Position numbers and translations under genes: made by a program
NCBI GenBank assembly: GCA_015501595.1
Contig: JADNRX010000198.1
Span: 1 to 64,000 of the forward strand
Origin: Hymenopellis radicata
Taxonomy: Eukaryota > Basidiomycota > Agaricomycetes > Agaricales > Physalacriaceae
Reading direction: 5' to 3'
Length of the DNA stretch: 64,000 nucleotides
Part shown: piece by piece, positions 1-64,000 of the stretch
How positions within the stretch are numbered: the stretch's first letter is position 1
Layout of the letters: each line of letters starts with the position of its first letter
Notes under the pieces: generated by a model
Databases searched by the model: none
Seen by the model: the letters and a program-made list of their open reading frames with translations, nothing else
What the model was told of the DNA's origin: nothing

Positions 1-1107
1 TGTCCAGTAATGGATCCGGCCAGTTGAAAACCGCCGCGGACCGAACGAGCTGCAGAGCGCATGCCAAACGAACAAAGAGACCAAGGCGCATTTGTAGGAC
101 GAAGAGAGGTGAGTGAGTTCCTAGTTGAAAACTTTGATGCGACGCGTCTTAAATCAATGGATGACTTCCCGTAAGAATTATGATCCATCATGGGACTTGC
201 ATGTGCACCGTCGGGCCATGTAAGCGTGGCCAAGCACACAGAACTCAGAGAGCGTGCGAAGAGATAGAAAAACTTTGGTCACCGAGTAAGTCCAGAGCCC
301 CAGTCGCGACTGAATAGAAAATCTATTCAATCTCCGCCACTCGGAACTGCTTCCGACCCTGCAAGCGACTTCCGTTGTGTGAGGAGGCCATGGAGGCTGC
401 CCAATGGACGCTGCTCAATTGTTTAGCGAAAAGCATCTTTGATGGCACATCACGGATTGACGTGATCGTGACGGTCGCACTAACTCACCAAAAAGGTAAT
501 TGAAAACCCCGACTACGCGGCCCCAATACCCTTCGATTACCTCCGTGGAGGCAATGTTTGATAGATGGTTATCAAGATTATTAGATTTCGGTGGATGTGA
601 ATCGCCAATCAATCGGCGATCCGTCACAATTGTCAGGCCTGGACTCACAAGTCAAAGTCAATGTACAGGCTACTATTTCTGCAATATTTCGGTGGAAAAT
701 AAAGTATCAACACGAGGAACCGCAAGGATATCTCGGCGGATTTTACAATTCGCGTCGAGTTCAAGAGGGACGCGTCGAAATACTTTACCCATTGCGGCTC
801 GCCGTATCACCGCTGAGGACAACATTGACCCAGTAACTCACCGATCATCGGCAGTATCCTTGGCAGTATCAGCTCGCAGTAGTTTCAACCAAGTCTCAAC
901 GCACCATTTTCAACTTTCCTTCCTTAGCGGCTTAGCCTTCCTGATGGTCAGCAAAGCATCAACGCGATGCATTCAGGGTTGCTTAAGTGGTTCGTGGCGT
1001 GACATAGTCACATAGAGGTCCCCAGATTTCGAACACCGTGCTCCACGGAGTGCCCACATGTAGATTAGTATCTATTACAAGGTCCACTACGGGCCATCGT
1101 CTTCAAC
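1..1107. other. no recognisable gene
   Basis: I see no gene in this stretch. The longest open frames (about 170 codons around 500-1015) have no recognisable domain, no signal peptide and overlapping frames on the other strand of similar length, so I do not call them coding. Confidence 0.5.
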
Positions 1108-2745
1108 ATGGCTTCTCCCAACGCGCAGACCCCTACGCTTTAGTGGTAAGCTTTGTTTCTTGTGAGCCTGCTTACGAGTACAGGCGACCGATGCTGAATG
1201 GGACAGGTATGTTCATGCCGCGTTTCAAGAGAGCATCGACACATTCTAAAGGGATGCTGCTAGGCTCGACGGCCAGCACAATGGAATCGCCAATCTTAAC
1301 CAGAACCTAGCACCTGTTGACTTAGGACAACCCAAACCGGGTATGAGCTCATTCTGTATTTCTCGCTGTGTCGTTCAAGTTGGCCTTTGCCTGCAGATCG
1401 GGCTCAGGAGCATGGTGAGCCTTAGTCTGAGGCTTCTCGATGTACCTCAGGGGGTCCTGTCCTGACGCCGAAGAATATCACCTATACGCGGGGGGTACCA
1501 ATTCCGGCTGTCGGTTATTGCTCGGTCCGTAGTGTAGCTGTCATCAATTTGACATAACAAGGTCCGCGTCGTGGTTATCGCTCTTCATCATCTCCTCAGC
1601 ATCTGCCGCACAATACGCAGCGCACGCACGTAGTGCATTAAGAAACTAAGTCAATCTGATCTTACAAGTCTACTTCATTTGTCTACTTACAAAGAGTGGT
1701 GTTCATTTTACTCAATCTAGACATGTATATCCTCATACCTCGAGAAGACTGCAATGGTTACAGGGTACTTAATTCACCTCTCATTGTGAACCAGCATCGC
1801 GACTCTGTCATTGCACCTCATCGTGGAGATTCTACAGCTGCTAGAAGCAAATCGGGCAGTGTTACAAGGGAGAAAATGGGCATTTACTGGGGAAACTACT
1901 GCTAACAATTGGAGGGAATTTACTGAAATATTTCAACAGTCTCTTTATCAGAGTCAACCTGGAGTCAACGCTCTGTTGAGTGAGCTACTGTTCGCGAGGC
2001 GGGAGGGTGATCAGCGTGTTACTCATTCATGATGACCGAATTGCTGACAAAGGGGGTCCAAATTCTGAGTTCGGAGACTTTCGGCAATGGCATACATGTT
2101 TTCTCGGACTTAACGGTCGGAACCCCCCTGATGTACCTGCATTGCGATTGACTACTTGATGAACAGGGCCATTCAAGCCGCTAAGCTGTACCCTGACGCC
2201 GACGTTCTCGCCGTCGATATGAATCCACTCCCCGCGAGGTAGATTGCTCCCCCGAACCCGCCGACTCACCTGACGAACCGAGTCATTAGGCCCTTACCTT
2301 CCAACATCCGTTTTCAGCAACTCAATGTCCATTCCTACCGGGAAGCTTTGATGTTGTTCATATCCCGGTCCGCTTCGTACTCTGTCACGTAAGTCTTTTT
2401 CACAAACTTCTTCTGCCGAGACGTCCAACTGACCCACTCTCGTCTCCTCTAGCTACCCCATGGACACACGGTACTTCCCCGCATCATCGAACTTGTTGCT
2501 CCAGCGGTTGGCTTCTCGTCGATGAGATCGACTTCCTTCACGCCTTCGAAGGTTTAGAAAAGGCACCGGGAGTAAGTAAGAAGCGGCTTCGCCGGGCTAA
2601 TTAAATCAATGGAGTCGCACAGCGGGGATCCACATTTCGGCAAGATCCTCAGCTCATCTCTTGAAAGTTCGACCACGTTAAGCGAGGTCAAAGTCCAAAA
2701 GGTAGAGTTGCCGATAAATCCGAGGCAGGCATTCATGAATGCCGT
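1108..2745 (+). pseudogene. decayed SAM-dependent methyltransferase
   Basis: This is a broken paralogue of the methyltransferase at 5031-6208. Matching pieces lie in the same order: a start like MASPNAQTPTL at 1108, a piece matching the RLDEQ region near 1260, the glycine-rich SAM-binding piece before the donor at about 1413, the acidic-loop region ending in a VDMNPLPAR-type motif at 2163-2240, the PLPSN piece after the intron at about 2287, and the DPHFGK segment at about 2627-2740. An in-frame stop lies in the first exon (TAG at 1141). About 700 bp with no family similarity separates the SAM-binding piece from the next one. Intron positions match the other copy, so this is a segmental paralogue and not a retrocopy. 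It cannot make the protein. Confidence 0.75.
1440..2150. other. unexplained insert inside methyltransferase relic
   Basis: The neighbouring paralogue has a 50-bp intron at this position, while here about 700 bp separate the two homologous pieces. I found no terminal repeats or target-site duplication, and no recognisable gene. It may be an old insertion or a rearranged remnant. Confidence 0.4.
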
Positions 2746-2799
2746 CGGCGCGGAGACGGGCTCTCACAGCACCATCTCTCTCCCCAGGTTGCTACCCCA

Positions 2800-3592
2800 G
2801 GAAACGCCTCCTCTGGTGGAACTTCAGCTAGCGTTAAACTACTCCCCAGCGTCATCTGGAAGGTGATTCGCGCGGACGGATCGCTCGCTGAACGAGGAGA
2901 GAAAGGTGGGCTTTGGGTCAAAACTCCCTCTATGGCGACGGGATATCGTAACAACTTAGAATCGTGAGTAGTCATCTTGACCTTTTCTCCGCTCTGTTGA
3001 CGTCGTGGACTCTCAGCTGGTCGGCTGATGGGTCAGTCAGCCTTCATCGGATCTGCTCTGCGTGTTGACCCCACGTCTCTAGATGGCTACGCAGTGGAGA
3101 CGAGGTATATCTAGATGATGCTGGCGACTTGTTCGTCGTTCAGCGTTTGAAGGTAGGCGCCTGTTCTATATTACAACTCCGCATCTGACACTAAAATGTC
3201 CAGGATTTCATGAAAGTAAAAGGGATTCCGAGTTGATCCTGACGAACTTGAAAGCCACTTGTTCAAACACGTGGACGTCGCGTGCTGCGTTGTTCCGGTA
3301 CCAGATGAATTCAGCGGAGAGGTACCCAAGGCGTTCATCGTCCCCAGGAAGCACGTGGTCGCGTCGGATCTGATGACAGCCACACAACTAAAGGCTGCGC
3401 GCATCCAAGTAAGTTTTGCTTGGACTTGCTCTTTTTCAGCCCTTATTGAAGACGGGATTTCAGCATGTCGCGGAACACAAGGTCACCTATAAGCACCTTG
3501 GAGGCGGAGTTGCGTTCTGTGAGCAGATTCCAGAGACGGCGTCCGGAAAGATGCTCCGACGGCTTTTGCGCGACCATAAGTCTACGGAGTAG
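2800..3592 (+). pseudogene. C-terminal fragment of acyl-CoA synthetase (AMP-binding, 4CL-like)
   Basis: Only the last third of an adenylate-forming enzyme is present. Pieces in order are the SVIWKVIRADGSLAERGEKG region, the KTPSMATGYRNN motif, WLRSGDEVYLDDAGDLFVV (motif A8 area), FMKVKG followed by DPDELESHLFKHVDVACCVV, and the closing PETASGKMLRRLL (motif A10, whose Lys is the catalytic residue in this family). Introns are seen near 2966-3082, 3154-3203 and 3411-3464. One extra base just after the FMKVKG codons shifts the frame, and no N-terminal AMP-binding domain is found upstream, where the methyltransferase relic lies. Family members activate carboxylic acids as acyl-adenylates and then CoA thioesters. 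This copy is almost certainly dead. Confidence 0.75.
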
Positions 3593-5030
3593 ACAGTCTT
3601 AGGACAGCTATTACTGGTATTGGTATTCTACCGATGTATTTTGTACAATTGCCTGCCTCGCTAGCAGGGTAGATTCGCTATTTATTTGCACTCCATGTAC
3701 TCATAACAGATGTTCGACATAGACCCAACACTAGTCAACGAACGCGGCGGACTCGAAGCTCCAGCGCCTCTCGCAAGGCGGTTCCAAATTTGCAAATGTA
3801 TTCAGTGAAAACATATGGAGGCGACAAGATACTTGGCCTAGTCCTCCTGTACATGGCTCCAGATAGTTCCAGAGCCCAAATGTACTGCCGTCTGTTACCC
3901 AAGTATCACCGATCCTGGATGTCTTGAGGGAGGATCCCAGAGGAAAGAAGATGACTTCCGATGAGGAACTATAGCCTAGAGATGATAACCGCCATGAGGA
4001 CTTGCATAAGGAGAATAGGTATAGAAGAGCAATGATAGGTCAACGTTCAACATTGATGTTCACTTAATTGACGCCGCAGAAGAAGTAGTCAATCATTCTT
4101 CGATTGATCTACATTAGGATAAGTACATCAATCATAGGACCTCGGCGGAGACGAAGGGGACGAAGAGTTCACCATGCGCCTGACCCCGTGCTGCACATAA
4201 AAGTCAGCGGGAACGATCAGAATCTTTTGAGGCTTCCCCAAGTCCGCAGGGGATAGATTGCTACCCAGAACTTATCGATTCCATTATGCATAGCGTCGAG
4301 CCTAAGTGCACACTTCAGGACACGAATAGATCGACAGGGATGGCTGAAATCATACCTGGCCCATTCTACTTCGTTGGCCTGCACGATTGAAGAAATTTAT
4401 GAGTGGTACACCATGAGTAAAAGTATAGCTGCCTACCACTAGGACAGAGGGAGTCAGCTGCAGCCATGTTGAGGAGTTGAGGGATAGGAATTAGATTGAA
4501 CGGTGAACCCGATTAACATCGTTCGTAAGTTTCGGGTCACGTCACGGTCATTGGGCGGCCTCGGAGCTCCTCGGAGCCCAATTTGGACAACCAGCAACTC
4601 GGGTCTTTACGCCTCAATTTACCGTGACGTGACCGGAGGTTAAGGGACAAATCAGGACAAATCCACTAGATCGGCGATCAATCATCAATTTGACAAGTTA
4701 CAACGTAGCAGGAAATGGAGATAACGCACCTAGCCCCACTGCTTGCAAGTCTCTCCGTCGGCGAGTAATTATTTCCAAGAGGCATTACTATGAGGCGGCT
4801 TGCTGCCACTGGTGATAGTAATCCGGAGTCATGCGACCCGGTGAGGATGGAAGATGAGTGGTGCGGGTGTCTAGGACGTCTAGGCCTTAGCTTAGCCATG
4901 CGGCGTCTCTTAGTTATGGGGGAGCGGTTGACTGATGTTATGTTCTGATACCTCCTTCGCTACGCTTTACTTATACCTTGCCGATCCTGCAACGCCAACT
5001 CCTCGATCTTTTCCCCCAATCTACTTCAAC
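3593..5030. other. intergenic, no gene seen
   Basis: No open frame here shows a domain or plausible exon structure. The only distinctive item is the 100-bp inverted repeat at 4535-4634, listed separately. The end of the stretch should hold the promoter of the methyltransferase at 5031; I cannot point to a definite element. Confidence 0.5.
4535..4634. repeat. 100-bp fold-back element with 14-bp perfect arms
   Basis: The arms GGTCACGTCACGGT (4535-4548) and ACCGTGACGTGACC (4621-4634) are exact reverse complements and enclose 72 bp. A second inverted pair (ATTGGGC and GCCCAAT) is nested just inside the left arm and surrounds GGAGCTCC, so the whole can fold into a stem. Each arm carries a TGACGT core like a CREB/ATF-type bZIP site. 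No clear target-site duplication flanks it. It could be a tiny non-autonomous element or a regulatory palindrome. Confidence 0.55.
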
Positions 5031-6208
5031 ATGTCTTCTTCCACCGCTAAGCCAGACTATATTCTACCCGTAAGCAAGCTGTACCTCCTCTCATTCTCGT
5101 TCTTGACACCAGTTTCAACCAGGTTAACGAAACAGAATGGAAAGGTCTGATCTTGCTACGCGTCGGCTCGTCCAATTTTAATGAAGTTGTTAGGCTCGAC
5201 GAGCAGTCCAATGCGATGGACACACTTCTGGGTAATAAGCTGGGCCCGGGAGACATCGGACAACCCAAGAAGATCTTGGAAGTCGGGTACGAACACAATC
5301 TCTTGCTGCTTGCTAGGATCGTTCGTTAAGCCCTTCCTTGCAGCGCCGGGTCTGGAGCATGGTGAGCCCAGGTCCTCATGTACCTCGCTGTTGGTACTAT
5401 ACGACCGCTAGGGCCATTTATGCTGCCAACAAGTACCCGGAGGCAGAGGTCATCGCGGCCGACATGAACCCCCTCCCTGCACGGTAGGTCTCCCGGATTG
5501 CCTTTGACTCGCATCTGACCAACCGCATCAGGCCCCTGCCTTCCAACCTGCGCTACCAGGAAACGAATGCGCTGGAGCCCTTCCCCTTCCCGGCCGGCAG
5601 CTTCGACATTGTTCACATCCGGCTGACCCTGTGCCATGTATGAGAAGAACTTGCGCCACATTAGACTTACCCCGCTCACTCGACTATAGCTCCAGGATGG
5701 GCCGGCGGTCCTGACCCGCCTCATCGACCTTGTCGCTCCTGGGGGCTGGCTCCTCGCGGACGACATCGACTGGCTCGCCGACTTCTCAGGCTTGGACAAC
5801 GCCCCCGGCATCAAGGGCGGTCTCTCGCACATCATCAACAGCACGCTGGCCGTCAAGGGGTGACCCGCACTTCGGCAAAAACCTCAAGTCGCTCCTCGAG
5901 TCCTCCAGCAAATTGACCAACGTCCATGTTCGCGAGGTTACGACGCCTTTGAACAGCGCGCCCGCAGGTATGTCGCCCGCCGCGTTGGTAACATTCATGC
6001 TCACCTGCATCGTACAGACCCAGCTGAGGCTACGTGGGCCAAGACATTCAAGGACACGCTCACACGCGCTGTCGCTGGAGCGCCCGTCGGGGAGGCCCCA
6101 GCTGCGAAGGCGATGCAGAAGGCGTACCTCGACGACGCGGCCAACGAGGGGTTGGACTGGCAGTACTCGTTGAAGTTCTACTTCGGGTGGGGTAAAAAGC
6201 TGGCCTAG
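5031..6208 (+). CDS. SAM-dependent class I methyltransferase (one frame break)
   Basis: Seven exons can be joined: 5031-5069, 5123-5286, 5344-5361, 5412-5483, 5532-5637, 5690-5967 and 6018-6208, all with GT-AG introns of about 50 nt. The protein starts MSSSTAKPDYILP and has the RLDEQ lead-in, a SAM-binding motif I that reads EVGAGSGAWAI across two introns, the post-I acidic motif VIAADMNPLPAR, NALEPFPFPAGSFDIVHIR, and LIDLVAPGGWLLADD (motif III area). It ends ...SLKFYFGWGKKLA. This is the fungal family of small-molecule methyltransferases; the substrate cannot be read. Between VKG (5855-5860) and DPHFGK the frame changes in a run of four Gs, where family members carry more Gly codon. That is either a real 2-base loss or a homopolymer sequencing error. 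A decayed paralogue lies 3 kb upstream. Confidence 0.8.
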
Positions 6209-6750
6209 AGTCGCTTCGCGTCGCGGTAGTCGTCAATTCAACTTGGCGACGACCTCGTTCCTCTCCCTTTCGCTCTCTCCAGTGATAAGCCTTAGAAGAA
6301 GTGTATAAACATATGTACGATCAAGTCAAATGGCATTCGCCTTTGTGATGAAGGATTCTTCGCAAGGTGCTCCTCTCAAGGGACCATGTTTGTGGGCCCA
6401 GAGCTGTTGGCACCAAAGATGACTGTCGCAAAGTCGGAGGGTTTGTGAAGGGGCTCGATGCCGGTCGATGCCTGTTAAATCGGTGCTGGGGGGTGTTCAG
6501 TCTTCTGAATGCGGGGATGAGAGCAATTCCTTCCTTGGCCGCTTGCTGCCTCTTCAGATGAAACATCGACCATGTCTTACTCTACCAAGCCCAGTCATAC
6601 CTCCATGAAAACGGCGGGTGAGGCGTAGTCGATTCATCATCGGCATACGAGACTCTCTTGGACTCGATTTTGAGTACAGGCAAGAACCAGGGCAAGTATT
6701 GAAGAGCGTATGACGAGTGTTACTCGTATGAGGAAGACCATGCGCGACAT
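6209..6750. other. convergent intergenic region
   Basis: This lies between the 3' ends of the methyltransferase (+) and the tannase (-). Short open frames occur but none has a recognisable domain. It presumably holds both transcription ends. Confidence 0.5.
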
Positions 6751-8441
6751 TCATGAACACGTCCATGTACCTTCACGCCAAGAACCAGTTGTGCCATATC
6801 TACAATTGTCCCTTTCCGTGCCATTCTCTGTTAGCCCGACGATAAGCTCTGGGGCGTTTCCTGCCTCTACCCAGTCCACTATCGCTAGCAGAACGTTGTG
6901 GGTCGACACATTTCGCCCGACTGTGTCGAGTCCGGCGTTCCCGATCAACGACGGTGCTCCAGCTACCCCGCCGCCACAGTGACCCATTCCGGGAACGAGG
7001 AATAAACGATAGAATGTGTCCATTGCGACCGGATCCAAACCCATCGTAGAGGAGATATGTTTGTAAAGCGCCTTGGACTCTCCAGAGTTGATGAGAGGAT
7101 CTGCGCGACCGTGGTAAGCCAAGTACTTTCCTCCTTGCTCTTTGAACGGGGAAAGATCTCCGATGTAGGAAGATATTCCGAAAGGGTCCATGATTTCTGA
7201 GTAATGGCTTAGATGGTTTTGAGCACAGTAGTTCAACTGACCTGCGTAGTAGAGGTCTGCTAAACTGAAGTTGTCGAAATTGTGGTATTTATCCGTATAG
7301 TACATGTTTTGAAAGTAGCCCTACAGTGAGGACCAGGATCAGACATAGGTAATTGTTAAAAAGCACATTCGTGGAAACACTTGCCTCGGTGTAAGTGTTG
7401 AGATCTCCGGAGAAAAGAGCTTGCCAAGCGTCGCTAGCCTCTGCCCCGGGATCGAAGCGCGGAAACAGTGTCTCTCCCTTCAGCCCGACTAATGGGCTGT
7501 AAATTTGATGCGCCACCTTGAGCTGCGCGCCCGTTAGACAAGATGTAGCGTTCGCGCTAGCGTCGCATGCCAGACTGCTGAAATCAGGATTACAATCATC
7601 TGGCTCGGCGATGATTCCATCTACCAATCCGTCAAGCGCGTCGCACTGAGAAAATATCTCCTGTGATATGACGCTCCATTGTGGAGCTGTGATAAACTTG
7701 GGAGATTCCGACGCGAAAGGAGCTCCGACCCAGCGACCGGCAAGACCTTGATAAGAGCAAAGTCTATTAGAATCCGTCGCCGGGGATCCTCCGACAATGC
7801 CTTAATCTAAATGAGAACGCGTCGGAATGCATGCGACTGCGTAGGTCACCATTAAAGTCAAACGGGTATCTCGACGCCATGGTATGAGCCTGTCGGCCGC
7901 CCGTAGAGCAGCCAATGTAGTAGGCATTGCTGATATTTGTCCCGTAATATGTCGCGATTATCTGCTTTCCCAGCACAGTGGCGACGTGGAGTGAACGATG
8001 AACGAAATCCTCAGTCACTTCGGGGTTTTCGTAGAAGCTATCAGAAGTCGGGCCTTCATGACCAGCGTCTGTACCAATGGAAGCAAAGTGCATTGCTGCT
8101 CCGTAGTCAAGGTTAGTATAGTCGATGCCTAGGAAGCCTTTAGTGGGGGGCGGGGGAGGCACGCGGGGTAAATTCCACATACAACCAGCAAACCCGCTGT
8201 TTCCTACCGTGAGGGACCTCCCATACCATTCATCCGGCATCCACACTTCAAAGTGAACAGCCGAAGTCGAAGACGTGTTTACGGTCGCGTCTACGCGGCA
8301 CATTGCTGCCGTCGACGTTGTGTTGACTTGGCAAACCCCCAGGGTAGAAATGGTGGCGGTAGCCGCAACATAAGAAGACTCGTAGATAGTAGTGTTTGCT
8401 AGCGTTAGCATGTTCTTCAGGGATGAGCAGTCAAGTGCCAT
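6751..8441 (-). CDS. tannase/feruloyl esterase family protein
   Basis: The serine esterase family acts on gallate or ferulate esters of plant phenolics and is normally secreted. Exons are 8441-7850, 7800-7385 and 7320-6751, giving 525 aa, the usual family size. The nucleophile motif GCSTGGRQ, the Asp loop YHGRADPLI and the His motif GMGHCGGG are present in order, with paired cysteines, so the catalytic set is complete. Intron 1 (7849-7801) uses an AAG acceptor. Intron 2 (7384-7321) fits only as a GC-AG intron with donor GAG|GCAAGT, which restores the frame into GYFQNMYYTD. The start is MALDC at 8441. The hydrophobic leader expected before it is present in DNA but out of frame and lacks an ATG, whereas a relic at 28476 keeps MRILLAFLPLEAMA in frame. 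Secretion is therefore doubtful for this copy. It is divergent from gene A. Confidence 0.85.
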
Positions 8442-9261
8442 AGCTGAGGAAAGCAAGAAGTATGCGGAGAAAAATTATCCCTGAGAGTGTTGGCCCACAT
8501 CAGCCAGAGAAAATATATAAACAGCTCCATCAAAGATAGCCCACATCAGATGTCGGAAGCAGCTTTATTGCGATACTAAGGTGGTCATAGAATGAGGTTT
8601 GGAAGGGAAGCATGGGCGCCAGGTGGGCGCAGGACTGCGCAGGATGGGCGCCTCCGAAAACTCACTATCGTGGGAAGAGTTCGGCTTGTCGTGCCGATGC
8701 GCTTTCTCATTCCACCCACCATGACCTGAGCTGCTTCCAGTCTACTTCTACTCGTCTGAGACTTGGACTCGACAGTTTTCTGGAGCAGATGAATAAGCTA
8801 GCCGTTTCCCATCAACAGCACGAGCATGCTCACAATGACAGGCTTCTTGCACACACAACTCAATTGATCCATGCTCTCCCGGATGCCCGTCCCGGGTACT
8901 ATGAACGACGTTGAGATCACGATAGCATTATGCTACCCATCACTTTGATTCTACAAGTACCGGGGTGAGCAATCTAGCTCTCAATGTGACGTTATGCTGT
9001 CTGATAACTGGTGTTCGCAGGCTGCCTGCTACCGCTAACATTCTGTGCCATCAGTGCTATCGTCGGGGGAGCCTGAGGGCTGTTTGCTCACATTGTAGTC
9101 ATCTGAACGCTAGTACTTCTTGATGCGTGCAAATTCAGCAAGCATGATACAGGACTGGTACAGCGCAGACACTATAAACGTCTTCGAGATGGCATTGCCA
9201 ACCGTCAAACCCAGCGCCCTTTGCTCGTCCGCAACGTTCTCGACATCGGCGACCTTGTCCC
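8442..9261 (+). other. segment upstream of gene A, repeated at 28.4 and 64.0 kb
   Basis: Similarity to the inverted copies continues through this stretch. A possible split micro-ORF of 29 codons starts at 8931 (MLPITLILQVPG, GT-AG intron, then a hydrophobic tail ending VGGA) and is kept in the copy at the right end. That is too little to call a gene. The ACT at 8898-8900 is the empty target site for the 232-bp element found in the right copy. Confidence 0.4.
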
Positions 9262-10629
9262 ATGAAGATATTCCGAAAGCGGCACTCAAGCAATGACGGA
9301 CTCCTCTTGGCTTCCAATCAGCTCACCGAAACTATGTCCGGGACCACCACCGAAATACGACGATATCTCATCAAGCCCCTGCGTAGATTATGCAACTCGA
9401 GGACGGTACGTGTTTTCATAAGTTACATATACTATGTAGAAAGCATCATATTAAATCCCTTCCAGATCTCCCGGTGCTCGATGTGCACAGAAATTGTACA
9501 GGAGATGACGAATGTACTCGTCCGCCTCCTATCTGAAGGAAACGGTCACCCTTTAGAACAAACGGAGAGTCGCCTTTCTTTCGGCGAGATTTTGAAGGAG
9601 TAGGTTTCTACTACCCCTTTCGGGTGGCGTTGTGCTCAAATCGTTCTTAATTCGTCCAGTATAAAGCAGGGATATCGAGGACACAAGAGCGTGATGAACC
9701 GTTTAGGGCTTCGACCTTTCAAACACGATGAAAGAGTGGTAGATAAGTTTATGGAACGGCTCCATGAAGCAGACTCTACGCCGGTGCCATCGACTACCAC
9801 ACCGCGCTGTTTGGACAGCTGTCCCCCAGAGACAGCACCGCCTGAATGGCCCAACATCGTTCGCGTCCTGTGCTATGGTGCCGGGGCTATCATCGAGGGC
9901 TTTCCTCCCGTCTCTCCGCTCTCTGTTATTCCCAAGGCTGTCGCGGCCGCGATGACTGCCTTTGAGGTACGGGTCTTTCGATCAGTGACATAGTAGCAGA
10001 AGCGCTGAGGATCATCCGTAGAAGTATCATCAGAACAACGAAGCACGAAAAGATCTAAGACAATGGATAAAGGACATCGAAACCGCCGGAGATTTTACAC
10101 ACTTGCAACGGTGCGTGTTTCAAAGTCGACTCTGAGAACAAGCGCTGATTCGTGGTATCATAGTCCTATGGATCTATTCCAGCAGACTGCGAACACCATG
10201 GAGTCGCGACCTCATTTCAAGCGTTTGGTGCACGCTACATCGGACGAGCAATTACTGAGCGTTGCCGAGAAAAAAATCGACCGCGCACTGATGCTCGAGA
10301 TTGTGAGAACATTTTCTACCATCCGCGCTTCTTTTCATTGCCACATCTTCACACAGCTTGATCGTCTCCAATGGCTTCACACGGCGTCGAAAGAGAGCGA
10401 CGAGATTGTAACGATATTTCCTGTCATCCACGCCCTTTTCCAGATCTCCAAATCTCTGCAATGGGTTCACACCAACATCGTCTCATCGTGGATTTCTACT
10501 TCTTTCCAATCTCTCCGATGCCGACAGGCATCATCAGTTGCTTGGCGCTTCTACCTTGCTGCGCGACCCCTCACGGGATTCTGTATGGATCACTTACCAG
10601 GCTGTGTAGCAGCTTTCTTCGCCAAATGA
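9262..10629 (+). CDS. gene A: unidentified alpha-helical protein, 379 aa
   Basis: Five exons join in frame: 9262-9405, 9466-9599, 9660-9966, 10022-10110 and 10164-10629, all with GT-AG introns of 53-60 nt. The protein starts MKIFRKRHSSNDG and includes EIRRYLIKPLRRLC, GYRGHKSVMNRLGLRPF, a proline-rich loop with APPEWPNIVRVL, and RKDLRQWIKDIETAGDF. It is rich in charged helices with no membrane segment and no domain I recognise. Inverted copies lie at 61970-63326 (frame-shifted in the last exon) and 27340-28440 (decayed). In the exon at 9660-9966 the other copy differs by small in-frame changes only, which suggests coding constraint. The start could lie further upstream. It is divergent from the tannase. 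Confidence 0.6.
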
Positions 10630-12482
10630 CGCCCCTTCACTTTTCGAAACATCAGCACCAAGTATCACCCTTTCCGCTTATCATACCATTTCTAATCACG
10701 TCTCCAAATGTTAGTCTGTTGTTAATCCAAACTCGCCGAATGCGACTTTTAATGGCCCGCGTAGCTAAATTGTTATCGCGCGCGCCATAGGCGTACTTTT
10801 TCATCCTGAGCCACAGATCGCCCTAGCGCATTATTCTCCGCCAGCGTTCCCTTCCCATTCGTTACATGAGGATCATTTTTTGTGGCAGCAGGGTACACTA
10901 AATTGTTTTGCAAGCAATGATCAAGCTCAGTGGATGCCCACATGGGCAATATTTGCACCCTCCTTTGCTTTGCAGTCGAGGGCCCGGGCACAGTCAGCTT
11001 CCTTACATGAGACACACGTCCGGATATGAGGACTCCCTGGTCCACTGGTCCGTACAGGCAGCGGTATTAAGGGAAGACTTGGTATCCCACTTATCTGAGC
11101 TATCGAAAACCTGTCAAAGATAGGGTGAACAAGCGGAGGCTTGTTCAGGGTCAATGCGCCGATGACGCGCTCGCGTCCTCGTCTCTTTATTCCTTTCATG
11201 GTCTCGTATATATAGACCCTGCGGGCAGTGGCGGACCTTGTCTCTTTGCTCACTGCTCGCAGTTCCCGTAGCATCGTCGCGTACATTTAATTCCCCACCC
11301 GCCTCCTCTAAACATTTTGTACTACTTCTACATTTCATTTCTTACCTACTCCATTACATACCGCAAACATACCGCCGTGGTTAGCTGGGGTTGTCCCCTT
11401 TCGGGCACCCGAGAACCGGTCTTCCCACAATGTCATCTTGTTCCCAATCCCTCAACAGTCCTCTCTCCTGACTAACTCTCCCTCTCCTCTCCTCTCCTTT
11501 CCTCTCCTCTCTTCAGCAGAGACGAGCGCATTGACCCAGATGCCGGAAACATGACAGAAGATGAATTTTCTGCTGGGACTGCAGTAAGTAGTAGGCAGAG
11601 GTGCCACTGCCGTGGTGTTCAAACTAGATGTTGACGGGACAGGTCGGAGAGCTAACACAACGAGTGACGAGTGGCCCATTCCATTTCAGATAGGCGCGCC
11701 GATGCGGGAAGATCCAAAACAGCATGAGACACGGGGAATAGAGTATAGGAAGATGGTGGTTTCTCGAGCCATGCGTCGCGTAAAAGCTGCAGCCCAAATC
11801 TCTTCGGACGGGCCTGCTCCAAAGTGGGTGTCAAAGTCGAGTTCATCTGCCAAGTGTGTCGATTCTGCGTCGGATGTGTCAATCATTCGAACGTCCGTGC
11901 GCATACAAGGTTAGAAGGCCATACATTCAAAAAACGTGAATAAGGCAATGGAGTCTTGACATAGATATCGAACACACACCTGCATTTCCAGCCGAAGAGG
12001 ATTCCTCCTTCTGCCTCTCCTTTCCCTTCCCTTTAAATTAAATTTCTCACCAGATCCAGAAAACAGCACTCAATAGTTGCAAGTAGTCAAGGATGCGCTT
12101 GTTGTTGCTTGTGCTTGCTGCGAGTTTCGAAGCATTTGATGGGCAGCCAGCATTGGCGCGCGCACCTGAGCCTCCCCGGCCGGACACGCAAAAGAATGAG
12201 TAATAGATTCAAGCAACAACGACGCGACGCGAACGTCGTTGGCAGTCAATGAAAAGCCCCGAACTACTATCCACGGCAGCGACAGCACATGAGCCAGAAA
12301 ACATACATGCCTCATGCAATTCGAAATGCGCGAATACTACGATGTTGGCCTCATGAAAAGGCTTAGGAAATGCAGTCGCTTTTAAATGTTACATATGACA
12401 GACGTAGACTATAGGTATCGAGATGGGCGATGAATTGTACACAAGATAAGTAGAACAAGAAAATGCAAACCATGAAAACCAT
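10630..12482. other. junction region between gene A block and arm; no sure gene
   Basis: Similarity to the right outer block ends near 10.68 kb and similarity to the right arm begins near 12.30 kb, so about 1.6 kb here is not shared. An open frame at 11686-11904 (-), with the start MRTDVRMIDTSDAESTHLAD, looks amphipathic but has no partner exon I trust. A C/T-rich run lies at about 11475-11515. The part from 12.30 kb on is the 3' region of YRA1. Confidence 0.45.
11475..11515. repeat. CTCTC-type polypyrimidine microsatellite
   Basis: A run of CTCTCC/CTCTC units with a single strand composed almost wholly of C and T. It is typical of slippage and lies in sequence absent from the right arm. Confidence 0.7.
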
Positions 12483-13793
12483 TTACGAGGCAGGAGTCGC
12501 CGTACTGGCGGTGTAATCCTATACAACAATGAGTTTGGGGTAAAGGGAGGTTGACGACGACAAACCTCCATCTCAGCATCGAGGTCTGCGGCCGTCTTGG
12601 GTGGTCGTTCAGCCTTACGAGGCCTACCACCACGGCCGCGCCTTCCTCCTCCTCGGGGAGCGCCAGTACCCCTTGAACTAGTATAAGCCAAGACGTTCCG
12701 CCGCAACGAACGAGCAACGAACCTCGCGGCTCCATTTTGAGCAGCGCCAGCAGCAGGAGCAACACGGGCAGCAAGGGTCTGGGATGGTTTTGAGGGATCG
12801 ACGACAATCTCGATCTTCATGGGCCGTTCTAGTGATGAAGGAAGAGGAGAAGTTGGGAACTTGTCAGTCCACTGTATACGTCGCGAGAGGTAGAAGCAAG
12901 TAAAAGCGAGGGACGCCGGCAATAGCACCCTCAGTTCGTACCGGAGAATCGTGGCCGTCGTTGTCTCTGCGCTGTGTAAAGGTCGCCACCTTTCTCCCAC
13001 AATCAACACAGCATCGTCGTTGATAGTCCGCCATTTCCCCACTGGACCCACTACTTCGCCTCGTGGCTGTGAGGACACAAGGTTGATCAGACCTTGTGTA
13101 CAGACGCCGGTGGCTGCGAGCCTGCTTCGTCGACAGACAAAACGAGCTGTATGGCTGGCTGACCAGGCCATGGTTCGAGCGGCCTAGGCCGTCGTGCGCG
13201 CAACAGAGACCGCCAGACACCACGATCCTCCTGTAACGGTAGAATAAAGCGGTCGCGGGCAGGGACACGCAAAGAGGTTAAAGGAGGCGATACTAACTGC
13301 CATCGATGAGTCGGTTGTTGTACTGCTGGTATGCCTTGTTTCCGTCTCCCTTTTGTTGGAACTGAACGGCAGCAACGCCCTTGGAGCGACCATTGGCGTC
13401 AAAGTGAAGGGTGAGTTCTCGGACAGGGCCGACGGTGCTGTGGAAGAGCTCCTGTAGGGTAACGTCAGCAAAGAATGAGGCATGAGTGAGAGGCAGTACA
13501 AACCTTGATTTGGGCTTCATTGACGTCGTGGGGAAGATTTGAGACGATGATCTTGTCGGCAGTTGGCTGGGCAGCAGCAGCTGGCTTTGCGAGTGCAGTA
13601 GCTTTGGCAGCCTTGGCTGTGGGACTAGCAATGGCACGGCCGACGATTTGCTGCTTAGCCGTAGGGGTACGGCGACTGCTGCCTCTGCGTATGCCTCGGG
13701 GACGGGAGGTGATGATCTAAGCGGGAAACATTAAGATGGCGGCGCGAGTCCAGGCGGCGAAAGTGAGCCCACTTCGTCAAGAGCCTTGTCCAT
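12483..13793 (-). CDS. yra1: Yra1/ALY/REF-type mRNA export factor (left copy)
   Basis: Exons are 13793-13773, 13716-13504, 13451-13298, 12828-12723, 12677-12566 and 12518-12483 (213 aa). The order is the family order: an N-terminal short motif (MDKALDE), an Arg/Gly/Ser-rich linker, one RRM with RNP2 KIIVSNLPHDV and RNP1 RSKGVAAVQF, GKRPMKIEIVVDP after it, an RGGGRRGRGG box, and a C-terminal DLDAEMEDY motif like the REF C-box. Family members recruit the Mex67 (TAP) receptor to spliced mRNA with the TREX/THO complex in the nucleus. Intron 3 (13297-12829, 469 nt) is some eight times longer than the others. The start is 127 bp from that of RPC31 in a divergent arrangement. An intact inverted copy lies at 59154-60468. 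Confidence 0.92.
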
Positions 13794-13920
13794 GTTGTTG
13801 TGAGTGGCTGCTGTTGGTGGGCGTCGGAAAGAAAGGAAACAACAGCCGCGCTTTCGATCAAACACCCTTACATACGCGCGGAGTCTGAAATTCAAAGTCC
13901 GCCCCTCTACTAAAACCACC
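13794..13920. promoter_or_regulatory. bidirectional promoter of YRA1 and RPC31
   Basis: Only 127 bp separate the two divergent start codons, so both promoters must lie here or reach into the genes. The right-arm counterpart (59027-59153) has the same length and I find a single substitution between them. I see no canonical TATA box. Confidence 0.75.
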
Positions 13921-14746
13921 ATGTCGCGAGGAGGGCGCGGTTTTGGTCGCGGACGCGGCGGGTTTGGCGCCGGCAACATGCCGCCCATGGGCCTAACCCA
14001 TGCCGACATTCAGGCCCTGTCGAGGGACGCCACTGAACTATATCCCGTACGTCCTCGGCGCGTACATTATTATCTACCAATCCTGACTGATATGTAGCCT
14101 ATGCGCCCACCAGTAATGTCCGACTTGACTGATGACGAGCGCAAGATATGTCGATATCAAACTGGATTCGCCGAACGACTGCGACAGTCGCAGTACTTTG
14201 TTGTAGAGACTGTCAAGTCAACAAGTGTGTCGACTTGCATCTCATTTGGATCGAGCTAACTGTGACTCAGAAATCGAGCGATATGTTGACAAATACAATG
14301 TATCTGTATCCGATAGACCCAAACTCAAGCGCAAACAACTACACGAACCTTTCTTTCCAAAGGATATCTTTGAAGACTACTTTAATCCGAAACGAAAGAA
14401 AGGTTAGATATTCATCTCGTTTTTCCTTCCCATTGCTTACGTTCCGCAGTGGCCAAGAAAAAGGTAGTCGCTACCCGCGGTCTCGACCTATCCGATCTCG
14501 AGGAAAACTCTGAAAAGTCAGGCGACGAAGCCTCTGTCGGTGAATCAGCCCAAGGATCAGACTACGATGTCGATGAAGAATACGACAATGACTATGCCGG
14601 CAATTACTTTGACAACGGCGAAGGAGATGACAACGACGACCTCGGTGAAGGAGGAGATGATGGCGGTGGTGGTGGCGGCGGCGGCAAGTGTCCTCTCCCT
14701 TTAACGCGACAAATAACTCACAACGCCCATTGCAGACTGGGACTAA
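13921..14746 (+). CDS. rpc31: RNA polymerase III subunit Rpc31 (RPC7) (left copy)
   Basis: Exons are 13921-14046, 14098-14224, 14271-14402, 14450-14683 and 14736-14746 (209 aa). The protein opens with an RG-rich stretch (MSRGGRGFGRGRGGFG), then a conserved core including YPPMRPPVMS, IERYVDKYNVSVSDRPKL and FPKDIFEDYFNP, then a long acidic tail with DEEYDNDYAGNYFDNGEGDD and a glycine run, ending DWD. This is the Rpc31 subunit of the Pol III initiation subcomplex (with Rpc82 and Rpc34) in the nucleus. The last intron (14684-14735) works only as a GC-AG intron with donor GCAAGT; a GT donor 5 bases on would destroy the conserved Trp-Asp end. The inverted copy at 58201-59026 has the same length. 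In the first exon the differences I checked are synonymous. Confidence 0.9.
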
Positions 14747-15159
14747 TCAAACACAACATCAATTGTATCTTTATCGCATCTTACTGTATCCCTGTGCACA
14801 AGTTGAGATTGAATTCGTGACTTCTGGAAATTGAGTTGAGCTTTCCATCGTCGTGCTGATCCTGCCATTTCGCGTTCAATGTAAACACGGTGTCGACAGG
14901 TCACTGATGTCTATTTGAGCTGCATATAGTGGAGTCTTCAAACGTGACGCAGTGAAGGACGCAATTCACCTACATATCCAGGTGCGTGTCATTTCGGAGA
15001 AAGGCTATCGTCGTGAAGGCGCTTGTCTGGTCTCTGCCTATCGCCATTGCTTCATGACTCGTCTCTGGAGTCAATACAGCTCTGCAGCGGACACAATTTG
15101 TACGCACAGCACGAGATTAAAATACCGAAGCGATGCAAGGACACAACCACTCTATCGCC
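14747..15159. other. intergenic between RPC31 and H2B relic
   Basis: No gene is seen. The stretch is matched by the right arm at about 57800-58200 and contains the 3' region of RPC31 and what was the H2B promoter. Confidence 0.5.
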
Positions 15160-15686
15160 ATGGCCCCCAAACCCGCCTCCACTGCCTCGACCGCCTCCAA
15201 GGCCCCAGCCAAGACTGAGGGATCCAAGCAGCGAAGAAGACTTCCAAGCCAGTAGCAGCTGACGGCGAGAAGAAGAAGCGCAAAAAGTCGAGAAAGGAGA
15301 CTTACTCGTCTAGGGCCCGTTGTTTATTCGACTTGGTTCTTTCTGTTGCTCATTCTGCTTCTAGTCCTCAAGCAGGTCCACCCCGACACTGGTATCTCCA
15401 ACAAGGCGATGGTCGTCAACGATATCTTTGAACGCGTTGCCTCCAGTGCGTCTGCAGTCTTTGGCTTTGGCCTTCCACTCATGTTTCTCGTCTAGAACTC
15501 GCTGCTTATTCGAAAAAATCTACGATTTTATTACGCGATATCTAAACGTCGGTTCGTCTGGTGAGCTCGCCAAGCACGCCATTTCCGAGGGCACCAAATC
15601 GGTGACCAAGGTTCGTTTCCGCTTGCCTGTCATGTCGTTCTTGCCGACTCATGCCCTTACAGTTCTCATCTTCGGGAGCCAAGTGA
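15160..15686 (+). pseudogene. histone H2B relic (left outer)
   Basis: The sequence reads as H2B with the fungal tail: MAPKPASTASTASKAPAK..., [28 protein letters not shown], a [11 protein letters not shown] segment, [17 protein letters not shown] and the closing FSSSGAK. Introns lie at the same places as in the other three relics. A 1-base deletion in the SKAAKKT codons shifts the frame near residue 24, and the conserved Gln codon after RDI is a stop (TAA at about 15544). The exon 2 region is shortened. It cannot make a nucleosomal H2B. Confidence 0.85.
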
Positions 15687-16737
15687 CCTTGCTGTATTAT
15701 TCTTTCTTGCATCTCAGGCCATCAGTGTATTCTTACGATATCTATACATCTCTTGCAGATGACTCGTTCTGTAGCTCGTTGATTATCCTCGTGGCTCGCT
15801 TGATTCTTTCAAAATCCTCGCGGCGTTCAAGATCTACTCGGACGACTCTAACAGCGATCATGTGTCCGCTGATATCCTCGTTCTTGTATGAACATGCTCG
15901 GGAGCCAGATTGGCAGCGCCGACTTTGAGAATTGTCATGTCATGCTTTCGTGCCACCCGTTACAATGACTCTTGACAGATACTTTCCGACTACGGAGATG
16001 AGGATCGGGTGCGTTCTCTGAGTCTCTTACAAAATCTGGCTTCCTCGTTTGCAGCCTGGCAAGTCCTTCGCGATAATCCGAATCTGTCTCGACTCTCGTG
16101 TATCACCACTACGCGCCGCGCTTGTTACGGTTGCGCACGTCCTTAGTGTTTTTCAAGCCGATGTCAAACTCAACGGAGCCGGCGTCCACCCAGTTGTTGA
16201 GCAGGATGCTTTCGTCCCTTGTAAAAGATGTGTGCTCTCGATATCTCGCATATTCGGAGGACGCACGAGTTCGCCATGCACCTGTCAGACAAACAGTCAC
16301 CACGAACTGACAGCGCAGAAGATAGGGTCGGATTTCTGACATCGGATGAATAGTCTTTAATCACTCGCCGTGTGGGGTTTCCGCGCATGGACTCGATGTA
16401 ATGGAGCTCTGGTATCGTCGTCCCTCTTTCCCACCGTTCGATCTCTCAAAGTCCGCTGTCAATAGAAAAATTCAGCTGAACCCGCCATTGCTCTAATACC
16501 GACTGGGCCAAATAACCATGCAGGTCAGCAATTGGATTTCGTATGCGCCGCATGGTCTTCCCGGTGGTTACAGAGCTGTCGACTCAGGCAGACACAGCAC
16601 CTTGGCGGAGATTGACGATTCGGTAGACCTCACCGGACGCTAGTTAAAGACGGAGGAGAAGATGAAGATGATTGTGACAGCGGAAGAGGGAAGCTCTAAA
16701 TTGATGGTGTATTAACTGATAGGTCTTGGTTATACCT
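15687..16737 (+). pseudogene. unidentified relic downstream of H2B (copy 1 of 4)
   Basis: This stretch is repeated after each of the four H2B relics (also 22645-21000, 51880-50240 and 57270-55800 on the other strand). Short readable pieces such as FKIYSDDSNSDHVSADIL, RYNDSW, LLQNLASSFAAWQVL and NPNLSRL recur, often in different frames in different copies, so it was probably a gene whose copies have all decayed. I do not recognise the family. Confidence 0.4.
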
Positions 16738-17355
16738 ATGACAATGGTCGGCTTTGGAGAACTGCGGCAGTCACTGACACTCGAGGTATTTCTCTCCCAT
16801 CCAAGGCTGACTCGATGGAAAGGGGAGAGGCCAGGATTCAACGCGTTTTCGATCAGGACCGTGCTGTGAAAGCGAAAATGTGCATCATTATTCACTGCCT
16901 TCTTGGATATTTCTCATGATAATCACAGTTTACTGCGTGAACTCTGTACCAAACTTGTACATCGTTTCTTCCAGATCACATTCGCGCTGGCGTGAACGCG
17001 AGGCAGCTCCAGCTTCGTGACTAGTGGCGCCGGAGGATGGTTGCTCAATCCTTGAACTCCTCCCTGCCCACGTTGAATACGAGTGGCTTTGGAGAAGGTT
17101 CGTCACAGTCTGCATGCAGGATTAATGTTTACTCATTTAAAATCGTTCTCAAGGATGCTATTATACAGAGGCAGGAGGACTACATGCGAACTACGGCAAC
17201 ATTCCAGAGTACGCCCACACTGGGTTTTTATCGTTCAGCGGTCCCGGAATTCGAAGCTATTGAAGGTCATTTGAGTGGCAATGTTACAGTCGTTTACACT
17301 CAGACCACGTAGCGGAATACAGGATATTCCTACAAGTATCTTCACCCTTAGACAT
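16738..17355 (+). pseudogene. YRS gene relic (left outer)
   Basis: This is a decayed copy of the small gene at 20326-20973. It has the start MTMVGF, a piece matching the LSHPRL region, and GFYRSAVPEFEAIE, but several frame changes lie in between. It runs tail to tail into the F-box gene at 17362-19112. Confidence 0.5.
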
Positions 17356-17361
17356 ATCTAA

Positions 17362-19112
17362 TCAAAGTACGACCCTCTGAAAAACTAAATCAGTATACAG
17401 CGGCACAGCCGAACGGGAAGCAAGCAACTCACTCCATACCGAGAGGCGTATATCCAAGCCCTCTCCTTCAGTTTCCGAAACTCGAGAAAGTCGGCATCCA
17501 CAAGGTCATCGATTGAACAGTCTCTCCCGAGCTCCTCTGGTAGACGTCGTTCATCTTTAATAATGTCATTTTGCCAAGACGAATATCCTTCAATGAAATA
17601 AACAGATCCTTTGGTACGGCCGCCAGGCTGCATATATGTCTCTCTTCCAAGCACAACAATGACTGCATGTAGATTCGTCCCTGTAGACGACTCTTCGGGG
17701 GACTGGTATCGAGCACTCAGGACGCGAATGAGGGTGTCTTTGAGTTCAGCCTCCCAGATTGCCCTGGATATTGTCGTCGTAGTGATTGTCAGAACCCGTA
17801 GATTGGGCACGACGGTCCGGTCCGAAAGAGACTCGATAAGTCTGCCCTTGGGACGCTCTGCTCCAAATGACAGCCTCAGATCTACGATCCCTGGTAACGC
17901 GGAGAGGGGTGTTTCAGGAGAAACAAGTGGCTTTTCGTACTCGTTGAATGTAAGATTTGCAGTCGTGATTGTGCACTCCGAGCGCTGTATAAACCGGTGA
18001 AGAACCTCCCCGTCGGACTGATTCGCACGCGGACAAGGCAAAGATAAACGCGTCAGCGCTGGGCATCGGATATGATCCAACAGCGTTATGGCGAGACTGG
18101 GAGACATGTCGATGAAGGACAATTTGGAGTGGGAAACGACTGCAGGAATATTCGAGGTTTCCTTCACCCGATCATACGGCGACAAATGAGGATCATCCTT
18201 CAACGTTTCCAGGTCGGGGCAGCTAGTGAGAAGTTGCTGGCATAAAACAATATAGTCAAGAGGGACGACGAGCTCCGTTAGCTGCCTCCAAGGGAATTTG
18301 ATACTCGATAGCTTTATGTCGGTGGCAGTGGAGGCTTGCGTAATAGCCAGCGTCAATCGGCGCAGTTGTGGTACGTGTTTACCGAGCGATGAGAGTAGCT
18401 GGTAGTAGGCGTCTAAGTCGTCGGGAAACAAAAATATATCGAGTTCAAGCGCCACTAGTGAAGGCATTCTTCCAATCTTCAAAAATGGTGCGAAATCCTC
18501 GAGAGAGCCTTCAAAAGACGCGTCGTGCCAACTTTCTGCGCTTTTGGCGATGGCACTGATTTGTGTCTTCTTCAGAACGCCCAAGGGGATATGAAACTCG
18601 TTGCGTTTCGCCGACCGCGAAAGCGCCCATTCAAAGAGAACTTTGGTACCGACTTTGTGGTAGCCACCCTTCGTTAGAGTGAATGAGGTCCAAAGACTTG
18701 GGCAGGACCAGGTAACTTGTCTCCACCTGTGGCAGACCTTTCCAAGAAGCCATGGGCCACGACGAGACGAGGCAAATACGTTGTACGGCTTCTCGAATGT
18801 GAGGTGAAAGATCTCTACGAGCACTTCGGTGGGAAGCTGGTGGATGGGAGGAAAGAGCGCAACGTGCGAGTCACGGAAGGCAATCGTTTCGTCTCTCTCC
18901 TTCTTGGCTGTAGACAGAGACGTCTCTAGCTTCTCTATGTTGCAGTCCAAATCCGCTATGTCTGCTTTGGCATCGGCAACTAGATTTACAATGTCGGCTC
19001 TGACTCCATCGTGGGCGGTAAAGGCAATGTTGGTCCCCAAGTGGGTTTCGAATAGAGACTGGGTGGGAATCCTGCGTGGCTTCTTCGTCGGGGAAGGCCG
19101 CAATGGGGGCAT
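17362..19112 (-). CDS. F-box protein with N-terminal coiled coil (left outer)
   Basis: Exon 1 is 19112-17433 and exon 2 is 17376-17362 (about 564 aa). Residues 35-75 form a coiled coil (DIADLDCNIEKLETSL), followed by an F-box (LPTEVLVEIFHLTFEKPYN...WLLGKVCHRWRQVTWSCPSLW) and a leucine-rich C-terminal region. F-box proteins of this layout are substrate adaptors of SCF ubiquitin ligases, and Agaricomycetes carry many. Relative to the copy at 48121 it has lost one base near the start, so the MSHECPHC opening is out of frame and MPPLRP is used. It also has lost one G in a G-run near the end, which changes the last 20 residues. The main body is intact. Partner copies lie at 48121-49902, 53663-55457 and, split by an inversion, 23028-24235 plus 19780-20358. 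Confidence 0.85.
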
Positions 19113-19577
19113 TCATGGGACATCGTCTCTATGGAAAATACTATGAGCGAATGGTTATACGACGCGGCCCACGCGACCGGACGTACTTACTAGATATAGA
19201 TTGAGATCTACAGCGTCCTTGTGCAGGGCGTATCTGGGCGACGCGGTCAGTGATCGTCGGTGTGTGGAGGAAAGAGCAGAATTAGAATGTGCTCATGTGA
19301 CGCGCGGTACCCAAAATTGCCGTCGGCATTGAAAGTTGCTCTCGACTGCCATGTCAGCTTCAAGCTTGATTTCCTCAATTCCACTGCTCTCATTGCCCAG
19401 GTCTTTGTGATCCTCATGCTCAGTTGAAACTCAAATTTGAAACTTGGACGCTCGTCAGGACAAATGTCTTCCTATTACTGTCACGGGTATAGACGAAGAA
19501 TCCGAAGAATCTCTGGCCAACGCTTGTCATCTCCCGATAAAATCCCTACCCCCAAGCCGCATCTATGTACTAGGTGC
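19113..19577. other. intergenic, shared among F-box copies
   Basis: This is the 5' region of the F-box gene, similar to 24236-24650, 47700-48120 and 53450-53660. It corresponds to the site where the right arm carries the 749-bp extra segment. No gene is seen. Confidence 0.5.
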
Positions 19578-19660
19578 TTAGTAGCAGTTGGCGGCGTTGA
19601 CCTTCCACTGGGCGTACAAGCCGTCGAGAACGGTCTTGTCCCAGGACTCGGCGAAGATTC
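19578..19660 (-). pseudogene. 3' end of small secreted protein gene fused to H2B
   Basis: The last 27 codons of the 121-aa secreted protein gene (SWDKTVLDGLYAQWKVNAANCY type end) stop abruptly and continue, on the other strand, into H2B exon 1 sequence. The same chimeric junction occurs in the right arm at about 52365-52372, so it formed before the arms were duplicated. Confidence 0.75.
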
Positions 19661-19777
19661 CAGGCCAGTAGCAGCTGACGGCCAGAAGAACTTCAAGAAG
19701 AAGCGCAAAAAGTCGAGAAAGGAGACCTACTCGTCTTACATCTACAAGGGTCCGTTGTCTATTCGACTTGTTCTTTC
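19661..19777 (+). pseudogene. 5' half of H2B relic (left inner), cut by inversion
   Basis: Reads [27 protein letters not shown] and the start of H2B intron 1, then switches at about 19777 into the 3' half of an F-box gene. The matching 3' half of H2B is at 22646-23028 on the minus strand. Confidence 0.8.
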
Positions 19778-19779
19778 TA

Positions 19780-20358
19780 TTTTGTTTCTCCCGAAGCGTC
19801 CCTCTCCGCGTTACCAGGGATCGTAGATCTGAGGCTGTCGTTTGGAGCAGAGCCTCTCAAGGGCAGACTCATCGAGTGTCTTTCGGACCGGACCGTCGTG
19901 CCCAATCTACGGGTTCTGATAATCACTACGACGACAATATCCAGGGCAATCTGGGAGGCTGAACTCAAGGACACCCTCATTCGTGTCCTGAGTGCTCGAT
20001 ACCAGTCCCCTGAAGAGTCGTCTACAGGGACGGATATACACGAAGTCGTCGTTGTGCTTGGAAGAGAGACATATATGCAGCCTGGCGGCCCTAACAAGGG
20101 ATCTGTTTATTTCACTGAAGGATATTCGTCTTGGCGAGATGACATTAAAGATGAACGACTTCTATCAGAGGACCTCGGGAGAGACTGTACAATCGAAGAG
20201 CTTGTGGATGCCGACTTTGTTGAGTTTCGGAAACTGAAGGAGAGGGGCTTGGATATACGGCTCTCGATATGGAGTGAGTTGCTTGCTTCCCGTTCGGCTG
20301 TGCCGCTGTATACTGATTTAGTTTTTCAGAGGGTCGTACTTTGCTTAGATATGTCTAA
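19780..20358 (+). pseudogene. 3' half of F-box gene (left inner), displaced by inversion
   Basis: This encodes the C-terminal 170 or so residues of the F-box family (LRLSFGAEPLKGRLIECLS ... ESSTGTDIHEVVVVLGRE ... KLKERGLDIRLSIW), with the terminal GT-AG intron and the last exon ending LRYV. The 5' half is on the other strand at 23028-24235. Confidence 0.85.
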
Positions 20359-20973
20359 GGGTGACATCCGTTGAAGATACTTGTACGATTCCGCTACGTG
20401 GTCTGCATGTAAATCATGCTCCAAAAGGATCCCGCATTCCTTTAGCAGCTTCTGATGTTGACGAGACAAAGCGTTCCGTATCTCAAGTTTACAGCGGCGG
20501 GAAAACTCGTATTGGGACGGCCATCGCAGATCCCGAAGGCTTTGAGTGCATTCATAGAACAGGTTGGAGATGTTGGGCGTCTCCGAGGGGGAAAAAGGGT
20601 ATGATGCCTTCAGCTTCTCGAGCTCTTCATCACTGATAAGGCCCTCGCGCCAATCCTCGGCGTAACCGCCCAGGAAAACGTGTAGGATTTCGCTACGTAG
20701 TCTGAAGACTGAGTGTAAACGAACGTAACCTTGCCATTCAAATGACTTTTCAATAGCTTCGAAATCCAGGACCGTTGAACGATAAAAACCGAGTCCTCGA
20801 ATGGTTCTTCCATGGTGCAATAAATTAAAGAACAACATCGTTGCTTTCACAGCTCCTGAGGCATCGAAAACGCCTGGGCTCTCCCGTACGACATACAGTG
20901 TCCCCTGAGTCAGTCTTAGCAATAAGTCGATTGTCAGTGACTGCCGCAGTTCTTCAACGCCGACCATTGTCAT
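20326..20973 (-). CDS. YRS gene: unidentified 215-aa protein
   Basis: This is the longest of four copies. It starts MTMVGVEELRQSL and contains LLLRLTQGTLYVVRESPG, GFYRSTVLDFEAIEKSFEWQ (the YRS motif I use as a name), HVFLGGYAEDWREGL and a C-terminal end SPLDISKQSTTL. I recognise no domain. The other copies lack about 95 internal residues (see the right copies). Its 3' end overlaps the last exon of the F-box gene by 33 bp, tail to tail. An upstream exon is likely. Confidence 0.5.
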   Translation of the reverse strand: MTMVGVEELRQSLTIDLLLRLTQGTLYVVRESPGVFDASGAVKATMLFFNLLHHGRTIRGLGFYRSTVLDFEAIEKSFEWQGYVRLHSVFRLRSEILHVFLGGYAEDWREGLISDEELEKLKASYPFSPSETPNISNLFYECTQSLRDLRWPSQYEFSRRCKLEIRNALSRQHQKLLKECGILLEHDLHADHVAESYKYLQRMSPLDISKQSTTL

Positions 20974-22645
20974 AGGTACAACCAAGAACTATCAGTCAGT
21001 ACACCATTACTTATAGAGCTTCCCTTTCACGATCGTATAAGTAGTCCTCTTCTGCTGTCACAATCCTCTCCATCTTTAACCAGCGTCCGATGAGGTCTAC
21101 CAAATCATCAATCTCTGCCAATATCTTGTCTACATGAGTAGTTGAACGCGCTCTGTGCCTACAGAATTCACCGGGGAGACCATGTGGCGCATGCGGAATC
21201 CGTGTGCTGTTCTAAAGAACTTCAGCGAGACATGCCGCATTTACAGAAAAGATGGGAAAGAGAGGCGAAAGATCTGAGCCTGCGACACGGTTATGCGGCC
21301 CAGTCGGTATTCGCGCAATGGTGGGGTCGATGTGGAGGCAATAAGACACTAGCGCCATTCACAGAACATAGAACACATTAGACGATATATTACTACACTT
21401 GTGGTCATGTCACTCACCAAGTGTAGATGAGAACTACGCCGGTCCAGAAGATCAAAGTTTTGTTCGTCCCTCATACGGGTAGAGAATCGGCGGGACCAGC
21501 ATCAGTAGAGCAGAAAATAAAAACTAGTAGTAGCCCCTTGTGGCGGTCCTGCAGAAGCCGGTTTGTCAGTCGGATTCACGTCCTGAATTCTCTCAGATCC
21601 ACCATTGACGGGGCGGACTCGCAGATTGTCAGAACACTCTTTGGGAGATCGAACGGTGACCAACCTCAAATTACATTAAGTCCTGGTAGACCTATCCCGA
21701 ACGGCGCGCGGCAACCCACACGGAGAGTGATTAAAGACTATCGTCAGAAATCCGACGCTATTTTCTGCGCGCCGGAAGTTCTTCGGTCGGAGGGTGGCAG
21801 TTCGTGGGACAAGCTCAGATCGGTGGTGTTGTCCAACAGGTGCTTGTGCTCCTTCCGAATATGCGAGTCCCGCATTGCGTCGACGATATCCAGGAGGTGG
21901 ATCACCGAAAGCATCCTGGTCAACACCTTGGGGGACGCCTGCTCCGTTGAGTTTGACGGCGTGAAAAAACACCAAGGACATGTGTATATCAATACGGGTC
22001 ACTGCCAACCGTAACAAGCGCGTCGCGTAGTGATGATATGTGATTCATTGTCGACAACCGGTCGCCTGAGTGCGGCAATAACCACCAAACCGCTTCGAAG
22101 AGTTCCACATCGGGCCGTCAGAGGTCTGGGACTGGATACCATTTCTAGCGAGCTGAAGGCATAAGAACGCTTTGGCAACAAACGAGACAGATTCGGGTTA
22201 TCGCGCAGGACTTGCCAGGCTGCAAACGATGAGAGGAAGGAAGCCAGATTTTGTAAAAGACCCAGAGAACGCACCCGATTTTTGCGTCCTCATCTCCGTA
22301 GTCGGAAAGTATCTGTCCTACGTCCAGGAGTCATTGTAACGGGTGGCACAAAAGCATGAGATGACAGTTCTTATATTTACAGGCTCCAGAGCATGTTCAT
22401 GCAAGGACGAGGATATCAGCGGACCACGGGATCGTTGCAGCTGCGACTGTCACAGTCGTTCGAGTGGATCTTGAAGGCCGCGAGGATGTTGAAAAGAATC
22501 AAGCGAGGCACGAGAATAATCAATGAGCGCCCAGACGAGGCTACAGAACGAGTCATCTGCAAGAGATGTATAGATATCGTAAGAATACACTGATGTACAT
22601 GGCCCGAGAATGGAATGAGATGCAACAAAGAACAATTCAGCAAGG
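20974..22645 (-). pseudogene. unidentified relic region (left inner)
   Basis: This is the counterpart of 15687-16737. Readable pieces on the minus strand include SNSTEQASPKVLTRMLSVIHLLDIVDAM and QNLASFLSSFAAWQVLRDNP, in different frames, plus HVDKILAEIDDLVDLIGRWL near 21100. No continuous gene model is possible. Confidence 0.4.
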
Positions 22646-23028
22646 TTACTTGGCTCCCGATGATGAGAACTGTAACGACATGAGTCGGCAAGATGGACAT
22701 GACAGGCAAGTGGGAACGAACCTTAGTAACCGATTCGGTGCCCTCGGAAATGGCGTGCTTGGCGAGCTCACCAGGTAGGATGAGGCGGACAGATGTTTGG
22801 ATCTCGCGTGATGGCATCGTAGACTTTTTCGAGTAAGCAGCCAGTTCTAGAGGAGTTAAAGGCCAAAGCCAAAGACTGCCGACATACTGGAGGCTTCCGT
22901 AGCAACGCGGTCAAAGATATCGTTAACGAAGCTGTTGAGAATAGCCATCGCCTTGTTGGAGATACCAGTGTGACAGTGGCAGTGTCGGGGTGGACCTGCT
23001 TGAGGACTAAGAGCAGAATGAGCAACAC
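22646..23028 (-). pseudogene. 3' half of H2B relic (left inner)
   Basis: Reads [42 protein letters not shown] and the FSSSGAK end, with a TAA stop at 22646-22648. A 14-nt insertion after the HPDT codons shifts the frame. It is fused at 23028 to the 5' half of an F-box gene. Confidence 0.8.
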
Positions 23029-24235
23029 TTTTCGTAATCGTCGAAGGTGAGTTCCGCACTCGTGATTGTGCACTCCGAGCGCTGTATGAATCGTTGGAGA
23101 ACTTCCCCGTTGGACTGGTTCGCGCGCGGACAAGGCAATGATAAACGCGTCAGCGCTGGGCATCGAATATGATCCAACAGTGTTATTGCGAGACTGGGAG
23201 ACATGTCAATGAATGACAAATTGGAATGGGAGACGACCGGCTGAAGCCCAGGAATATTCGAGGTGTCCTTCACCCGCCCATGCCGCGAGACATGAGGATT
23301 GTCCTTCAACGTTTCCAGGTCAGGGCAGCAGGCGAGAAGTTGCTGACATAAAACGATATGGTCGAGAGGAACGACGAGTTCCGTTAGCTGCCCCCAGGGG
23401 AATTTGATCTCTGACAGCTTTATGTCGGTGGCAGAGACCAGCGTAATAGCCAGCGTCAATCGGCGCAGTTGTGGTATATGCTTACCGAGCGACGAGAGTA
23501 GCTGGTAGTAGGGGTCTAAGTTGTCAAAAGACACCCATGTATCGAGTCCAAGCGCCACCAGGGAAGGCATTTTGCCAATCTTCAGAAAGTGGTCGAAATC
23601 CTGGAGAGAGCCTCTAAAAGACGCATCACGCCAACTTTCTGCACTTTTCGTGATGATACCGATATGTGTCATCGTCAGACTGCCCAAGGGGATATGAAAC
23701 TTGTTGCGCTTCACAGACCGCGAAAGCGCCCCTTCAAAGAGAACATTAGTACCGACTTTATGACGAGTTCGACCACCATCCGTCAGAGTAAAGGCGGTCC
23801 AGAGACTCGGGCAGGACCAAGCAACTTGTCTCCACCCCGGCAGACCTTTCCCAGAAGCCATGGACCGCTACGCGACGAAGCAAATACGTTGTACGGCTTC
23901 TCAAACGTGAGGTGGAAGATCTCGAGGAGCACTTCAGTGGGAAGCTGGTGGATGGGAGGGAAGAGCGCGAGGTGTGCGTCACGGAAGGCAATTGTTGCGT
24001 CTCTCTCGGTCTTCGCTGCAGCCAGAGACGTCTCTAGCTTCTCTATACTGCGGTCCAAATCTGTTATGTCCGCTTTGGCATGGGCAACCAGATTGACGAT
24101 GTCGACTCTAACATGTTCTTGCGCGGTAAAGGCAATGTTTTTCCCCAAGTGGGTTTTGTATGGAGATTGGTGGGAATCCTGCGTGGCTTCTTCGTCGGAG
24201 GAAGGCCGCAGTGGGGGCATTCATGGGACATTGTC
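23028..24235 (-). pseudogene. 5' half of F-box gene (left inner), frame-shifted and truncated
   Basis: The coiled coil and F-box (LPTEVLLEIFHLTFEKPYN...WLLGKVC) are readable from about 24220 in one frame. A 1-base loss at about 23845 moves the rest into the next frame (WRQVAWSCPSLWTAFTLT onward). The gene then stops at the inversion breakpoint, and its 3' part lies at 19780-20358. Confidence 0.85.
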
Positions 24236-24720
24236 TCCATGGAAAGTATACTATGAGCGCAAAGGTTATACGACGCGGCCCACGCGACTGGGCGTACTTA
24301 CTAGATATAGATTGATCTCGAAAGTGTTCCTTGGTGGGGAGTATTGGGCGACGCGCCGCCAATGATTGTCGGAGTGTGGAGGAGCAACTAGAAAAAAGGA
24401 AATTAATTAAAACGTGCTCATGTGACACGCGGTGCCCAAAATTGCCGTCGGCATAACAAGTTAACGTTGCTCTCGACTTCCACACAACTTCCACAAGCTT
24501 GATTTCCTCAATTCCACTGCTCTCATTGCCCAGGTCTTTGTGATCCTCATGCTCAGTTGGAACTCGAACTTGAAACTTGGAAGCTCGCCAGGACAACTGT
24601 CTTCCTATTACTGTCACGGGTATAGACGAAACTAGACGACGAATCCGACGAATATCTGGCCAACGCTTGTCATCTCCCGATAAAACCCATACTCCCAAGC
24701 CGCATCTATGTACTAGGTGC
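24236..24720. other. intergenic between F-box and secreted protein genes
   Basis: Shared with 47653-48120 in the right arm. No gene is seen. Confidence 0.5.
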
Positions 24721-25192
24721 TTAGTAGCAGTTGGCGGCGTTGACCTTCCACTGGGCGTACAAGCCGTCGAGAATGGTCTCGTCCCAGGACTCGACAGTGG
24801 CGCCGACTGTAGCGGGGTCGACATCGGTGACCTCGATGGTGGAGTAGACGTCATACGTCCCGTCGTCGTGGCGGACGAGGGAGTTCTCAGTCTATGCTGC
24901 TGTCATCAACTGGTCACTTTCCGAGCGCGCCAAACTTACAGTGAGAGTCTTTCCCTCATAGGCGGCACCGACAGCGTGGCCAACGGCTATTGGAAGGATT
25001 GATTAGCTAGCTGCACGCGTTACAACACGACCAAGTGCGCGTACCATAGTTGATGGAAGTCTGGAGCTCATCAGCGCCGAGGTCGGGTGTGGGCGTCATG
25101 ATGAAGTCGCAAGTCGTGCTGGCCCGCTTCACGGGAGTGGCGAGAGCAACGGTGGCCAAGATGGCTACGGCAATGAAGGACTTGGAGAACAT
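24721..25192 (-). CDS. small secreted protein, 121 aa (left copy)
   Basis: Exons are 25192-25045, 24986-24940 and 24891-24721. The protein has a signal peptide (MFSKSFIAVAILATVALA), a Kex2-like KR, then TTCDFIMTPTPDLGADELQ, AVGHTVGAAYEGKTLT and a C-terminal NAANCY, so one Cys near each end could pair. No known domain. The right copy (47181-47652) has the same exon lengths and differs, as far as I could compare, at two residues (Thr/Ala and Ile/Val). It is likely exported and could act outside the hypha; its role is unknown. Confidence 0.85.
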
Positions 25193-26408
25193 GATGAATT
25201 CAAGAGTAGCAATGAGTGAAGTGAGTGACTGAGGTTGTTGGAAAGATGAAGAGATACTGAAAAACACTGACCAGAAACGCGACGTATTTATACTTCGACG
25301 ATCACGGCCTCACAGGACCGTCGACTTCGCCGTCGGTTCAGACAATTAGGCTCTAGCACATGCTACAACGACCCTTTGATGGACGTTACATGCGGCAATG
25401 TTCAATTACTGATCGCTTTGACTCTCCAAACTCGAAGAATGCAGAAGGACTCAGTCGGTTCTGGAAGCCTGAAATGCTAGAGCTGCCGACTTGCACCTCT
25501 AGAGTCGGTTTGTCCCACTGTCCTTAAATTTCCCCTAACTCACATTGCACCCATCCCTAGAACCACGAAATCACAGCGTGTCTCTTTAGCAACACCTTGT
25601 GATGCGATTCAATAATATGTCAGTGTTACTCATGATGCAGTCAGACCTGGGTCTAGCTTCCCTTGTAACGCTTAAAGTTATAGTCGGTGGCCGCTTGGTG
25701 CCGGAAGTTGGTGGAAGTACGATTTTCTACGTTTGGCAAGGCGCGCTCTCTGACCCACTCTCTGAATGTACAGTTGCCGTAATAAACTGCAAGATTGAGT
25801 GTTCCCAGTTCAGTCCTTCTGAGAAATACTTCTACAATTCGGATATGGTGTTCCAATGGTATTCTGACTGAGCAAACGCCAGGGCCTTCAAGTCTTTGGC
25901 AGAGCATTATTACATGTCTCGAGAGTCGAAACACTCTGCCCATTTAAAACTCAATGACATTGGCAGCCTCTTTATGGTAAACGGACCTCTTGTTTGAATT
26001 ACGGTACGATGTGTGGTTGTACATTCTCTCCGCTGGTATACTGCGTCGTGTCCTTCTCAGAGTTATTCTTACCTCCTGCGATCTTAAGAGTGTTTCCGTT
26101 TCTTGCAACTTCATTTGCTTCCACAGTGCACACCACGCGTGGATTCCATGAACGAGGTAATCGTTCGTTCTGGTTCTTCCTCCATCTCCGTCCCCTGCCC
26201 AATTCACCTTGATCTTCAACTTCCGAGGTGCAAGCCTAAGATGTACATCCAATCCACCACAAATACATACCCGCTGCGTGAAGCTAATCAAGTACAATTA
26301 AGAGCACTCGGACGCCCCATAAACATAAGAGCTGGACATTCTGATACAGATAGATGCTGTATAACCATGACATTCATGAAGTCGTCGATCGTAAATTTTC
26401 ATCCTTCA
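25193..26408. other. intergenic with a shared ORF
   Basis: This matches 45998-47180 of the right arm. An ORF at 25653-25943 (-) has a right-arm partner at 46346-46717 with similar protein sequence (see there). It starts after an in-frame TAA here, so it is probably not functional in this copy. Confidence 0.35.
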
Positions 26409-27255
26409 TCATACTCTGCCTTCGTCGGGACCCTCATCCGACACGCTTCCTCCTTGAGTCGTGGTAGTCGCCAGGGAGGGGAACTGCTGGTGGCGTTTGG
26501 CAAAGACCATGTTCTTCTCGGTCAAGCCCATTGGCCCTGGCAGGGATTCCTCAACATTGTCCCAAGCAGTTCGCTTCATGGACAAGAACAATGATAATGG
26601 TCGGATAAAGTCCCTGTAGTACGCACAGGCCGGTTAACCTAGGGCGCTCAAACGACAAGCTCAAGCTTACCACAATCACGTTGGCCAGACTGAAGAGCAC
26701 TTGCTGAGCGAAGAACGAGGCTTCACCGGATGTAGAGCCGGGGAAGAAAGCGAACAACTTAGCCGCCTAGTATAACTGATTTTAGAAAGGGCCGACATTC
26801 GACAAGTGTTTACGGAGAACGAACCCAATAGATCAGATAGAAAAGCAGAGGAATCTGCTGTGTACTATCTGTCTTTCGCCTCTTCACTCCAGTTCCTGCC
26901 AGCGATCGTCGGAGCTGCCTACGGTAAGTCAATATAGGTAAGACGGTGCGAATGTTCAAGTAACAAACCAGGCCCTGGCAGCTATCATCAACGTAGCAAG
27001 CGCGTTGATCCCCAGTGAAAGAAAATAAGCGATTTTCTGCGCCTGTAGACACTTCAGCGGTTCTAGCCCGTCCCTCTCATGCCAACCGGTTCTAGCCATG
27101 CATCCGGTGTGGTACAAATTCATTGCCAGATTTGCCATCAACGACAGGATAGGAAGGGCTGCTGCCTTACACTTCATCCCCCAAAGCGCGAGGGCTCTAA
27201 GACCAACCACTCATGGCGTGCCTTCCGAGGAGACGTACCTCCACACAACGACAGC
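26409..27255 (-). pseudogene. truncated integral membrane protein gene (left copy)
   Basis: This contains exons 3-7 of the gene that is complete at 44599-45997: ALALWGMKCKAAALPILSL, YFLSLGINALATLMIAARAW, LRRSLAGTGVKRRKT and the C-terminal MKRTAWDNVEESLPGP region. Exons 1 and 2, with the first membrane segments, are missing: sequence similarity ends inside exon 3 at about 27255, where the arm ends. Confidence 0.8.
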
Positions 27256-27339
27256 GGAGGGAGGCGGTGCACTTGTTATGAGCATAGAGACTGCTTCACA
27301 TGTCAATGGCCGATCTATTGGTTTCTGGACCACAGAAGT

Positions 27340-28440
27340 ATCGTACTTAAAAGGCCGAAGTCCTAACCAGCTTATGACTCGAGGCTTTTGTGGCTTCTAG
27401 TGTTGCATGACACTAGACAAATTGAGGACGATTTAAGCATACATAACGCCAAACGAAAAGACAGTAACCAACGCTTCCAAACCATCTTCAAAATCAAGAC
27501 GAATCTGTGACGTTTCTAGGAGATAATGGTTTCGTTCTGACAGGAGACGGACGAGTAGATCCGTCACTTCCTGGACAGCTTCTATACACACAGAGCATCG
27601 AGAGATCTGTGGTGCTTTTTAACATCTTTCCTATGCACAGACCAGGAGACCACACACCGTCTTTGAGTCACATAGCTGTAACAGAGGAGCGTTCTCGTAT
27701 TTCAGAAGTGGATCCGCTCATCATTCCGGTGAGCTGACGGGCACTTGAGCGCAGCCGTCAGTGCTCGAATGTCGTGTCCAGAGCATAGTCATGAGTTCAA
27801 CGTGGGATGAGAAAGTGCAGTCGTTTTCAAATCCAAGGCGTTTATAAGCGTACAGCGATGGTGATCTGCTAAATGGGCATACGTCGAAGAGTACCAGACG
27901 CCAGGTGACTGCGGTGCGAGCAAGAACCTCTATGCTCTCCGGCAGCATTGTAGTATGCAGGTTCTTAACACAAGTTATTCATAAAGGCTGTGCCCGAGAC
28001 CATATTGAGAACTAAACGCTCACCTCGGTACTTGAAGAATCATCGCGATGGGTAGCGTGCAATCATGTCGTTCATAGGTGCCCGGAACGAGCATCCGAGA
28101 GAGCATGAATCAACTGGGCTGGTTTGTTTAAGTATGCAAGAATTCGAATAACTGATCCATTGAGAGCATATTGATGGGTTGTCCAAGTCGTTTTCTCTGC
28201 CAAAAACAGCGCGCGTCTGAGTCACAGATGGGTAGACGCAGACTTGATGTAGTACTAGCAGCCCATGACATGGAGGTGGCAAGCCGACTAACACTGCGCA
28301 TCGGCACGACAAGCCGAACTTTTCCCACGATATTGAGTTTCGGCCCATGCTTCCCTTCCGAACCTTGTGCTCCGACCACTACCTACATTATCGCGATACA
28401 GATGCTTCCGACATGTGATGTTGGCTTGGGAGCTGCCGAT
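27340..28440 (-). pseudogene. decayed third copy of the gene A block
   Basis: On the minus strand this matches 8560-9720: the GCTTGTCGTGCCGATGCGC region, the stretch ahead of the 232-bp element's empty site, and the exon boundary near the GEILK codons. Many indels leave no continuous frame. With the tannase fragment at 28476 it is an inverted copy of the 8.2-9.7 kb block. Confidence 0.7.
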
Positions 28441-28475
28441 TCATTTTCTCTGGCTGATGTCCAATACCCCAACGG

Positions 28476-28675
28476 ATGCGCATACTCCTTGCTTTCCTCC
28501 CTTTGGAAGCCATGGCGCTTGGCTGCTCATCCCTGAAGAACAGGCTAACGCTAGCAAACACTATTATCTACGAGTCTTCTTATACTGCGGCTATCACCAC
28601 TATAATTACCCTGGGAGTTTGCCAAGTCATCACAACGTCGACGGCAGTAGACGCGACCGTAAACACGTCTGCATT
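28476..28675 (+). pseudogene. N-terminal fragment of tannase gene with intact signal peptide
   Basis: Encodes MRILLAFLPLEAMALGCSSLK and about 50 further residues that match the N-terminus of the tannase at 8441, then loses similarity. The hydrophobic leader is in frame here, unlike in the full-length gene. The catalytic part is absent. Confidence 0.75.
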
Positions 28676-29198
28676 CGACCGGCTAGTACGCACATGAGTT
28701 ATGATTGTCTCTCTGCCATCCGAGCCCGTATCAAGCTGGAAAAGTTTGTATTTTGCGCGGCCTTTGTTATCTGAGCCTGTCTGACAAGCGTATCACAGAT
28801 GGCCGCGAAACCATTCGATTTTATATGTCCTCCCTTCAAGGTATGCGCACTCTGCTTTTGCCCTGGCCCTGAATAGACATTCCCCTCCTTTCGATGGGTG
28901 TCCGCTAGAAGGCATCTACCTCAGTCATGTAAGCCGCGCGCTTTCTTGGTGTGGAGTCAACAAAGAAGATATCTATAAAACGAGGGTCTTGCGCGTCTAG
29001 AGAGTCCATTTCTGTTTGTACAAATCCGACACCGTCGCGTTGTTGTTGTCGAGGCCTTCGAAGGTTGTTACGAAGAACGCGCGCTCATCATACTTTGAGG
29101 TTACGGCTGATCGTATTTTCTAGGACAGTCTCATTGGGACTGGGGCTCACCACCCCCTACTCTTAGCACAGCACCGCAGTCAAGTTTCCAAAACCTCA
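28676..29198. other. no sure gene
   Basis: A few short open frames, one starting MAAKPFDFICPP at 28799 with a possible GT donor, but no continuation I trust. Confidence 0.4.
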
Positions 29199-29486
29199 TC
29201 ATTCTGATAATTTGTCCAGTAGCCATTTGATCTTCCCGCAAACCCTTGTACATACTTCAAAAGCACACGTGAGTGGTGCATCCTCAATTAAGACAATAAG
29301 TATACTGACCTTGATAAGGTAGTCCACGTTCCAACAAGGAATTGCGATGTACGAACCCAACCCCGTCGCGGTGCTGAGGCTTGCGAAGATCGTCGTAAAT
29401 GACGCTCCACGCTGTTCAGTTCTAGGCGCTCCGGTCACACATAAAACTCCGGCAGCAGCGATGATAATTGCGAACGTGGAGTGCAT
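29199..29486 (-). CDS. putative small secreted protein, about 95 aa
   Basis: Starts MHSTFAIIIAAAGVLCVTGA, a good signal peptide, followed by FTTIFASLSTATGLGSYIA. The 3' end is uncertain: the open frame runs to 29199, but a GTCAGT donor at about 29308 could splice out the stretch after NVDYLIK and give a different end. No known domain. Confidence 0.5.
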   Translation of the reverse strand: MHSTFAIIIAAAGVLCVTGAPRTEQRGASFTTIFASLSTATGLGSYIAIPCWNVDYLIKVSILIVLIEDAPLTCAFEVCTRVCGKIKWLLDKLSE

Positions 29487-30114
29487 TTTAGCGGCAGAAA
29501 CGAAGAGGTGCAACGTTGAGCAAATAGAACGATGAACGCCTCACCGAGTTCTAGATTATTAGTGGACGCCCCGCGTGCCCAATGGACTCATATCATCGCC
29601 GCCGGGTATCAAGCCTACGAGAGCGGGAGTTTCGCCTGTGAGGTCCAGTGCGCGAGGGTAACGAATAAAGTGGTGCATCTTGCGTTCTGAACATCGATAA
29701 GTATCAGAATCATCCCGCCAATTACCGGCACTAGAATCGTCTAGTCGCGGGACAGTTTCACTCAATCAGTCGGATCGACGGGGAGGTTGTGAGTAGGTAC
29801 TCTACTACGTATCGACTAAACCGGATTTCACGGACGATGGAGGCACCAGGAAAACTCGACTCGATCAAACATGCCAAGGTACAGAGTTTTAGGCAAGCTC
29901 CTTAGCACGATAGTCAAAGAGACAGCGCGGATTTAAGGTACAGTGGTCAACAAAAAACTCGATTATTCTGTCCAATAACCTGAACTAGGAGCCCAAAGGT
30001 CAAACTCGAAACAAAATGACACCGTCTATCTAACTGTTCGCCGCGAGAAGAGTATCCGAATCATTACAGTAATTCAAAAAGTGACAGCATAAATCGCGTT
30101 CAACCCAGGCCAAA
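29487..30114. other. intergenic, nothing recognised
   Basis: No plausible coding exon, repeat or RNA gene is seen. Confidence 0.5.
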
Positions 30115-30641
30115 TTAGAAGTTGCGAACCCATCCACTGCTCCTGGTAATGAAGTTGAGTTGCCCGTCTCCGTGCTCATCTTGACCACCCGCATTGGTGT
30201 TCATACTCGTGTCGATCACGTCGGAGAACGCGGAGCAGGTGTACTGGGCGGCTTTGCCGTCGGGGAGGGTAATACCCTTCACGGATCGCACCATTAGCGT
30301 CAAGCTATACAAAGTTGCCGCGGTATCCTCACCTTTCCACCGTTGTCCAGGTAGACGTTGACGGCCTTGCAGTCACAAATCTTGATGCAAAACTCGACGC
30401 AGTCTGTTGTGAGTGTGAGTACGCGCACTGTACGTAGATGCTATGGGAGACGCGACTGACCAGTGACAGGCGAGAAGGGATCGACCAAGGTGAACGTCAT
30501 GTACGACGGGGACTGCGTCGCGGCGGTCTGGTTGTCGAACACCTTGGAGAAGAACGGGACGCGCGCTTCGAGGTCTGCAACCGGGGAGGCAGCGACCAAA
30601 GCGGCGCTAGCAGCGAGAACAACAGCGATGAAGGCGCGCAT
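30115..30641 (-). CDS. small secreted cysteine-containing protein, 137 aa
   Basis: Exons are 30641-30461, 30403-30333 and 30276-30115. The signal peptide is MRAFIAVVLAASAALVAA. The mature part has the pattern DCVEFCIKICDCKAVNVYLD, QYTCSAFSDVID, NAGGQDEHGDGQLNFI and a C-terminal SSGW. That pattern matches a family of secreted basidiomycete proteins with a C..FC...C..N.Y core and a GGQ...DG..NFI..S.GW tail, whose function I do not know. Intron 2 uses an AAG acceptor with CTAAT 20 nt before it; the nearer TAG acceptor breaks the conserved frame. Confidence 0.75.
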
Positions 30642-31859
30642 ATTCAAGAAACTTGTCGAGAGGAAGTAGTGCTGGCTTCGGTTAGCTGACTTGCTTTGCT
30701 GGTCCTCTCCCAACAGAATCTGAACACCTTTTATACGCGTAGGCCAGAGTCGAGGCACGCCTCGGGAAGAGCCTGAGTGAGGCACACAACGTCAATCAGC
30801 AGGAACCTGATTTTTTCATTAGCGCGCTCGGGGCACAACCTTCTCTGGCGCATGGCTCTGCGGAGACACCGGAGCGTAGCTCAGAGCATCGTAGCGCCGA
30901 ATCGCGCGCCACTAAATTGGGGGGAAGCGAATATATTAATAAATAGACGTAGGGGCGTTCCTTCTGGATTTCACGTGTCGAAAGTTGGAGAACGAAGGGA
31001 ATCGCGATTTGCAGGCGGTGTAGGCGAGGGCTAGCAGGAACGAGGCCGGGGCCCGCTGATACCTTGAAGGTCACATCGGGGACAGCTAGCGTCCTAGCTG
31101 TCTCACGCCAACGAGGGAACGTGCGTACCTTTACCTTGCGTCGACGCGTCCAGGAATACCTAGGCGGTACGAGGTGCGTCCTGAACGAATGGGAAAGTAA
31201 CAGCCTCGGTGAGAGAATAGTTTTTTTGGTTGTACTCGTTAATTAAAAGAATCCACACAACCATACATCTCTGCCTACAGTGTGAACGCCGGATTATTGC
31301 TGATTCTACCGTCAATGGAGAACTGTCAGAGTCTTGTACGTGCACATCTACAAACGGCAGTTTACATTTGAATACTGTGGCAAGTGTAGCAGATCACTCC
31401 CAGCGCAAGGATCGGAACTTTGTTCCATCTTGATAGCATCGTCGGAGGTTAGTTATCATCAGGAGACATGTTCTAGCACTGCCTGCTTAGGACCGCGTGT
31501 CACTGTCAGTCGCCAGACCTTCGGAGGCATCTCACGCAAGCCTTGCCAAGCTCATCCCGCCGTAGGGAATTCGAATTCCTCGCCTTCGAAGAGCAACCCG
31601 ATAATCCATCTGTGGATCCGAGCCAGCTGTTATTGATGTCATCTCACAAAAGTTGACTCGCTGACTGGAAAATTTCTGCTCCAAGATGTTGTGTCGAACC
31701 TGTCGCCAGTAAAATACACTTGACATGGCGTAAGACTGCTATATAGTCTAGTCATATGCGTAGGGTAATAGGTGAAAATGGTATAGGATACAGGCGTAGT
31801 GTGAGTAATACAGCAATCCAGTCCGTGCCTTCGTGGCGTCATGTCAAGCCCTACATACG
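30642..31859. other. intergenic, nothing recognised
   Basis: The stretch presumably contains the promoter of the secreted protein at 30641. No further gene, repeat or RNA gene is supported. Confidence 0.5.
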
Positions 31860-32680
31860 TTAAGGGTATTGTAGAATGAATTCCTTCATTTTCTTTTCCC
31901 AGGAGCAGTACCTCAAGTCCCCATGGTTCTCAACCTTCTCATCGCCGTCATCGTTGGGCTTATCGGGCCCATTGCATGCTTCCTCCAGCATCATAGGTAT
32001 GCCGTCAATGGAACGCTGCAGATAGTGCTCCGCGTCCATAGATCGGCTGTGCTGCTTTAGGAATCCAGCCGTGGAGATAGAGCGTTCAGAGGAGGCAGGA
32101 TAGAATGAGGAACGGGCGAATCGAAATGAACGAGCACGAGAGCGCGGCGGAGAGGCAGCTTCAACGCGTTGTAGGACTTGTTGGTGAGGCTCCGATGAGG
32201 TATCAGAGAACGATTCTGCTATGTTGCGAGTGGAGTTATAGACGATAGATCTGAGTTTGGGGTAGAAATGACACATAGAGCCAGGTGTGCCGCAGACGAC
32301 AGGGCAGTCAGGATTTGGGCAGCCTTCTGGTTCAACACCGTGACGCTGGCACTTGCCGTGAAAAAAGCCAGGGAAGATGTCCTTTTCATACGTTTTAGGC
32401 GCGTCATCTTTGAAAGCAGTAAAGAATGGTTCGAAGTAGTCGAGATCCTTCGAGGAAGGAAGACCGGTGTAGGATACGAATCGAGCTTCCTGGGACGACG
32501 GTTCAGACAACAGACAGACAGCGAGAAAAATGAAGCGCATACACTAGCTTTGAGAGCTCTTTCAAACACAGGTGTCATCCGCCGGACGAACTCGTTGGTC
32601 GTTCCAGTTATGCATTCTCCTTCGCATGCAAGCGCGATGACCGGCAAAGCGAGCAAGAAGCAAAAGACAGAGAATTGCAT
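31860..32680 (-). CDS. secreted cysteine-rich protein of unknown function, 255 aa
   Basis: Exons are 32680-32543 and 32489-31860, joined in phase 0. The signal peptide is MQFSVFCFLLALPVIALA, directly followed by CEGECITGTTNEFVRRMTPVF. The middle has cysteine-rich HGKCQRHGVEPEGCPNPDCP VVC and MCHFYPKLR pieces, then a Ser/Arg-rich region and the C-terminal YCSWEKKMKEFI. I do not recognise a domain. Codon use and the single clean intron support a real gene. Confidence 0.7.
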
Positions 32681-32929
32681 GACGAATATACAAGGCGGTG
32701 AATGAGATGGTGGTAGTTCAGGTTCAAGAAGGAAAAGAACGTTACGCCACGATATATATGGCCGTAGCCAAACAACTGAACAAACAAACACGACGCGACG
32801 CACCAGCACGTGAAGCTCACGAACACTGTCACTGTCAGACAATGTACATGTCGCCAAATTATTTAAGTTATGGAGAAATTACAATGATAACTGCACGATC
32901 CCAAAATCCACAAACGAACCCCAAGTTAT

Positions 32930-34003
32930 TTACAGGAGATCCACCAAACCCTCAGCGATGTATGAGGTGTTGCAGTACCAGTACTCAACGGTGGTCTGTC
33001 GGTCAATGTCAGTAAAGATAGCAAGGAAGAGCAATGGGCCTTACCTGGAGATAAACAGTGCCATCCTCGATGACGACCTCGTTGTAAGTCTTCTTTGTCT
33101 TCGGTACCACCCTCAGCACAAATGTTTTGGACGTGAACACCTCCTGCAAACCCTCCTGGAGCATATCGTCGTCCTTGAAACCCTGCCTCTCAAGCTGGTA
33201 TTTGAGGCCATCCTTGAAATAAGCAAGCGTCGCCCCGCCAAACTGGGAGTGCCAGTCGGTATTCTTTTGGCTAGACAACATCTTGTAGTTCTCCTCAAAG
33301 TTGGGGTCGAGCTTGACGTCGGGGATGCCAACAAGGGTGGCGATCTCCTCAGTCAACTCCTCAACTTCTTCCTCCCAATTCGAGTCGACGCTGTTCTTCG
33401 CAACGATAGATAGGCCCTCGCGGGGAACAGACTGGACCGCCTTCAGAAGGTACTCGCCGAGACTGCTGGTGTTGCACCCAATGCTGTCGTGCTTGAAGAG
33501 AATCCAGAAGACGCCATCCTTGATCTCAGCGTCGATGTAGGCACCCTTGTCGCCAAGGGTGTTGACACCGAGGCTGAGCTCGGCCTGAGGAACAGCGGCG
33601 TTGAAGTACTCCTTGCCATCGTCACCGTACTTTTCGAGGTAGTATGTAAGAGCAGAGATGAAGCCCTCGGTGTAGCTGTGAGATTGATTGATTAGCATAC
33701 CAAGTCGCTTGAATATGATAAAAACGAACCTCTTCAGTGTGTATCCGGCTTCCGACCTTGAGTCTGGGGCATTATATGCCCAGATAGCGGGAACGTCGTA
33801 GTTGATTTTGAAAGCTGGTACACCGAGGAGCTTGGCGATTTGCTCTTCAAATTCCGCCTTCTTGGATTCGAAGTCGTCGCGCACTGAGGATAATCAGCCT
33901 GACAACCTCAACGCTGGGAAACATGGGACGTACCACTCTTCCTCACAGCTAGAGGAAGCTTCTCAATAGCAGGCTTGGGAGTGAAAGCGGGAGTTTTGGC
34001 CAT
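32930..34003 (-). CDS. unidentified 306-aa protein with internal duplication
   Basis: Exons are 34003-33934, 33883-33730, 33675-33045 and 32995-32930. There is no signal peptide (MAKTPAFTPKPAIEKLP). Two halves appear related: the first has EEQIAKLLGVP, YTEGFISALTYYLEKYGDD, and IKDGVFWILFKHD; the second has TEEIATLVGIP, LAYFKDGLKYQLERQGFKDDD, and VIEDGTVYLQ. Each half is therefore a helix pair followed by a short beta element. It is probably cytosolic. The function is unknown. Confidence 0.75.
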
Positions 34004-34656
34004 GGCTAGAGATAAGATACTAGGGAGTGGCGAATGTATGAGACGACGGAGTGATAATTCATGCCTCTAGAAATGCCAGCGTTATATAGTTCCGAGGAGT
34101 ATGAACGTTCCTAAGTCTGAGCCCCTTGTCACTTGTGTGGTATCGATCAGGCCCGAGACAGGATGTCAGGAGGACATGAAGACCTGGACCAAGAATAGCG
34201 GGAGTGGTCAAGTTAACATGAAAAACCCCTCTTGCGCGCGGAAAACATCATCAATCAAGTCGCGCCTGTAAGTGTACGATGCGTATCTGACAGACCTCTC
34301 GTACACATTGTCGTGGTGGGAAGATGAATATGGACGTGTCCGGCACGTGCTGCCATCACTCACTCACGCGCAATCGTTCTTGTCCAATCCCTTTGCACTA
34401 TTGGACGGCTGAACAGAATTAACAGCGAAAGGAGACAAACATCAGCGCTCCCTGTTAGCGCCCTCCTGTCTAAGTCTGTACTGGCTTCCTTGACGAAAGA
34501 GAAATGTCAATCTGTCCTTTCAATTGGACGTCCTGCTGTCAATTTCCAAGACGATGGCCTTGACGGATTACTTGGTAGCCCCTCCCGCAGGCGACTCTTG
34601 ATTTTAATCAAGTACCTGCCTAGCCTCGCACTTCACGAGTCAAATTCTCCCCAACA
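34004..34656. other. divergent intergenic region
   Basis: This lies between the divergent starts of the 306-aa and 335-aa genes and should contain both promoters. No specific element is identified. Confidence 0.5.
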
Positions 34657-35760
34657 ATGTCTTCCGACATGTACGTGTTTCTCTTGTTCTCTAATCTTTT
34701 GCTAACACACGCGTAGTCCTCTCAAGATACGCGTCGACATACGCGACCTCTGGGATTCGCCCAACTCCTCCATTCACAAACCGATCGAGGAGCTCACCAA
34801 GACGCTCGGCCACAAAATAACCCCCATCGCTCAGTGGCCTTCCTTATGGATAGAACTTGGCAGCCGCTTCCCCGACAAGACCGTGTTCGTGCCCACCATC
34901 ATCAGCACCACGATCGTCTGGTACGAGCGCCTTCTCGCGCGTCTCGACGCCGACGAGGAATGGGCCGAAGAACTCCTGACAGCCCTAGCTGAAGTCGGTA
35001 CCGGCGGCCTCGATTTACGCGTCGAACCCGCCCCGGCCAAAGCCAATCGTCCTAGTACGACCTGGGACAAGAAGGTTCAGGTTTTCCGCCTGCGCATCCC
35101 CAACACCGATCCCATGTCGCAATCCCGTATTGCTGCATTTCTGGAGAAGGATTTTGAGGGTCTATTTACCCCAGGAGGTCCCGTCGACGACGATGTCGAT
35201 TGGGCGGATGTTCCACCCGCCACTTCGTCCGCGCCTGCTGACGCCTCTCGCGCTCCTCCTCCGCTGCAGCGCGGTCCGCAGGCAGCAGACTCGTCTGTGC
35301 CAGCTGCTCCGGAGCGTCTTCCCGTTCTTGGTGCACTGGCGCGCCCTTCAGACTTGTTTCCCGCAAGCCCTCCGTATATCCTGACGGTCACGTTGACCGG
35401 GCGGGAAGGAATGATTGTACAGTGCTCTCATGAGCCGAGCTTGGAGCTCATGAACGAGTATCTCAAGAAGTGGGGTAAGACGAATACCAATGACAGCATG
35501 CGGGTATGTATATTGGAACTCTCTCGATGGCCAGATACTGATTCCTTCTACAGCGTCCAATCTTCAAGCTTACGATGGTCGAGTCGGATTTCTGTATCGG
35601 CTTGATGGATTCGTTGTATATCGAGCCCAATATGTCTTATCACAGGAGCGTCAACCCGACGATTATACTTTCCTTTATTGAAGGTGTTTTGGGGTATAAG
35701 ATGGTATACACGACGAGTTCGTACTGGATGTACAGGTGCACTACGTTATTGAAGAAGTAA
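34657..35760 (+). CDS. conserved-looking protein of unknown function, 335 aa
   Basis: Exons are 34657-34670 (only 14 nt), 34717-35503 and 35554-35760. The protein starts MSSDIPLKIRVDIRDLW and contains FVPTIISTTIVWYERLLARL, a Pro/Ala-rich stretch, PPYILTVTLTGREGMIVQC and the closing FKLTMVESDFCIGLMDSLY. It is soluble with no signal peptide. No domain is recognised. Confidence 0.75.
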
Positions 35761-36689
35761 ATGTAATAGTGTACAAATACGGTTTATTGAATGTGATAGG
35801 TGTCGTCGACAAGAAGGGAATACTGATCATGAAATGAACGGTGCCAGCCTCGGTGGATAGATGATCTTGTTCACGTCCTAACCTGATTGGATGCGGGCCC
35901 TGTTACAATCTACCCGCTATGAAAACTTCAATGCTGATCTTTAAAGTTTTGCAATGTAGAAGAACAGAGCGAGAAGGACTTGGAAAGTGTTAGAAGCTGT
36001 TCGATGACTCTAGTTCGGCAGGACGACCGGCGATACCACCGGAAGCCATCGTTTCTTGAGGCTTTCCCCAATCTGGCCGCGTATTTCGAAAGGCAGACTA
36101 AATAGCACAACGGTCCTCATCGTTCTCCTATCAAAGCTGTTACATCAGAATAGGCCGCTGCAGCTGTTCTTCTGCAGATAGACAAATAGGATCAGAAGAA
36201 GGCTGAGCCATAGACGGATTCGAAGACGAACTGATATATCACCTCAATTGAAGAAGGACTTACAAAGGACTTACAAAACTTCAATAATGCAGATATATGA
36301 CGGATCGAAAGCTTGAATGGCATCGGTAGTTTATATGATCTAGGCTATCAATAATCAGCACTCCGACATCTAGCGCTTTAGAGAAGCAGTGTTTGTATTG
36401 CAGGGTACGAGCTAGGCAATGACATCGTGCGGCCGGTCGAGGTTCATGAAGCGTCACCAGTATCTTTCGCGCACGCCTCATCCTACACTAGCACAATCAA
36501 CATGGAAGGCGCACCTTCTGAACCAAGAGGTTGTCAACCAAGGTTTCAAGCATTCAACTGAAGTTGATCCCTTCGGCACTCCTCAAAAGCCGTTGGACGA
36601 ACCGGAGTGAGTGAGGCAGCGGCGCGATATGAGACTCAGACTAATCAGGAGTTATGAGCATGCCAGCGTATTGCCATTGCACAGCCAGA
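35761..36689. other. no sure gene
   Basis: Open frames are short and unsupported. A piece starting MEGAPSEPRG at about 36500 (+) is not extended by any clear exon. Confidence 0.4.
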
Positions 36690-37260
36690 TCATCACGGAT
36701 CTATGCCTACATGCAGAGCGCTCTGCTGTCTCCACGAACCCGGCCAAAGATGATAACTCCAGCTCCTTGTAGGGTGGCTTACGTTGAGCCATCTATCTCC
36801 TCGAGTCACGCACCCACCTCTCAGGAGCACGAAATAAGACTTCTTGACAAATCTAGAGGCGTCAGTAAAGCCATCTGGATATCGGAAACGACCAACCATA
36901 CTCATCCATGTAAGAGGTCCAGTTTCACCATGAATGTTGCGGCGTTCAAAGTAAGGTCTCGTGGTTTCGATGGAGCCCTTGAGCAGGACAACGCGCTCTG
37001 ACGAAGAAGGCACACGCCACCCAGAAAGGCGCGAACACAAATGGCTCTGGCGCCCCCAAGAGTCTTGCTCCTAAACTTGGCATAGTCCCATAACGCCGGC
37101 CCAGTACCACACGGGTTGGAATCCAAGGGATCCGACCCGTCCTCGATCGACCATTCAAGCCCGTGCCAGATATACGCCTCGTGCACAATTTAGATGTGGT
37201 ACTGCGGCAAGATAGCGTCGTAGAGGCGGTAGAGCGAGCGTATTCGTGTATCCCTGAACC
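36690..37260 (-). pseudogene. possible decayed gene, family unknown
   Basis: One frame reads RIRSLYRLYDAILPQYHI, a stop, then IVHEAYIWHGLEWSIEDGSD and GTGPALWDYAKFRS; another continues RPYFERRNIHGETGPLTW. The pieces look like former protein but I cannot name the family. An inverted-repeat element begins just upstream at 37332. Confidence 0.35.
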
Positions 37261-37331
37261 TGAATAGGGTGAAGTTTCGTAGATAGATGAGGTTGTCAGA
37301 TAAAGTCCTCCAGCGAGTATATACAACTATG

Positions 37332-38342
37332 ATCTCGTCAGTTATATATATATAACTGTAATTGAGCTACCTAACTGATATTGGCTGCAGCACATCCCAC
37401 TAACTGGAATTTTTCTCGCCACTGCCGCCCTTCCATTTCGGGATGTCGGGATCAAAAACCTGCAACCACCACGAGCCTCCTCCACTGTTCACTGCCGCTC
37501 TCGACGCCCCGACTACGCCTGTGCTAGGGGTTTTCTTTCGCTTCTACCATCTCGCCTTGCCTCGACGCGAAGCCGAAGCCAGCAGCCCTTCTCAGCTTTC
37601 GAGAATTATACCTCAGCCTCTACCAAACATAATGCTTACCTCGATGACTTTCGAAGGGGGATGAGAACCTCATGACCTGCGGGGTAAGCTCTCCCATATC
37701 CTTTTACCTCTGCGACTCATTGGGCAGTGCCGTATTGGAACCTCAACCTACCGCATCGACCTCGTCTATTCCGGCACCCACGGCCGTGCAACAGCAGGAT
37801 GTGCTGGGTGTTCAGCAATCGGCCCGAACTAACCAAGTCTCTTCCGAAGGGCCAAAGCTGTTGGGAAATCAGACCAAACGCTGCTTCAGAGGTAGGGTTC
37901 AATCAGATCACGAACCGAAGGTCCTTTCACCGAGGCCACCACCACTAGCTTAGAAGTACAAGTGTCATTTCCGTAGCAGAATACATATATCTTGGAGACG
38001 TCGCATATAAGCCAACAAGATTATATTCTATTCAAAGTTTCTGAAATGGAAGGCCTCCTACATGTCATTGGAGTGTGCGATAGGTAACGACACAGGAGAT
38101 CCGTGGAATGGGAGCGTGGAAATATTACAGCATATGCGGTCTTGCCATCAGCCCATCCGCGTACCGAGGTGGTGGTGGACGGACTCTAAACCCACGTCTT
38201 GTGGATAAGACGCCAGGCTTTCGAGGTGAGGGCGGGATCCCGATTCCAGTCAGTGGTGAGGGCGGGCCAGACCTAACTGAAATTGGTTGGAGGTAACTGA
38301 AATCGGTACAGATTTCAGTTAGCGGATGCTAACTGACGAGAT
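37332..38342. mobile_element. candidate non-autonomous element, about 1 kb
   Basis: The ends are exact 13-bp inverted repeats, ATCTCGTCAGTTA (37332-37344) and TAACTGACGAGAT (38330-38342). Inside both ends the motif AACTGAAAT or close variants (AACTGATAT, AACTGGAAT) recurs, including CAGTTAG...CTAACTG near the right end, like the subterminal repeats of DNA transposons. AT flanks both ends of the core CTCGTCAGTTA. No transposase is encoded. A single 13-bp match can arise by chance in a window this long, so the call rests on the subterminal motifs. Confidence 0.45.
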
Positions 38343-39867
38343 GCTTTTTGTCATGCCTCTCCTCCAGCGCCTGAGCTAGACCAGGTACGGCAAGCAGCGC
38401 TGGGTTGTGTAGACGTCATAGGGAAGGGGAAGTACGGGAGGAGCACCGAAAGCCATGTAGGTATGATAGACAAAGCAGATTGGAGGCGGCTTGAAAACGG
38501 CGGCAGGCGGTTTGTGAAGGAAGGAAGATTTGGCATGCTCTGATATAGATGAAGACTTTCTTGCTAGTGGATCATAGTTTCAGCACACGCACAGTGAAAT
38601 CGCAGAAGGAAAGCGAAGCGTGGGAATACTTTTTACTTAAACTGGTCATCACGTGTTTAGTTTGCACCTTCCCTTCTTGAAATTCTTCGCGACGAAGGAC
38701 ACCTGAAGGGTCAGGACAGAGGCCAAGGCATTCCCAGGAAATCCCATTCAAAGAAATATTCCAATGAGAGTCTATCGGACACCGTCTTCTCCATGAACTT
38801 CGTACGTTCAATTTGTCCTTATGCCTCTGTTTTTTATCGACTGGAATCTCATCGTAGTCAGTCACTGCAGATTGGACCTCCTCGTTGATAGAGGAAAAGG
38901 ACGTGAATGCAGAAAAACTTGGTACCACCAGCGGTATCGGTCATCACATGTGGTAAGTGCTATGGCCGTTCCTTCTCTCTGTCGGATTGAAGGATAATAC
39001 GCCGGTTGTAGCCCGTGTGACTCTTGTCTCATTCATATCTACGCTTGCAATGCGTCATAAAACGTACCCGACAGATTGCATTCTAGGATGCGATGCCGAA
39101 TTCAAAGTAGGACCTCTACAGTAGAAGGAACGACTGTCTTCCTTCGCCGCTCATCTCATTGAGTCTGATTAACGAGACTAGGCTCAGCCTATGAAATTGA
39201 GAAGTCTTATGAGCTGCGGGAACTCTTGGCGCTTGCAATGCAAAGCGTAACGTTTCCTCAGTGTTTTCCCTAATACCCCGGAACGAGGATCAAATCAGAC
39301 TGTTCTAAGGCTATGGTTCATTACCGTCTTTCTGCCCTGGCATTTCCCGTCTCCGGTGTTCAAATGATTTTCCCCGTCTAACCTAATATTGACGCCACAT
39401 CGGTTACTCGCGGCTTGGCTCATCGACCCGAAGAGGTACTAGCGGGATACGCTGCTTGCTAATTCCGGTCAGATTTCAGTCTCGATGCGCAAGCATTGCC
39501 GCTTTGAACAGTGAGTTTATCGTGTTGGTTACTATGTTAGTGCCCTCGATCTGATATTCGCTCGAGCACACGCATACATGCTGAAATGGGGCGTAGTCTC
39601 GCTCTCAAGCTAGCTTTACAGATCGTCTGTACACGATGAATTCATGTGGCTAGGTATTCGTCTATGCTTACAGCAATGCTGTTTGTGCCACTTTCGCATA
39701 CACTTCGGCTCACGCATACATATATTCCACATTTCTAGCTACAATTTGTTATACTCGAGCCGACCCCCAACGTCCATGTGGTACCTACTCGAGTCATTCA
39801 CTCGCTCGAGTCATTGAACCCGATTGATGTAAGTACTTGGGAACATTTCTGAGCTCATCAATTTTCC
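38343..39867. other. intergenic with one possible fragment
   Basis: An open frame at 38572-38928 (-) contains KLNVRSSWRRRCPIDSHW and HVMTSLSKKYSHASLSF, which has a protein-like composition but no partner exon. Nothing else is recognised. The last part should hold the argJ promoter. Confidence 0.35.
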
Positions 39868-40464
39868 ATGAAGGTCTTCAGACGATTTCTATCACCGGTA
39901 ACACTGAAAAATGTGCCTTCGAAGGCCCGGCACCATCGACCATTAGCGTCGACAACGCTACCGACGGGGTACTTGTTGACCGGTGTCCATGCTGGTGTGA
40001 AAAAGGCGGATGGCGTGCTCGACCTTGGCATCATCCTCTCAACGTCATCGCGACCAACATCGGCCGCTGCTTGCTTTACGCGAAATGCATTCAAGGCTGC
40101 CCCCGTCGTCGTCTCGCAAGACGTTCTCGAAAGGAGCGGCGGCAGAGCTCGGGCTGTCGTTGTCAACAGCGGCTGCGCGAATGCCCTCACCGGAAACCAA
40201 GGCCTTGACGATACATGGGCGATGGCAAAGGCGACGAACTCGCTGTTGCCGGCGCCCTTGGGCCAAGACGAGACGCTTGTCATGTCTACGGGCATCATTG
40301 GCCGGACCCTACCCATATCCAAAGTCCTGGCGGCCATCCGCTCTCAGCACAGCGGCGAACCCACACGGTCCCTAGATTCCGACTTCTACGCCTGGGAGCG
40401 CACAGCAAAGGCGTTCATGACGACAGACACGTTTCCGAAGCTCCGCTCGCGCGTCTTTACCATC

Positions 40465-41710
40465 CACCAATGCTTCACACCACCATGACCACCACTCAAC
40501 TTTAACCATTCTCCACTCTTCCTGGCGTATTCGGCGACTCTTTGTACCCGTGTAACACTTCATGGACTCGTCTTTCCTCCCCGTGCACGGCTGGTTAGGC
40601 GACTAGAGCCCTTGACGATTCCACGTCGACCACCACCATACTATCATCCCATTCCATTAACACCACTGCCCCCGCTGGAATGAATGTCTCACGCGTGGAA
40701 CGACACACTTTCGCGTCGTCGTCGTCGTCTCATTTGGAGGTGCAGCCTACAAGATTGCTCACCGTCTCTCAGCGGGTAGATAGCACGGGGAGTCACCGAA
40801 ACGACGGTCTCCCTAAGTGCCACCCAGCCTCGATTCCTCTCTTCCTACCTCCTGCTCGCTCCTCTCTCCACCCATTCCCACATTGTCATTGGAGGTGCAG
40901 CCTATAAGATTGCTCACCGACTCTCAACGGGTAGATAGCACGGGGAGTCACCGAAACGACGGTCTCCCTAAGTGCCGCCCAGCCTCTATACCTTCTGCCT
41001 GCCATTTTCTACGTCCTATTCGCTCCTCCCTCCATCGGTCTGCCCAAAACCGAGCGCTGCATTTCCACTTTCACCTCCGTATAACTCCCTTTACACGTAT
41101 CTAACCACACGCGCACTGTTCTAGGCCCGACACAGTCAGGTCGAGGCCCTCCCGCATTGCTCCGTGTGACACGGTGCGCCCCACAACGTGCCCAGCATTT
41201 AGGCGGAAAGTCCTCCTGGACGCGTCTAGGCGGAGGATCACCATAAAATCAACACGAACCACACAGTGCAGAGGTTGCCGGGAGGCGACGGACAGCCCAA
41301 TCGCGTGTCACCCATAGCACAATGCGCAACCAGGAGTCCTCAGAATCGGACTCAGACTCCGGAGAAGAATGAAGGAGGGATGGAACGGCCATAGAATACG
41401 CACGCATGCAGATCGCGGTGTAAATACACGACGTGATGGGCAATGCTAAAAGCAATGAAAGTCCTAATTGGGAAATCCCGCAAAGGTCTGGGGTAGTAGG
41501 GCAACTGACTGTAGGTCAGTATGCAGGACAACATAATGTTGTCCTGACTCGCGTGCAAGATGTGGTAAGGGACCGTATGAAAAAGGACGGGACTCTTATT
41601 AGACTCGGTACGTGGGGCGGATGTGGGATCCTTGCCCGATCGTAAAGCATCCGCAAACCGGCAGTTCCATTTACGGGACCGGGCGCCGGCTAACCACCAC
41701 CACCACCACC
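40465..41710. mobile_element. 1.25-kb insert in argJ
   Basis: The insert separates two exactly adjoining coding parts. ACCATC occurs at both edges (40459-40464 and 41708-41713), which may be a target-site duplication, and an ACC repeat precedes the right edge. There are no long terminal inverted repeats and no TG...CA ends. Inside is a tandem pair of 155-bp units. It does not encode a recognisable protein, so it is a non-autonomous or unclassified insertion. Confidence 0.6.
40736..41045. repeat. two tandem 155-bp units
   Basis: The first unit starts GGAGGTGCAGCCTACAAG at 40736 and the second GGAGGTGCAGCCTATAAG at 40891. The first 95 bp are nearly identical and the remainder is C/T-rich and more diverged. 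Both lie inside the argJ insert. Confidence 0.85.
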
Positions 41711-42511
41711 ATCAACGGGGTCCAGTACCGCATGGCGGGCATGGAGAAGGGCGCCGGCATGATCCATCCCGACATGGGCCCTCCCGCAGCGACAAAAGGC
41801 CAGCTTCACGCGACGCTACTGGGATGCATCATGACGGACGCCGCCGTCTCACCGCAGAGCCTCCAAAATGCCCTCACCTACGCCGTTGACCGCAGCTTCA
41901 ACTCGATCAGCGTCGACGGCGACATGTCCACCAACGATACTATCCTGGTTCTCGCAAATGGGGCTGCCGCTAGCGATGGCAGCGGCAACTATGCTGATGA
42001 AATTGACGAACGCACGGATCCAGATGCGTACAACAGGTTCAAGGAGGAGCTTACTGCGTTCGCGGTGGATCTCGCCAAGCTTATTGCGCGGGACGGCGAG
42101 GGCGCGACCAAGTTCATCACCGTGAACGTCAAGAATGCGGCTACTTACCAAGATGCGCGTAGCATAGCGTCCCAAATTTCCACATCTCCTCTTGTCAAGA
42201 CCGCGCTTTACGGCGAGGATGCCAACTGGGGGCGAATACTCGCTGCTACAGGGTCGGTTTCTTTGACTGTTCCCCTCAATCCTACAACTGTCAGCGTCTC
42301 GTTCATCCCGTCTGATGGTTCTCCCGCGCTTCCTGTCCTTGTTAACGGCGAGCCAGAGGCGGTGGACGAGGAGCGGGCGAGTGAGATTCTCGGCCTGGAG
42401 GACTTTGAAGTATGTGTCGATCTCGGCGCGCTTGGCAACGAAGAAGCCACGTACTGGACTTGCGATTTCAGTTATGAGTATGTCAGAATAAATGGGGATT
42501 ACCGTTCTTAG

Positions 42512-42843
42512 TACGTCTCGTCGCTGATTTTCCTCCGTGATCTGACATCCCGCAACGATGATAGATCTATCAAGTTGCGGAAGAAAATATAAACATATTT
42601 ACAACCTCTATCTATATCACCAGTGTGATTCATCTGAAACGCCCACATTCGTATTCCCAGCGCTTGAGAGCTCGCCAACATTGACGCTGATCAACGCAAT
42701 AGAAGAATCACTCGTTTTCAGACACAGCGGACAGCTCACCTCGGTCTTTGGCGATGTGCGTCCAGAACTTCCTGTCTGATGCAACGGCTGTGAGCCTTCG
42801 ACGTGTTTGCTATATAGTCTACCGATGTTGAACTTACCTCACA
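42512..42843. other. intergenic between argJ and F-box gene
   Basis: No gene is seen; contains the argJ 3' region and the promoter of the next gene. Confidence 0.5.
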
Positions 42844-44043
42844 ATGGCTGCGTCCCTGCTACCGCAAGAGCTGATTGATACTATCATCAACAATGTCGAG
42901 GACGAACGGTCGCTACATTCGTGCTCTCGTGTTGCCCTTTCATGGGTGACTTCCTCTCAACGACTTATTTTCCACTCCATTTCTCTCGCGTCGTCACGAT
43001 ACAAATCCTCGTCGCATAACGACCTCGTCTGCCGACTCCGTAAAACATTCAATACCTCTCCCCATCTTGCTCGTCATGTCAGGATTCTGGAACTCGATCC
43101 CTCTCAGGTGGTACCCTCCAGAACGGAACCTCTCTTCGCACTTCTGTCTAGACTCGAAGAAGTCCGGGTGGTAGACTTCGAAGACGCGCCCATGTTCACT
43201 TGCCCACAGCATCATCCCTTCCACTCCCTACTCGCTCTCCCTAGTATCACGCGCTTGACGATAGGGCCTGGCGCCTGGTACCTTGGGGATGTCATGCCGT
43301 GTCTGCGAAGCGGCCAGAATCTCACAGAGCTAACGCTAGAGGACGTGATATTCGAAGGATATGGTTATGGTCTTTGCAGCCATCCGTGCTTGCCGGGTAT
43401 TGAGTTGGAACAGCTGACGATACGGCGGGGATTCGTAGGCTTGTTGGCAGAGCTGAATGGGATACCCGGGATGGACCTGAGCAGGCTGAAGCGGTTGTCG
43501 GTTCTCTTTGGTGTGCGGAACGCGCAGACAACGATGCGATGGAGGAATCGCGCACCTATTTCCGCGATTAGCGATGTTTTAAAGGCAAATTATGGGATGT
43601 TGGAACATCTCTCGTTGGATGTATTTCTTGACCGTACGTACATTTTCATTTTTGGACTAAGCTTCAAACAATGACACATATTCTCAGAACCTTTATGTGC
43701 CTTGTTGAACGTATCTCGGCTCCGGTCTCTCTCATTGCATGTCCGTTGGCATCTGGCTGAGCGTAATCCCGCGTGCTGGCTAAAGTGGATTAACGAGTCT
43801 CTGGAGGGCATGACGGGACCCTCGGTGATGGAAGAGTTTGTGCTCCGAGTGACAACATACGCGGACGATGATGTTCCAGACTTGAGCGCAGAGTGTGGGA
43901 GGCTCGACAAGATGCTGTCGCGCTCCAATCTTGGCAGGCTGAGTCGTGTGGTTATCGAACAGGACGGAGAGGGTGTTCCCACTTTGACAACGGACTGCCT
44001 CCCTCAGCTGACGTCCAAAGGTGTGGCCATAACATGGTGTTGA
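42844..44043 (+). CDS. F-box-like protein (single copy in spacer), 381 aa
   Basis: Exons are 42844-43633 and 43688-44043. The N-terminus LLPQELIDTIINNVEDERSL is a typical F-box-like start, followed by SWVTSSQRLIFHSISL and a leucine-rich region (LPSITRLTIGPG, NLTELTLEDVIFEG, LEQLTIRRGFVG, LRSLSLHVRW). It ends QLTSKGVAITWC. It lacks the coiled coil of the arm F-box genes and is not closely related to them. A role as SCF ubiquitin-ligase adaptor is inferred from the domain only. Confidence 0.8.
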
Positions 44044-44598
44044 TTGTCATGTGGCTGTCAATCACGAAATGGGTTGAGGATCGCAAATCAGTGCCGGTCC
44101 GGGGAAGAGGGTACACTTCTAGTCTCGGAAAACATACCTCTACAAGGAGCGGTTAACACGGACTGTGGGCCTTCGTTCGCTCGGAATTTTTATGTTTCTA
44201 ATAGTCTCCGTAGACACGCGGTACTTTCGTGGAGTAGTTTAGCGCTGGTCGAAGTCGAAGCTCACTGTTTTCGTCCAGAGAATCTTCCAACTTTTCCGTC
44301 TCTAGACTTCGCGTCCATTGTGATCAAAGTCGTGTTCCCTCCATATCTCTTCATCAGAATCATCATCGATCGTTCGTCATCTCTTCTTCGTCCATGCCCA
44401 AAAGTGCATTTCTCATCAAGTGTACTCTCGTGTTCGCATTATCAAGCGCCCATCTGAACGCCAGACAACTGGGTACCTTCACACGCCGCTAGTCATGTCC
44501 GAAACCTTCCAGTCCCTTCGGGCGATGCAATAAAGCGGTCGTGCTTATAGACGTTCCGGTTCTCATTCTGTGGCTCTGATTCGATTCCTTGCCCCAAG
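44044..44598. other. intergenic
   Basis: No gene is seen. The end should hold the promoter of the membrane protein gene. Confidence 0.5.
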
Positions 44599-45997
44599 AT
44601 GGCTTCAGTCTCAACCATGAGTGATGCAGATACCATCCTGCTTTCACGCTTGGGGACGGGGCTCACTGAGATTTCCACATCCGTAACACTGGAATCGCTG
44701 CTCATGGGTAATGTTGCTATGTTTATTGCGAATCGTCTTCTCAATATCCCTGAAGGTGTTCATTTTGTGCTGATCGTCTTCGCTGTCCAAAGCCTCTGGT
44801 AGGTGTTTTATCCTGTACGATTACTCGGACTTATGTACCGTGTTTTCAGGAAGAAGCCGTGGGGCCTGGTGCGGAACGTCATGATACTTACGGCCATTAT
44901 CATGTTCGCCATGTCGCTGGTGCTCTGGGCGCTCGACTTCACCAATCTTCTCAAAGTGTTACACTCCTTTGTTGTTATTGACGAACGAAGTCTGCTCGAG
45001 AAGGTTACCGCATACAACCAGGGTCCTCAAAACTCTCAAGTCAACGCTGCGTCCATCATTTTCAACTTTGAGGTAAGAGCTTCCAGTGCGGTTTTAAGGT
45101 ATTAGTCCTCATACAATGTGACAGTTCTTCATTGGCGACTGTGTCGTTGTGTGGAGGTATGTCCCCGGAAAGGACGCCATGACTCTATTGACAGATTGGT
45201 CTTAGAGCCCTCGCGCTTTGGGGTATGAAGTGGAAGGCGGCAGTCCTTCCTATCATTTCGTTGACGGCAAATCTGGCAATGGATTTGTACTACATCGGAT
45301 GCATGGCTACGACCGGTTGGCATGAGACGGATGGGTTAGAACCAGCCAAGTGTCTTCAGGCGCAGAAAATCGTGTATTTTCTTTCTCTGGGGATCAACGC
45401 GCTTGCTACGTTGATGATAGCTGCCAGAGCCTGGTTTGTTACTTGAACATTCGCACCGTCTTACTTATATTGACTTACCGTAGGCAGCTCCGCCGATCGC
45501 TGGCGGGAACTGGAGTGAAGAGGCGAAAGACGAATACGCAGCAGATTCTTCTGCTCCTAGTGGAATCCGGTGGTTTCTACCTGATCTATTGGGTTCGTTC
45601 TCCGTAAACACTTGTCGAATGTCGACCGTTTCTAAAATCAGTTATTCTAGGCAGCTAAATCGTTCGCTTTCTTCCCCGGCTCTACATCCGGTGAAGCCTC
45701 GTTCTTCGCTCAGCAGGTGCTCTTTAGTCTGGCCAACGTGATTGTGGTAAGCTTGAGCTTGTCGTTGAGCGCCCTAGGTTAACCGGCCTGTGCGTACTAC
45801 AGGGACTTTATCCGACCATTATCATTGTTCTTGTTCATATGAAGCGAACTGCTTGGGACAATGTTGAGGAATCCCTGCCAGGGCCAATGGACTTGACCGA
45901 GAAGAACATGGTCTTTGCCAAACGCCACCAGCAGTTCCCTTCTCTGGCGACTACCACGACTCAAGGAGGAAGCGTGTCGGATGAGGGTGTGGTATAA
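44599..45997 (+). CDS. polytopic membrane protein, 360 aa (complete copy)
   Basis: Seven exons join in frame: 44599-44798, 44850-45072, 45125-45156, 45206-45433, 45484-45592, 45651-45746 and 45803-45997. Hydrophobic segments include FVLIVFAVQSLW, VMILTAIIMFAMSLVLWAL, AVLPIISLTANLAMDLYYIG, YFLSLGINALATLMIAA, ILLLLVESGGFYLIYW, VLFSLANVIV and YPTIIIVLVH, about seven in all, with a hydrophilic cytosolic tail. The layout resembles the large group of seven-helix proteins of unknown function in Agaricomycetes. A truncated copy lies at 26409-27255 in the left arm, and the boundary of the arms falls within exon 3. Confidence 0.8.
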
Positions 45998-46345
45998 AGG
46001 AAGATAAAATTTCACGATCGACGACTTCATGAATGTCATGGTTATACAGCATCTACTGTATCTGTACCAGAATGTTCGGCTCTTAATTGTACTTGATTAG
46101 CTTCATCCAGCGGGTATGTATTTGTGGTCGATTGGATGTCTTAGGTTTGCACCTCGGCGGGTGAAGCTTGAAGATCAACGTGAATTGGGCAGGGGACGGA
46201 GATGGAGGAAGAACCAGAACGAACGATTACCCCGTTCATGGAATCCACGCGTGTTGTGCACTGTGGAAGCAAATCAAGCTGCAAGAAACGGAAACGCTCT
46301 TAAGATCGCAGGAGGTAAGAATACGTATGTATACCGGCGGAGAGA

Positions 46346-46717
46346 ATGTCCAACCACACATCGTACCGTAATTCAAACAAGAGGTCCGTTTACCATAAAG
46401 AGGCCGCCAATGTCATTGATGACAGAGTGTTTCGACTCTCGAGACATGTAATAAGGAACCATGCATTGCTCTGCCAAAGACTTGAAGGCCCTGGCGTTTG
46501 CTCAGTCAGAATACCATTGGAACACCATATCCGAATTGTAAAAGCATTTCTCAGAACTGATCCGGGAACACTCAATCTTGCAGTTTATTACGGCAACTGT
46601 ACATTCAGAGAGTGGGTCAGAGAGCGCGCCATGCCAAACGTAGAAAATCGTACTTCCACCAACTTCCGACACCAAGCGACCAGCGACTATAACTTTAAGC
46701 GTTACAAGGGAAGCTAG
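46346..46717 (+). CDS. putative protein, 123 aa, weak evidence
   Basis: An open frame with VFRLSRHVIRNHALLCQRLEG, RIPLEHHIRIVKAFLR and LNLAVYYGNCTFREWVRER. In the left copy the same frame is kept, with length differences of 12 and 3 nt, both multiples of three, which hints at coding. Against this, the left copy has a stop at its start. No domain is recognised. Confidence 0.3.
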   Translation: MSNHTSYRNSNKRSVYHKEAANVIDDRVFRLSRHVIRNHALLCQRLEGPGVCSVRIPLEHHIRIVKAFLRTDPGTLNLAVYYGNCTFREWVRERAMPNVENRTSTNFRHQATSDYNFKRYKGS

Positions 46718-47180
46718 ACCCAGGTCTGACTGCATCATGAGTAACACTTACATATTATTGAATCCCATCATAATGTGTTAAAGAGACACGCTGTGATTTC
46801 GTGGTTCTAGGGATGGGTGCAATGTGAGATAGCGGAAATTCAAGGGCAGTGACTCTGAGACAAACCGACTCTAGAGGTGCAAGTCGGCAGCTCTAGCATT
46901 TCAGGCTTCCAGAACCGACTGAGTTCTTCTGCAGCATTCTTCGAGTTTGGAGAGTCAAAGCGATCAGTGATTGAACATTGCCGCATGTAACGTCCATCAA
47001 AGGGTCGTTGTAGCATGTGCTAGAGCCTATTTGTCTGAACCGACGGCGAAGTCGACGGTCTTGCGAGGCCGTCACATCGTCGAATTATAAATACATCGTG
47101 TTTCTTGTCAGTGTCCTTCAGCATCTCTTCTTCTTTCCAACAGCCTCAGTCACTCACTCATTGCTACTCTTGAATTCATC

Positions 47181-47652
47181 ATGTTCTCCAAGTCCTTCAT
47201 TGCTGTTGCCATCTTGGCCACCGTCGCTCTTGCCACTCCCGTGAAGCGGGCCAGCACGACTTGCGACTTCATCATGACGCCCACACCCGACCTCGGCGCT
47301 GATGAGCTCCAGACTTCCATCAACTATGGTACGCGCATTTGGCCGTGCTGTAACGCGTGCAACTAGCTAATCAATCCTTCCAATAGCCGTTGGCCACACT
47401 GTCGGTGCCGCCTATGAGGGAAAGACTCTCACTGTAAGTTTGGCGCGCTCGGAAAATGACCAGTTGATGACAGCAGCATAGACTGAGAACTCCCTCGTCC
47501 GCCACGACGACGGGACGTATGACGTCTACTCCACCATCGAGGTCACCGATGTCGACCCCGCTGCAGTCGGCGCCACTGTCGAGTCATGGGACGAGACCGT
47601 TCTCGACGGCTTGTACGCCCAGTGGAAGGTCAACGCCGCCAACTGCTACTAA
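47181..47652 (+). CDS. small secreted protein, 121 aa (right copy)
   Basis: Exons are 47181-47328, 47387-47433 and 47482-47652, identical in length to the left copy at 24721-25192. It has the same signal peptide and Kex2-like KR, and differs at two residues in the last exon (DPAAVGATV and DETVLDG here). Both copies are intact, so the product may come from two loci. Confidence 0.85.
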
Positions 47653-48120
47653 GCACCTAGCACATGGATATGGGCTTGGGAGTAGAGGTTTTATCGGGAG
47701 ATGACAAGCGTTGGCCAGAGATTCGTCGGATTCGTCTAGTTTCGTCTATACCCGTGACAGTAATAGGAAGACATTTGTCCTGACGAGCTTCCAAGTTTCA
47801 AGTTCGAGTTTCAACTGAGCATGAGGATGCCAAAGACCTGGCCAATGAGAGCAGTGTAATTGAGGAAATGAAGCTTGAAGCTGACAGTGACATGGACGTA
47901 GAGAGCAACTTGTCAATGCCGCCGGCAATTTTGGGCACCGCGGGTCACATGAGCACGTTTTAATTCCGCTCTTTCCTCCACACACCGACGATCACTGACC
48001 GCGTCGCCCAGATACGCCCTGCACAAGGATGCTGTAGATCTCAATCTATATCTAGTAAGTACGTCTGGTCGCGTGGGCCGCGTCGTATAACTTTTGCGCT
48101 CATAGTATTTTGCATAGACG
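47653..48120. other. intergenic, 5' region of F-box gene
   Basis: No gene is seen. It resembles the regions ahead of the other F-box copies. Confidence 0.5.
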
Positions 48121-49902
48121 ATGTCCCATGAATGCCCCCACTGCGGCCTTGCTCCGACGAAGAAGCCACGCAGGATTTCCACCCAGTCTCCTTATGAAAC
48201 CCACTTGGGGACAACTATTGCCTTCACCGCGCCCGTCAATGTTAGAGCCAACATCCTGAATCTGGTTGCCCGTGCCAAAGCGGACATAGCGGATTTGGAC
48301 CGCAGTATAGAGAAGCTAGAGGCCTCACTAGCTGCAGTCAAGAAGGAGAGAGACGAAGCGATTGCCTTCCGTGACGCGCACCTTGCGCTCTTTCCTCCCA
48401 TCCACCAGCTTCCCACCGAAGTCCTCGTAGAGATCTTCCACCTCACGTTTGAGAAGCCGTACAATGTGTTTGCTTCATCGCGTAGTGGTCCGTGGCTTCT
48501 GGGAAAGGTCTGTCAGAGGTGGAGACAAGTTGCTTGGTCCTGCCCGAGTCTCTGGACCTCTTTCACTCTAACGGATCGTGACTACCACAAAGTCGGTACC
48601 AATGTTCTCTTTGAAGGGGCGCTTTCGCGGTCTGCGAAATGTAACGAGTTTCATATCCCCTTGGGCGGTCTGGAGGAGACACAAATCAACGAGATTGCCA
48701 AAAGCGCAGAAAGTTGGCACGACGCGTCTTTTGATGGCTCTCTCGAGGATTTCGAACCCTTTCTGAAGATTGGCAACATGCCTTCACTGGTGGCGCTTGG
48801 ACTCGATATACATGTGTCTTATGGCAACTTAGACGCCTACTACCGGCTACTCTCCTCGCTTGGTACTAAGCAGGTACCACAACTGCGCCGATTGACGCTG
48901 GCTTTTACGCAAGCCTCCACTGTCACCGACATAGAGCCATGTAAGATCAAATTCCCCTGGACACAGCTAGCCGAGCTCGTCGTTCCTCTCGACTACGTCG
49001 CTTCATGCCAGCAACTTCTCACTTGCTGCCCTGACCTGGCAACGTTGAAGGATCACCCTTATTTGTCGCAGTATAATCTAGTGAAGGACATCTCACATAT
49101 TCCCGGGCCTCAGGCAGTTATCCCCCATTCCAAATTGTCCTTCATCGACATGTCTGTCAGCCTCGCAATAACGCTGTTGGATCATATCAGATGCCCAGTG
49201 CTGACGCGTTTATCATTGCCTTGCCCGCGCGCGAATCAGTCCGACGGGAAAGTTCTCCAACGATTCGTACAGCGCTCGGAGTGCACGATCACGAGTGCGG
49301 AACTCACCTTCAACGATCACGAAAAGCGTTTTGTTTCCCTTGAAGTGCTCTCCACTCTATCAGGGATCGTAGATCTGAGGCTGTCGTTTGGAGCAGAGCC
49401 TCTCAAGGGCAGACTCATCGAGTGTCTTGAGGATCGTACAGTCGTGCCCAAGCTACGGGTTCTGACAATTACTACGCCGACAATATCCAGGTCCATCTGG
49501 GAGGCTGAGCTCAAGGACACCCTCATTCGTGTCCTGAGTGCTCGATACCAGTCCCCCGAAGAGTCGTCTACAGGGACGGATATACAGGAAGTCGTTGTTG
49601 TGCTTGGAAGAGAGACGTATATGCAGCCTGGCGGCCGTAACAAGGGATCTGTTTATTTCACTGAAGGATATTCATCTTGGCGAGATGACATTAAAGATGA
49701 ACGACTTCTATCAGAGAGACTCGGGAGAGACTGTACAATCGAAGGCCTTGTGGATGCCGACTTTGTTGAGTTTCGGCAACTGAAGGAGAGGGGCTTGGAT
49801 ATCTCCCTCTCGATATGGAGTGAGTTGCTTGCTTCCCGTTCGGCTGTGATACTGTACTGACTTTGTCTTTCAGAGGGTCGTACTCTGATTAGATATGTCT
49901 AA
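48121..49902 (+). CDS. F-box protein with N-terminal coiled coil (right inner), 575 aa
   Basis: This is the best-preserved copy of the family. Exon 1 is 48121-49819 and exon 2 is 49874-49902, joined by an intron with a CTGAC branch motif and TTTCAG acceptor. It starts MSHECPHCGLAPTKKPRR, where CPHC is a possible half metal site, then the coiled coil DIADLDRSIEKLEASLAAVKK, the F-box LPTEVLVEIFHLTFEKPYN...WLLGKVCQRWRQVAWSCPSLW, leucine-rich repeats-like segments and the end KGRTLIRYV. It is likely an SCF adaptor. Its last exon overlaps, tail to tail, the YRS gene on the other strand. Confidence 0.88.
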
Positions 49903-50225
49903 GGGTAACATCCATTGAAGATACGTGTAGGATTCCGCTACGTAGTCTGAGTGTAAACGAACGTAACCTTGCCATTCAAATGACTTTTCAATAGCTTCGA
50001 ATTCCACGACCGTTGAACGATAAAAACGGAGTGCTCGAATGGTTCTTTCATGGTGCAATCAATTAAAGAACAACATCGTTGCTTTCACAGCACGGTCCTG
50101 AGGCATCGAAAACGCCCTGAATCCCGGGCTCTCCCGTACGACATACAGTGTCCCCTGCGTCAGCCTTAGCAATATAAGTTGATTGTCAGTGACTGCCGCA
50201 GTTCTTCAATGCCGACCATTGTCAT
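49870..50225 (-). pseudogene. YRS gene copy (right inner), shortened
   Basis: Carries the FYRSTVVEFEAIEKSFEWQ segment joined directly to DYVAESYTYLQWM, so the middle 95 residues of the 20326-20973 copy are missing. Indels near the LRLTQ codons break the upstream frame. Confidence 0.5.
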
Positions 50226-51883
50226 AGTAGGTACAACCAAGAACTACTAATCATGAGTCAGTACACCATGAATTTAGAGCTTCTCTTTCACGATGCTATC
50301 GTCCTCTTCATCTTCTCCGTCTTTAACCGGCGTTTGATGAGGTCTACCCACTCATCAATCTCTGCCAATATCTTGTCTGCATGAGTAGTCAAACGCGCTC
50401 TGTGCCTACAGAACCCACCGAGCAGACCATGTGGCGCATGCGGAATCCGTGTGCTGTTCTAAAGAACTTGAGCGAGACATGCCGCATTTACAGAAAAGAT
50501 GCGAAAGAGATGCGAAAGATCTGAGCCTGAAACACGGTTATGCGGCCCAGTCGGTATTCGCGCAATGCCAGTGGGGTCGTTGTGGAAGCAATAAGACACT
50601 AGCGCCATTCACAGAACATAGAACACATTAGACGATATATTACTACACTTGTGGTCGTGTCATTCACCAAGTGTAGATGAGAACTACGTCGGTCCACTGG
50701 AAGATCAAGTTTTGTTCGTCCCTCATACGGGTAGAGAATCGGCGGGACCAGCATTAGTAGAGCGGAAAATAAAAACTAGCAGTAGCCTCTCGTGGCGGTC
50801 CTGCTGAAGCCGGTTTGTCAGTCGGATTCACGTCCTGAATTCTCTCAGATCCACCATTGACGGGGCGGACTCGCAGATTGTCAGGACACTCTTTGGGAGA
50901 TCGAACGGTGACCAACCTCAAATTACATTAAGTCCTGGTAGACCTATCCCCGAACGGCGCGCGGCAACCCACACGGAGAGTGATTAAAGACTATCGTCAG
51001 AAATTCGACGCTATTTTCTGCGCGCCCGAAGTTCTTCGCTCGGATAGTGTCAGTTCGTGGGACAAGCTCAGATCGGTGGCTGTTGTCCAACAGGTGCTTG
51101 TGCTCCTTCCGAATACGCGAGTCCTACATTACGTCGACGATATCCAGGAGGTGGATCACCGAAAGCATCCTGGTCAACACCTTGGGGGACGCCTGCTCCG
51201 TTGAGTTTGACATCGGCGTGAAAAGACACCAAGGACATGCGCATATCAATACGGGTCACTGCCAACTGTAACAAGCGCGTCGTGTAGTGATGATATGTGA
51301 TTCACTGTCGACAACCGGTCGCCTGAGTGCGGCAATAACCACCCAACCTCTTCGAAGAGTTCCACATCAGGCCGTCAGAGGTCTGGGACTGATTTCTAGC
51401 GAGCTGAAGGCATAAGAACGCTTTGGCAACAAACGAGACAGATTCGGGTTATCGCGCAGGACTTGCCAGGCTGCAAACGATGAGAGGAAGGAAGCCAGAT
51501 TTTGTAAAAGACCCAGAGAACGCACCCCATTTTTGCGTCCTCATCTCCGTAGTCGGAAAGTATCTGCCCTACGTCCAGGAGTCATTGTAACGGGTGGCAC
51601 AAAAGCATGACATGACAGTTCTTATATTTACAGGCTCCAGAGCAACGAGGATATCAGCGGACCACGGGATCGTTGCAGCTGCGACTGTCACAGTCGTTCG
51701 AGTGGATCTTGAACGCCGCGAGGATGTTGAAAAGAATCAAGCGAGGCACGAGAATAATCAATGAGCGCCCAAACGAGGCTACAGAACGAGTCATCTGCAA
51801 GAGATGTATAGATATCGTAAGAATACACTGATGTACATGGCCCGAGAATGGAATGAGATGCAAGAAAGAATAATACAGGAAGA
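50226..51883 (-). pseudogene. unidentified relic region (right inner)
   Basis: Counterpart of 20974-22645 and very similar to it. Same scattered protein pieces, no continuous gene. Confidence 0.4.
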
Positions 51884-52365
51884 TTACTTGGCTCCCGATG
51901 ATGAGAACTGTAACGACATGAGTCGGCAAGATGGACATGACAGGCAAGTGGGAACGAACCTTAGTAACCGATTCGGTGCCCTCGGAAATGGCGAGCTTGG
52001 CGAGCTCACCAGGTAGGATGAGGCGGACAGATGTTTGGATCTCGCGTGATGAAATCGTAGACTTTTTCGAGTAAGCAGCGAGTTCTAGACGAGAAACATG
52101 AGTTAAACGCCAAAGCCAAAGACGGCAGACATACTGGAGGCTTCCGTAGCAACGCGTTCAAAGATATCGTTGACGAAGCTGTTGAGAATAGTCATCGCCT
52201 TGTTGGAGATACCAGTGTCGGGGTGGACCTGCTTGAGGACTAAGAGCAGAATGAGCAACAGAAAGAACAAGTCGAATAGACAACGGACCCTTGTAGATGT
52301 AAGACGAGTAGGTCTCCTTTCTCGACTTTTTGCGCTTCTTCTTCTCGCCGTCAGCTGCTACTGGC
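51884..52365 (-). pseudogene. histone H2B relic (right inner), N-terminus replaced
   Basis: From about [20 protein letters not shown] the H2B sequence is readable through both introns to the FSSSGAK end (stop TAA at 51884-51886). The first 30 codons are missing: instead the sequence joins the 3' end of the small secreted protein gene at about 52366. No ATG is in frame, so it cannot make H2B. Confidence 0.82.
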
Positions 52366-52371
52366 CTGGAA

Positions 52372-52451
52372 TCTTCGCCGAGTCCTGGGACAAGACCGTT
52401 CTCGACGGCTTGTACGCCCAGTGGAAGGTCAACGCCGCCAACTGCTACTAA
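52372..52451 (+). pseudogene. 3' end of small secreted protein gene fused to H2B (right)
   Basis: The last 26 codons (SWDKTVLDGLYAQWKVNAANCY, stop) with no upstream part, joined to H2B exon 1 on the other strand. It is the twin of 19578-19660. Confidence 0.75.
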
Positions 52452-52683
52452 GCACCTAGCACATAGATATGGCTTGGGGGTAGGGGTTTTATCGGGAGAT
52501 GACAAGTGTTGGCCAGAGATTCGTCGGATTCGTCGTCTAGTTTCGTCTATGCCCGGGATAGTAATAGGAAGACATTTGTCCTGTCGAGCGTCCAAGTTTC
52601 AAGTTCGATTTTCAACTGAGCATGAGGATCACAAAGATCTGGCCAATGAGAGCAGTGGAATTGAGGAAATGAAGCTTGAAGCT

Positions 52684-53450
52684 ACTTAACATTAGTCTGT
52701 TTTTTCTTGTCAACTCGGAACCGCAGGTCGCCCGTCCCAATTGGGACACACCAATCACAACCAAAGAACGCGCCTCGCGCCATTAGTGCCTGAAAGTCGT
52801 ATCACCGTAGGGCAGCTGGCCGTAGGGACGGCGAGGAAGGGAGATTTTCGATAGCTATTTCAGAGCGCATAGAGGCTCCAGTGAATGCACGCCGCTGCTT
52901 TCCGGGTGATTTAAACGAGTTTACAGTGGGATCTGCGGGAAGTGTGCTCGGTGTATTTGTGAGATGCCAAGTGATAGGGATGGAAGAGGCGGAAGGAGCT
53001 AAGGGAGACTGAAATGATGAATTCCTGTCATGGTCAAGAATGCGGTCGCTGATGTCGCTTGAGCCTCGAGCAGCATTGACCCGCTCAGATGCAGACTGAT
53101 ATGGTTGTCGTGATGTGGATTGGCGGAGGTTGATGGGATGGCCCATTTAATTTCTTTCATGCAAAGGCGCTATTTTCGCGCTTTGGGAGATGAAGCAGGA
53201 TGTTTAAAATGATTTGGAACAAGTGGTCGCGTTCGTTCTGGTCAGAGCACCGAGTCCCAGCCAAATGCGGACGCGTCTCCATTAAGCCCACCTTCCCAAT
53301 GTGGCCCCGAGATACCCGAAGGTCGACCTACGCCTTCTTGTGCGCGATCAAAATCAGACCATTATATCCAAATTTTTCTCTCATCTCTCTCAAAAAAAAA
53401 ATTTCGGTATATTATTGGTCTGACTTAGACTAGGGAGACTAACTTAACAT
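52684..53450. mobile_element. 749-bp insertion flanked by 9-bp direct repeats
   Basis: ACTTAACAT occurs at 52684-52692 and 53442-53450. The segment between begins TAGTCT and ends AGACTA, a 6-bp inverted terminus. None of the other three equivalent intergenic regions contains it. An open frame on the minus strand (52802-53146, Ser/Pro-rich) has no known domain. The repeats look like a target-site duplication, and 9 bp would suit a Mutator-like element, but the short termini make the class uncertain. Confidence 0.55.
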
Positions 53451-53662
53451 GGAAGTCGTAGTCAATGCCGACGGCAATTTTGGGCACCGCGCGTCACATG
53501 AGCACGTTTTAATTCTGCTCTTTCCTCCACACACCGACGATCACTGACCGCGTCGCCCAGATACGCCCTGCACAAGGATGCTGTAGATCTCAATCTATAT
53601 CTAGTAAGTACGTTCGGTCGCGTGGGCCGCGTCGTATAACTTTTGCGCTCATAGTACTATCC

Positions 53663-55457
53663 ATGACGATGTCCCACGAATGCCCCCACTGCGGTCTTCC
53701 TCCGACGAAGAAGTCACGGATTCCCACCCAGTCTCCATTCGAAACCCACTTGGGGACAAACATTGCCTTTACCGCGCACGGCCATGTTAGAATCGACATC
53801 GTGAATCTGGTTGCCCATGCCAAAGCGGACATAGCGGATTTGGACCGCAGTATAGAGAAGCTAGAGACGTCTCTGTCTACAGCCAAGAAGGAGAGAGACG
53901 AAACGATCGCCTTCCGTGACTCGCACCTTGCGCTCTTTCCTCCCATCCACCAGCTTCCCACCGAAGTGCTCGTAGAGATCTTTCACCTCACATTCGAGAA
54001 GCCGTACAACGTATTCGCTTCGTCGCGTAGCGGTCCATGGCTTCTGGGAAAGGTCTGCCAGAGGTGGAGACAAGTTGCTTGGTCCTGCGCGAGTCTCTGG
54101 ACCTCTTTTACTCTAACGTACAGTAGTCGAGCTGGTGGTTTCCACAAAGTCGGTACCAGCGTTCTCTTTGAAGGGGCACTTTCGCGGTCGGCGAAACGCA
54201 ACAAGTTTCATGTCCCTTGGCCCGTCTGGAGAAGACACAAATCAGCGAGATTGCCAAAAGCGCAGAAAGTTGGCACGACGCGTCTTTTAAAGGCTCTATC
54301 CAGAATTTCGAACCCTTTCTGAAGATTGGCAAAATGCCTTCACTAGCGGCGCTTGAACTCGATATACGTGTGTATCACGACGACTTAGACGCCTACTATC
54401 AGCTACTCTCATCGCTCGGTAAACTTGTACCACAACTGCGCCGATTGACGCTGGCCATTACGCAAGCCTCCTCTCCCATCGACATAAAGCTATGGAAGAT
54501 CAAATTCCTTGGAGGCAGCTAACGGAGCTCGTCGTTCCTCTCGACTCCGTCGTTTTATGCCAGCAACTTCTCACTTGCTGCCCTGACCTGGCAACGTTGA
54601 AGGATTACCCTCTTTTGTCGAACTATGATCGGGTGAAGCACACCTCAAATATTCCTGGGCTTCAGGCAGTTGTCTCCCATTCCAAATTGTCCTTCATCGA
54701 CATGTCTCCCAGTTTCGCAATAACGCTGTTGGATCATATCCGATGCCCAGCGCTGACGCGTTTATCACTGCCCTGCGCGCGTGCGAATCAGTCCGACGGG
54801 GAAGTTCTCCAACGATTCACACAGCGCTCGGAGTGTACAATCACGACTGCAAATCTTACATTCAACGCATACAAAAAGTCACTTGTTTCTCCTGAAACAT
54901 CCCTCTCCGCCTTATCAGGGATCATAGATCTGAAGCTGTCGTTCGGAGCAGAGCCTCTCAAGGGCAGATTCATTGATTGTCTTTCAGACCGAACCGTCGT
55001 GCCCAATCTGCGGGTTCTGACAATCACTACGACGACAATATCCAGGACAATCTGGGAGGCTGAGCTCAAGGACACCCTCATTCGTGTCCTGAGTGCTCGA
55101 TACCAGTCCCCCGAAGAGTCGTCTACAGGGACGGATATACAGGAAGTCGTCGTTGTGCTGGGAAGAGAGACATATATGATGCCTGGCGGCCGCACCACTG
55201 GATCTGTTTATTACATTGAAGGATATTCATCCTGGCGAAGTGTATCAGAAGAAGACAAACGACGTCTACGCGAGGAGTATGGCAAAGACTGTACAATCGA
55301 AGACTTCGTGGATGCCGACTTTGTTGAGTTTCGGAAACTGAAGGAGAGGGGCTTGGATATACGCCTCTCGGTATGGAGTGAGTTGCTTTCCGTTCGGCTG
55401 TGCCGCTGTATACTGATTTAGTCTTCAGAGGGTCGTACTTTGATTCGATATGTCTAA
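53663..55457 (+). pseudogene. F-box gene (right outer) with two frame breaks
   Basis: The family opening MSHECPHCGLPPTKKSRIP, the coiled coil and the F-box are intact up to about 54215. One base is lost in a C-run there, and a second in another C-run at about 54508, so three frames are needed to read the protein. The terminal exon (ends 55455-55457) is normal. The other outer copy, at 17362-19112, is nearly intact. Both breaks are single bases in homopolymers, so sequencing error is a possible cause. Confidence 0.8.
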
Positions 55458-55787
55458 TGGTGACATCCATTGAAGATACGTGTAGGATTCGGCTACGTAG
55501 TCTGGGTGTAAACGAACGTAACCTTGCCATTCAAATGACTTTTCAATAGCTTCGAAATCCAGGACCGTTGAACGATAAAAACCGAGTCCTCGAGTGGTTC
55601 TTCCATGGTGCAATAAATTAAAGAACAACATCGTTGCTTTCACAGCCCGGTCCTGAGGCATCGAAAACGCCTTGAATCCCGGGCTCTCCCGTACGACGTA
55701 CAGTGTTCCTTTAGACAGCCTTGGATGGGAGAGCAATAACTCGATGGTCAGTGACTGCAGCAGTTCTTCAAAGCCGACCGTTGTCAT
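55425..55787 (-). CDS. YRS gene (right outer), short form, 120 aa
   Basis: Starts MTTVGFEELLQSL, then LLLSHPRLSKGTLYVVRE, GFYRSTVLDFEAIEKSFEWQ and DYVAESYTYLQWMSPLDI. It is open throughout but lacks the 95-residue middle of the 20326-20973 form. The missing part is bounded by a repeated TACGTAGTCTG-like motif. It overlaps the F-box terminal exon by 33 bp. Function unknown. Confidence 0.45.
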   Translation of the reverse strand: MTTVGFEELLQSLTIELLLSHPRLSKGTLYVVRESPGFKAFSMPQDRAVKATMLFFNLLHHGRTTRGLGFYRSTVLDFEAIEKSFEWQGYVRLHPDYVAESYTYLQWMSPLDISNQSTTL

Positions 55788-57275
55788 AGGTACAACCAAG
55801 AACTATCAGTCAGTACACCATTAATTTAGAGCTTCCCCTTCATGATGCGCTACAGTCCTCCTTCCGCTGTCACAATCATCTTTATCTTCTCCATCTGTAA
55901 CTGGCAGCATCCCATGAGGCCTACCCACTCGTCAATCTCTGTCAATATGTTGTCTGCATGAGTAGTCGAACGCGCTCTGTGCCTACAGAACCCACCGAGA
56001 AGACCATGTGGCGCATGCGGACTCCGTGTGCTGTTCTAACGAACTTGAGCGAGACATGCCGCATTTACAGAAAAGATGCGAAAGAGAGGCGAAAGGTGTG
56101 AGCCTGCAACACCAGTCGGTATTCGCGCAATGGTGGGGTCGACAGTGTGGAAGCAATGAAACGCTAGCGCCATTCAAGGAACATAAACACATTAGACGAT
56201 ATATTACTACCCTTGTGGTCATGTCATTCACCAAGTGTAGATGAGAACTACGTCGGTCCAGAAGATCAAGTTTTGTTCGTCCCTCATACGGGTAGAGAAT
56301 CGGCGGGACCAGCATTAGTAGAGCGGAAAATAAAAACTAGTAGTAGCCCCTCGTGGCGGTCCAGCAGAAGCCGGTTTGTCAGTCGGATTCACGCGCTGAA
56401 TTCTCTCAGATCCACCATTGACGGGGCGGACTCGCAGATTAGACACTCTTTCTGGTGAGAAAGAGGCCTCCAACCTCAAACTACATCAACTCCTGGTAGA
56501 CCCATCCGAAAACCCCACGCGGAGAGTGATTAAAGACTATCCATCCGATGTCAGAAATCCGACCCTATCTTCTGCGCTGTCAGTTCGTGGTGACTGGTGC
56601 ATGGCGAACTCGTGCGCCTTCCGAATATGCGATATCGAGAGCACACATGTTTTTACAAGGGACGAAAGCATCCTGCTCAACAACTTTGTGGACGCCGCTC
56701 CGGCTTGAAAAGCACTAAACGACCGTAATAAGCGCGTCGCGTAGTGATGTTATGTGATTCATTGTCGACAACCGGTCGCCTGAGTGTGACCAAATGCTCT
56801 GAAAGAGCTCCACATGGGGGCGTCAGAGCTCCGGGACTGAAGGAATCAGAACGCTTTAGCGAGGCAGATTCGGATTATCGCGAAGGACTTGCCAGACTGC
56901 AAACGATGAGAGGAAGGAAGCCAGATTTTGTAAGAGACTCAGAGAACGCACCCGATTTTTGCGTAGTCGGAAAGTATCTACGCTATACGTCCAAGAGTCA
57001 TTGTAACGGGTGGCACAAAAGCATGACATGACAGTTCTGAAAGTCGGCGCTGCCAACCTGGCTCCAGAGCATGTTCATACAAGAACGAGGATATCAGGGG
57101 ACACAGGATCGTTGCAGCTGCGACTGTCACTGTCGTTGAAGTTCGAGTCGATCTTGAACGGCACGAGGATAATCAACGAGCGTCCAAACGAGGCTAGAAC
57201 GAGTCATCGTATAGATATCGTAAAAATACATGGCCCGAGAATGGAATGAGATGCAAGAAGAATAATACAGCAAGC
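55788..57275 (-). pseudogene. unidentified relic region (right outer)
   Basis: Counterpart of 15687-16737. Pieces such as SCFCATRYNDSWTYSVDTF and LLQNLASFLSSFAVWQVLRD are readable at 56856-57056, but the frames do not connect. Confidence 0.4.
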
Positions 57276-57793
57276 TCACTTGGCTCCCGATGATGAGAAC
57301 TGTAAGGGCATGAGTCGGGAAGATAGACATGGCAGGCAAGCGGAAACGAACCTTGGTCACCGATTTGGTGCCCTCGGAAATGGCGAGCTCACCAGGTAAG
57401 ATGAGACGGACCGACGTTTGGATATCGCGTGATGAAATCGTAGATTGTTTCGAGTAAGCAGCGAGAAACATGAGTCGAAGGCCAAAGCCAAAGACTGGAG
57501 GCTTCTGTAGCAACACGTTCAAAGATAGCTGTTGAGAATGGCCATCGCCTTGTTGGAGATACCAGTGTCGAGGTGGACCTGCTTGAGGACAAAAGGCAGA
57601 ATGAGCAACAGAAAGAATAGACAACGGACCGTTGTAGATGTAAGACGAGTAAGTCTCCTTTGCGCTTCTTCTTCTCGCCGTCAGCTGCTACTGGCTTGGA
57701 TGTCTTCTTGGCTGCCTTGGATCCCTCAGTCTTGGCTGGCGGTCGAGGCAGGCGCTTTGCCAGCAGTGGAGGCGGGTTTTGGGGCCAGTGGTT
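57276..57793 (-). pseudogene. histone H2B relic (right outer)
   Basis: Clear H2B sequence with three faults: a 10-bp deletion removes the A of the start codon, an 11-bp deletion removes part of KKSRK, and 9 bp coding KHA after GELA are gone. The [18 protein letters not shown] segment and FSSSGAK end remain. It is the mirror of 15160-15686, and the two have different faults. Confidence 0.85.
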
Positions 57794-58200
57794 GTGTCCT
57801 TGCATCGCTTCGATATTTTAATCTCGCGCTGTGCGTAGAAATTGTGTCCGCTATAGAAAAGCTGCATTGACTCCAGAGACGAGTCATGAAGCAATGACGA
57901 TAGGGAGAGACCAGACAAGCGCCCAAGACGTCGCACCCGATAGCCTTTCTCCGAAATGATGGCACGCATCTGGATATGTAGGCGAATTGCGTCCTTCACT
58001 GCGTCACGTTTGTAGATTCCACTATATGCAGCTCAAATAGACATCAGTGACCTGTCGACACCGTGTTTACATTGAACGCGAAATAGCAGGATCAGCGCAA
58101 CGATGGAAAGCTCAACTTTATTTCCAGAAGTAGTCTCAACTTGTGAGGATGCACAGGGATACAGTGATATGCGATAAAGATACAGTCATGTTACTTTTGA
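57794..58200. other. intergenic between H2B relic and RPC31
   Basis: Mirror of 14747-15159. No gene is seen. Confidence 0.5.
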
Positions 58201-59026
58201 TTAGTCCCAGTCTGTAAAGGACGGTGTGAGTTATCTGTCGCGTTAAAGGGAGAGGACACTTGCCGCCGCCGCCGCCACCACCGCCATCATCTCCTCCTTC
58301 ACCGAGGTCGTCATTGTCATCTCCTTCGCCGTTGTCAAAGTAATTGCCGGCGTAGTCATTGTCGTATTCTTCGTCGACATCGTAGTCTGATCCTTGGGCT
58401 GATTCGCCGACAGAGGCTTCGTCGCCTGACTTTTCAGAGTTTTCCTCGAGATCGGATAGGTCGAGACCGCGGGTAGCGACTACCTTTTTCTTGGCCACTG
58501 CGGAAGGTAAGGAATGGAAAGGCAAAACGAGATGAATATCCAACCTTTTTTTCGTTTCGGATTAAAGTAGTCTTCAAAGATATCCTTTGGAAAGAACGGT
58601 TCGTGTAGTTGTTTGCGCTTGAGTTTGGGTCTATCAGATACAGATACATTGTATTTGTCAACATATCGCTCAATTTCTGAGTCACAGTTAGCTCGATCCG
58701 AATGCGATACAAGTTGACGCACTTATTGACTTGACAGTTTCTACAACAAAGTACTGCGACTGTCGCAGTCGTTCGGCGAATCCAGTTTGATATCGACATA
58801 TCTTGCGCTCATCATCAGTCAAGTCGGACATTACTGGTGGGCGCATAGGCTGCATATCAGTCAGGATTGGCAGATAATAATGTACGCGCCGAGGACGTAC
58901 GGGATATAGCTCAGTGGCGTCCCTCGACAGGGCCTGAATGTCGGCATGGGTTAGGCCCATGGGTGGCATGTTGCCGGCGCCAAACCCGCCGCGTCCGCGG
59001 CCAAAACCGCGCCCTCCTCGCGACAT
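58201..59026 (-). CDS. rpc31: RNA polymerase III subunit Rpc31 (RPC7) (right copy)
   Basis: Same exon structure and total length (826 bp) as the left copy, including the GC-AG last intron that yields the DWD end. Signature parts are MSRGGRGFGRG, FPKDIFEDYFNP and the acidic GEGDDNDDLGEGG tail. In the first exon I found only silent changes relative to the left copy. Both copies appear functional. Confidence 0.9.
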
Positions 59027-59153
59027 GGTGGTTTTAGTAGAGGGGCGGACTTTGAATTTCAGACTCCGCGCGTATGTAAGGGTGTTTGATCGAAAGCGCG
59101 GCTGTTGTTTCCTTTCTTTCCGACGCCCACCAACAGCAGCCACTCACAGCAAC
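59027..59153. promoter_or_regulatory. bidirectional promoter of RPC31 and YRA1 (right copy)
   Basis: Mirror of 13794-13920, 127 bp, with one substitution found between the copies. Confidence 0.75.
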
Positions 59154-60468
59154 ATGGACAAGGCTCTTGACGAAGTGGGCTCACTTTCGCCGCCTGGACT
59201 CGCGCCGCCATCTTAATGTTTCCCGCTTAGATCATCACCTCCCGTCCCCGAGGCATACGCAGAGGCAGCAGTCGCCGTACCCCTACGGCTAAGCAGCAAA
59301 TCGTCGGCCGTGCCATTGCTAGTCCCACAGCCAAGGCTGCCAAAGCTACTGCACTCGCAAAGCCAGCTGCTGCTGCCCAGCCAACTGCCGACAAGATCAT
59401 CGTCTCAAATCTTCCCCACGACGTCAATGAAGCCCAAATCAAGGTTTGTACTGCCTCTCACTCATGCCTCTTTCTTTGCTGACGTCGCCCTACAGGAGCT
59501 CTTTCACAGCACCGTCGGCCCTGTCCGAGAACTCACCCTTCACTTTGACGCCAATGGTCGCTCCAAAGGCGTTGCTGCTGTTCAGTTCCAACAAAAGGGA
59601 GACGGAAACAAGGCATACCAGCAGTACAACAACCGACTCATCGATGGCAGTTAGTATCGCCTCCTTTAACCTCTTTGCGTGTCCCTGCCCCGCGACCGCT
59701 TTATTCTACCGTTACAGGAGGATCGTGGTGTCTGGCGGTCTCTGTTGCGCGCACGACGGCCTAGGCTGCTCGAACCATGGCCTGGTCAGCCAGCCATACA
59801 GCTCGTTTTGTCTGTCGACGAATCAGGCTCGCAGCCACCGGCGTCTGTACACAAGGTCTGATCAACCTTGTGTCCTCACAGCCACGAGGCGAAGTAGTGG
59901 GTCCAGTGGGGAAATGGCGGACTACCAACGACGATGCTGTGTTGATTGTGGGAGAAAGGTGGCGACCTTTACACAGCGCAGAGACAACGACGGCCACGAT
60001 TCTCCGGTACGAACATGAGGGTGCCTATTGCCGGCGTCCCTCGCTTTTACTTGCTTCTACCTCTCGCGACGTATACAGTGGACTGACAAGTTCCCAACTT
60101 CTCCTCTTCCCTTCATCACTAGAACGGCCCATGAAGATCGAGATTGTCGTCGATCCCTCAAAACCATCCCAGACCCTCGCTGCCCGTGTTGCTCCTGCTG
60201 CTGGCGCTGCTCAAAATGGAGCCGCGAGGTTCGTTGCTCGTTCGTTGCGGAGGAACGTCTTGGCTTATACTAGTTCAAGGGGTACTGGCGCTCCCCGAGG
60301 AGGAGGAAGGCGCGGCCGTGGTGGTAGGCCTCGTAAGGCTGAACGACCACCCAAGACGGCCGCAGACCTCGATGCTGAGATGGAGGTTTGTCGTCGTCAA
60401 CCTCCATTTACCCCAAACTCATTGTTGTATAGGATTACACCGCCAGTACGGCGACTCCCGCCTCGTAA
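59154..60468 (+). CDS. yra1: Yra1/ALY/REF-type mRNA export factor (right copy)
   Basis: Exons are 59154-59174, 59231-59443, 59496-59649, 60123-60228, 60274-60385 and 60433-60468 (213 aa). It has the same motif order as the left copy: MDKALDE, KIIVSNLPHDV and RSKGVAAVQF of the RRM, RPMKIEIVVDP, the RGGGRRGRGG box and DLDAEMEDY. The long third intron is 473 nt here and 469 nt on the left. Open frames inside that intron are not exons of this gene. Confidence 0.92.
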
Positions 60469-61969
60469 ATGGTTTTCATGGTTTGCATTTTCTTGTTCTA
60501 CTTATCTTGTGTACAATTCATCGCCCATCTCGATACCTATAGTCTACGTCTGTCATATGTAACATTTAAAAGCGACTGCAGTTCCTAAGCCTTTTCATGA
60601 GGCCAACATCGTAGTATTCGCGCATTTCGAATTGCATGAGGCATGTATGTTTTCTGGGTACGGAAGTAACATCATGATGATCATCATGTTACCGCTCAGT
60701 GCTCAGTGCTCAGCCTCAGCCTCAGCCTCACTGGCACCAGTGCTTCCGCAAGTCGAACCCTGAAATCGACTCGACTCGACTCGACTCGATGCCATTAGTA
60801 GTCTCCCGCAGTCAGCCTTGTCTAAAGCCGCAAGCAAGTTCCGTTTATAGTAGTCTGATTTAGGTCGCGCCTGTCATGTAGGTGATGGACCTTCGTCCCA
60901 ATTAGGAAGAACCAAAAAGGAAATTCGCTTTGGGAACGGTGCTGCACAGCCACCAGAGCTTCGTCTGCAACTGCCATCGATGTCGTGTAGTCGTATATAT
61001 GCGAAAATGTCTTTTACCCTCGAGCGAATGTTGAATCTACTTCAATAGAAACACCAGATCTCACTTTTGGGTTGACAAACACGCAAACCGCCTCTATCAC
61101 TCCATCTGTCAGCGAATTGGCTGATGTCTTCGGTTCTTCATCATCGTCGTCGTCGCAGCTCATACAGACATCCTTCAAGTCTATCCTTAACCTCGACTAG
61201 AGTAGGAAAAGTAATATCGCGCGTAAATTGTATGAGGCTACGCTAAATAACGTGTCCATTTTGGATGGCACGTGACGACACGTGTTCCCGGCAAACACCG
61301 AATACCCATCTCCTACATCGGGGTAGCCACTAAAAACAGACTATGCCATTAGCGGAGCTTCAATGCTATGTCCTTCTCACTACGACTTTGTACCACGTAG
61401 TTTACCACAAGTAAAGCTGTTCTTGATGTTTTCTTCAACTTTAGCTTGTTTCTTGAATGGTCGCGTCCTATCACTGGCTCTCAGGCAGATTGTAAACATG
61501 TACAGGCCAGCAATGGTAGGCAACGCGAAATGACAACGGATACTTCTCGAACGCTGGAACTACAGCTCTTCTGGTCAGCGTTTGGAATGCTCACCTTGAA
61601 TTCATTTTGGAGTTGCTACCAGGTTGCTCCAGTGGTATAGACCGTGTCATACTATGAATCTTCTAACTATGCCGATCTTACCATTGCAAGGGACGCGAAG
61701 GCCTTTTCACCTATTTACTGTATATTCAACAATGATTTAATGTACTGTGTAGCTACTGTTCTGCCTTGAATACTCTATGTCCTCTGATCATCCATAACCT
61801 GCCTTGTTCTTGCGTTGCGGCGCCGCAATGCCGACCTGCCATTATATAGTGCAATGGAAAATGTTACGGGCGGAAAGAGAATAGAAAGAAAGCCTATGGA
61901 GCCAAAGGATAGGTGATACTATTAGTATTTGTGCTGATGCTTCGAAAAGTGACGCGGCCAGGTTGAGCG
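60469..61969. other. outer flank of right arm, no sure gene
   Basis: The first 190 bp are the YRA1 3' region shared with the left arm. From 60659 to about 61905 the sequence has no counterpart on the left. It contains a 16-bp palindrome at 60673-60688 and two short tandem repeats (GCTCAGT/CAGCCT units near 60695-60730 and GACTC units at 60766-60790). No gene is supported. Confidence 0.5.
60673..60790. repeat. palindrome and short tandem repeats at arm boundary
   Basis: CATGATGATCATCATG at 60673-60688 is a perfect 16-bp palindrome. It is followed by GCTCAGT and CAGCCT units and then by (GACTC)n at 60766-60790. The cluster begins 14 bp outside the last base shared with the left arm. Confidence 0.8.
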
Positions 61970-63326
61970 TCATTTGGCGAAGAAAGCCGCTACACAGCCT
62001 GGTAAGTGATCCATACAGAATCCCGTGAGGGGCCGCGCAGCAAGGCAGAAGCTCCAAGCAACTGATGATGCCTGTCGGCTTCGGAGAGATTGGAAAGTAG
62101 TAGAAATCCACGATGAGACGCTGCTGGTGTGAACCCATTGCAGAGATTTGGAGATCTGGAAAAGGATGACAGGAAATATCGTTACAATCTCGTCGCTCTC
62201 TTTCAACGTCGTGTGAATCCATTGGAGACGATCAAGCTGTGTGAAGATGTGGCAATGAAAAGAGGAGCGCGGATGGTAGAAAATGTTCTCACAATCTCGA
62301 GCATCAGTGCGCGGTCGATTTTTCTCTCGGCAACGCTCAATAATTGCTCATCCGATGTAGCAAACGCTTGAAATGAGGCCGCGACTCCATGGTGTTCGCA
62401 GTCTGCTGGAATAAATCCATAGGACTATGATACCACGAATCAGCGCTTGTTCTCAGAGTCGACTTTGAAACACGCACCGTTGCAAGTGTGTAAAATCGCC
62501 GGCGGCTTCAATGTCCTTTATCCATTGTCTTAGATCTTTTCGGGCTTCGTTGTTCTGATGATACTTCTACGGATTGTCCTCAGCGCTTCTGCAATGTCGT
62601 TGATTGAGAGACCCGTACCTCGAAGGCAGTCATCGCGGCCGCGACAGCCTTGGGAATAACAGAGAGCGGAGAGACGGGAGGAAAGCCGTCGATGACAGCC
62701 CCAACACCACAGGCGAGGATGCGGACAATGTTAGGCCATTCAGGCGGTCCTGTCTCTGGGGATGTAGCAGGAAAGCTGTCCAAACAGCGCCGTGTGGTAG
62801 TCGATGGCACCGGCGTAGAGTCTGCTTCATGGAGCCGTTCCATGAACTTATCTACCACTCTTTCATCGTGTTTGAAAGGTCGAAGCCCTAACCGGTTCAT
62901 CACGCTCCTGTGTCCTCGATATCCCTGCTTTATACTGGACGAATCAAGAACGATTTGAGCACAACGCCACCCGAAAGGGGTAGAAACCTACTCCTTCAAA
63001 ATCTCGCCGAAAGAAAGGCGACTCTCCGTTTGTTCTAAAGGGTGACCGTTTCCTTCAGAGAGGACGCGGACGAGTACATTCGTCATCTCCTGTACAATTT
63101 CTGTGCACATCGAGCACCGGGAGATCTGGAAGGGATTTATGAAGCTTTCTACATAGTATATGTAACTTATGAAAACACGTACCGTCCTGGAGTTGCATAA
63201 TCTACGCAGGGGCTTGATGAGATATTGTCGTATTTCGTTGGTGGTCCCGGACATAGTTTCGGTGAGCTGATTGGAAGCGAAGAGGAGTCCGTCATTGCTT
63301 GAGTGCCGCTTTCGGAATATCTTCAT
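61970..63326 (-). pseudogene. gene A, right copy, frame-shifted in last exon
   Basis: Exons 1-4 match the left gene A (MKIFRKRHSSNDG, GLRPFKHDERVVDKF, APPEWPNIV-like GPPEWPNIV, RQWIKDIE-type region). In the last exon two extra bases after the STIRA codons (about 62265) bring a stop about 25 codons later. Downstream the old frame is still readable (SDEIVTIFPVI to FFAK). It has small in-frame differences in exon 3. Confidence 0.65.
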
Positions 63327-63680
63327 GGGACAAGGTCGCCAATGTGGGGAACGTAGCGGAGGAACAGAGCGTGCTGGATTTGATGTTTGGCAATGCCATC
63401 TCGAAGACGTTTATAGTGTCTGCGCTGTACCATGCCTGTATCATGCTTGCTGAATTTGCACGCATCAAGAAGTACTAGCGTTCAGATGACTACAATGTGA
63501 GCAAACAGCCCTCAGGCTCCCCCGACGATAGCACTGATGGCACAGAATGCTAGCGGTAGCAGGCAGCCTGCGAACACGAGTTATCAGACAGCATAACGTC
63601 ACATTGAGAGCTAGATTGCTCACCCCGGTACTTGTAGAATCAAAGTGATGGGTAGCATAATGCTATACGTCGTTCATAGT

Positions 63681-63912
63681 CACCTCGGGTAGTGAGTAGT
63701 GTTTGCTCACCAAAAGACACGGTGAAAATGATAGATTTCTTAGAGAGTTTATTTCAAACCCATATGGAGTATCCCTCCGAGGCCGGATATACCCAGTTAG
63801 GTAGCGGCGGTCCCTTACGGAGTAACTGATTTTATCTGTAGAAAACTGCTCAAGACACGCATCATTTTCAGCGTGTCTTTTGGCGGCCAAACACTACTCA
63901 CTATCCGAGGTG
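63681..63912. mobile_element. 232-bp miniature inverted-repeat element (CACTA-like)
   Basis: The two ends are inverted repeats of 52 bp with about five mismatches, starting CACCTCGGGTAGTGAGTAG and CACCTCGGATAGTGAGTAG. AGT flanks both sides (63678-63680 and 63913-63915). The left counterpart of this block shows the empty site with a single copy (8898-8900 on the other strand). It has no coding capacity. The CAC start and 3-bp target duplication fit the CACTA/EnSpm superfamily. Confidence 0.88.
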
Positions 63913-64000
63913 AGTACCCGGGACGGGCATCCGGGAGAGCATGGATCAATTGAGTTGTGTGTGCGAGAAGCCTACATAGTAGCTGTCATTGTGAGCATGC
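63913..64000 (-). other. continuation of gene A upstream block, cut by window end
   Basis: Matches 8830-8900 in reverse orientation. The window ends inside the shared block, so the outer limit on the right, and whether a second tannase follows, cannot be seen. Confidence 0.7.

Follow-up and report, generated by a model that had tools for sequence, protein, structure and literature searches.

Organization of the locus

The window analysed here, 64,000 nucleotides from Hymenopellis radicata, belongs to a contig (C516) of 103,720 bases and consists of two long arms, homologous but inverted with respect to each other, on either side of a spacer (table 1). The first-pass annotation had proposed an inverted duplication with 15-kb arms, a 17.9-kb spacer and a further gene, gene A, mirrored outside the arms. 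Self-BLAST confirmed the duplication, aligning 12,294–16,091 with 60,657–56,860 at 91.5% identity (E=0) and finding mirrored blocks up to 27,253 and 45,142, and it also recovered the spacer and the mirrored gene A (92.9%). The arms are longer than had been claimed: self-BLAST of the whole contig put them at about 27 kb, insertions included, with the left arm reaching contig base 1 and the mirror extending beyond the window. The outer blocks pair 6,672–8,900 with 66,142–63,913 (96.0%), 4,818–6,641 with 68,207–66,408 (95.2%), 3,295–4,820 with 69,976–68,446 (89.5%), 2,130–2,530 with 70,386–69,977 (92.6%) and 1–1,428 with 71,782–70,388 (95.0%). The stretch in which base 1 pairs with 71,782 is 98.5–99.2% identical, while 10,662–12,293 and 60,658–61,927 gave no alignment between the arms. 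The proposed mirroring of 12.3–27.25 kb at 45.1–60.7 kb holds for the mirrored blocks but not throughout, as one segment of the left arm is collinear with its counterpart and the match across the F-box array is partly family resemblance, its units being present on other contigs.

Table 1. Features of the window, with strand and the basis of each assignment.
Feature	Position	Strand	Basis and remarks
Left arm	1..27253	+	Self-BLAST; mirrored at 45,142–71,782 of the same contig
Tannase/feruloyl esterase gene, left copy	6754..8474	-	PF07519
Gene A, left copy	8898..10661	+	Mirrored at 61,928–63,680; no Pfam match for the two ORFs scanned
ALYREF/Yra1-like mRNA export gene, left copy (RRM + FoP)	12392..13800	-	PF00076, PF13865; sequence, homologues
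RPC31-like gene, left copy	14136..15215	+	PF11705, E=4e-5, 24.1 bits, below cut-off 30.2 (weak)
X unit 1, left	15236..16881	+	Self-BLAST; 187-aa ORF without Pfam match
F-box-like gene LF1, 575-aa open frame	17388..19112	-	PF12937, E=1.4e-4, 22.0 bits, cut-off 24.3
Inverted segment of left arm	19782..23027	.	Carries X unit 2 and the LF2 C-terminal piece
F-box gene LF2, N-terminal part, itself in two frames	23028..24175	-	tblastn
Membrane-protein-type gene, left-arm copy	26390..27253 (lower coordinate approximate)	-	Ends at 27,253 in the same exon; upstream exons absent
Spacer	27254..45141	.	17,888 bases, no inverted self-match
Membrane-protein-type gene	44803..45997 (start provisional)	+	Three-frame sequence, named by eye, no Pfam match; spans the spacer/right-arm boundary inside an exon
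Right arm, in-window part	45142..64000	-	Self-BLAST; extends beyond the window by 7.8 kb, up to contig base 71,782
F-box-like gene RF48, 580-aa open frame	48118..49857	+	Uninverted partner of LF2
X unit 2, right	50085..52370	-	95.8% to the inverted left X2
F-box copy RF53, three frames	53666..55397	+	tblastn; pseudogene, introns or consensus errors
X unit 1, right	55640..57700	-	Self-BLAST
ALYREF/Yra1-like gene, right copy	59151..60559 (approximate)	+	Mirror mapping, alignment
Palindromic MITE-like insertion	63681..63912	.	Right arm only

After its RRM exons, the left ALYREF gene is predicted to have an intron of about 470 bases, and the right copy of the tannase gene lies at about 64.3–66.0 kb of the contig. 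Within the spacer lie a tannase fragment close to the left edge, stretches of repeat families, two pieces of ArgJ and, at 42,832–43,671, a gene that looks F-box-like by eye and has no Pfam match. Pfam scans covered 34 single open frames out of 172 of at least 90 codons, a format that genes with short exons may escape. In an inward-synteny search with ArgJ, M. mucida was absent from the 120 matches listed out of 2,091, an absence that carries no weight.

Divergence between the arms

Without gaps, the arms are mostly 92–99% identical outside the F-box array and mostly 77–94% in its F-box and first X units. Individual bins carry 1–23% substitutions, the arm flanks mostly 1–6%. The left segment 19,782–23,027 runs collinear with right 49,330–52,260 in self-BLAST, a 3.25-kb inversion that splits LF2 and separates its C-terminal piece (19,781–20,311, by tblastn) from the N-terminal part. 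Insertions of 232–764 bases also distinguish the arms, and the earlier claim that the two copies have separate histories is borne out by this inversion and by the one-sided MITE-like insertions. A palindrome made from a single molecule, by a missed adapter or a fold-back read, would give the mirror order within one contig that we see. Fold-back reads have near-identical arms without such a spacer, so the bin substitutions, insertions, inversion and 17.9-kb unmirrored middle make this explanation extremely improbable, and we rejected it on the divergence of the arms and the spacer. A smooth gradient of divergence away from a selected core seemed to hold in the outer arm, but the ALYREF block, including its long intron, is back at 98–99%, and arm identity shows no smooth fall inward.

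Over 195 exon codons, ALYREF differs between the arms by five synonymous and no nonsynonymous changes, and tannase by 30 synonymous and 12 nonsynonymous changes in 538 codons, the right tannase copy also having gaps of four bases and one base. These figures fit purifying selection on both genes, with changes as between alleles. Gene A (13 synonymous and 23 nonsynonymous changes, one stop change, gaps) and the RPC31-like gene (nine synonymous, 11 nonsynonymous) are weakly constrained.

The F-box/X array

F-box and ‘X’ units form an array from 15.2 to 25 kb, and such units also occur on contigs C868, C299, C219 and C885 and at 87–103 kb of C516 (38 of 42 candidates scored). LF1 falls below the curated PF12937 cut-off and the homologue P0003 has PF12937 in precomputed domains, so the label ‘F-box-like’ is given by homology. 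Between the two arms, F-box genes in corresponding positions are only 85–92% alike (N-terminal part 85%, C-terminal part 92%), while beside them X unit 2 stands at 95.8% and the adjoining inner flank at 95–98%. The N- and C-terminal parts have different nearest relatives. X unit 1 is 86.8% identical arm to arm and 88.5% and 91.1% identical to a C868 unit. At the inner-arm edge, C299 matches both arms at 94–99% over 900 bases, and its next approximately 220 bases are 100% identical to the right arm and 77–88% to the left; when C299 is considered as a possible plain right-arm allele, its F-box parts reach 85.3% and 88.3%. Between two intact F-box copies dN/dS is 0.37, indicating constraint and not overall positive selection.

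The firmest biology at this locus is this array, in which place-matched genes have diverged and carry differently related halves. It probably evolves by gain and loss of units, local inversion and ectopic gene conversion. Conversion between the arms had been suggested at the outset; mixed ancestry of the F-box genes is indicated, but with array units at large as partners and not arm to arm alone. Diverged cores with better-conserved flanks also recall the edges of idiomorphs, as in a mating-type locus with two idiomorphs. That identity is highly improbable: of 23 genomic exon matches to the STE3 receptor family and three matches to Homeobox_KN, none lies on C516. In M. mucida, ALYREF and four F-box paralogues each lie on a contig of 597,724 bases. 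The accessible portions of the literature on fungal F-box clusters yielded no specific match.

Copy number and other contigs

ALYREF and RPC31-like DNA was found in two places, both on C516 and one in each arm (10 of 10 candidates scored); the eight remaining rows of that search fell on X-unit DNA that starts at window base 15,142, or on a single stretch of 127 bases. The part of gene A used as a 400-base probe likewise occurs only twice, once per arm (four of four candidates scored). Tannase has a third copy in addition to the two, on C640 (90–95% across the region). For C516:74,001–84,000, no near-identical second copy was seen among the matches listed, the best being C640 at 92% (27 of 28 candidates scored). 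The long-query genome searches scored 39 of 98, 28 of 30, 38 of 42 and 27 of 28 candidates and did not list the query's own place or its known mirror; absence for gene A and the spacer ends comes from a repeat search with short probes, not from these.

Two of the four contig pairs compared were collinear over nearly the whole fetched stretch and thus haplotype-like, C539/C81 with 63 mismatches in 3,787 columns (1.7%) and C655/C674 with 88 in 3,100 (2.8%). C471/C473 (99.1% over 2,209 bases) and C571/C539 (84–94% in pieces) were not haplotype-like. A further pair, C494/C858, has equal AAA scores, which counts on the haplotype side. Divergence of the F-box and X1 units exceeds that of the two haplotype-like pairs. 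Chaperonin searches found eight loci with no doubled pattern, so doubled loci are a minority.

Junctions and origin of the arms

The membrane-protein-type gene is whole across the right junction and cut in the same exon at the left, which makes the right junction the probable ancestral one and the left the probable breakpoint. The unbroken gene backs the right junction and makes a careless misjoin there unlikely; the left junction is given by the assembly alone. A head-to-head join therefore requires either that the haplotypes truly differ by a breakpoint or that the segment was truly duplicated. The ends of the spacer, probed with 400 bases each, were absent from every other contig (four of four candidates scored), and the assembly holds no competing junction. 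We also considered a telomere join and rejected it, as no double TTAGGG, CCCTAA or TTAGGGG occurs anywhere in C516.

By a slight balance of probability, we read the arms as two nuclear haplotypes of one ALYREF–RPC31–F-box locus in a dikaryon, set apart by a breakpoint and connected via the spacer. We infer separate nuclei for the two arms and a greater age for the right junction. In one nucleus, the spacer is predicted to be inverted, with one breakpoint in the exon of the membrane-protein-type gene, and an arm would meet the spacer's left end in that nucleus and its right end in the other. A phase switch within the collapsed spacer would then produce a head-to-head contig: the assembler would probably have left one haplotype, crossed the 18-kb spacer and returned along the other. 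Such a join had been among the options of the first-pass annotation and fits somewhat best, given that ALYREF, the RPC31-like gene and gene A each have one copy in either arm, that ALYREF and tannase show purifying selection with few protein changes, and that haplotype-like contig pairs exist elsewhere. The pairing of base 1 with 71,782 and the stretch 74,001–84,000, for which no near-identical second copy was listed, also favour it, resembling two branches that merge. The M. mucida arrangement, with ALYREF and the four F-box paralogues on contigs of equal length, counts for it too. Published figures point the same way: the accessible part of one report gives an ANI of 98.15% for two mated monokaryons of O. 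raphanipes and 4.23% heterozygosity for a dikaryotic strain called H. radicata (PMC9961838).

Several observations speak against the haplotype reading. The spacer ends lie on no other contig, though an inversion should leave other junctions, and an intact gene beside a truncated copy is what a duplication edge in that gene would give. Third copies exist for the tannase region (C640) and the inner-arm edge (C299), and for simple alleles it is odd that X unit 1 is closer to the C868 unit than arm to arm. The lack of a smooth inward fall in identity, the weak constraint on gene A and the RPC31-like gene, the gaps in the right tannase and the two contig pairs that are not haplotype-like count against it as well, as do the eight undoubled chaperonin loci, since nothing marks this locus as one of the minority that are doubled.

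A serious contender, at somewhat under an even chance, is that a segment of about 27 kb or more was truly duplicated in inverted orientation on a single chromosome. The right arm would be the source and the left a copy with its inner edge inside the exon of the membrane-protein-type gene, and later divergence of the arms would have come from inversion, insertion of MITE-like elements and exchange with further F-box units. The single contig with sharp boundaries agrees with this, as do the gene cut only at the left and the spacer ends seen nowhere else; C868 shows, inside one contig, a direct repeat some 5 kb long at 96–98%, and the inner-edge and tannase segments recur a third time, on C299 and C640. 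On the other side, ALYREF, the RPC31-like gene and gene A have no third copy such as might come from a second nucleus, though this could be collapsed; the ALYREF protein is unchanged over the compared exons, where a redundant copy might decay; and divergence of the arm flanks is near that of the haplotype-like pairs. An unlikely extension is a true inverted repeat of this size with both ALYREF genes functional, whose flippable 18-kb spacer would toggle the membrane-protein gene between whole and cut, and whose arms would store cassettes as F-box genes are rewritten piecewise from units elsewhere, leaving nuclei with diverged F-box repertoires, as in plant S-loci.

Should the arms be haplotypes, reading the contig as a palindrome would be a mistake, and its gene counts (two ALYREF, extra F-box genes) are inflated. 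In that case the contig supplies, ready-made, both haplotypes of an F-box cluster that changes fast and has a structural breakpoint inside one gene, and it becomes testable whether that polymorphism is balanced. If the arms are real, this is a large fungal inverted repeat whose spacer could flip.

Comparison with known systems

The S-locus F-box (SLF) array of plants is a cluster of F-box genes with haplotypes. Like it, the H. radicata array may be described as linked, diverged F-box genes of mixed ancestry between more conserved flanks; the likeness may be one of analogy, and dN/dS between two intact copies of the fungal array shows constraint. Retained haplotypes in dikaryon assemblies, in the parts of the reports available (PMC9961838; Laccaria trichodermophora, PMC10995626), share with our contig two versions of a locus, a few per cent apart, kept in one assembly, whereas here both versions stand head to head in one contig, around one spacer that has no mirror image. 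Inverted low-copy repeats with a spacer, such as those of human chromosome 22 in the accessible part of PMC13103302, similarly have big inverted arms around single-copy DNA, while the H. radicata arms are known from one assembled order, with one spacer orientation seen.

Organization of the mirrored arms

The mirror arrangement is confirmed and is longer than first noted. Self-BLAST recovered the mirrored blocks that the first-pass annotation had read as a large inverted duplication; its 15-kb arms proved too short once the rest of the contig was included, and its 17.9-kb spacer measures 17,888 bases and gave no inverted self-match in self-BLAST. The contig, C516, spans 103,720 bases, the first 64,000 of which form the window, in an assembly of 75.49 Mb and 1,405 contigs. 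PMC8480192 gives H. radicata strain IJFM A160 as GenBank JADNRX000000000; for its genome set it names Illumina and PacBio as the read types and Velvet, AllPathsLG or Falcon as the assembler.

Identities between the arms are given in the table as binned values that count substitutions only; in BLAST, where gaps are counted too, the identities come out lower. The proposal that the copies had diverged by inversion and insertions also held: an inverted segment lies in the left arm, and insertions are present in one arm only; two of those in the right arm are MITE-like elements.

Features of C516 and related copies on other contigs of the assembly
Feature	Position	Observation
Left arm	1-27,253
Right arm	45,142-71,782	mirror order
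Spacer	27,254-45,141
Arm stretch	1-9 kb	96-99% between arms (500-base bins)
Arm stretch	9-10.6 kb	94-97% (500-base bins)
Arm stretch	12.3-14 kb	98-99% (500-base bins)
Arm stretch	14-15 kb	96% and 92% (500-base bins)
Arm stretch	15-19.3 kb	82-94% (500-base bins)
F-box stretch	23.0-24.5 kb	81-89% (250-base bins)
Arm stretch	24.5-27.25 kb	92-98%, final bin 88% (250-base bins)
X unit 1		77-89% (realigned, 250-base bins)
X unit 2		90-99%, mean 95.8% (250-base bins)
Inverted segment, left arm	19,782-23,027	cuts second F-box gene
ALYREF predicted intron	12,832-13,296	~470 bases, after RRM exons; 462/465 bases alike between arms
Tannase fragment	28,001-28,670	just inside spacer; 69% to arm copy
ArgJ	39,979-42,508	two pieces, ~1.2 kb apart
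Stretch within ArgJ gap	40,707-41,714	matched on many contigs
MITE-like element, right arm	63,681-63,912	palindromic; AGT target duplication as read; uninterrupted site in left arm
MITE-like element, right arm	68,208-68,445	25-base inverted repeats; TA target duplication as read; uninterrupted site in left arm
C640 (L036/L040)	45,443-54,539	rearranged third copy of tannase region and of C516:76.8-80.0 kb
C868 (L051/L038)	13,171-17,930 / 21,544-26,853	~5-kb direct repeat, 96-98%, F-box unit inside
C299 (L049/L050)	7,439-11,911	third copy of inner-arm edge, joined to other DNA; C516 match starts at 46,834

Spacer junctions and ArgJ

Homology between the arms stops sharply at both spacer edges. 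On three-frame reading, a gene with hydrophobic stretches (judged by eye to be of membrane-protein type; no Pfam match among the ORFs scanned there) runs from exons in the spacer, through an exon crossing 45,141/45,142, into exons of the right arm. The left arm carries the same downstream exons, but the crossing exon is broken off at 27,253 and followed by unrelated spacer DNA. Since the gene is whole across the right junction and cut at the left, the right junction is likely to be the old order and the left a breakpoint. That breakpoint could mark where an inversion ended in one nucleus or where an inverted copy stopped, or it could be a false join.

The gap in the spacer ArgJ falls at a possible intron position, so the split gene could remain functional. 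Another ArgJ (455 residues in public data) lies on contig C660; the spacer gene is 82% identical to an Armillaria protein versus 79% to the C660 copy.

Arm genes and the origin of the arms

The arms carry genes for a tannase/feruloyl esterase, an ALYREF/Yra1-like protein and an RPC31-like protein (weak match), together with gene A and a stretch in which X units alternate with F-box-like genes. The ALYREF and RPC31-like DNA and the probed part of gene A each occur twice in the assembly, both times on the C516 arms, and the F-box unit has many copies. Synonymous and nonsynonymous changes between the arms number 5 and 0 for ALYREF (195 codons), 30 and 12 for tannase (538 codons), 9 and 11 for the RPC31-like gene (125 codons), and 13 and 23, plus one stop change, for gene A (286 codons). 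By these substitution counts, ALYREF and tannase appear to be under constraint in either arm, the RPC31-like gene and gene A less clearly so. Over the stretches tested, the right tannase copy has one 4-base and one 1-base gap; these may reflect introns, errors in the consensus or damage. Yeast YRA1, like the arm ALYREF genes as predicted, has a long intron, which is regulatory.

The copy number and constraint of the arm genes favour, by a slight preponderance, the arms being two haplotypes of one locus, as do two contig pairs elsewhere that are collinear and differ by 1.7% and 2.8% mismatches; two further pairs compared were not haplotype-like. A true inverted duplication is a serious though less probable explanation: 400-base probes from each spacer end matched C516 alone, duplication would leave a gene intact at one edge and truncated at the other, as is seen here, and extra copies of the neighbourhood lie on C640, C299 and C868. 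A contig end at the point where the arms turn nearly identical is expected under either model and does not discriminate between them. Two haplotypes of one locus are somewhat more likely than a true palindrome.

PMC9961838 reports an ANI of 98.15% between mated monokaryons of O. raphanipes, whose assemblies measure 60.2 and 54.9 Mb, and puts the heterozygosity of strain MG139 at 4.23%; the ANI of only 85.8% given there for two H. radicata strains means that these figures apply to relatives, not to the genome of C516. Chaperonins occupied eight loci, where a doubled pattern was not seen, and AAA matches gave one equal-score pair among 19 scored of 151 candidates. Taken with the haplotype-like pairs, these counts indicate an assembly that is mostly collapsed or haploid, with a part that looks doubled.

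The F-box array

Read inwards, the right arm runs X-F-X-F. The left arm does too, but with its inverted segment; a 580-residue frame is kept at the second F-box gene in the right order, so the left order is likely derived. Twelve F-box units were compared, N- and C-terminal parts apart, in trees where several nodes had low support. In N-terminal parts, LF1 of the left arm paired with RF53 of the right (89.5%), yet RF53 was closer to a C868 unit (90.9%, plain identity), and RF48, also of the right arm, was closest to C868 units (91.6%). In C-terminal parts, LF2 of the left arm was closest to LF1 (93.3%), RF48 to LF2 (92.4%) and RF53 to C299 (93.4%). LF2 and RF48, at matching places, share 85.4% in the N-terminal part and 92.4% in the C-terminal part; LF1 against RF48 gave a dN/dS of 0.37 and a dS of 0.32. 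Mixed ancestry inside the genes would fit ectopic conversion or unequal exchange. Tandem duplication in the recent past would explain the direct repeat on C868; so would two haplotypes in series. The C516 arrangement is of moderate interest as an F-box locus that is being reshuffled and has a breakpoint inside a gene.

The ALYREF orthologue of M. mucida (78% identity; one M. mucida match among the best 120 of 547) lies on a contig of 597,724 bases, as do four close F-box paralogues; most likely this is one and the same contig. This suggests that the placement of ALYREF next to an F-box array is older than the split between Hymenopellis and the genus of M. mucida.
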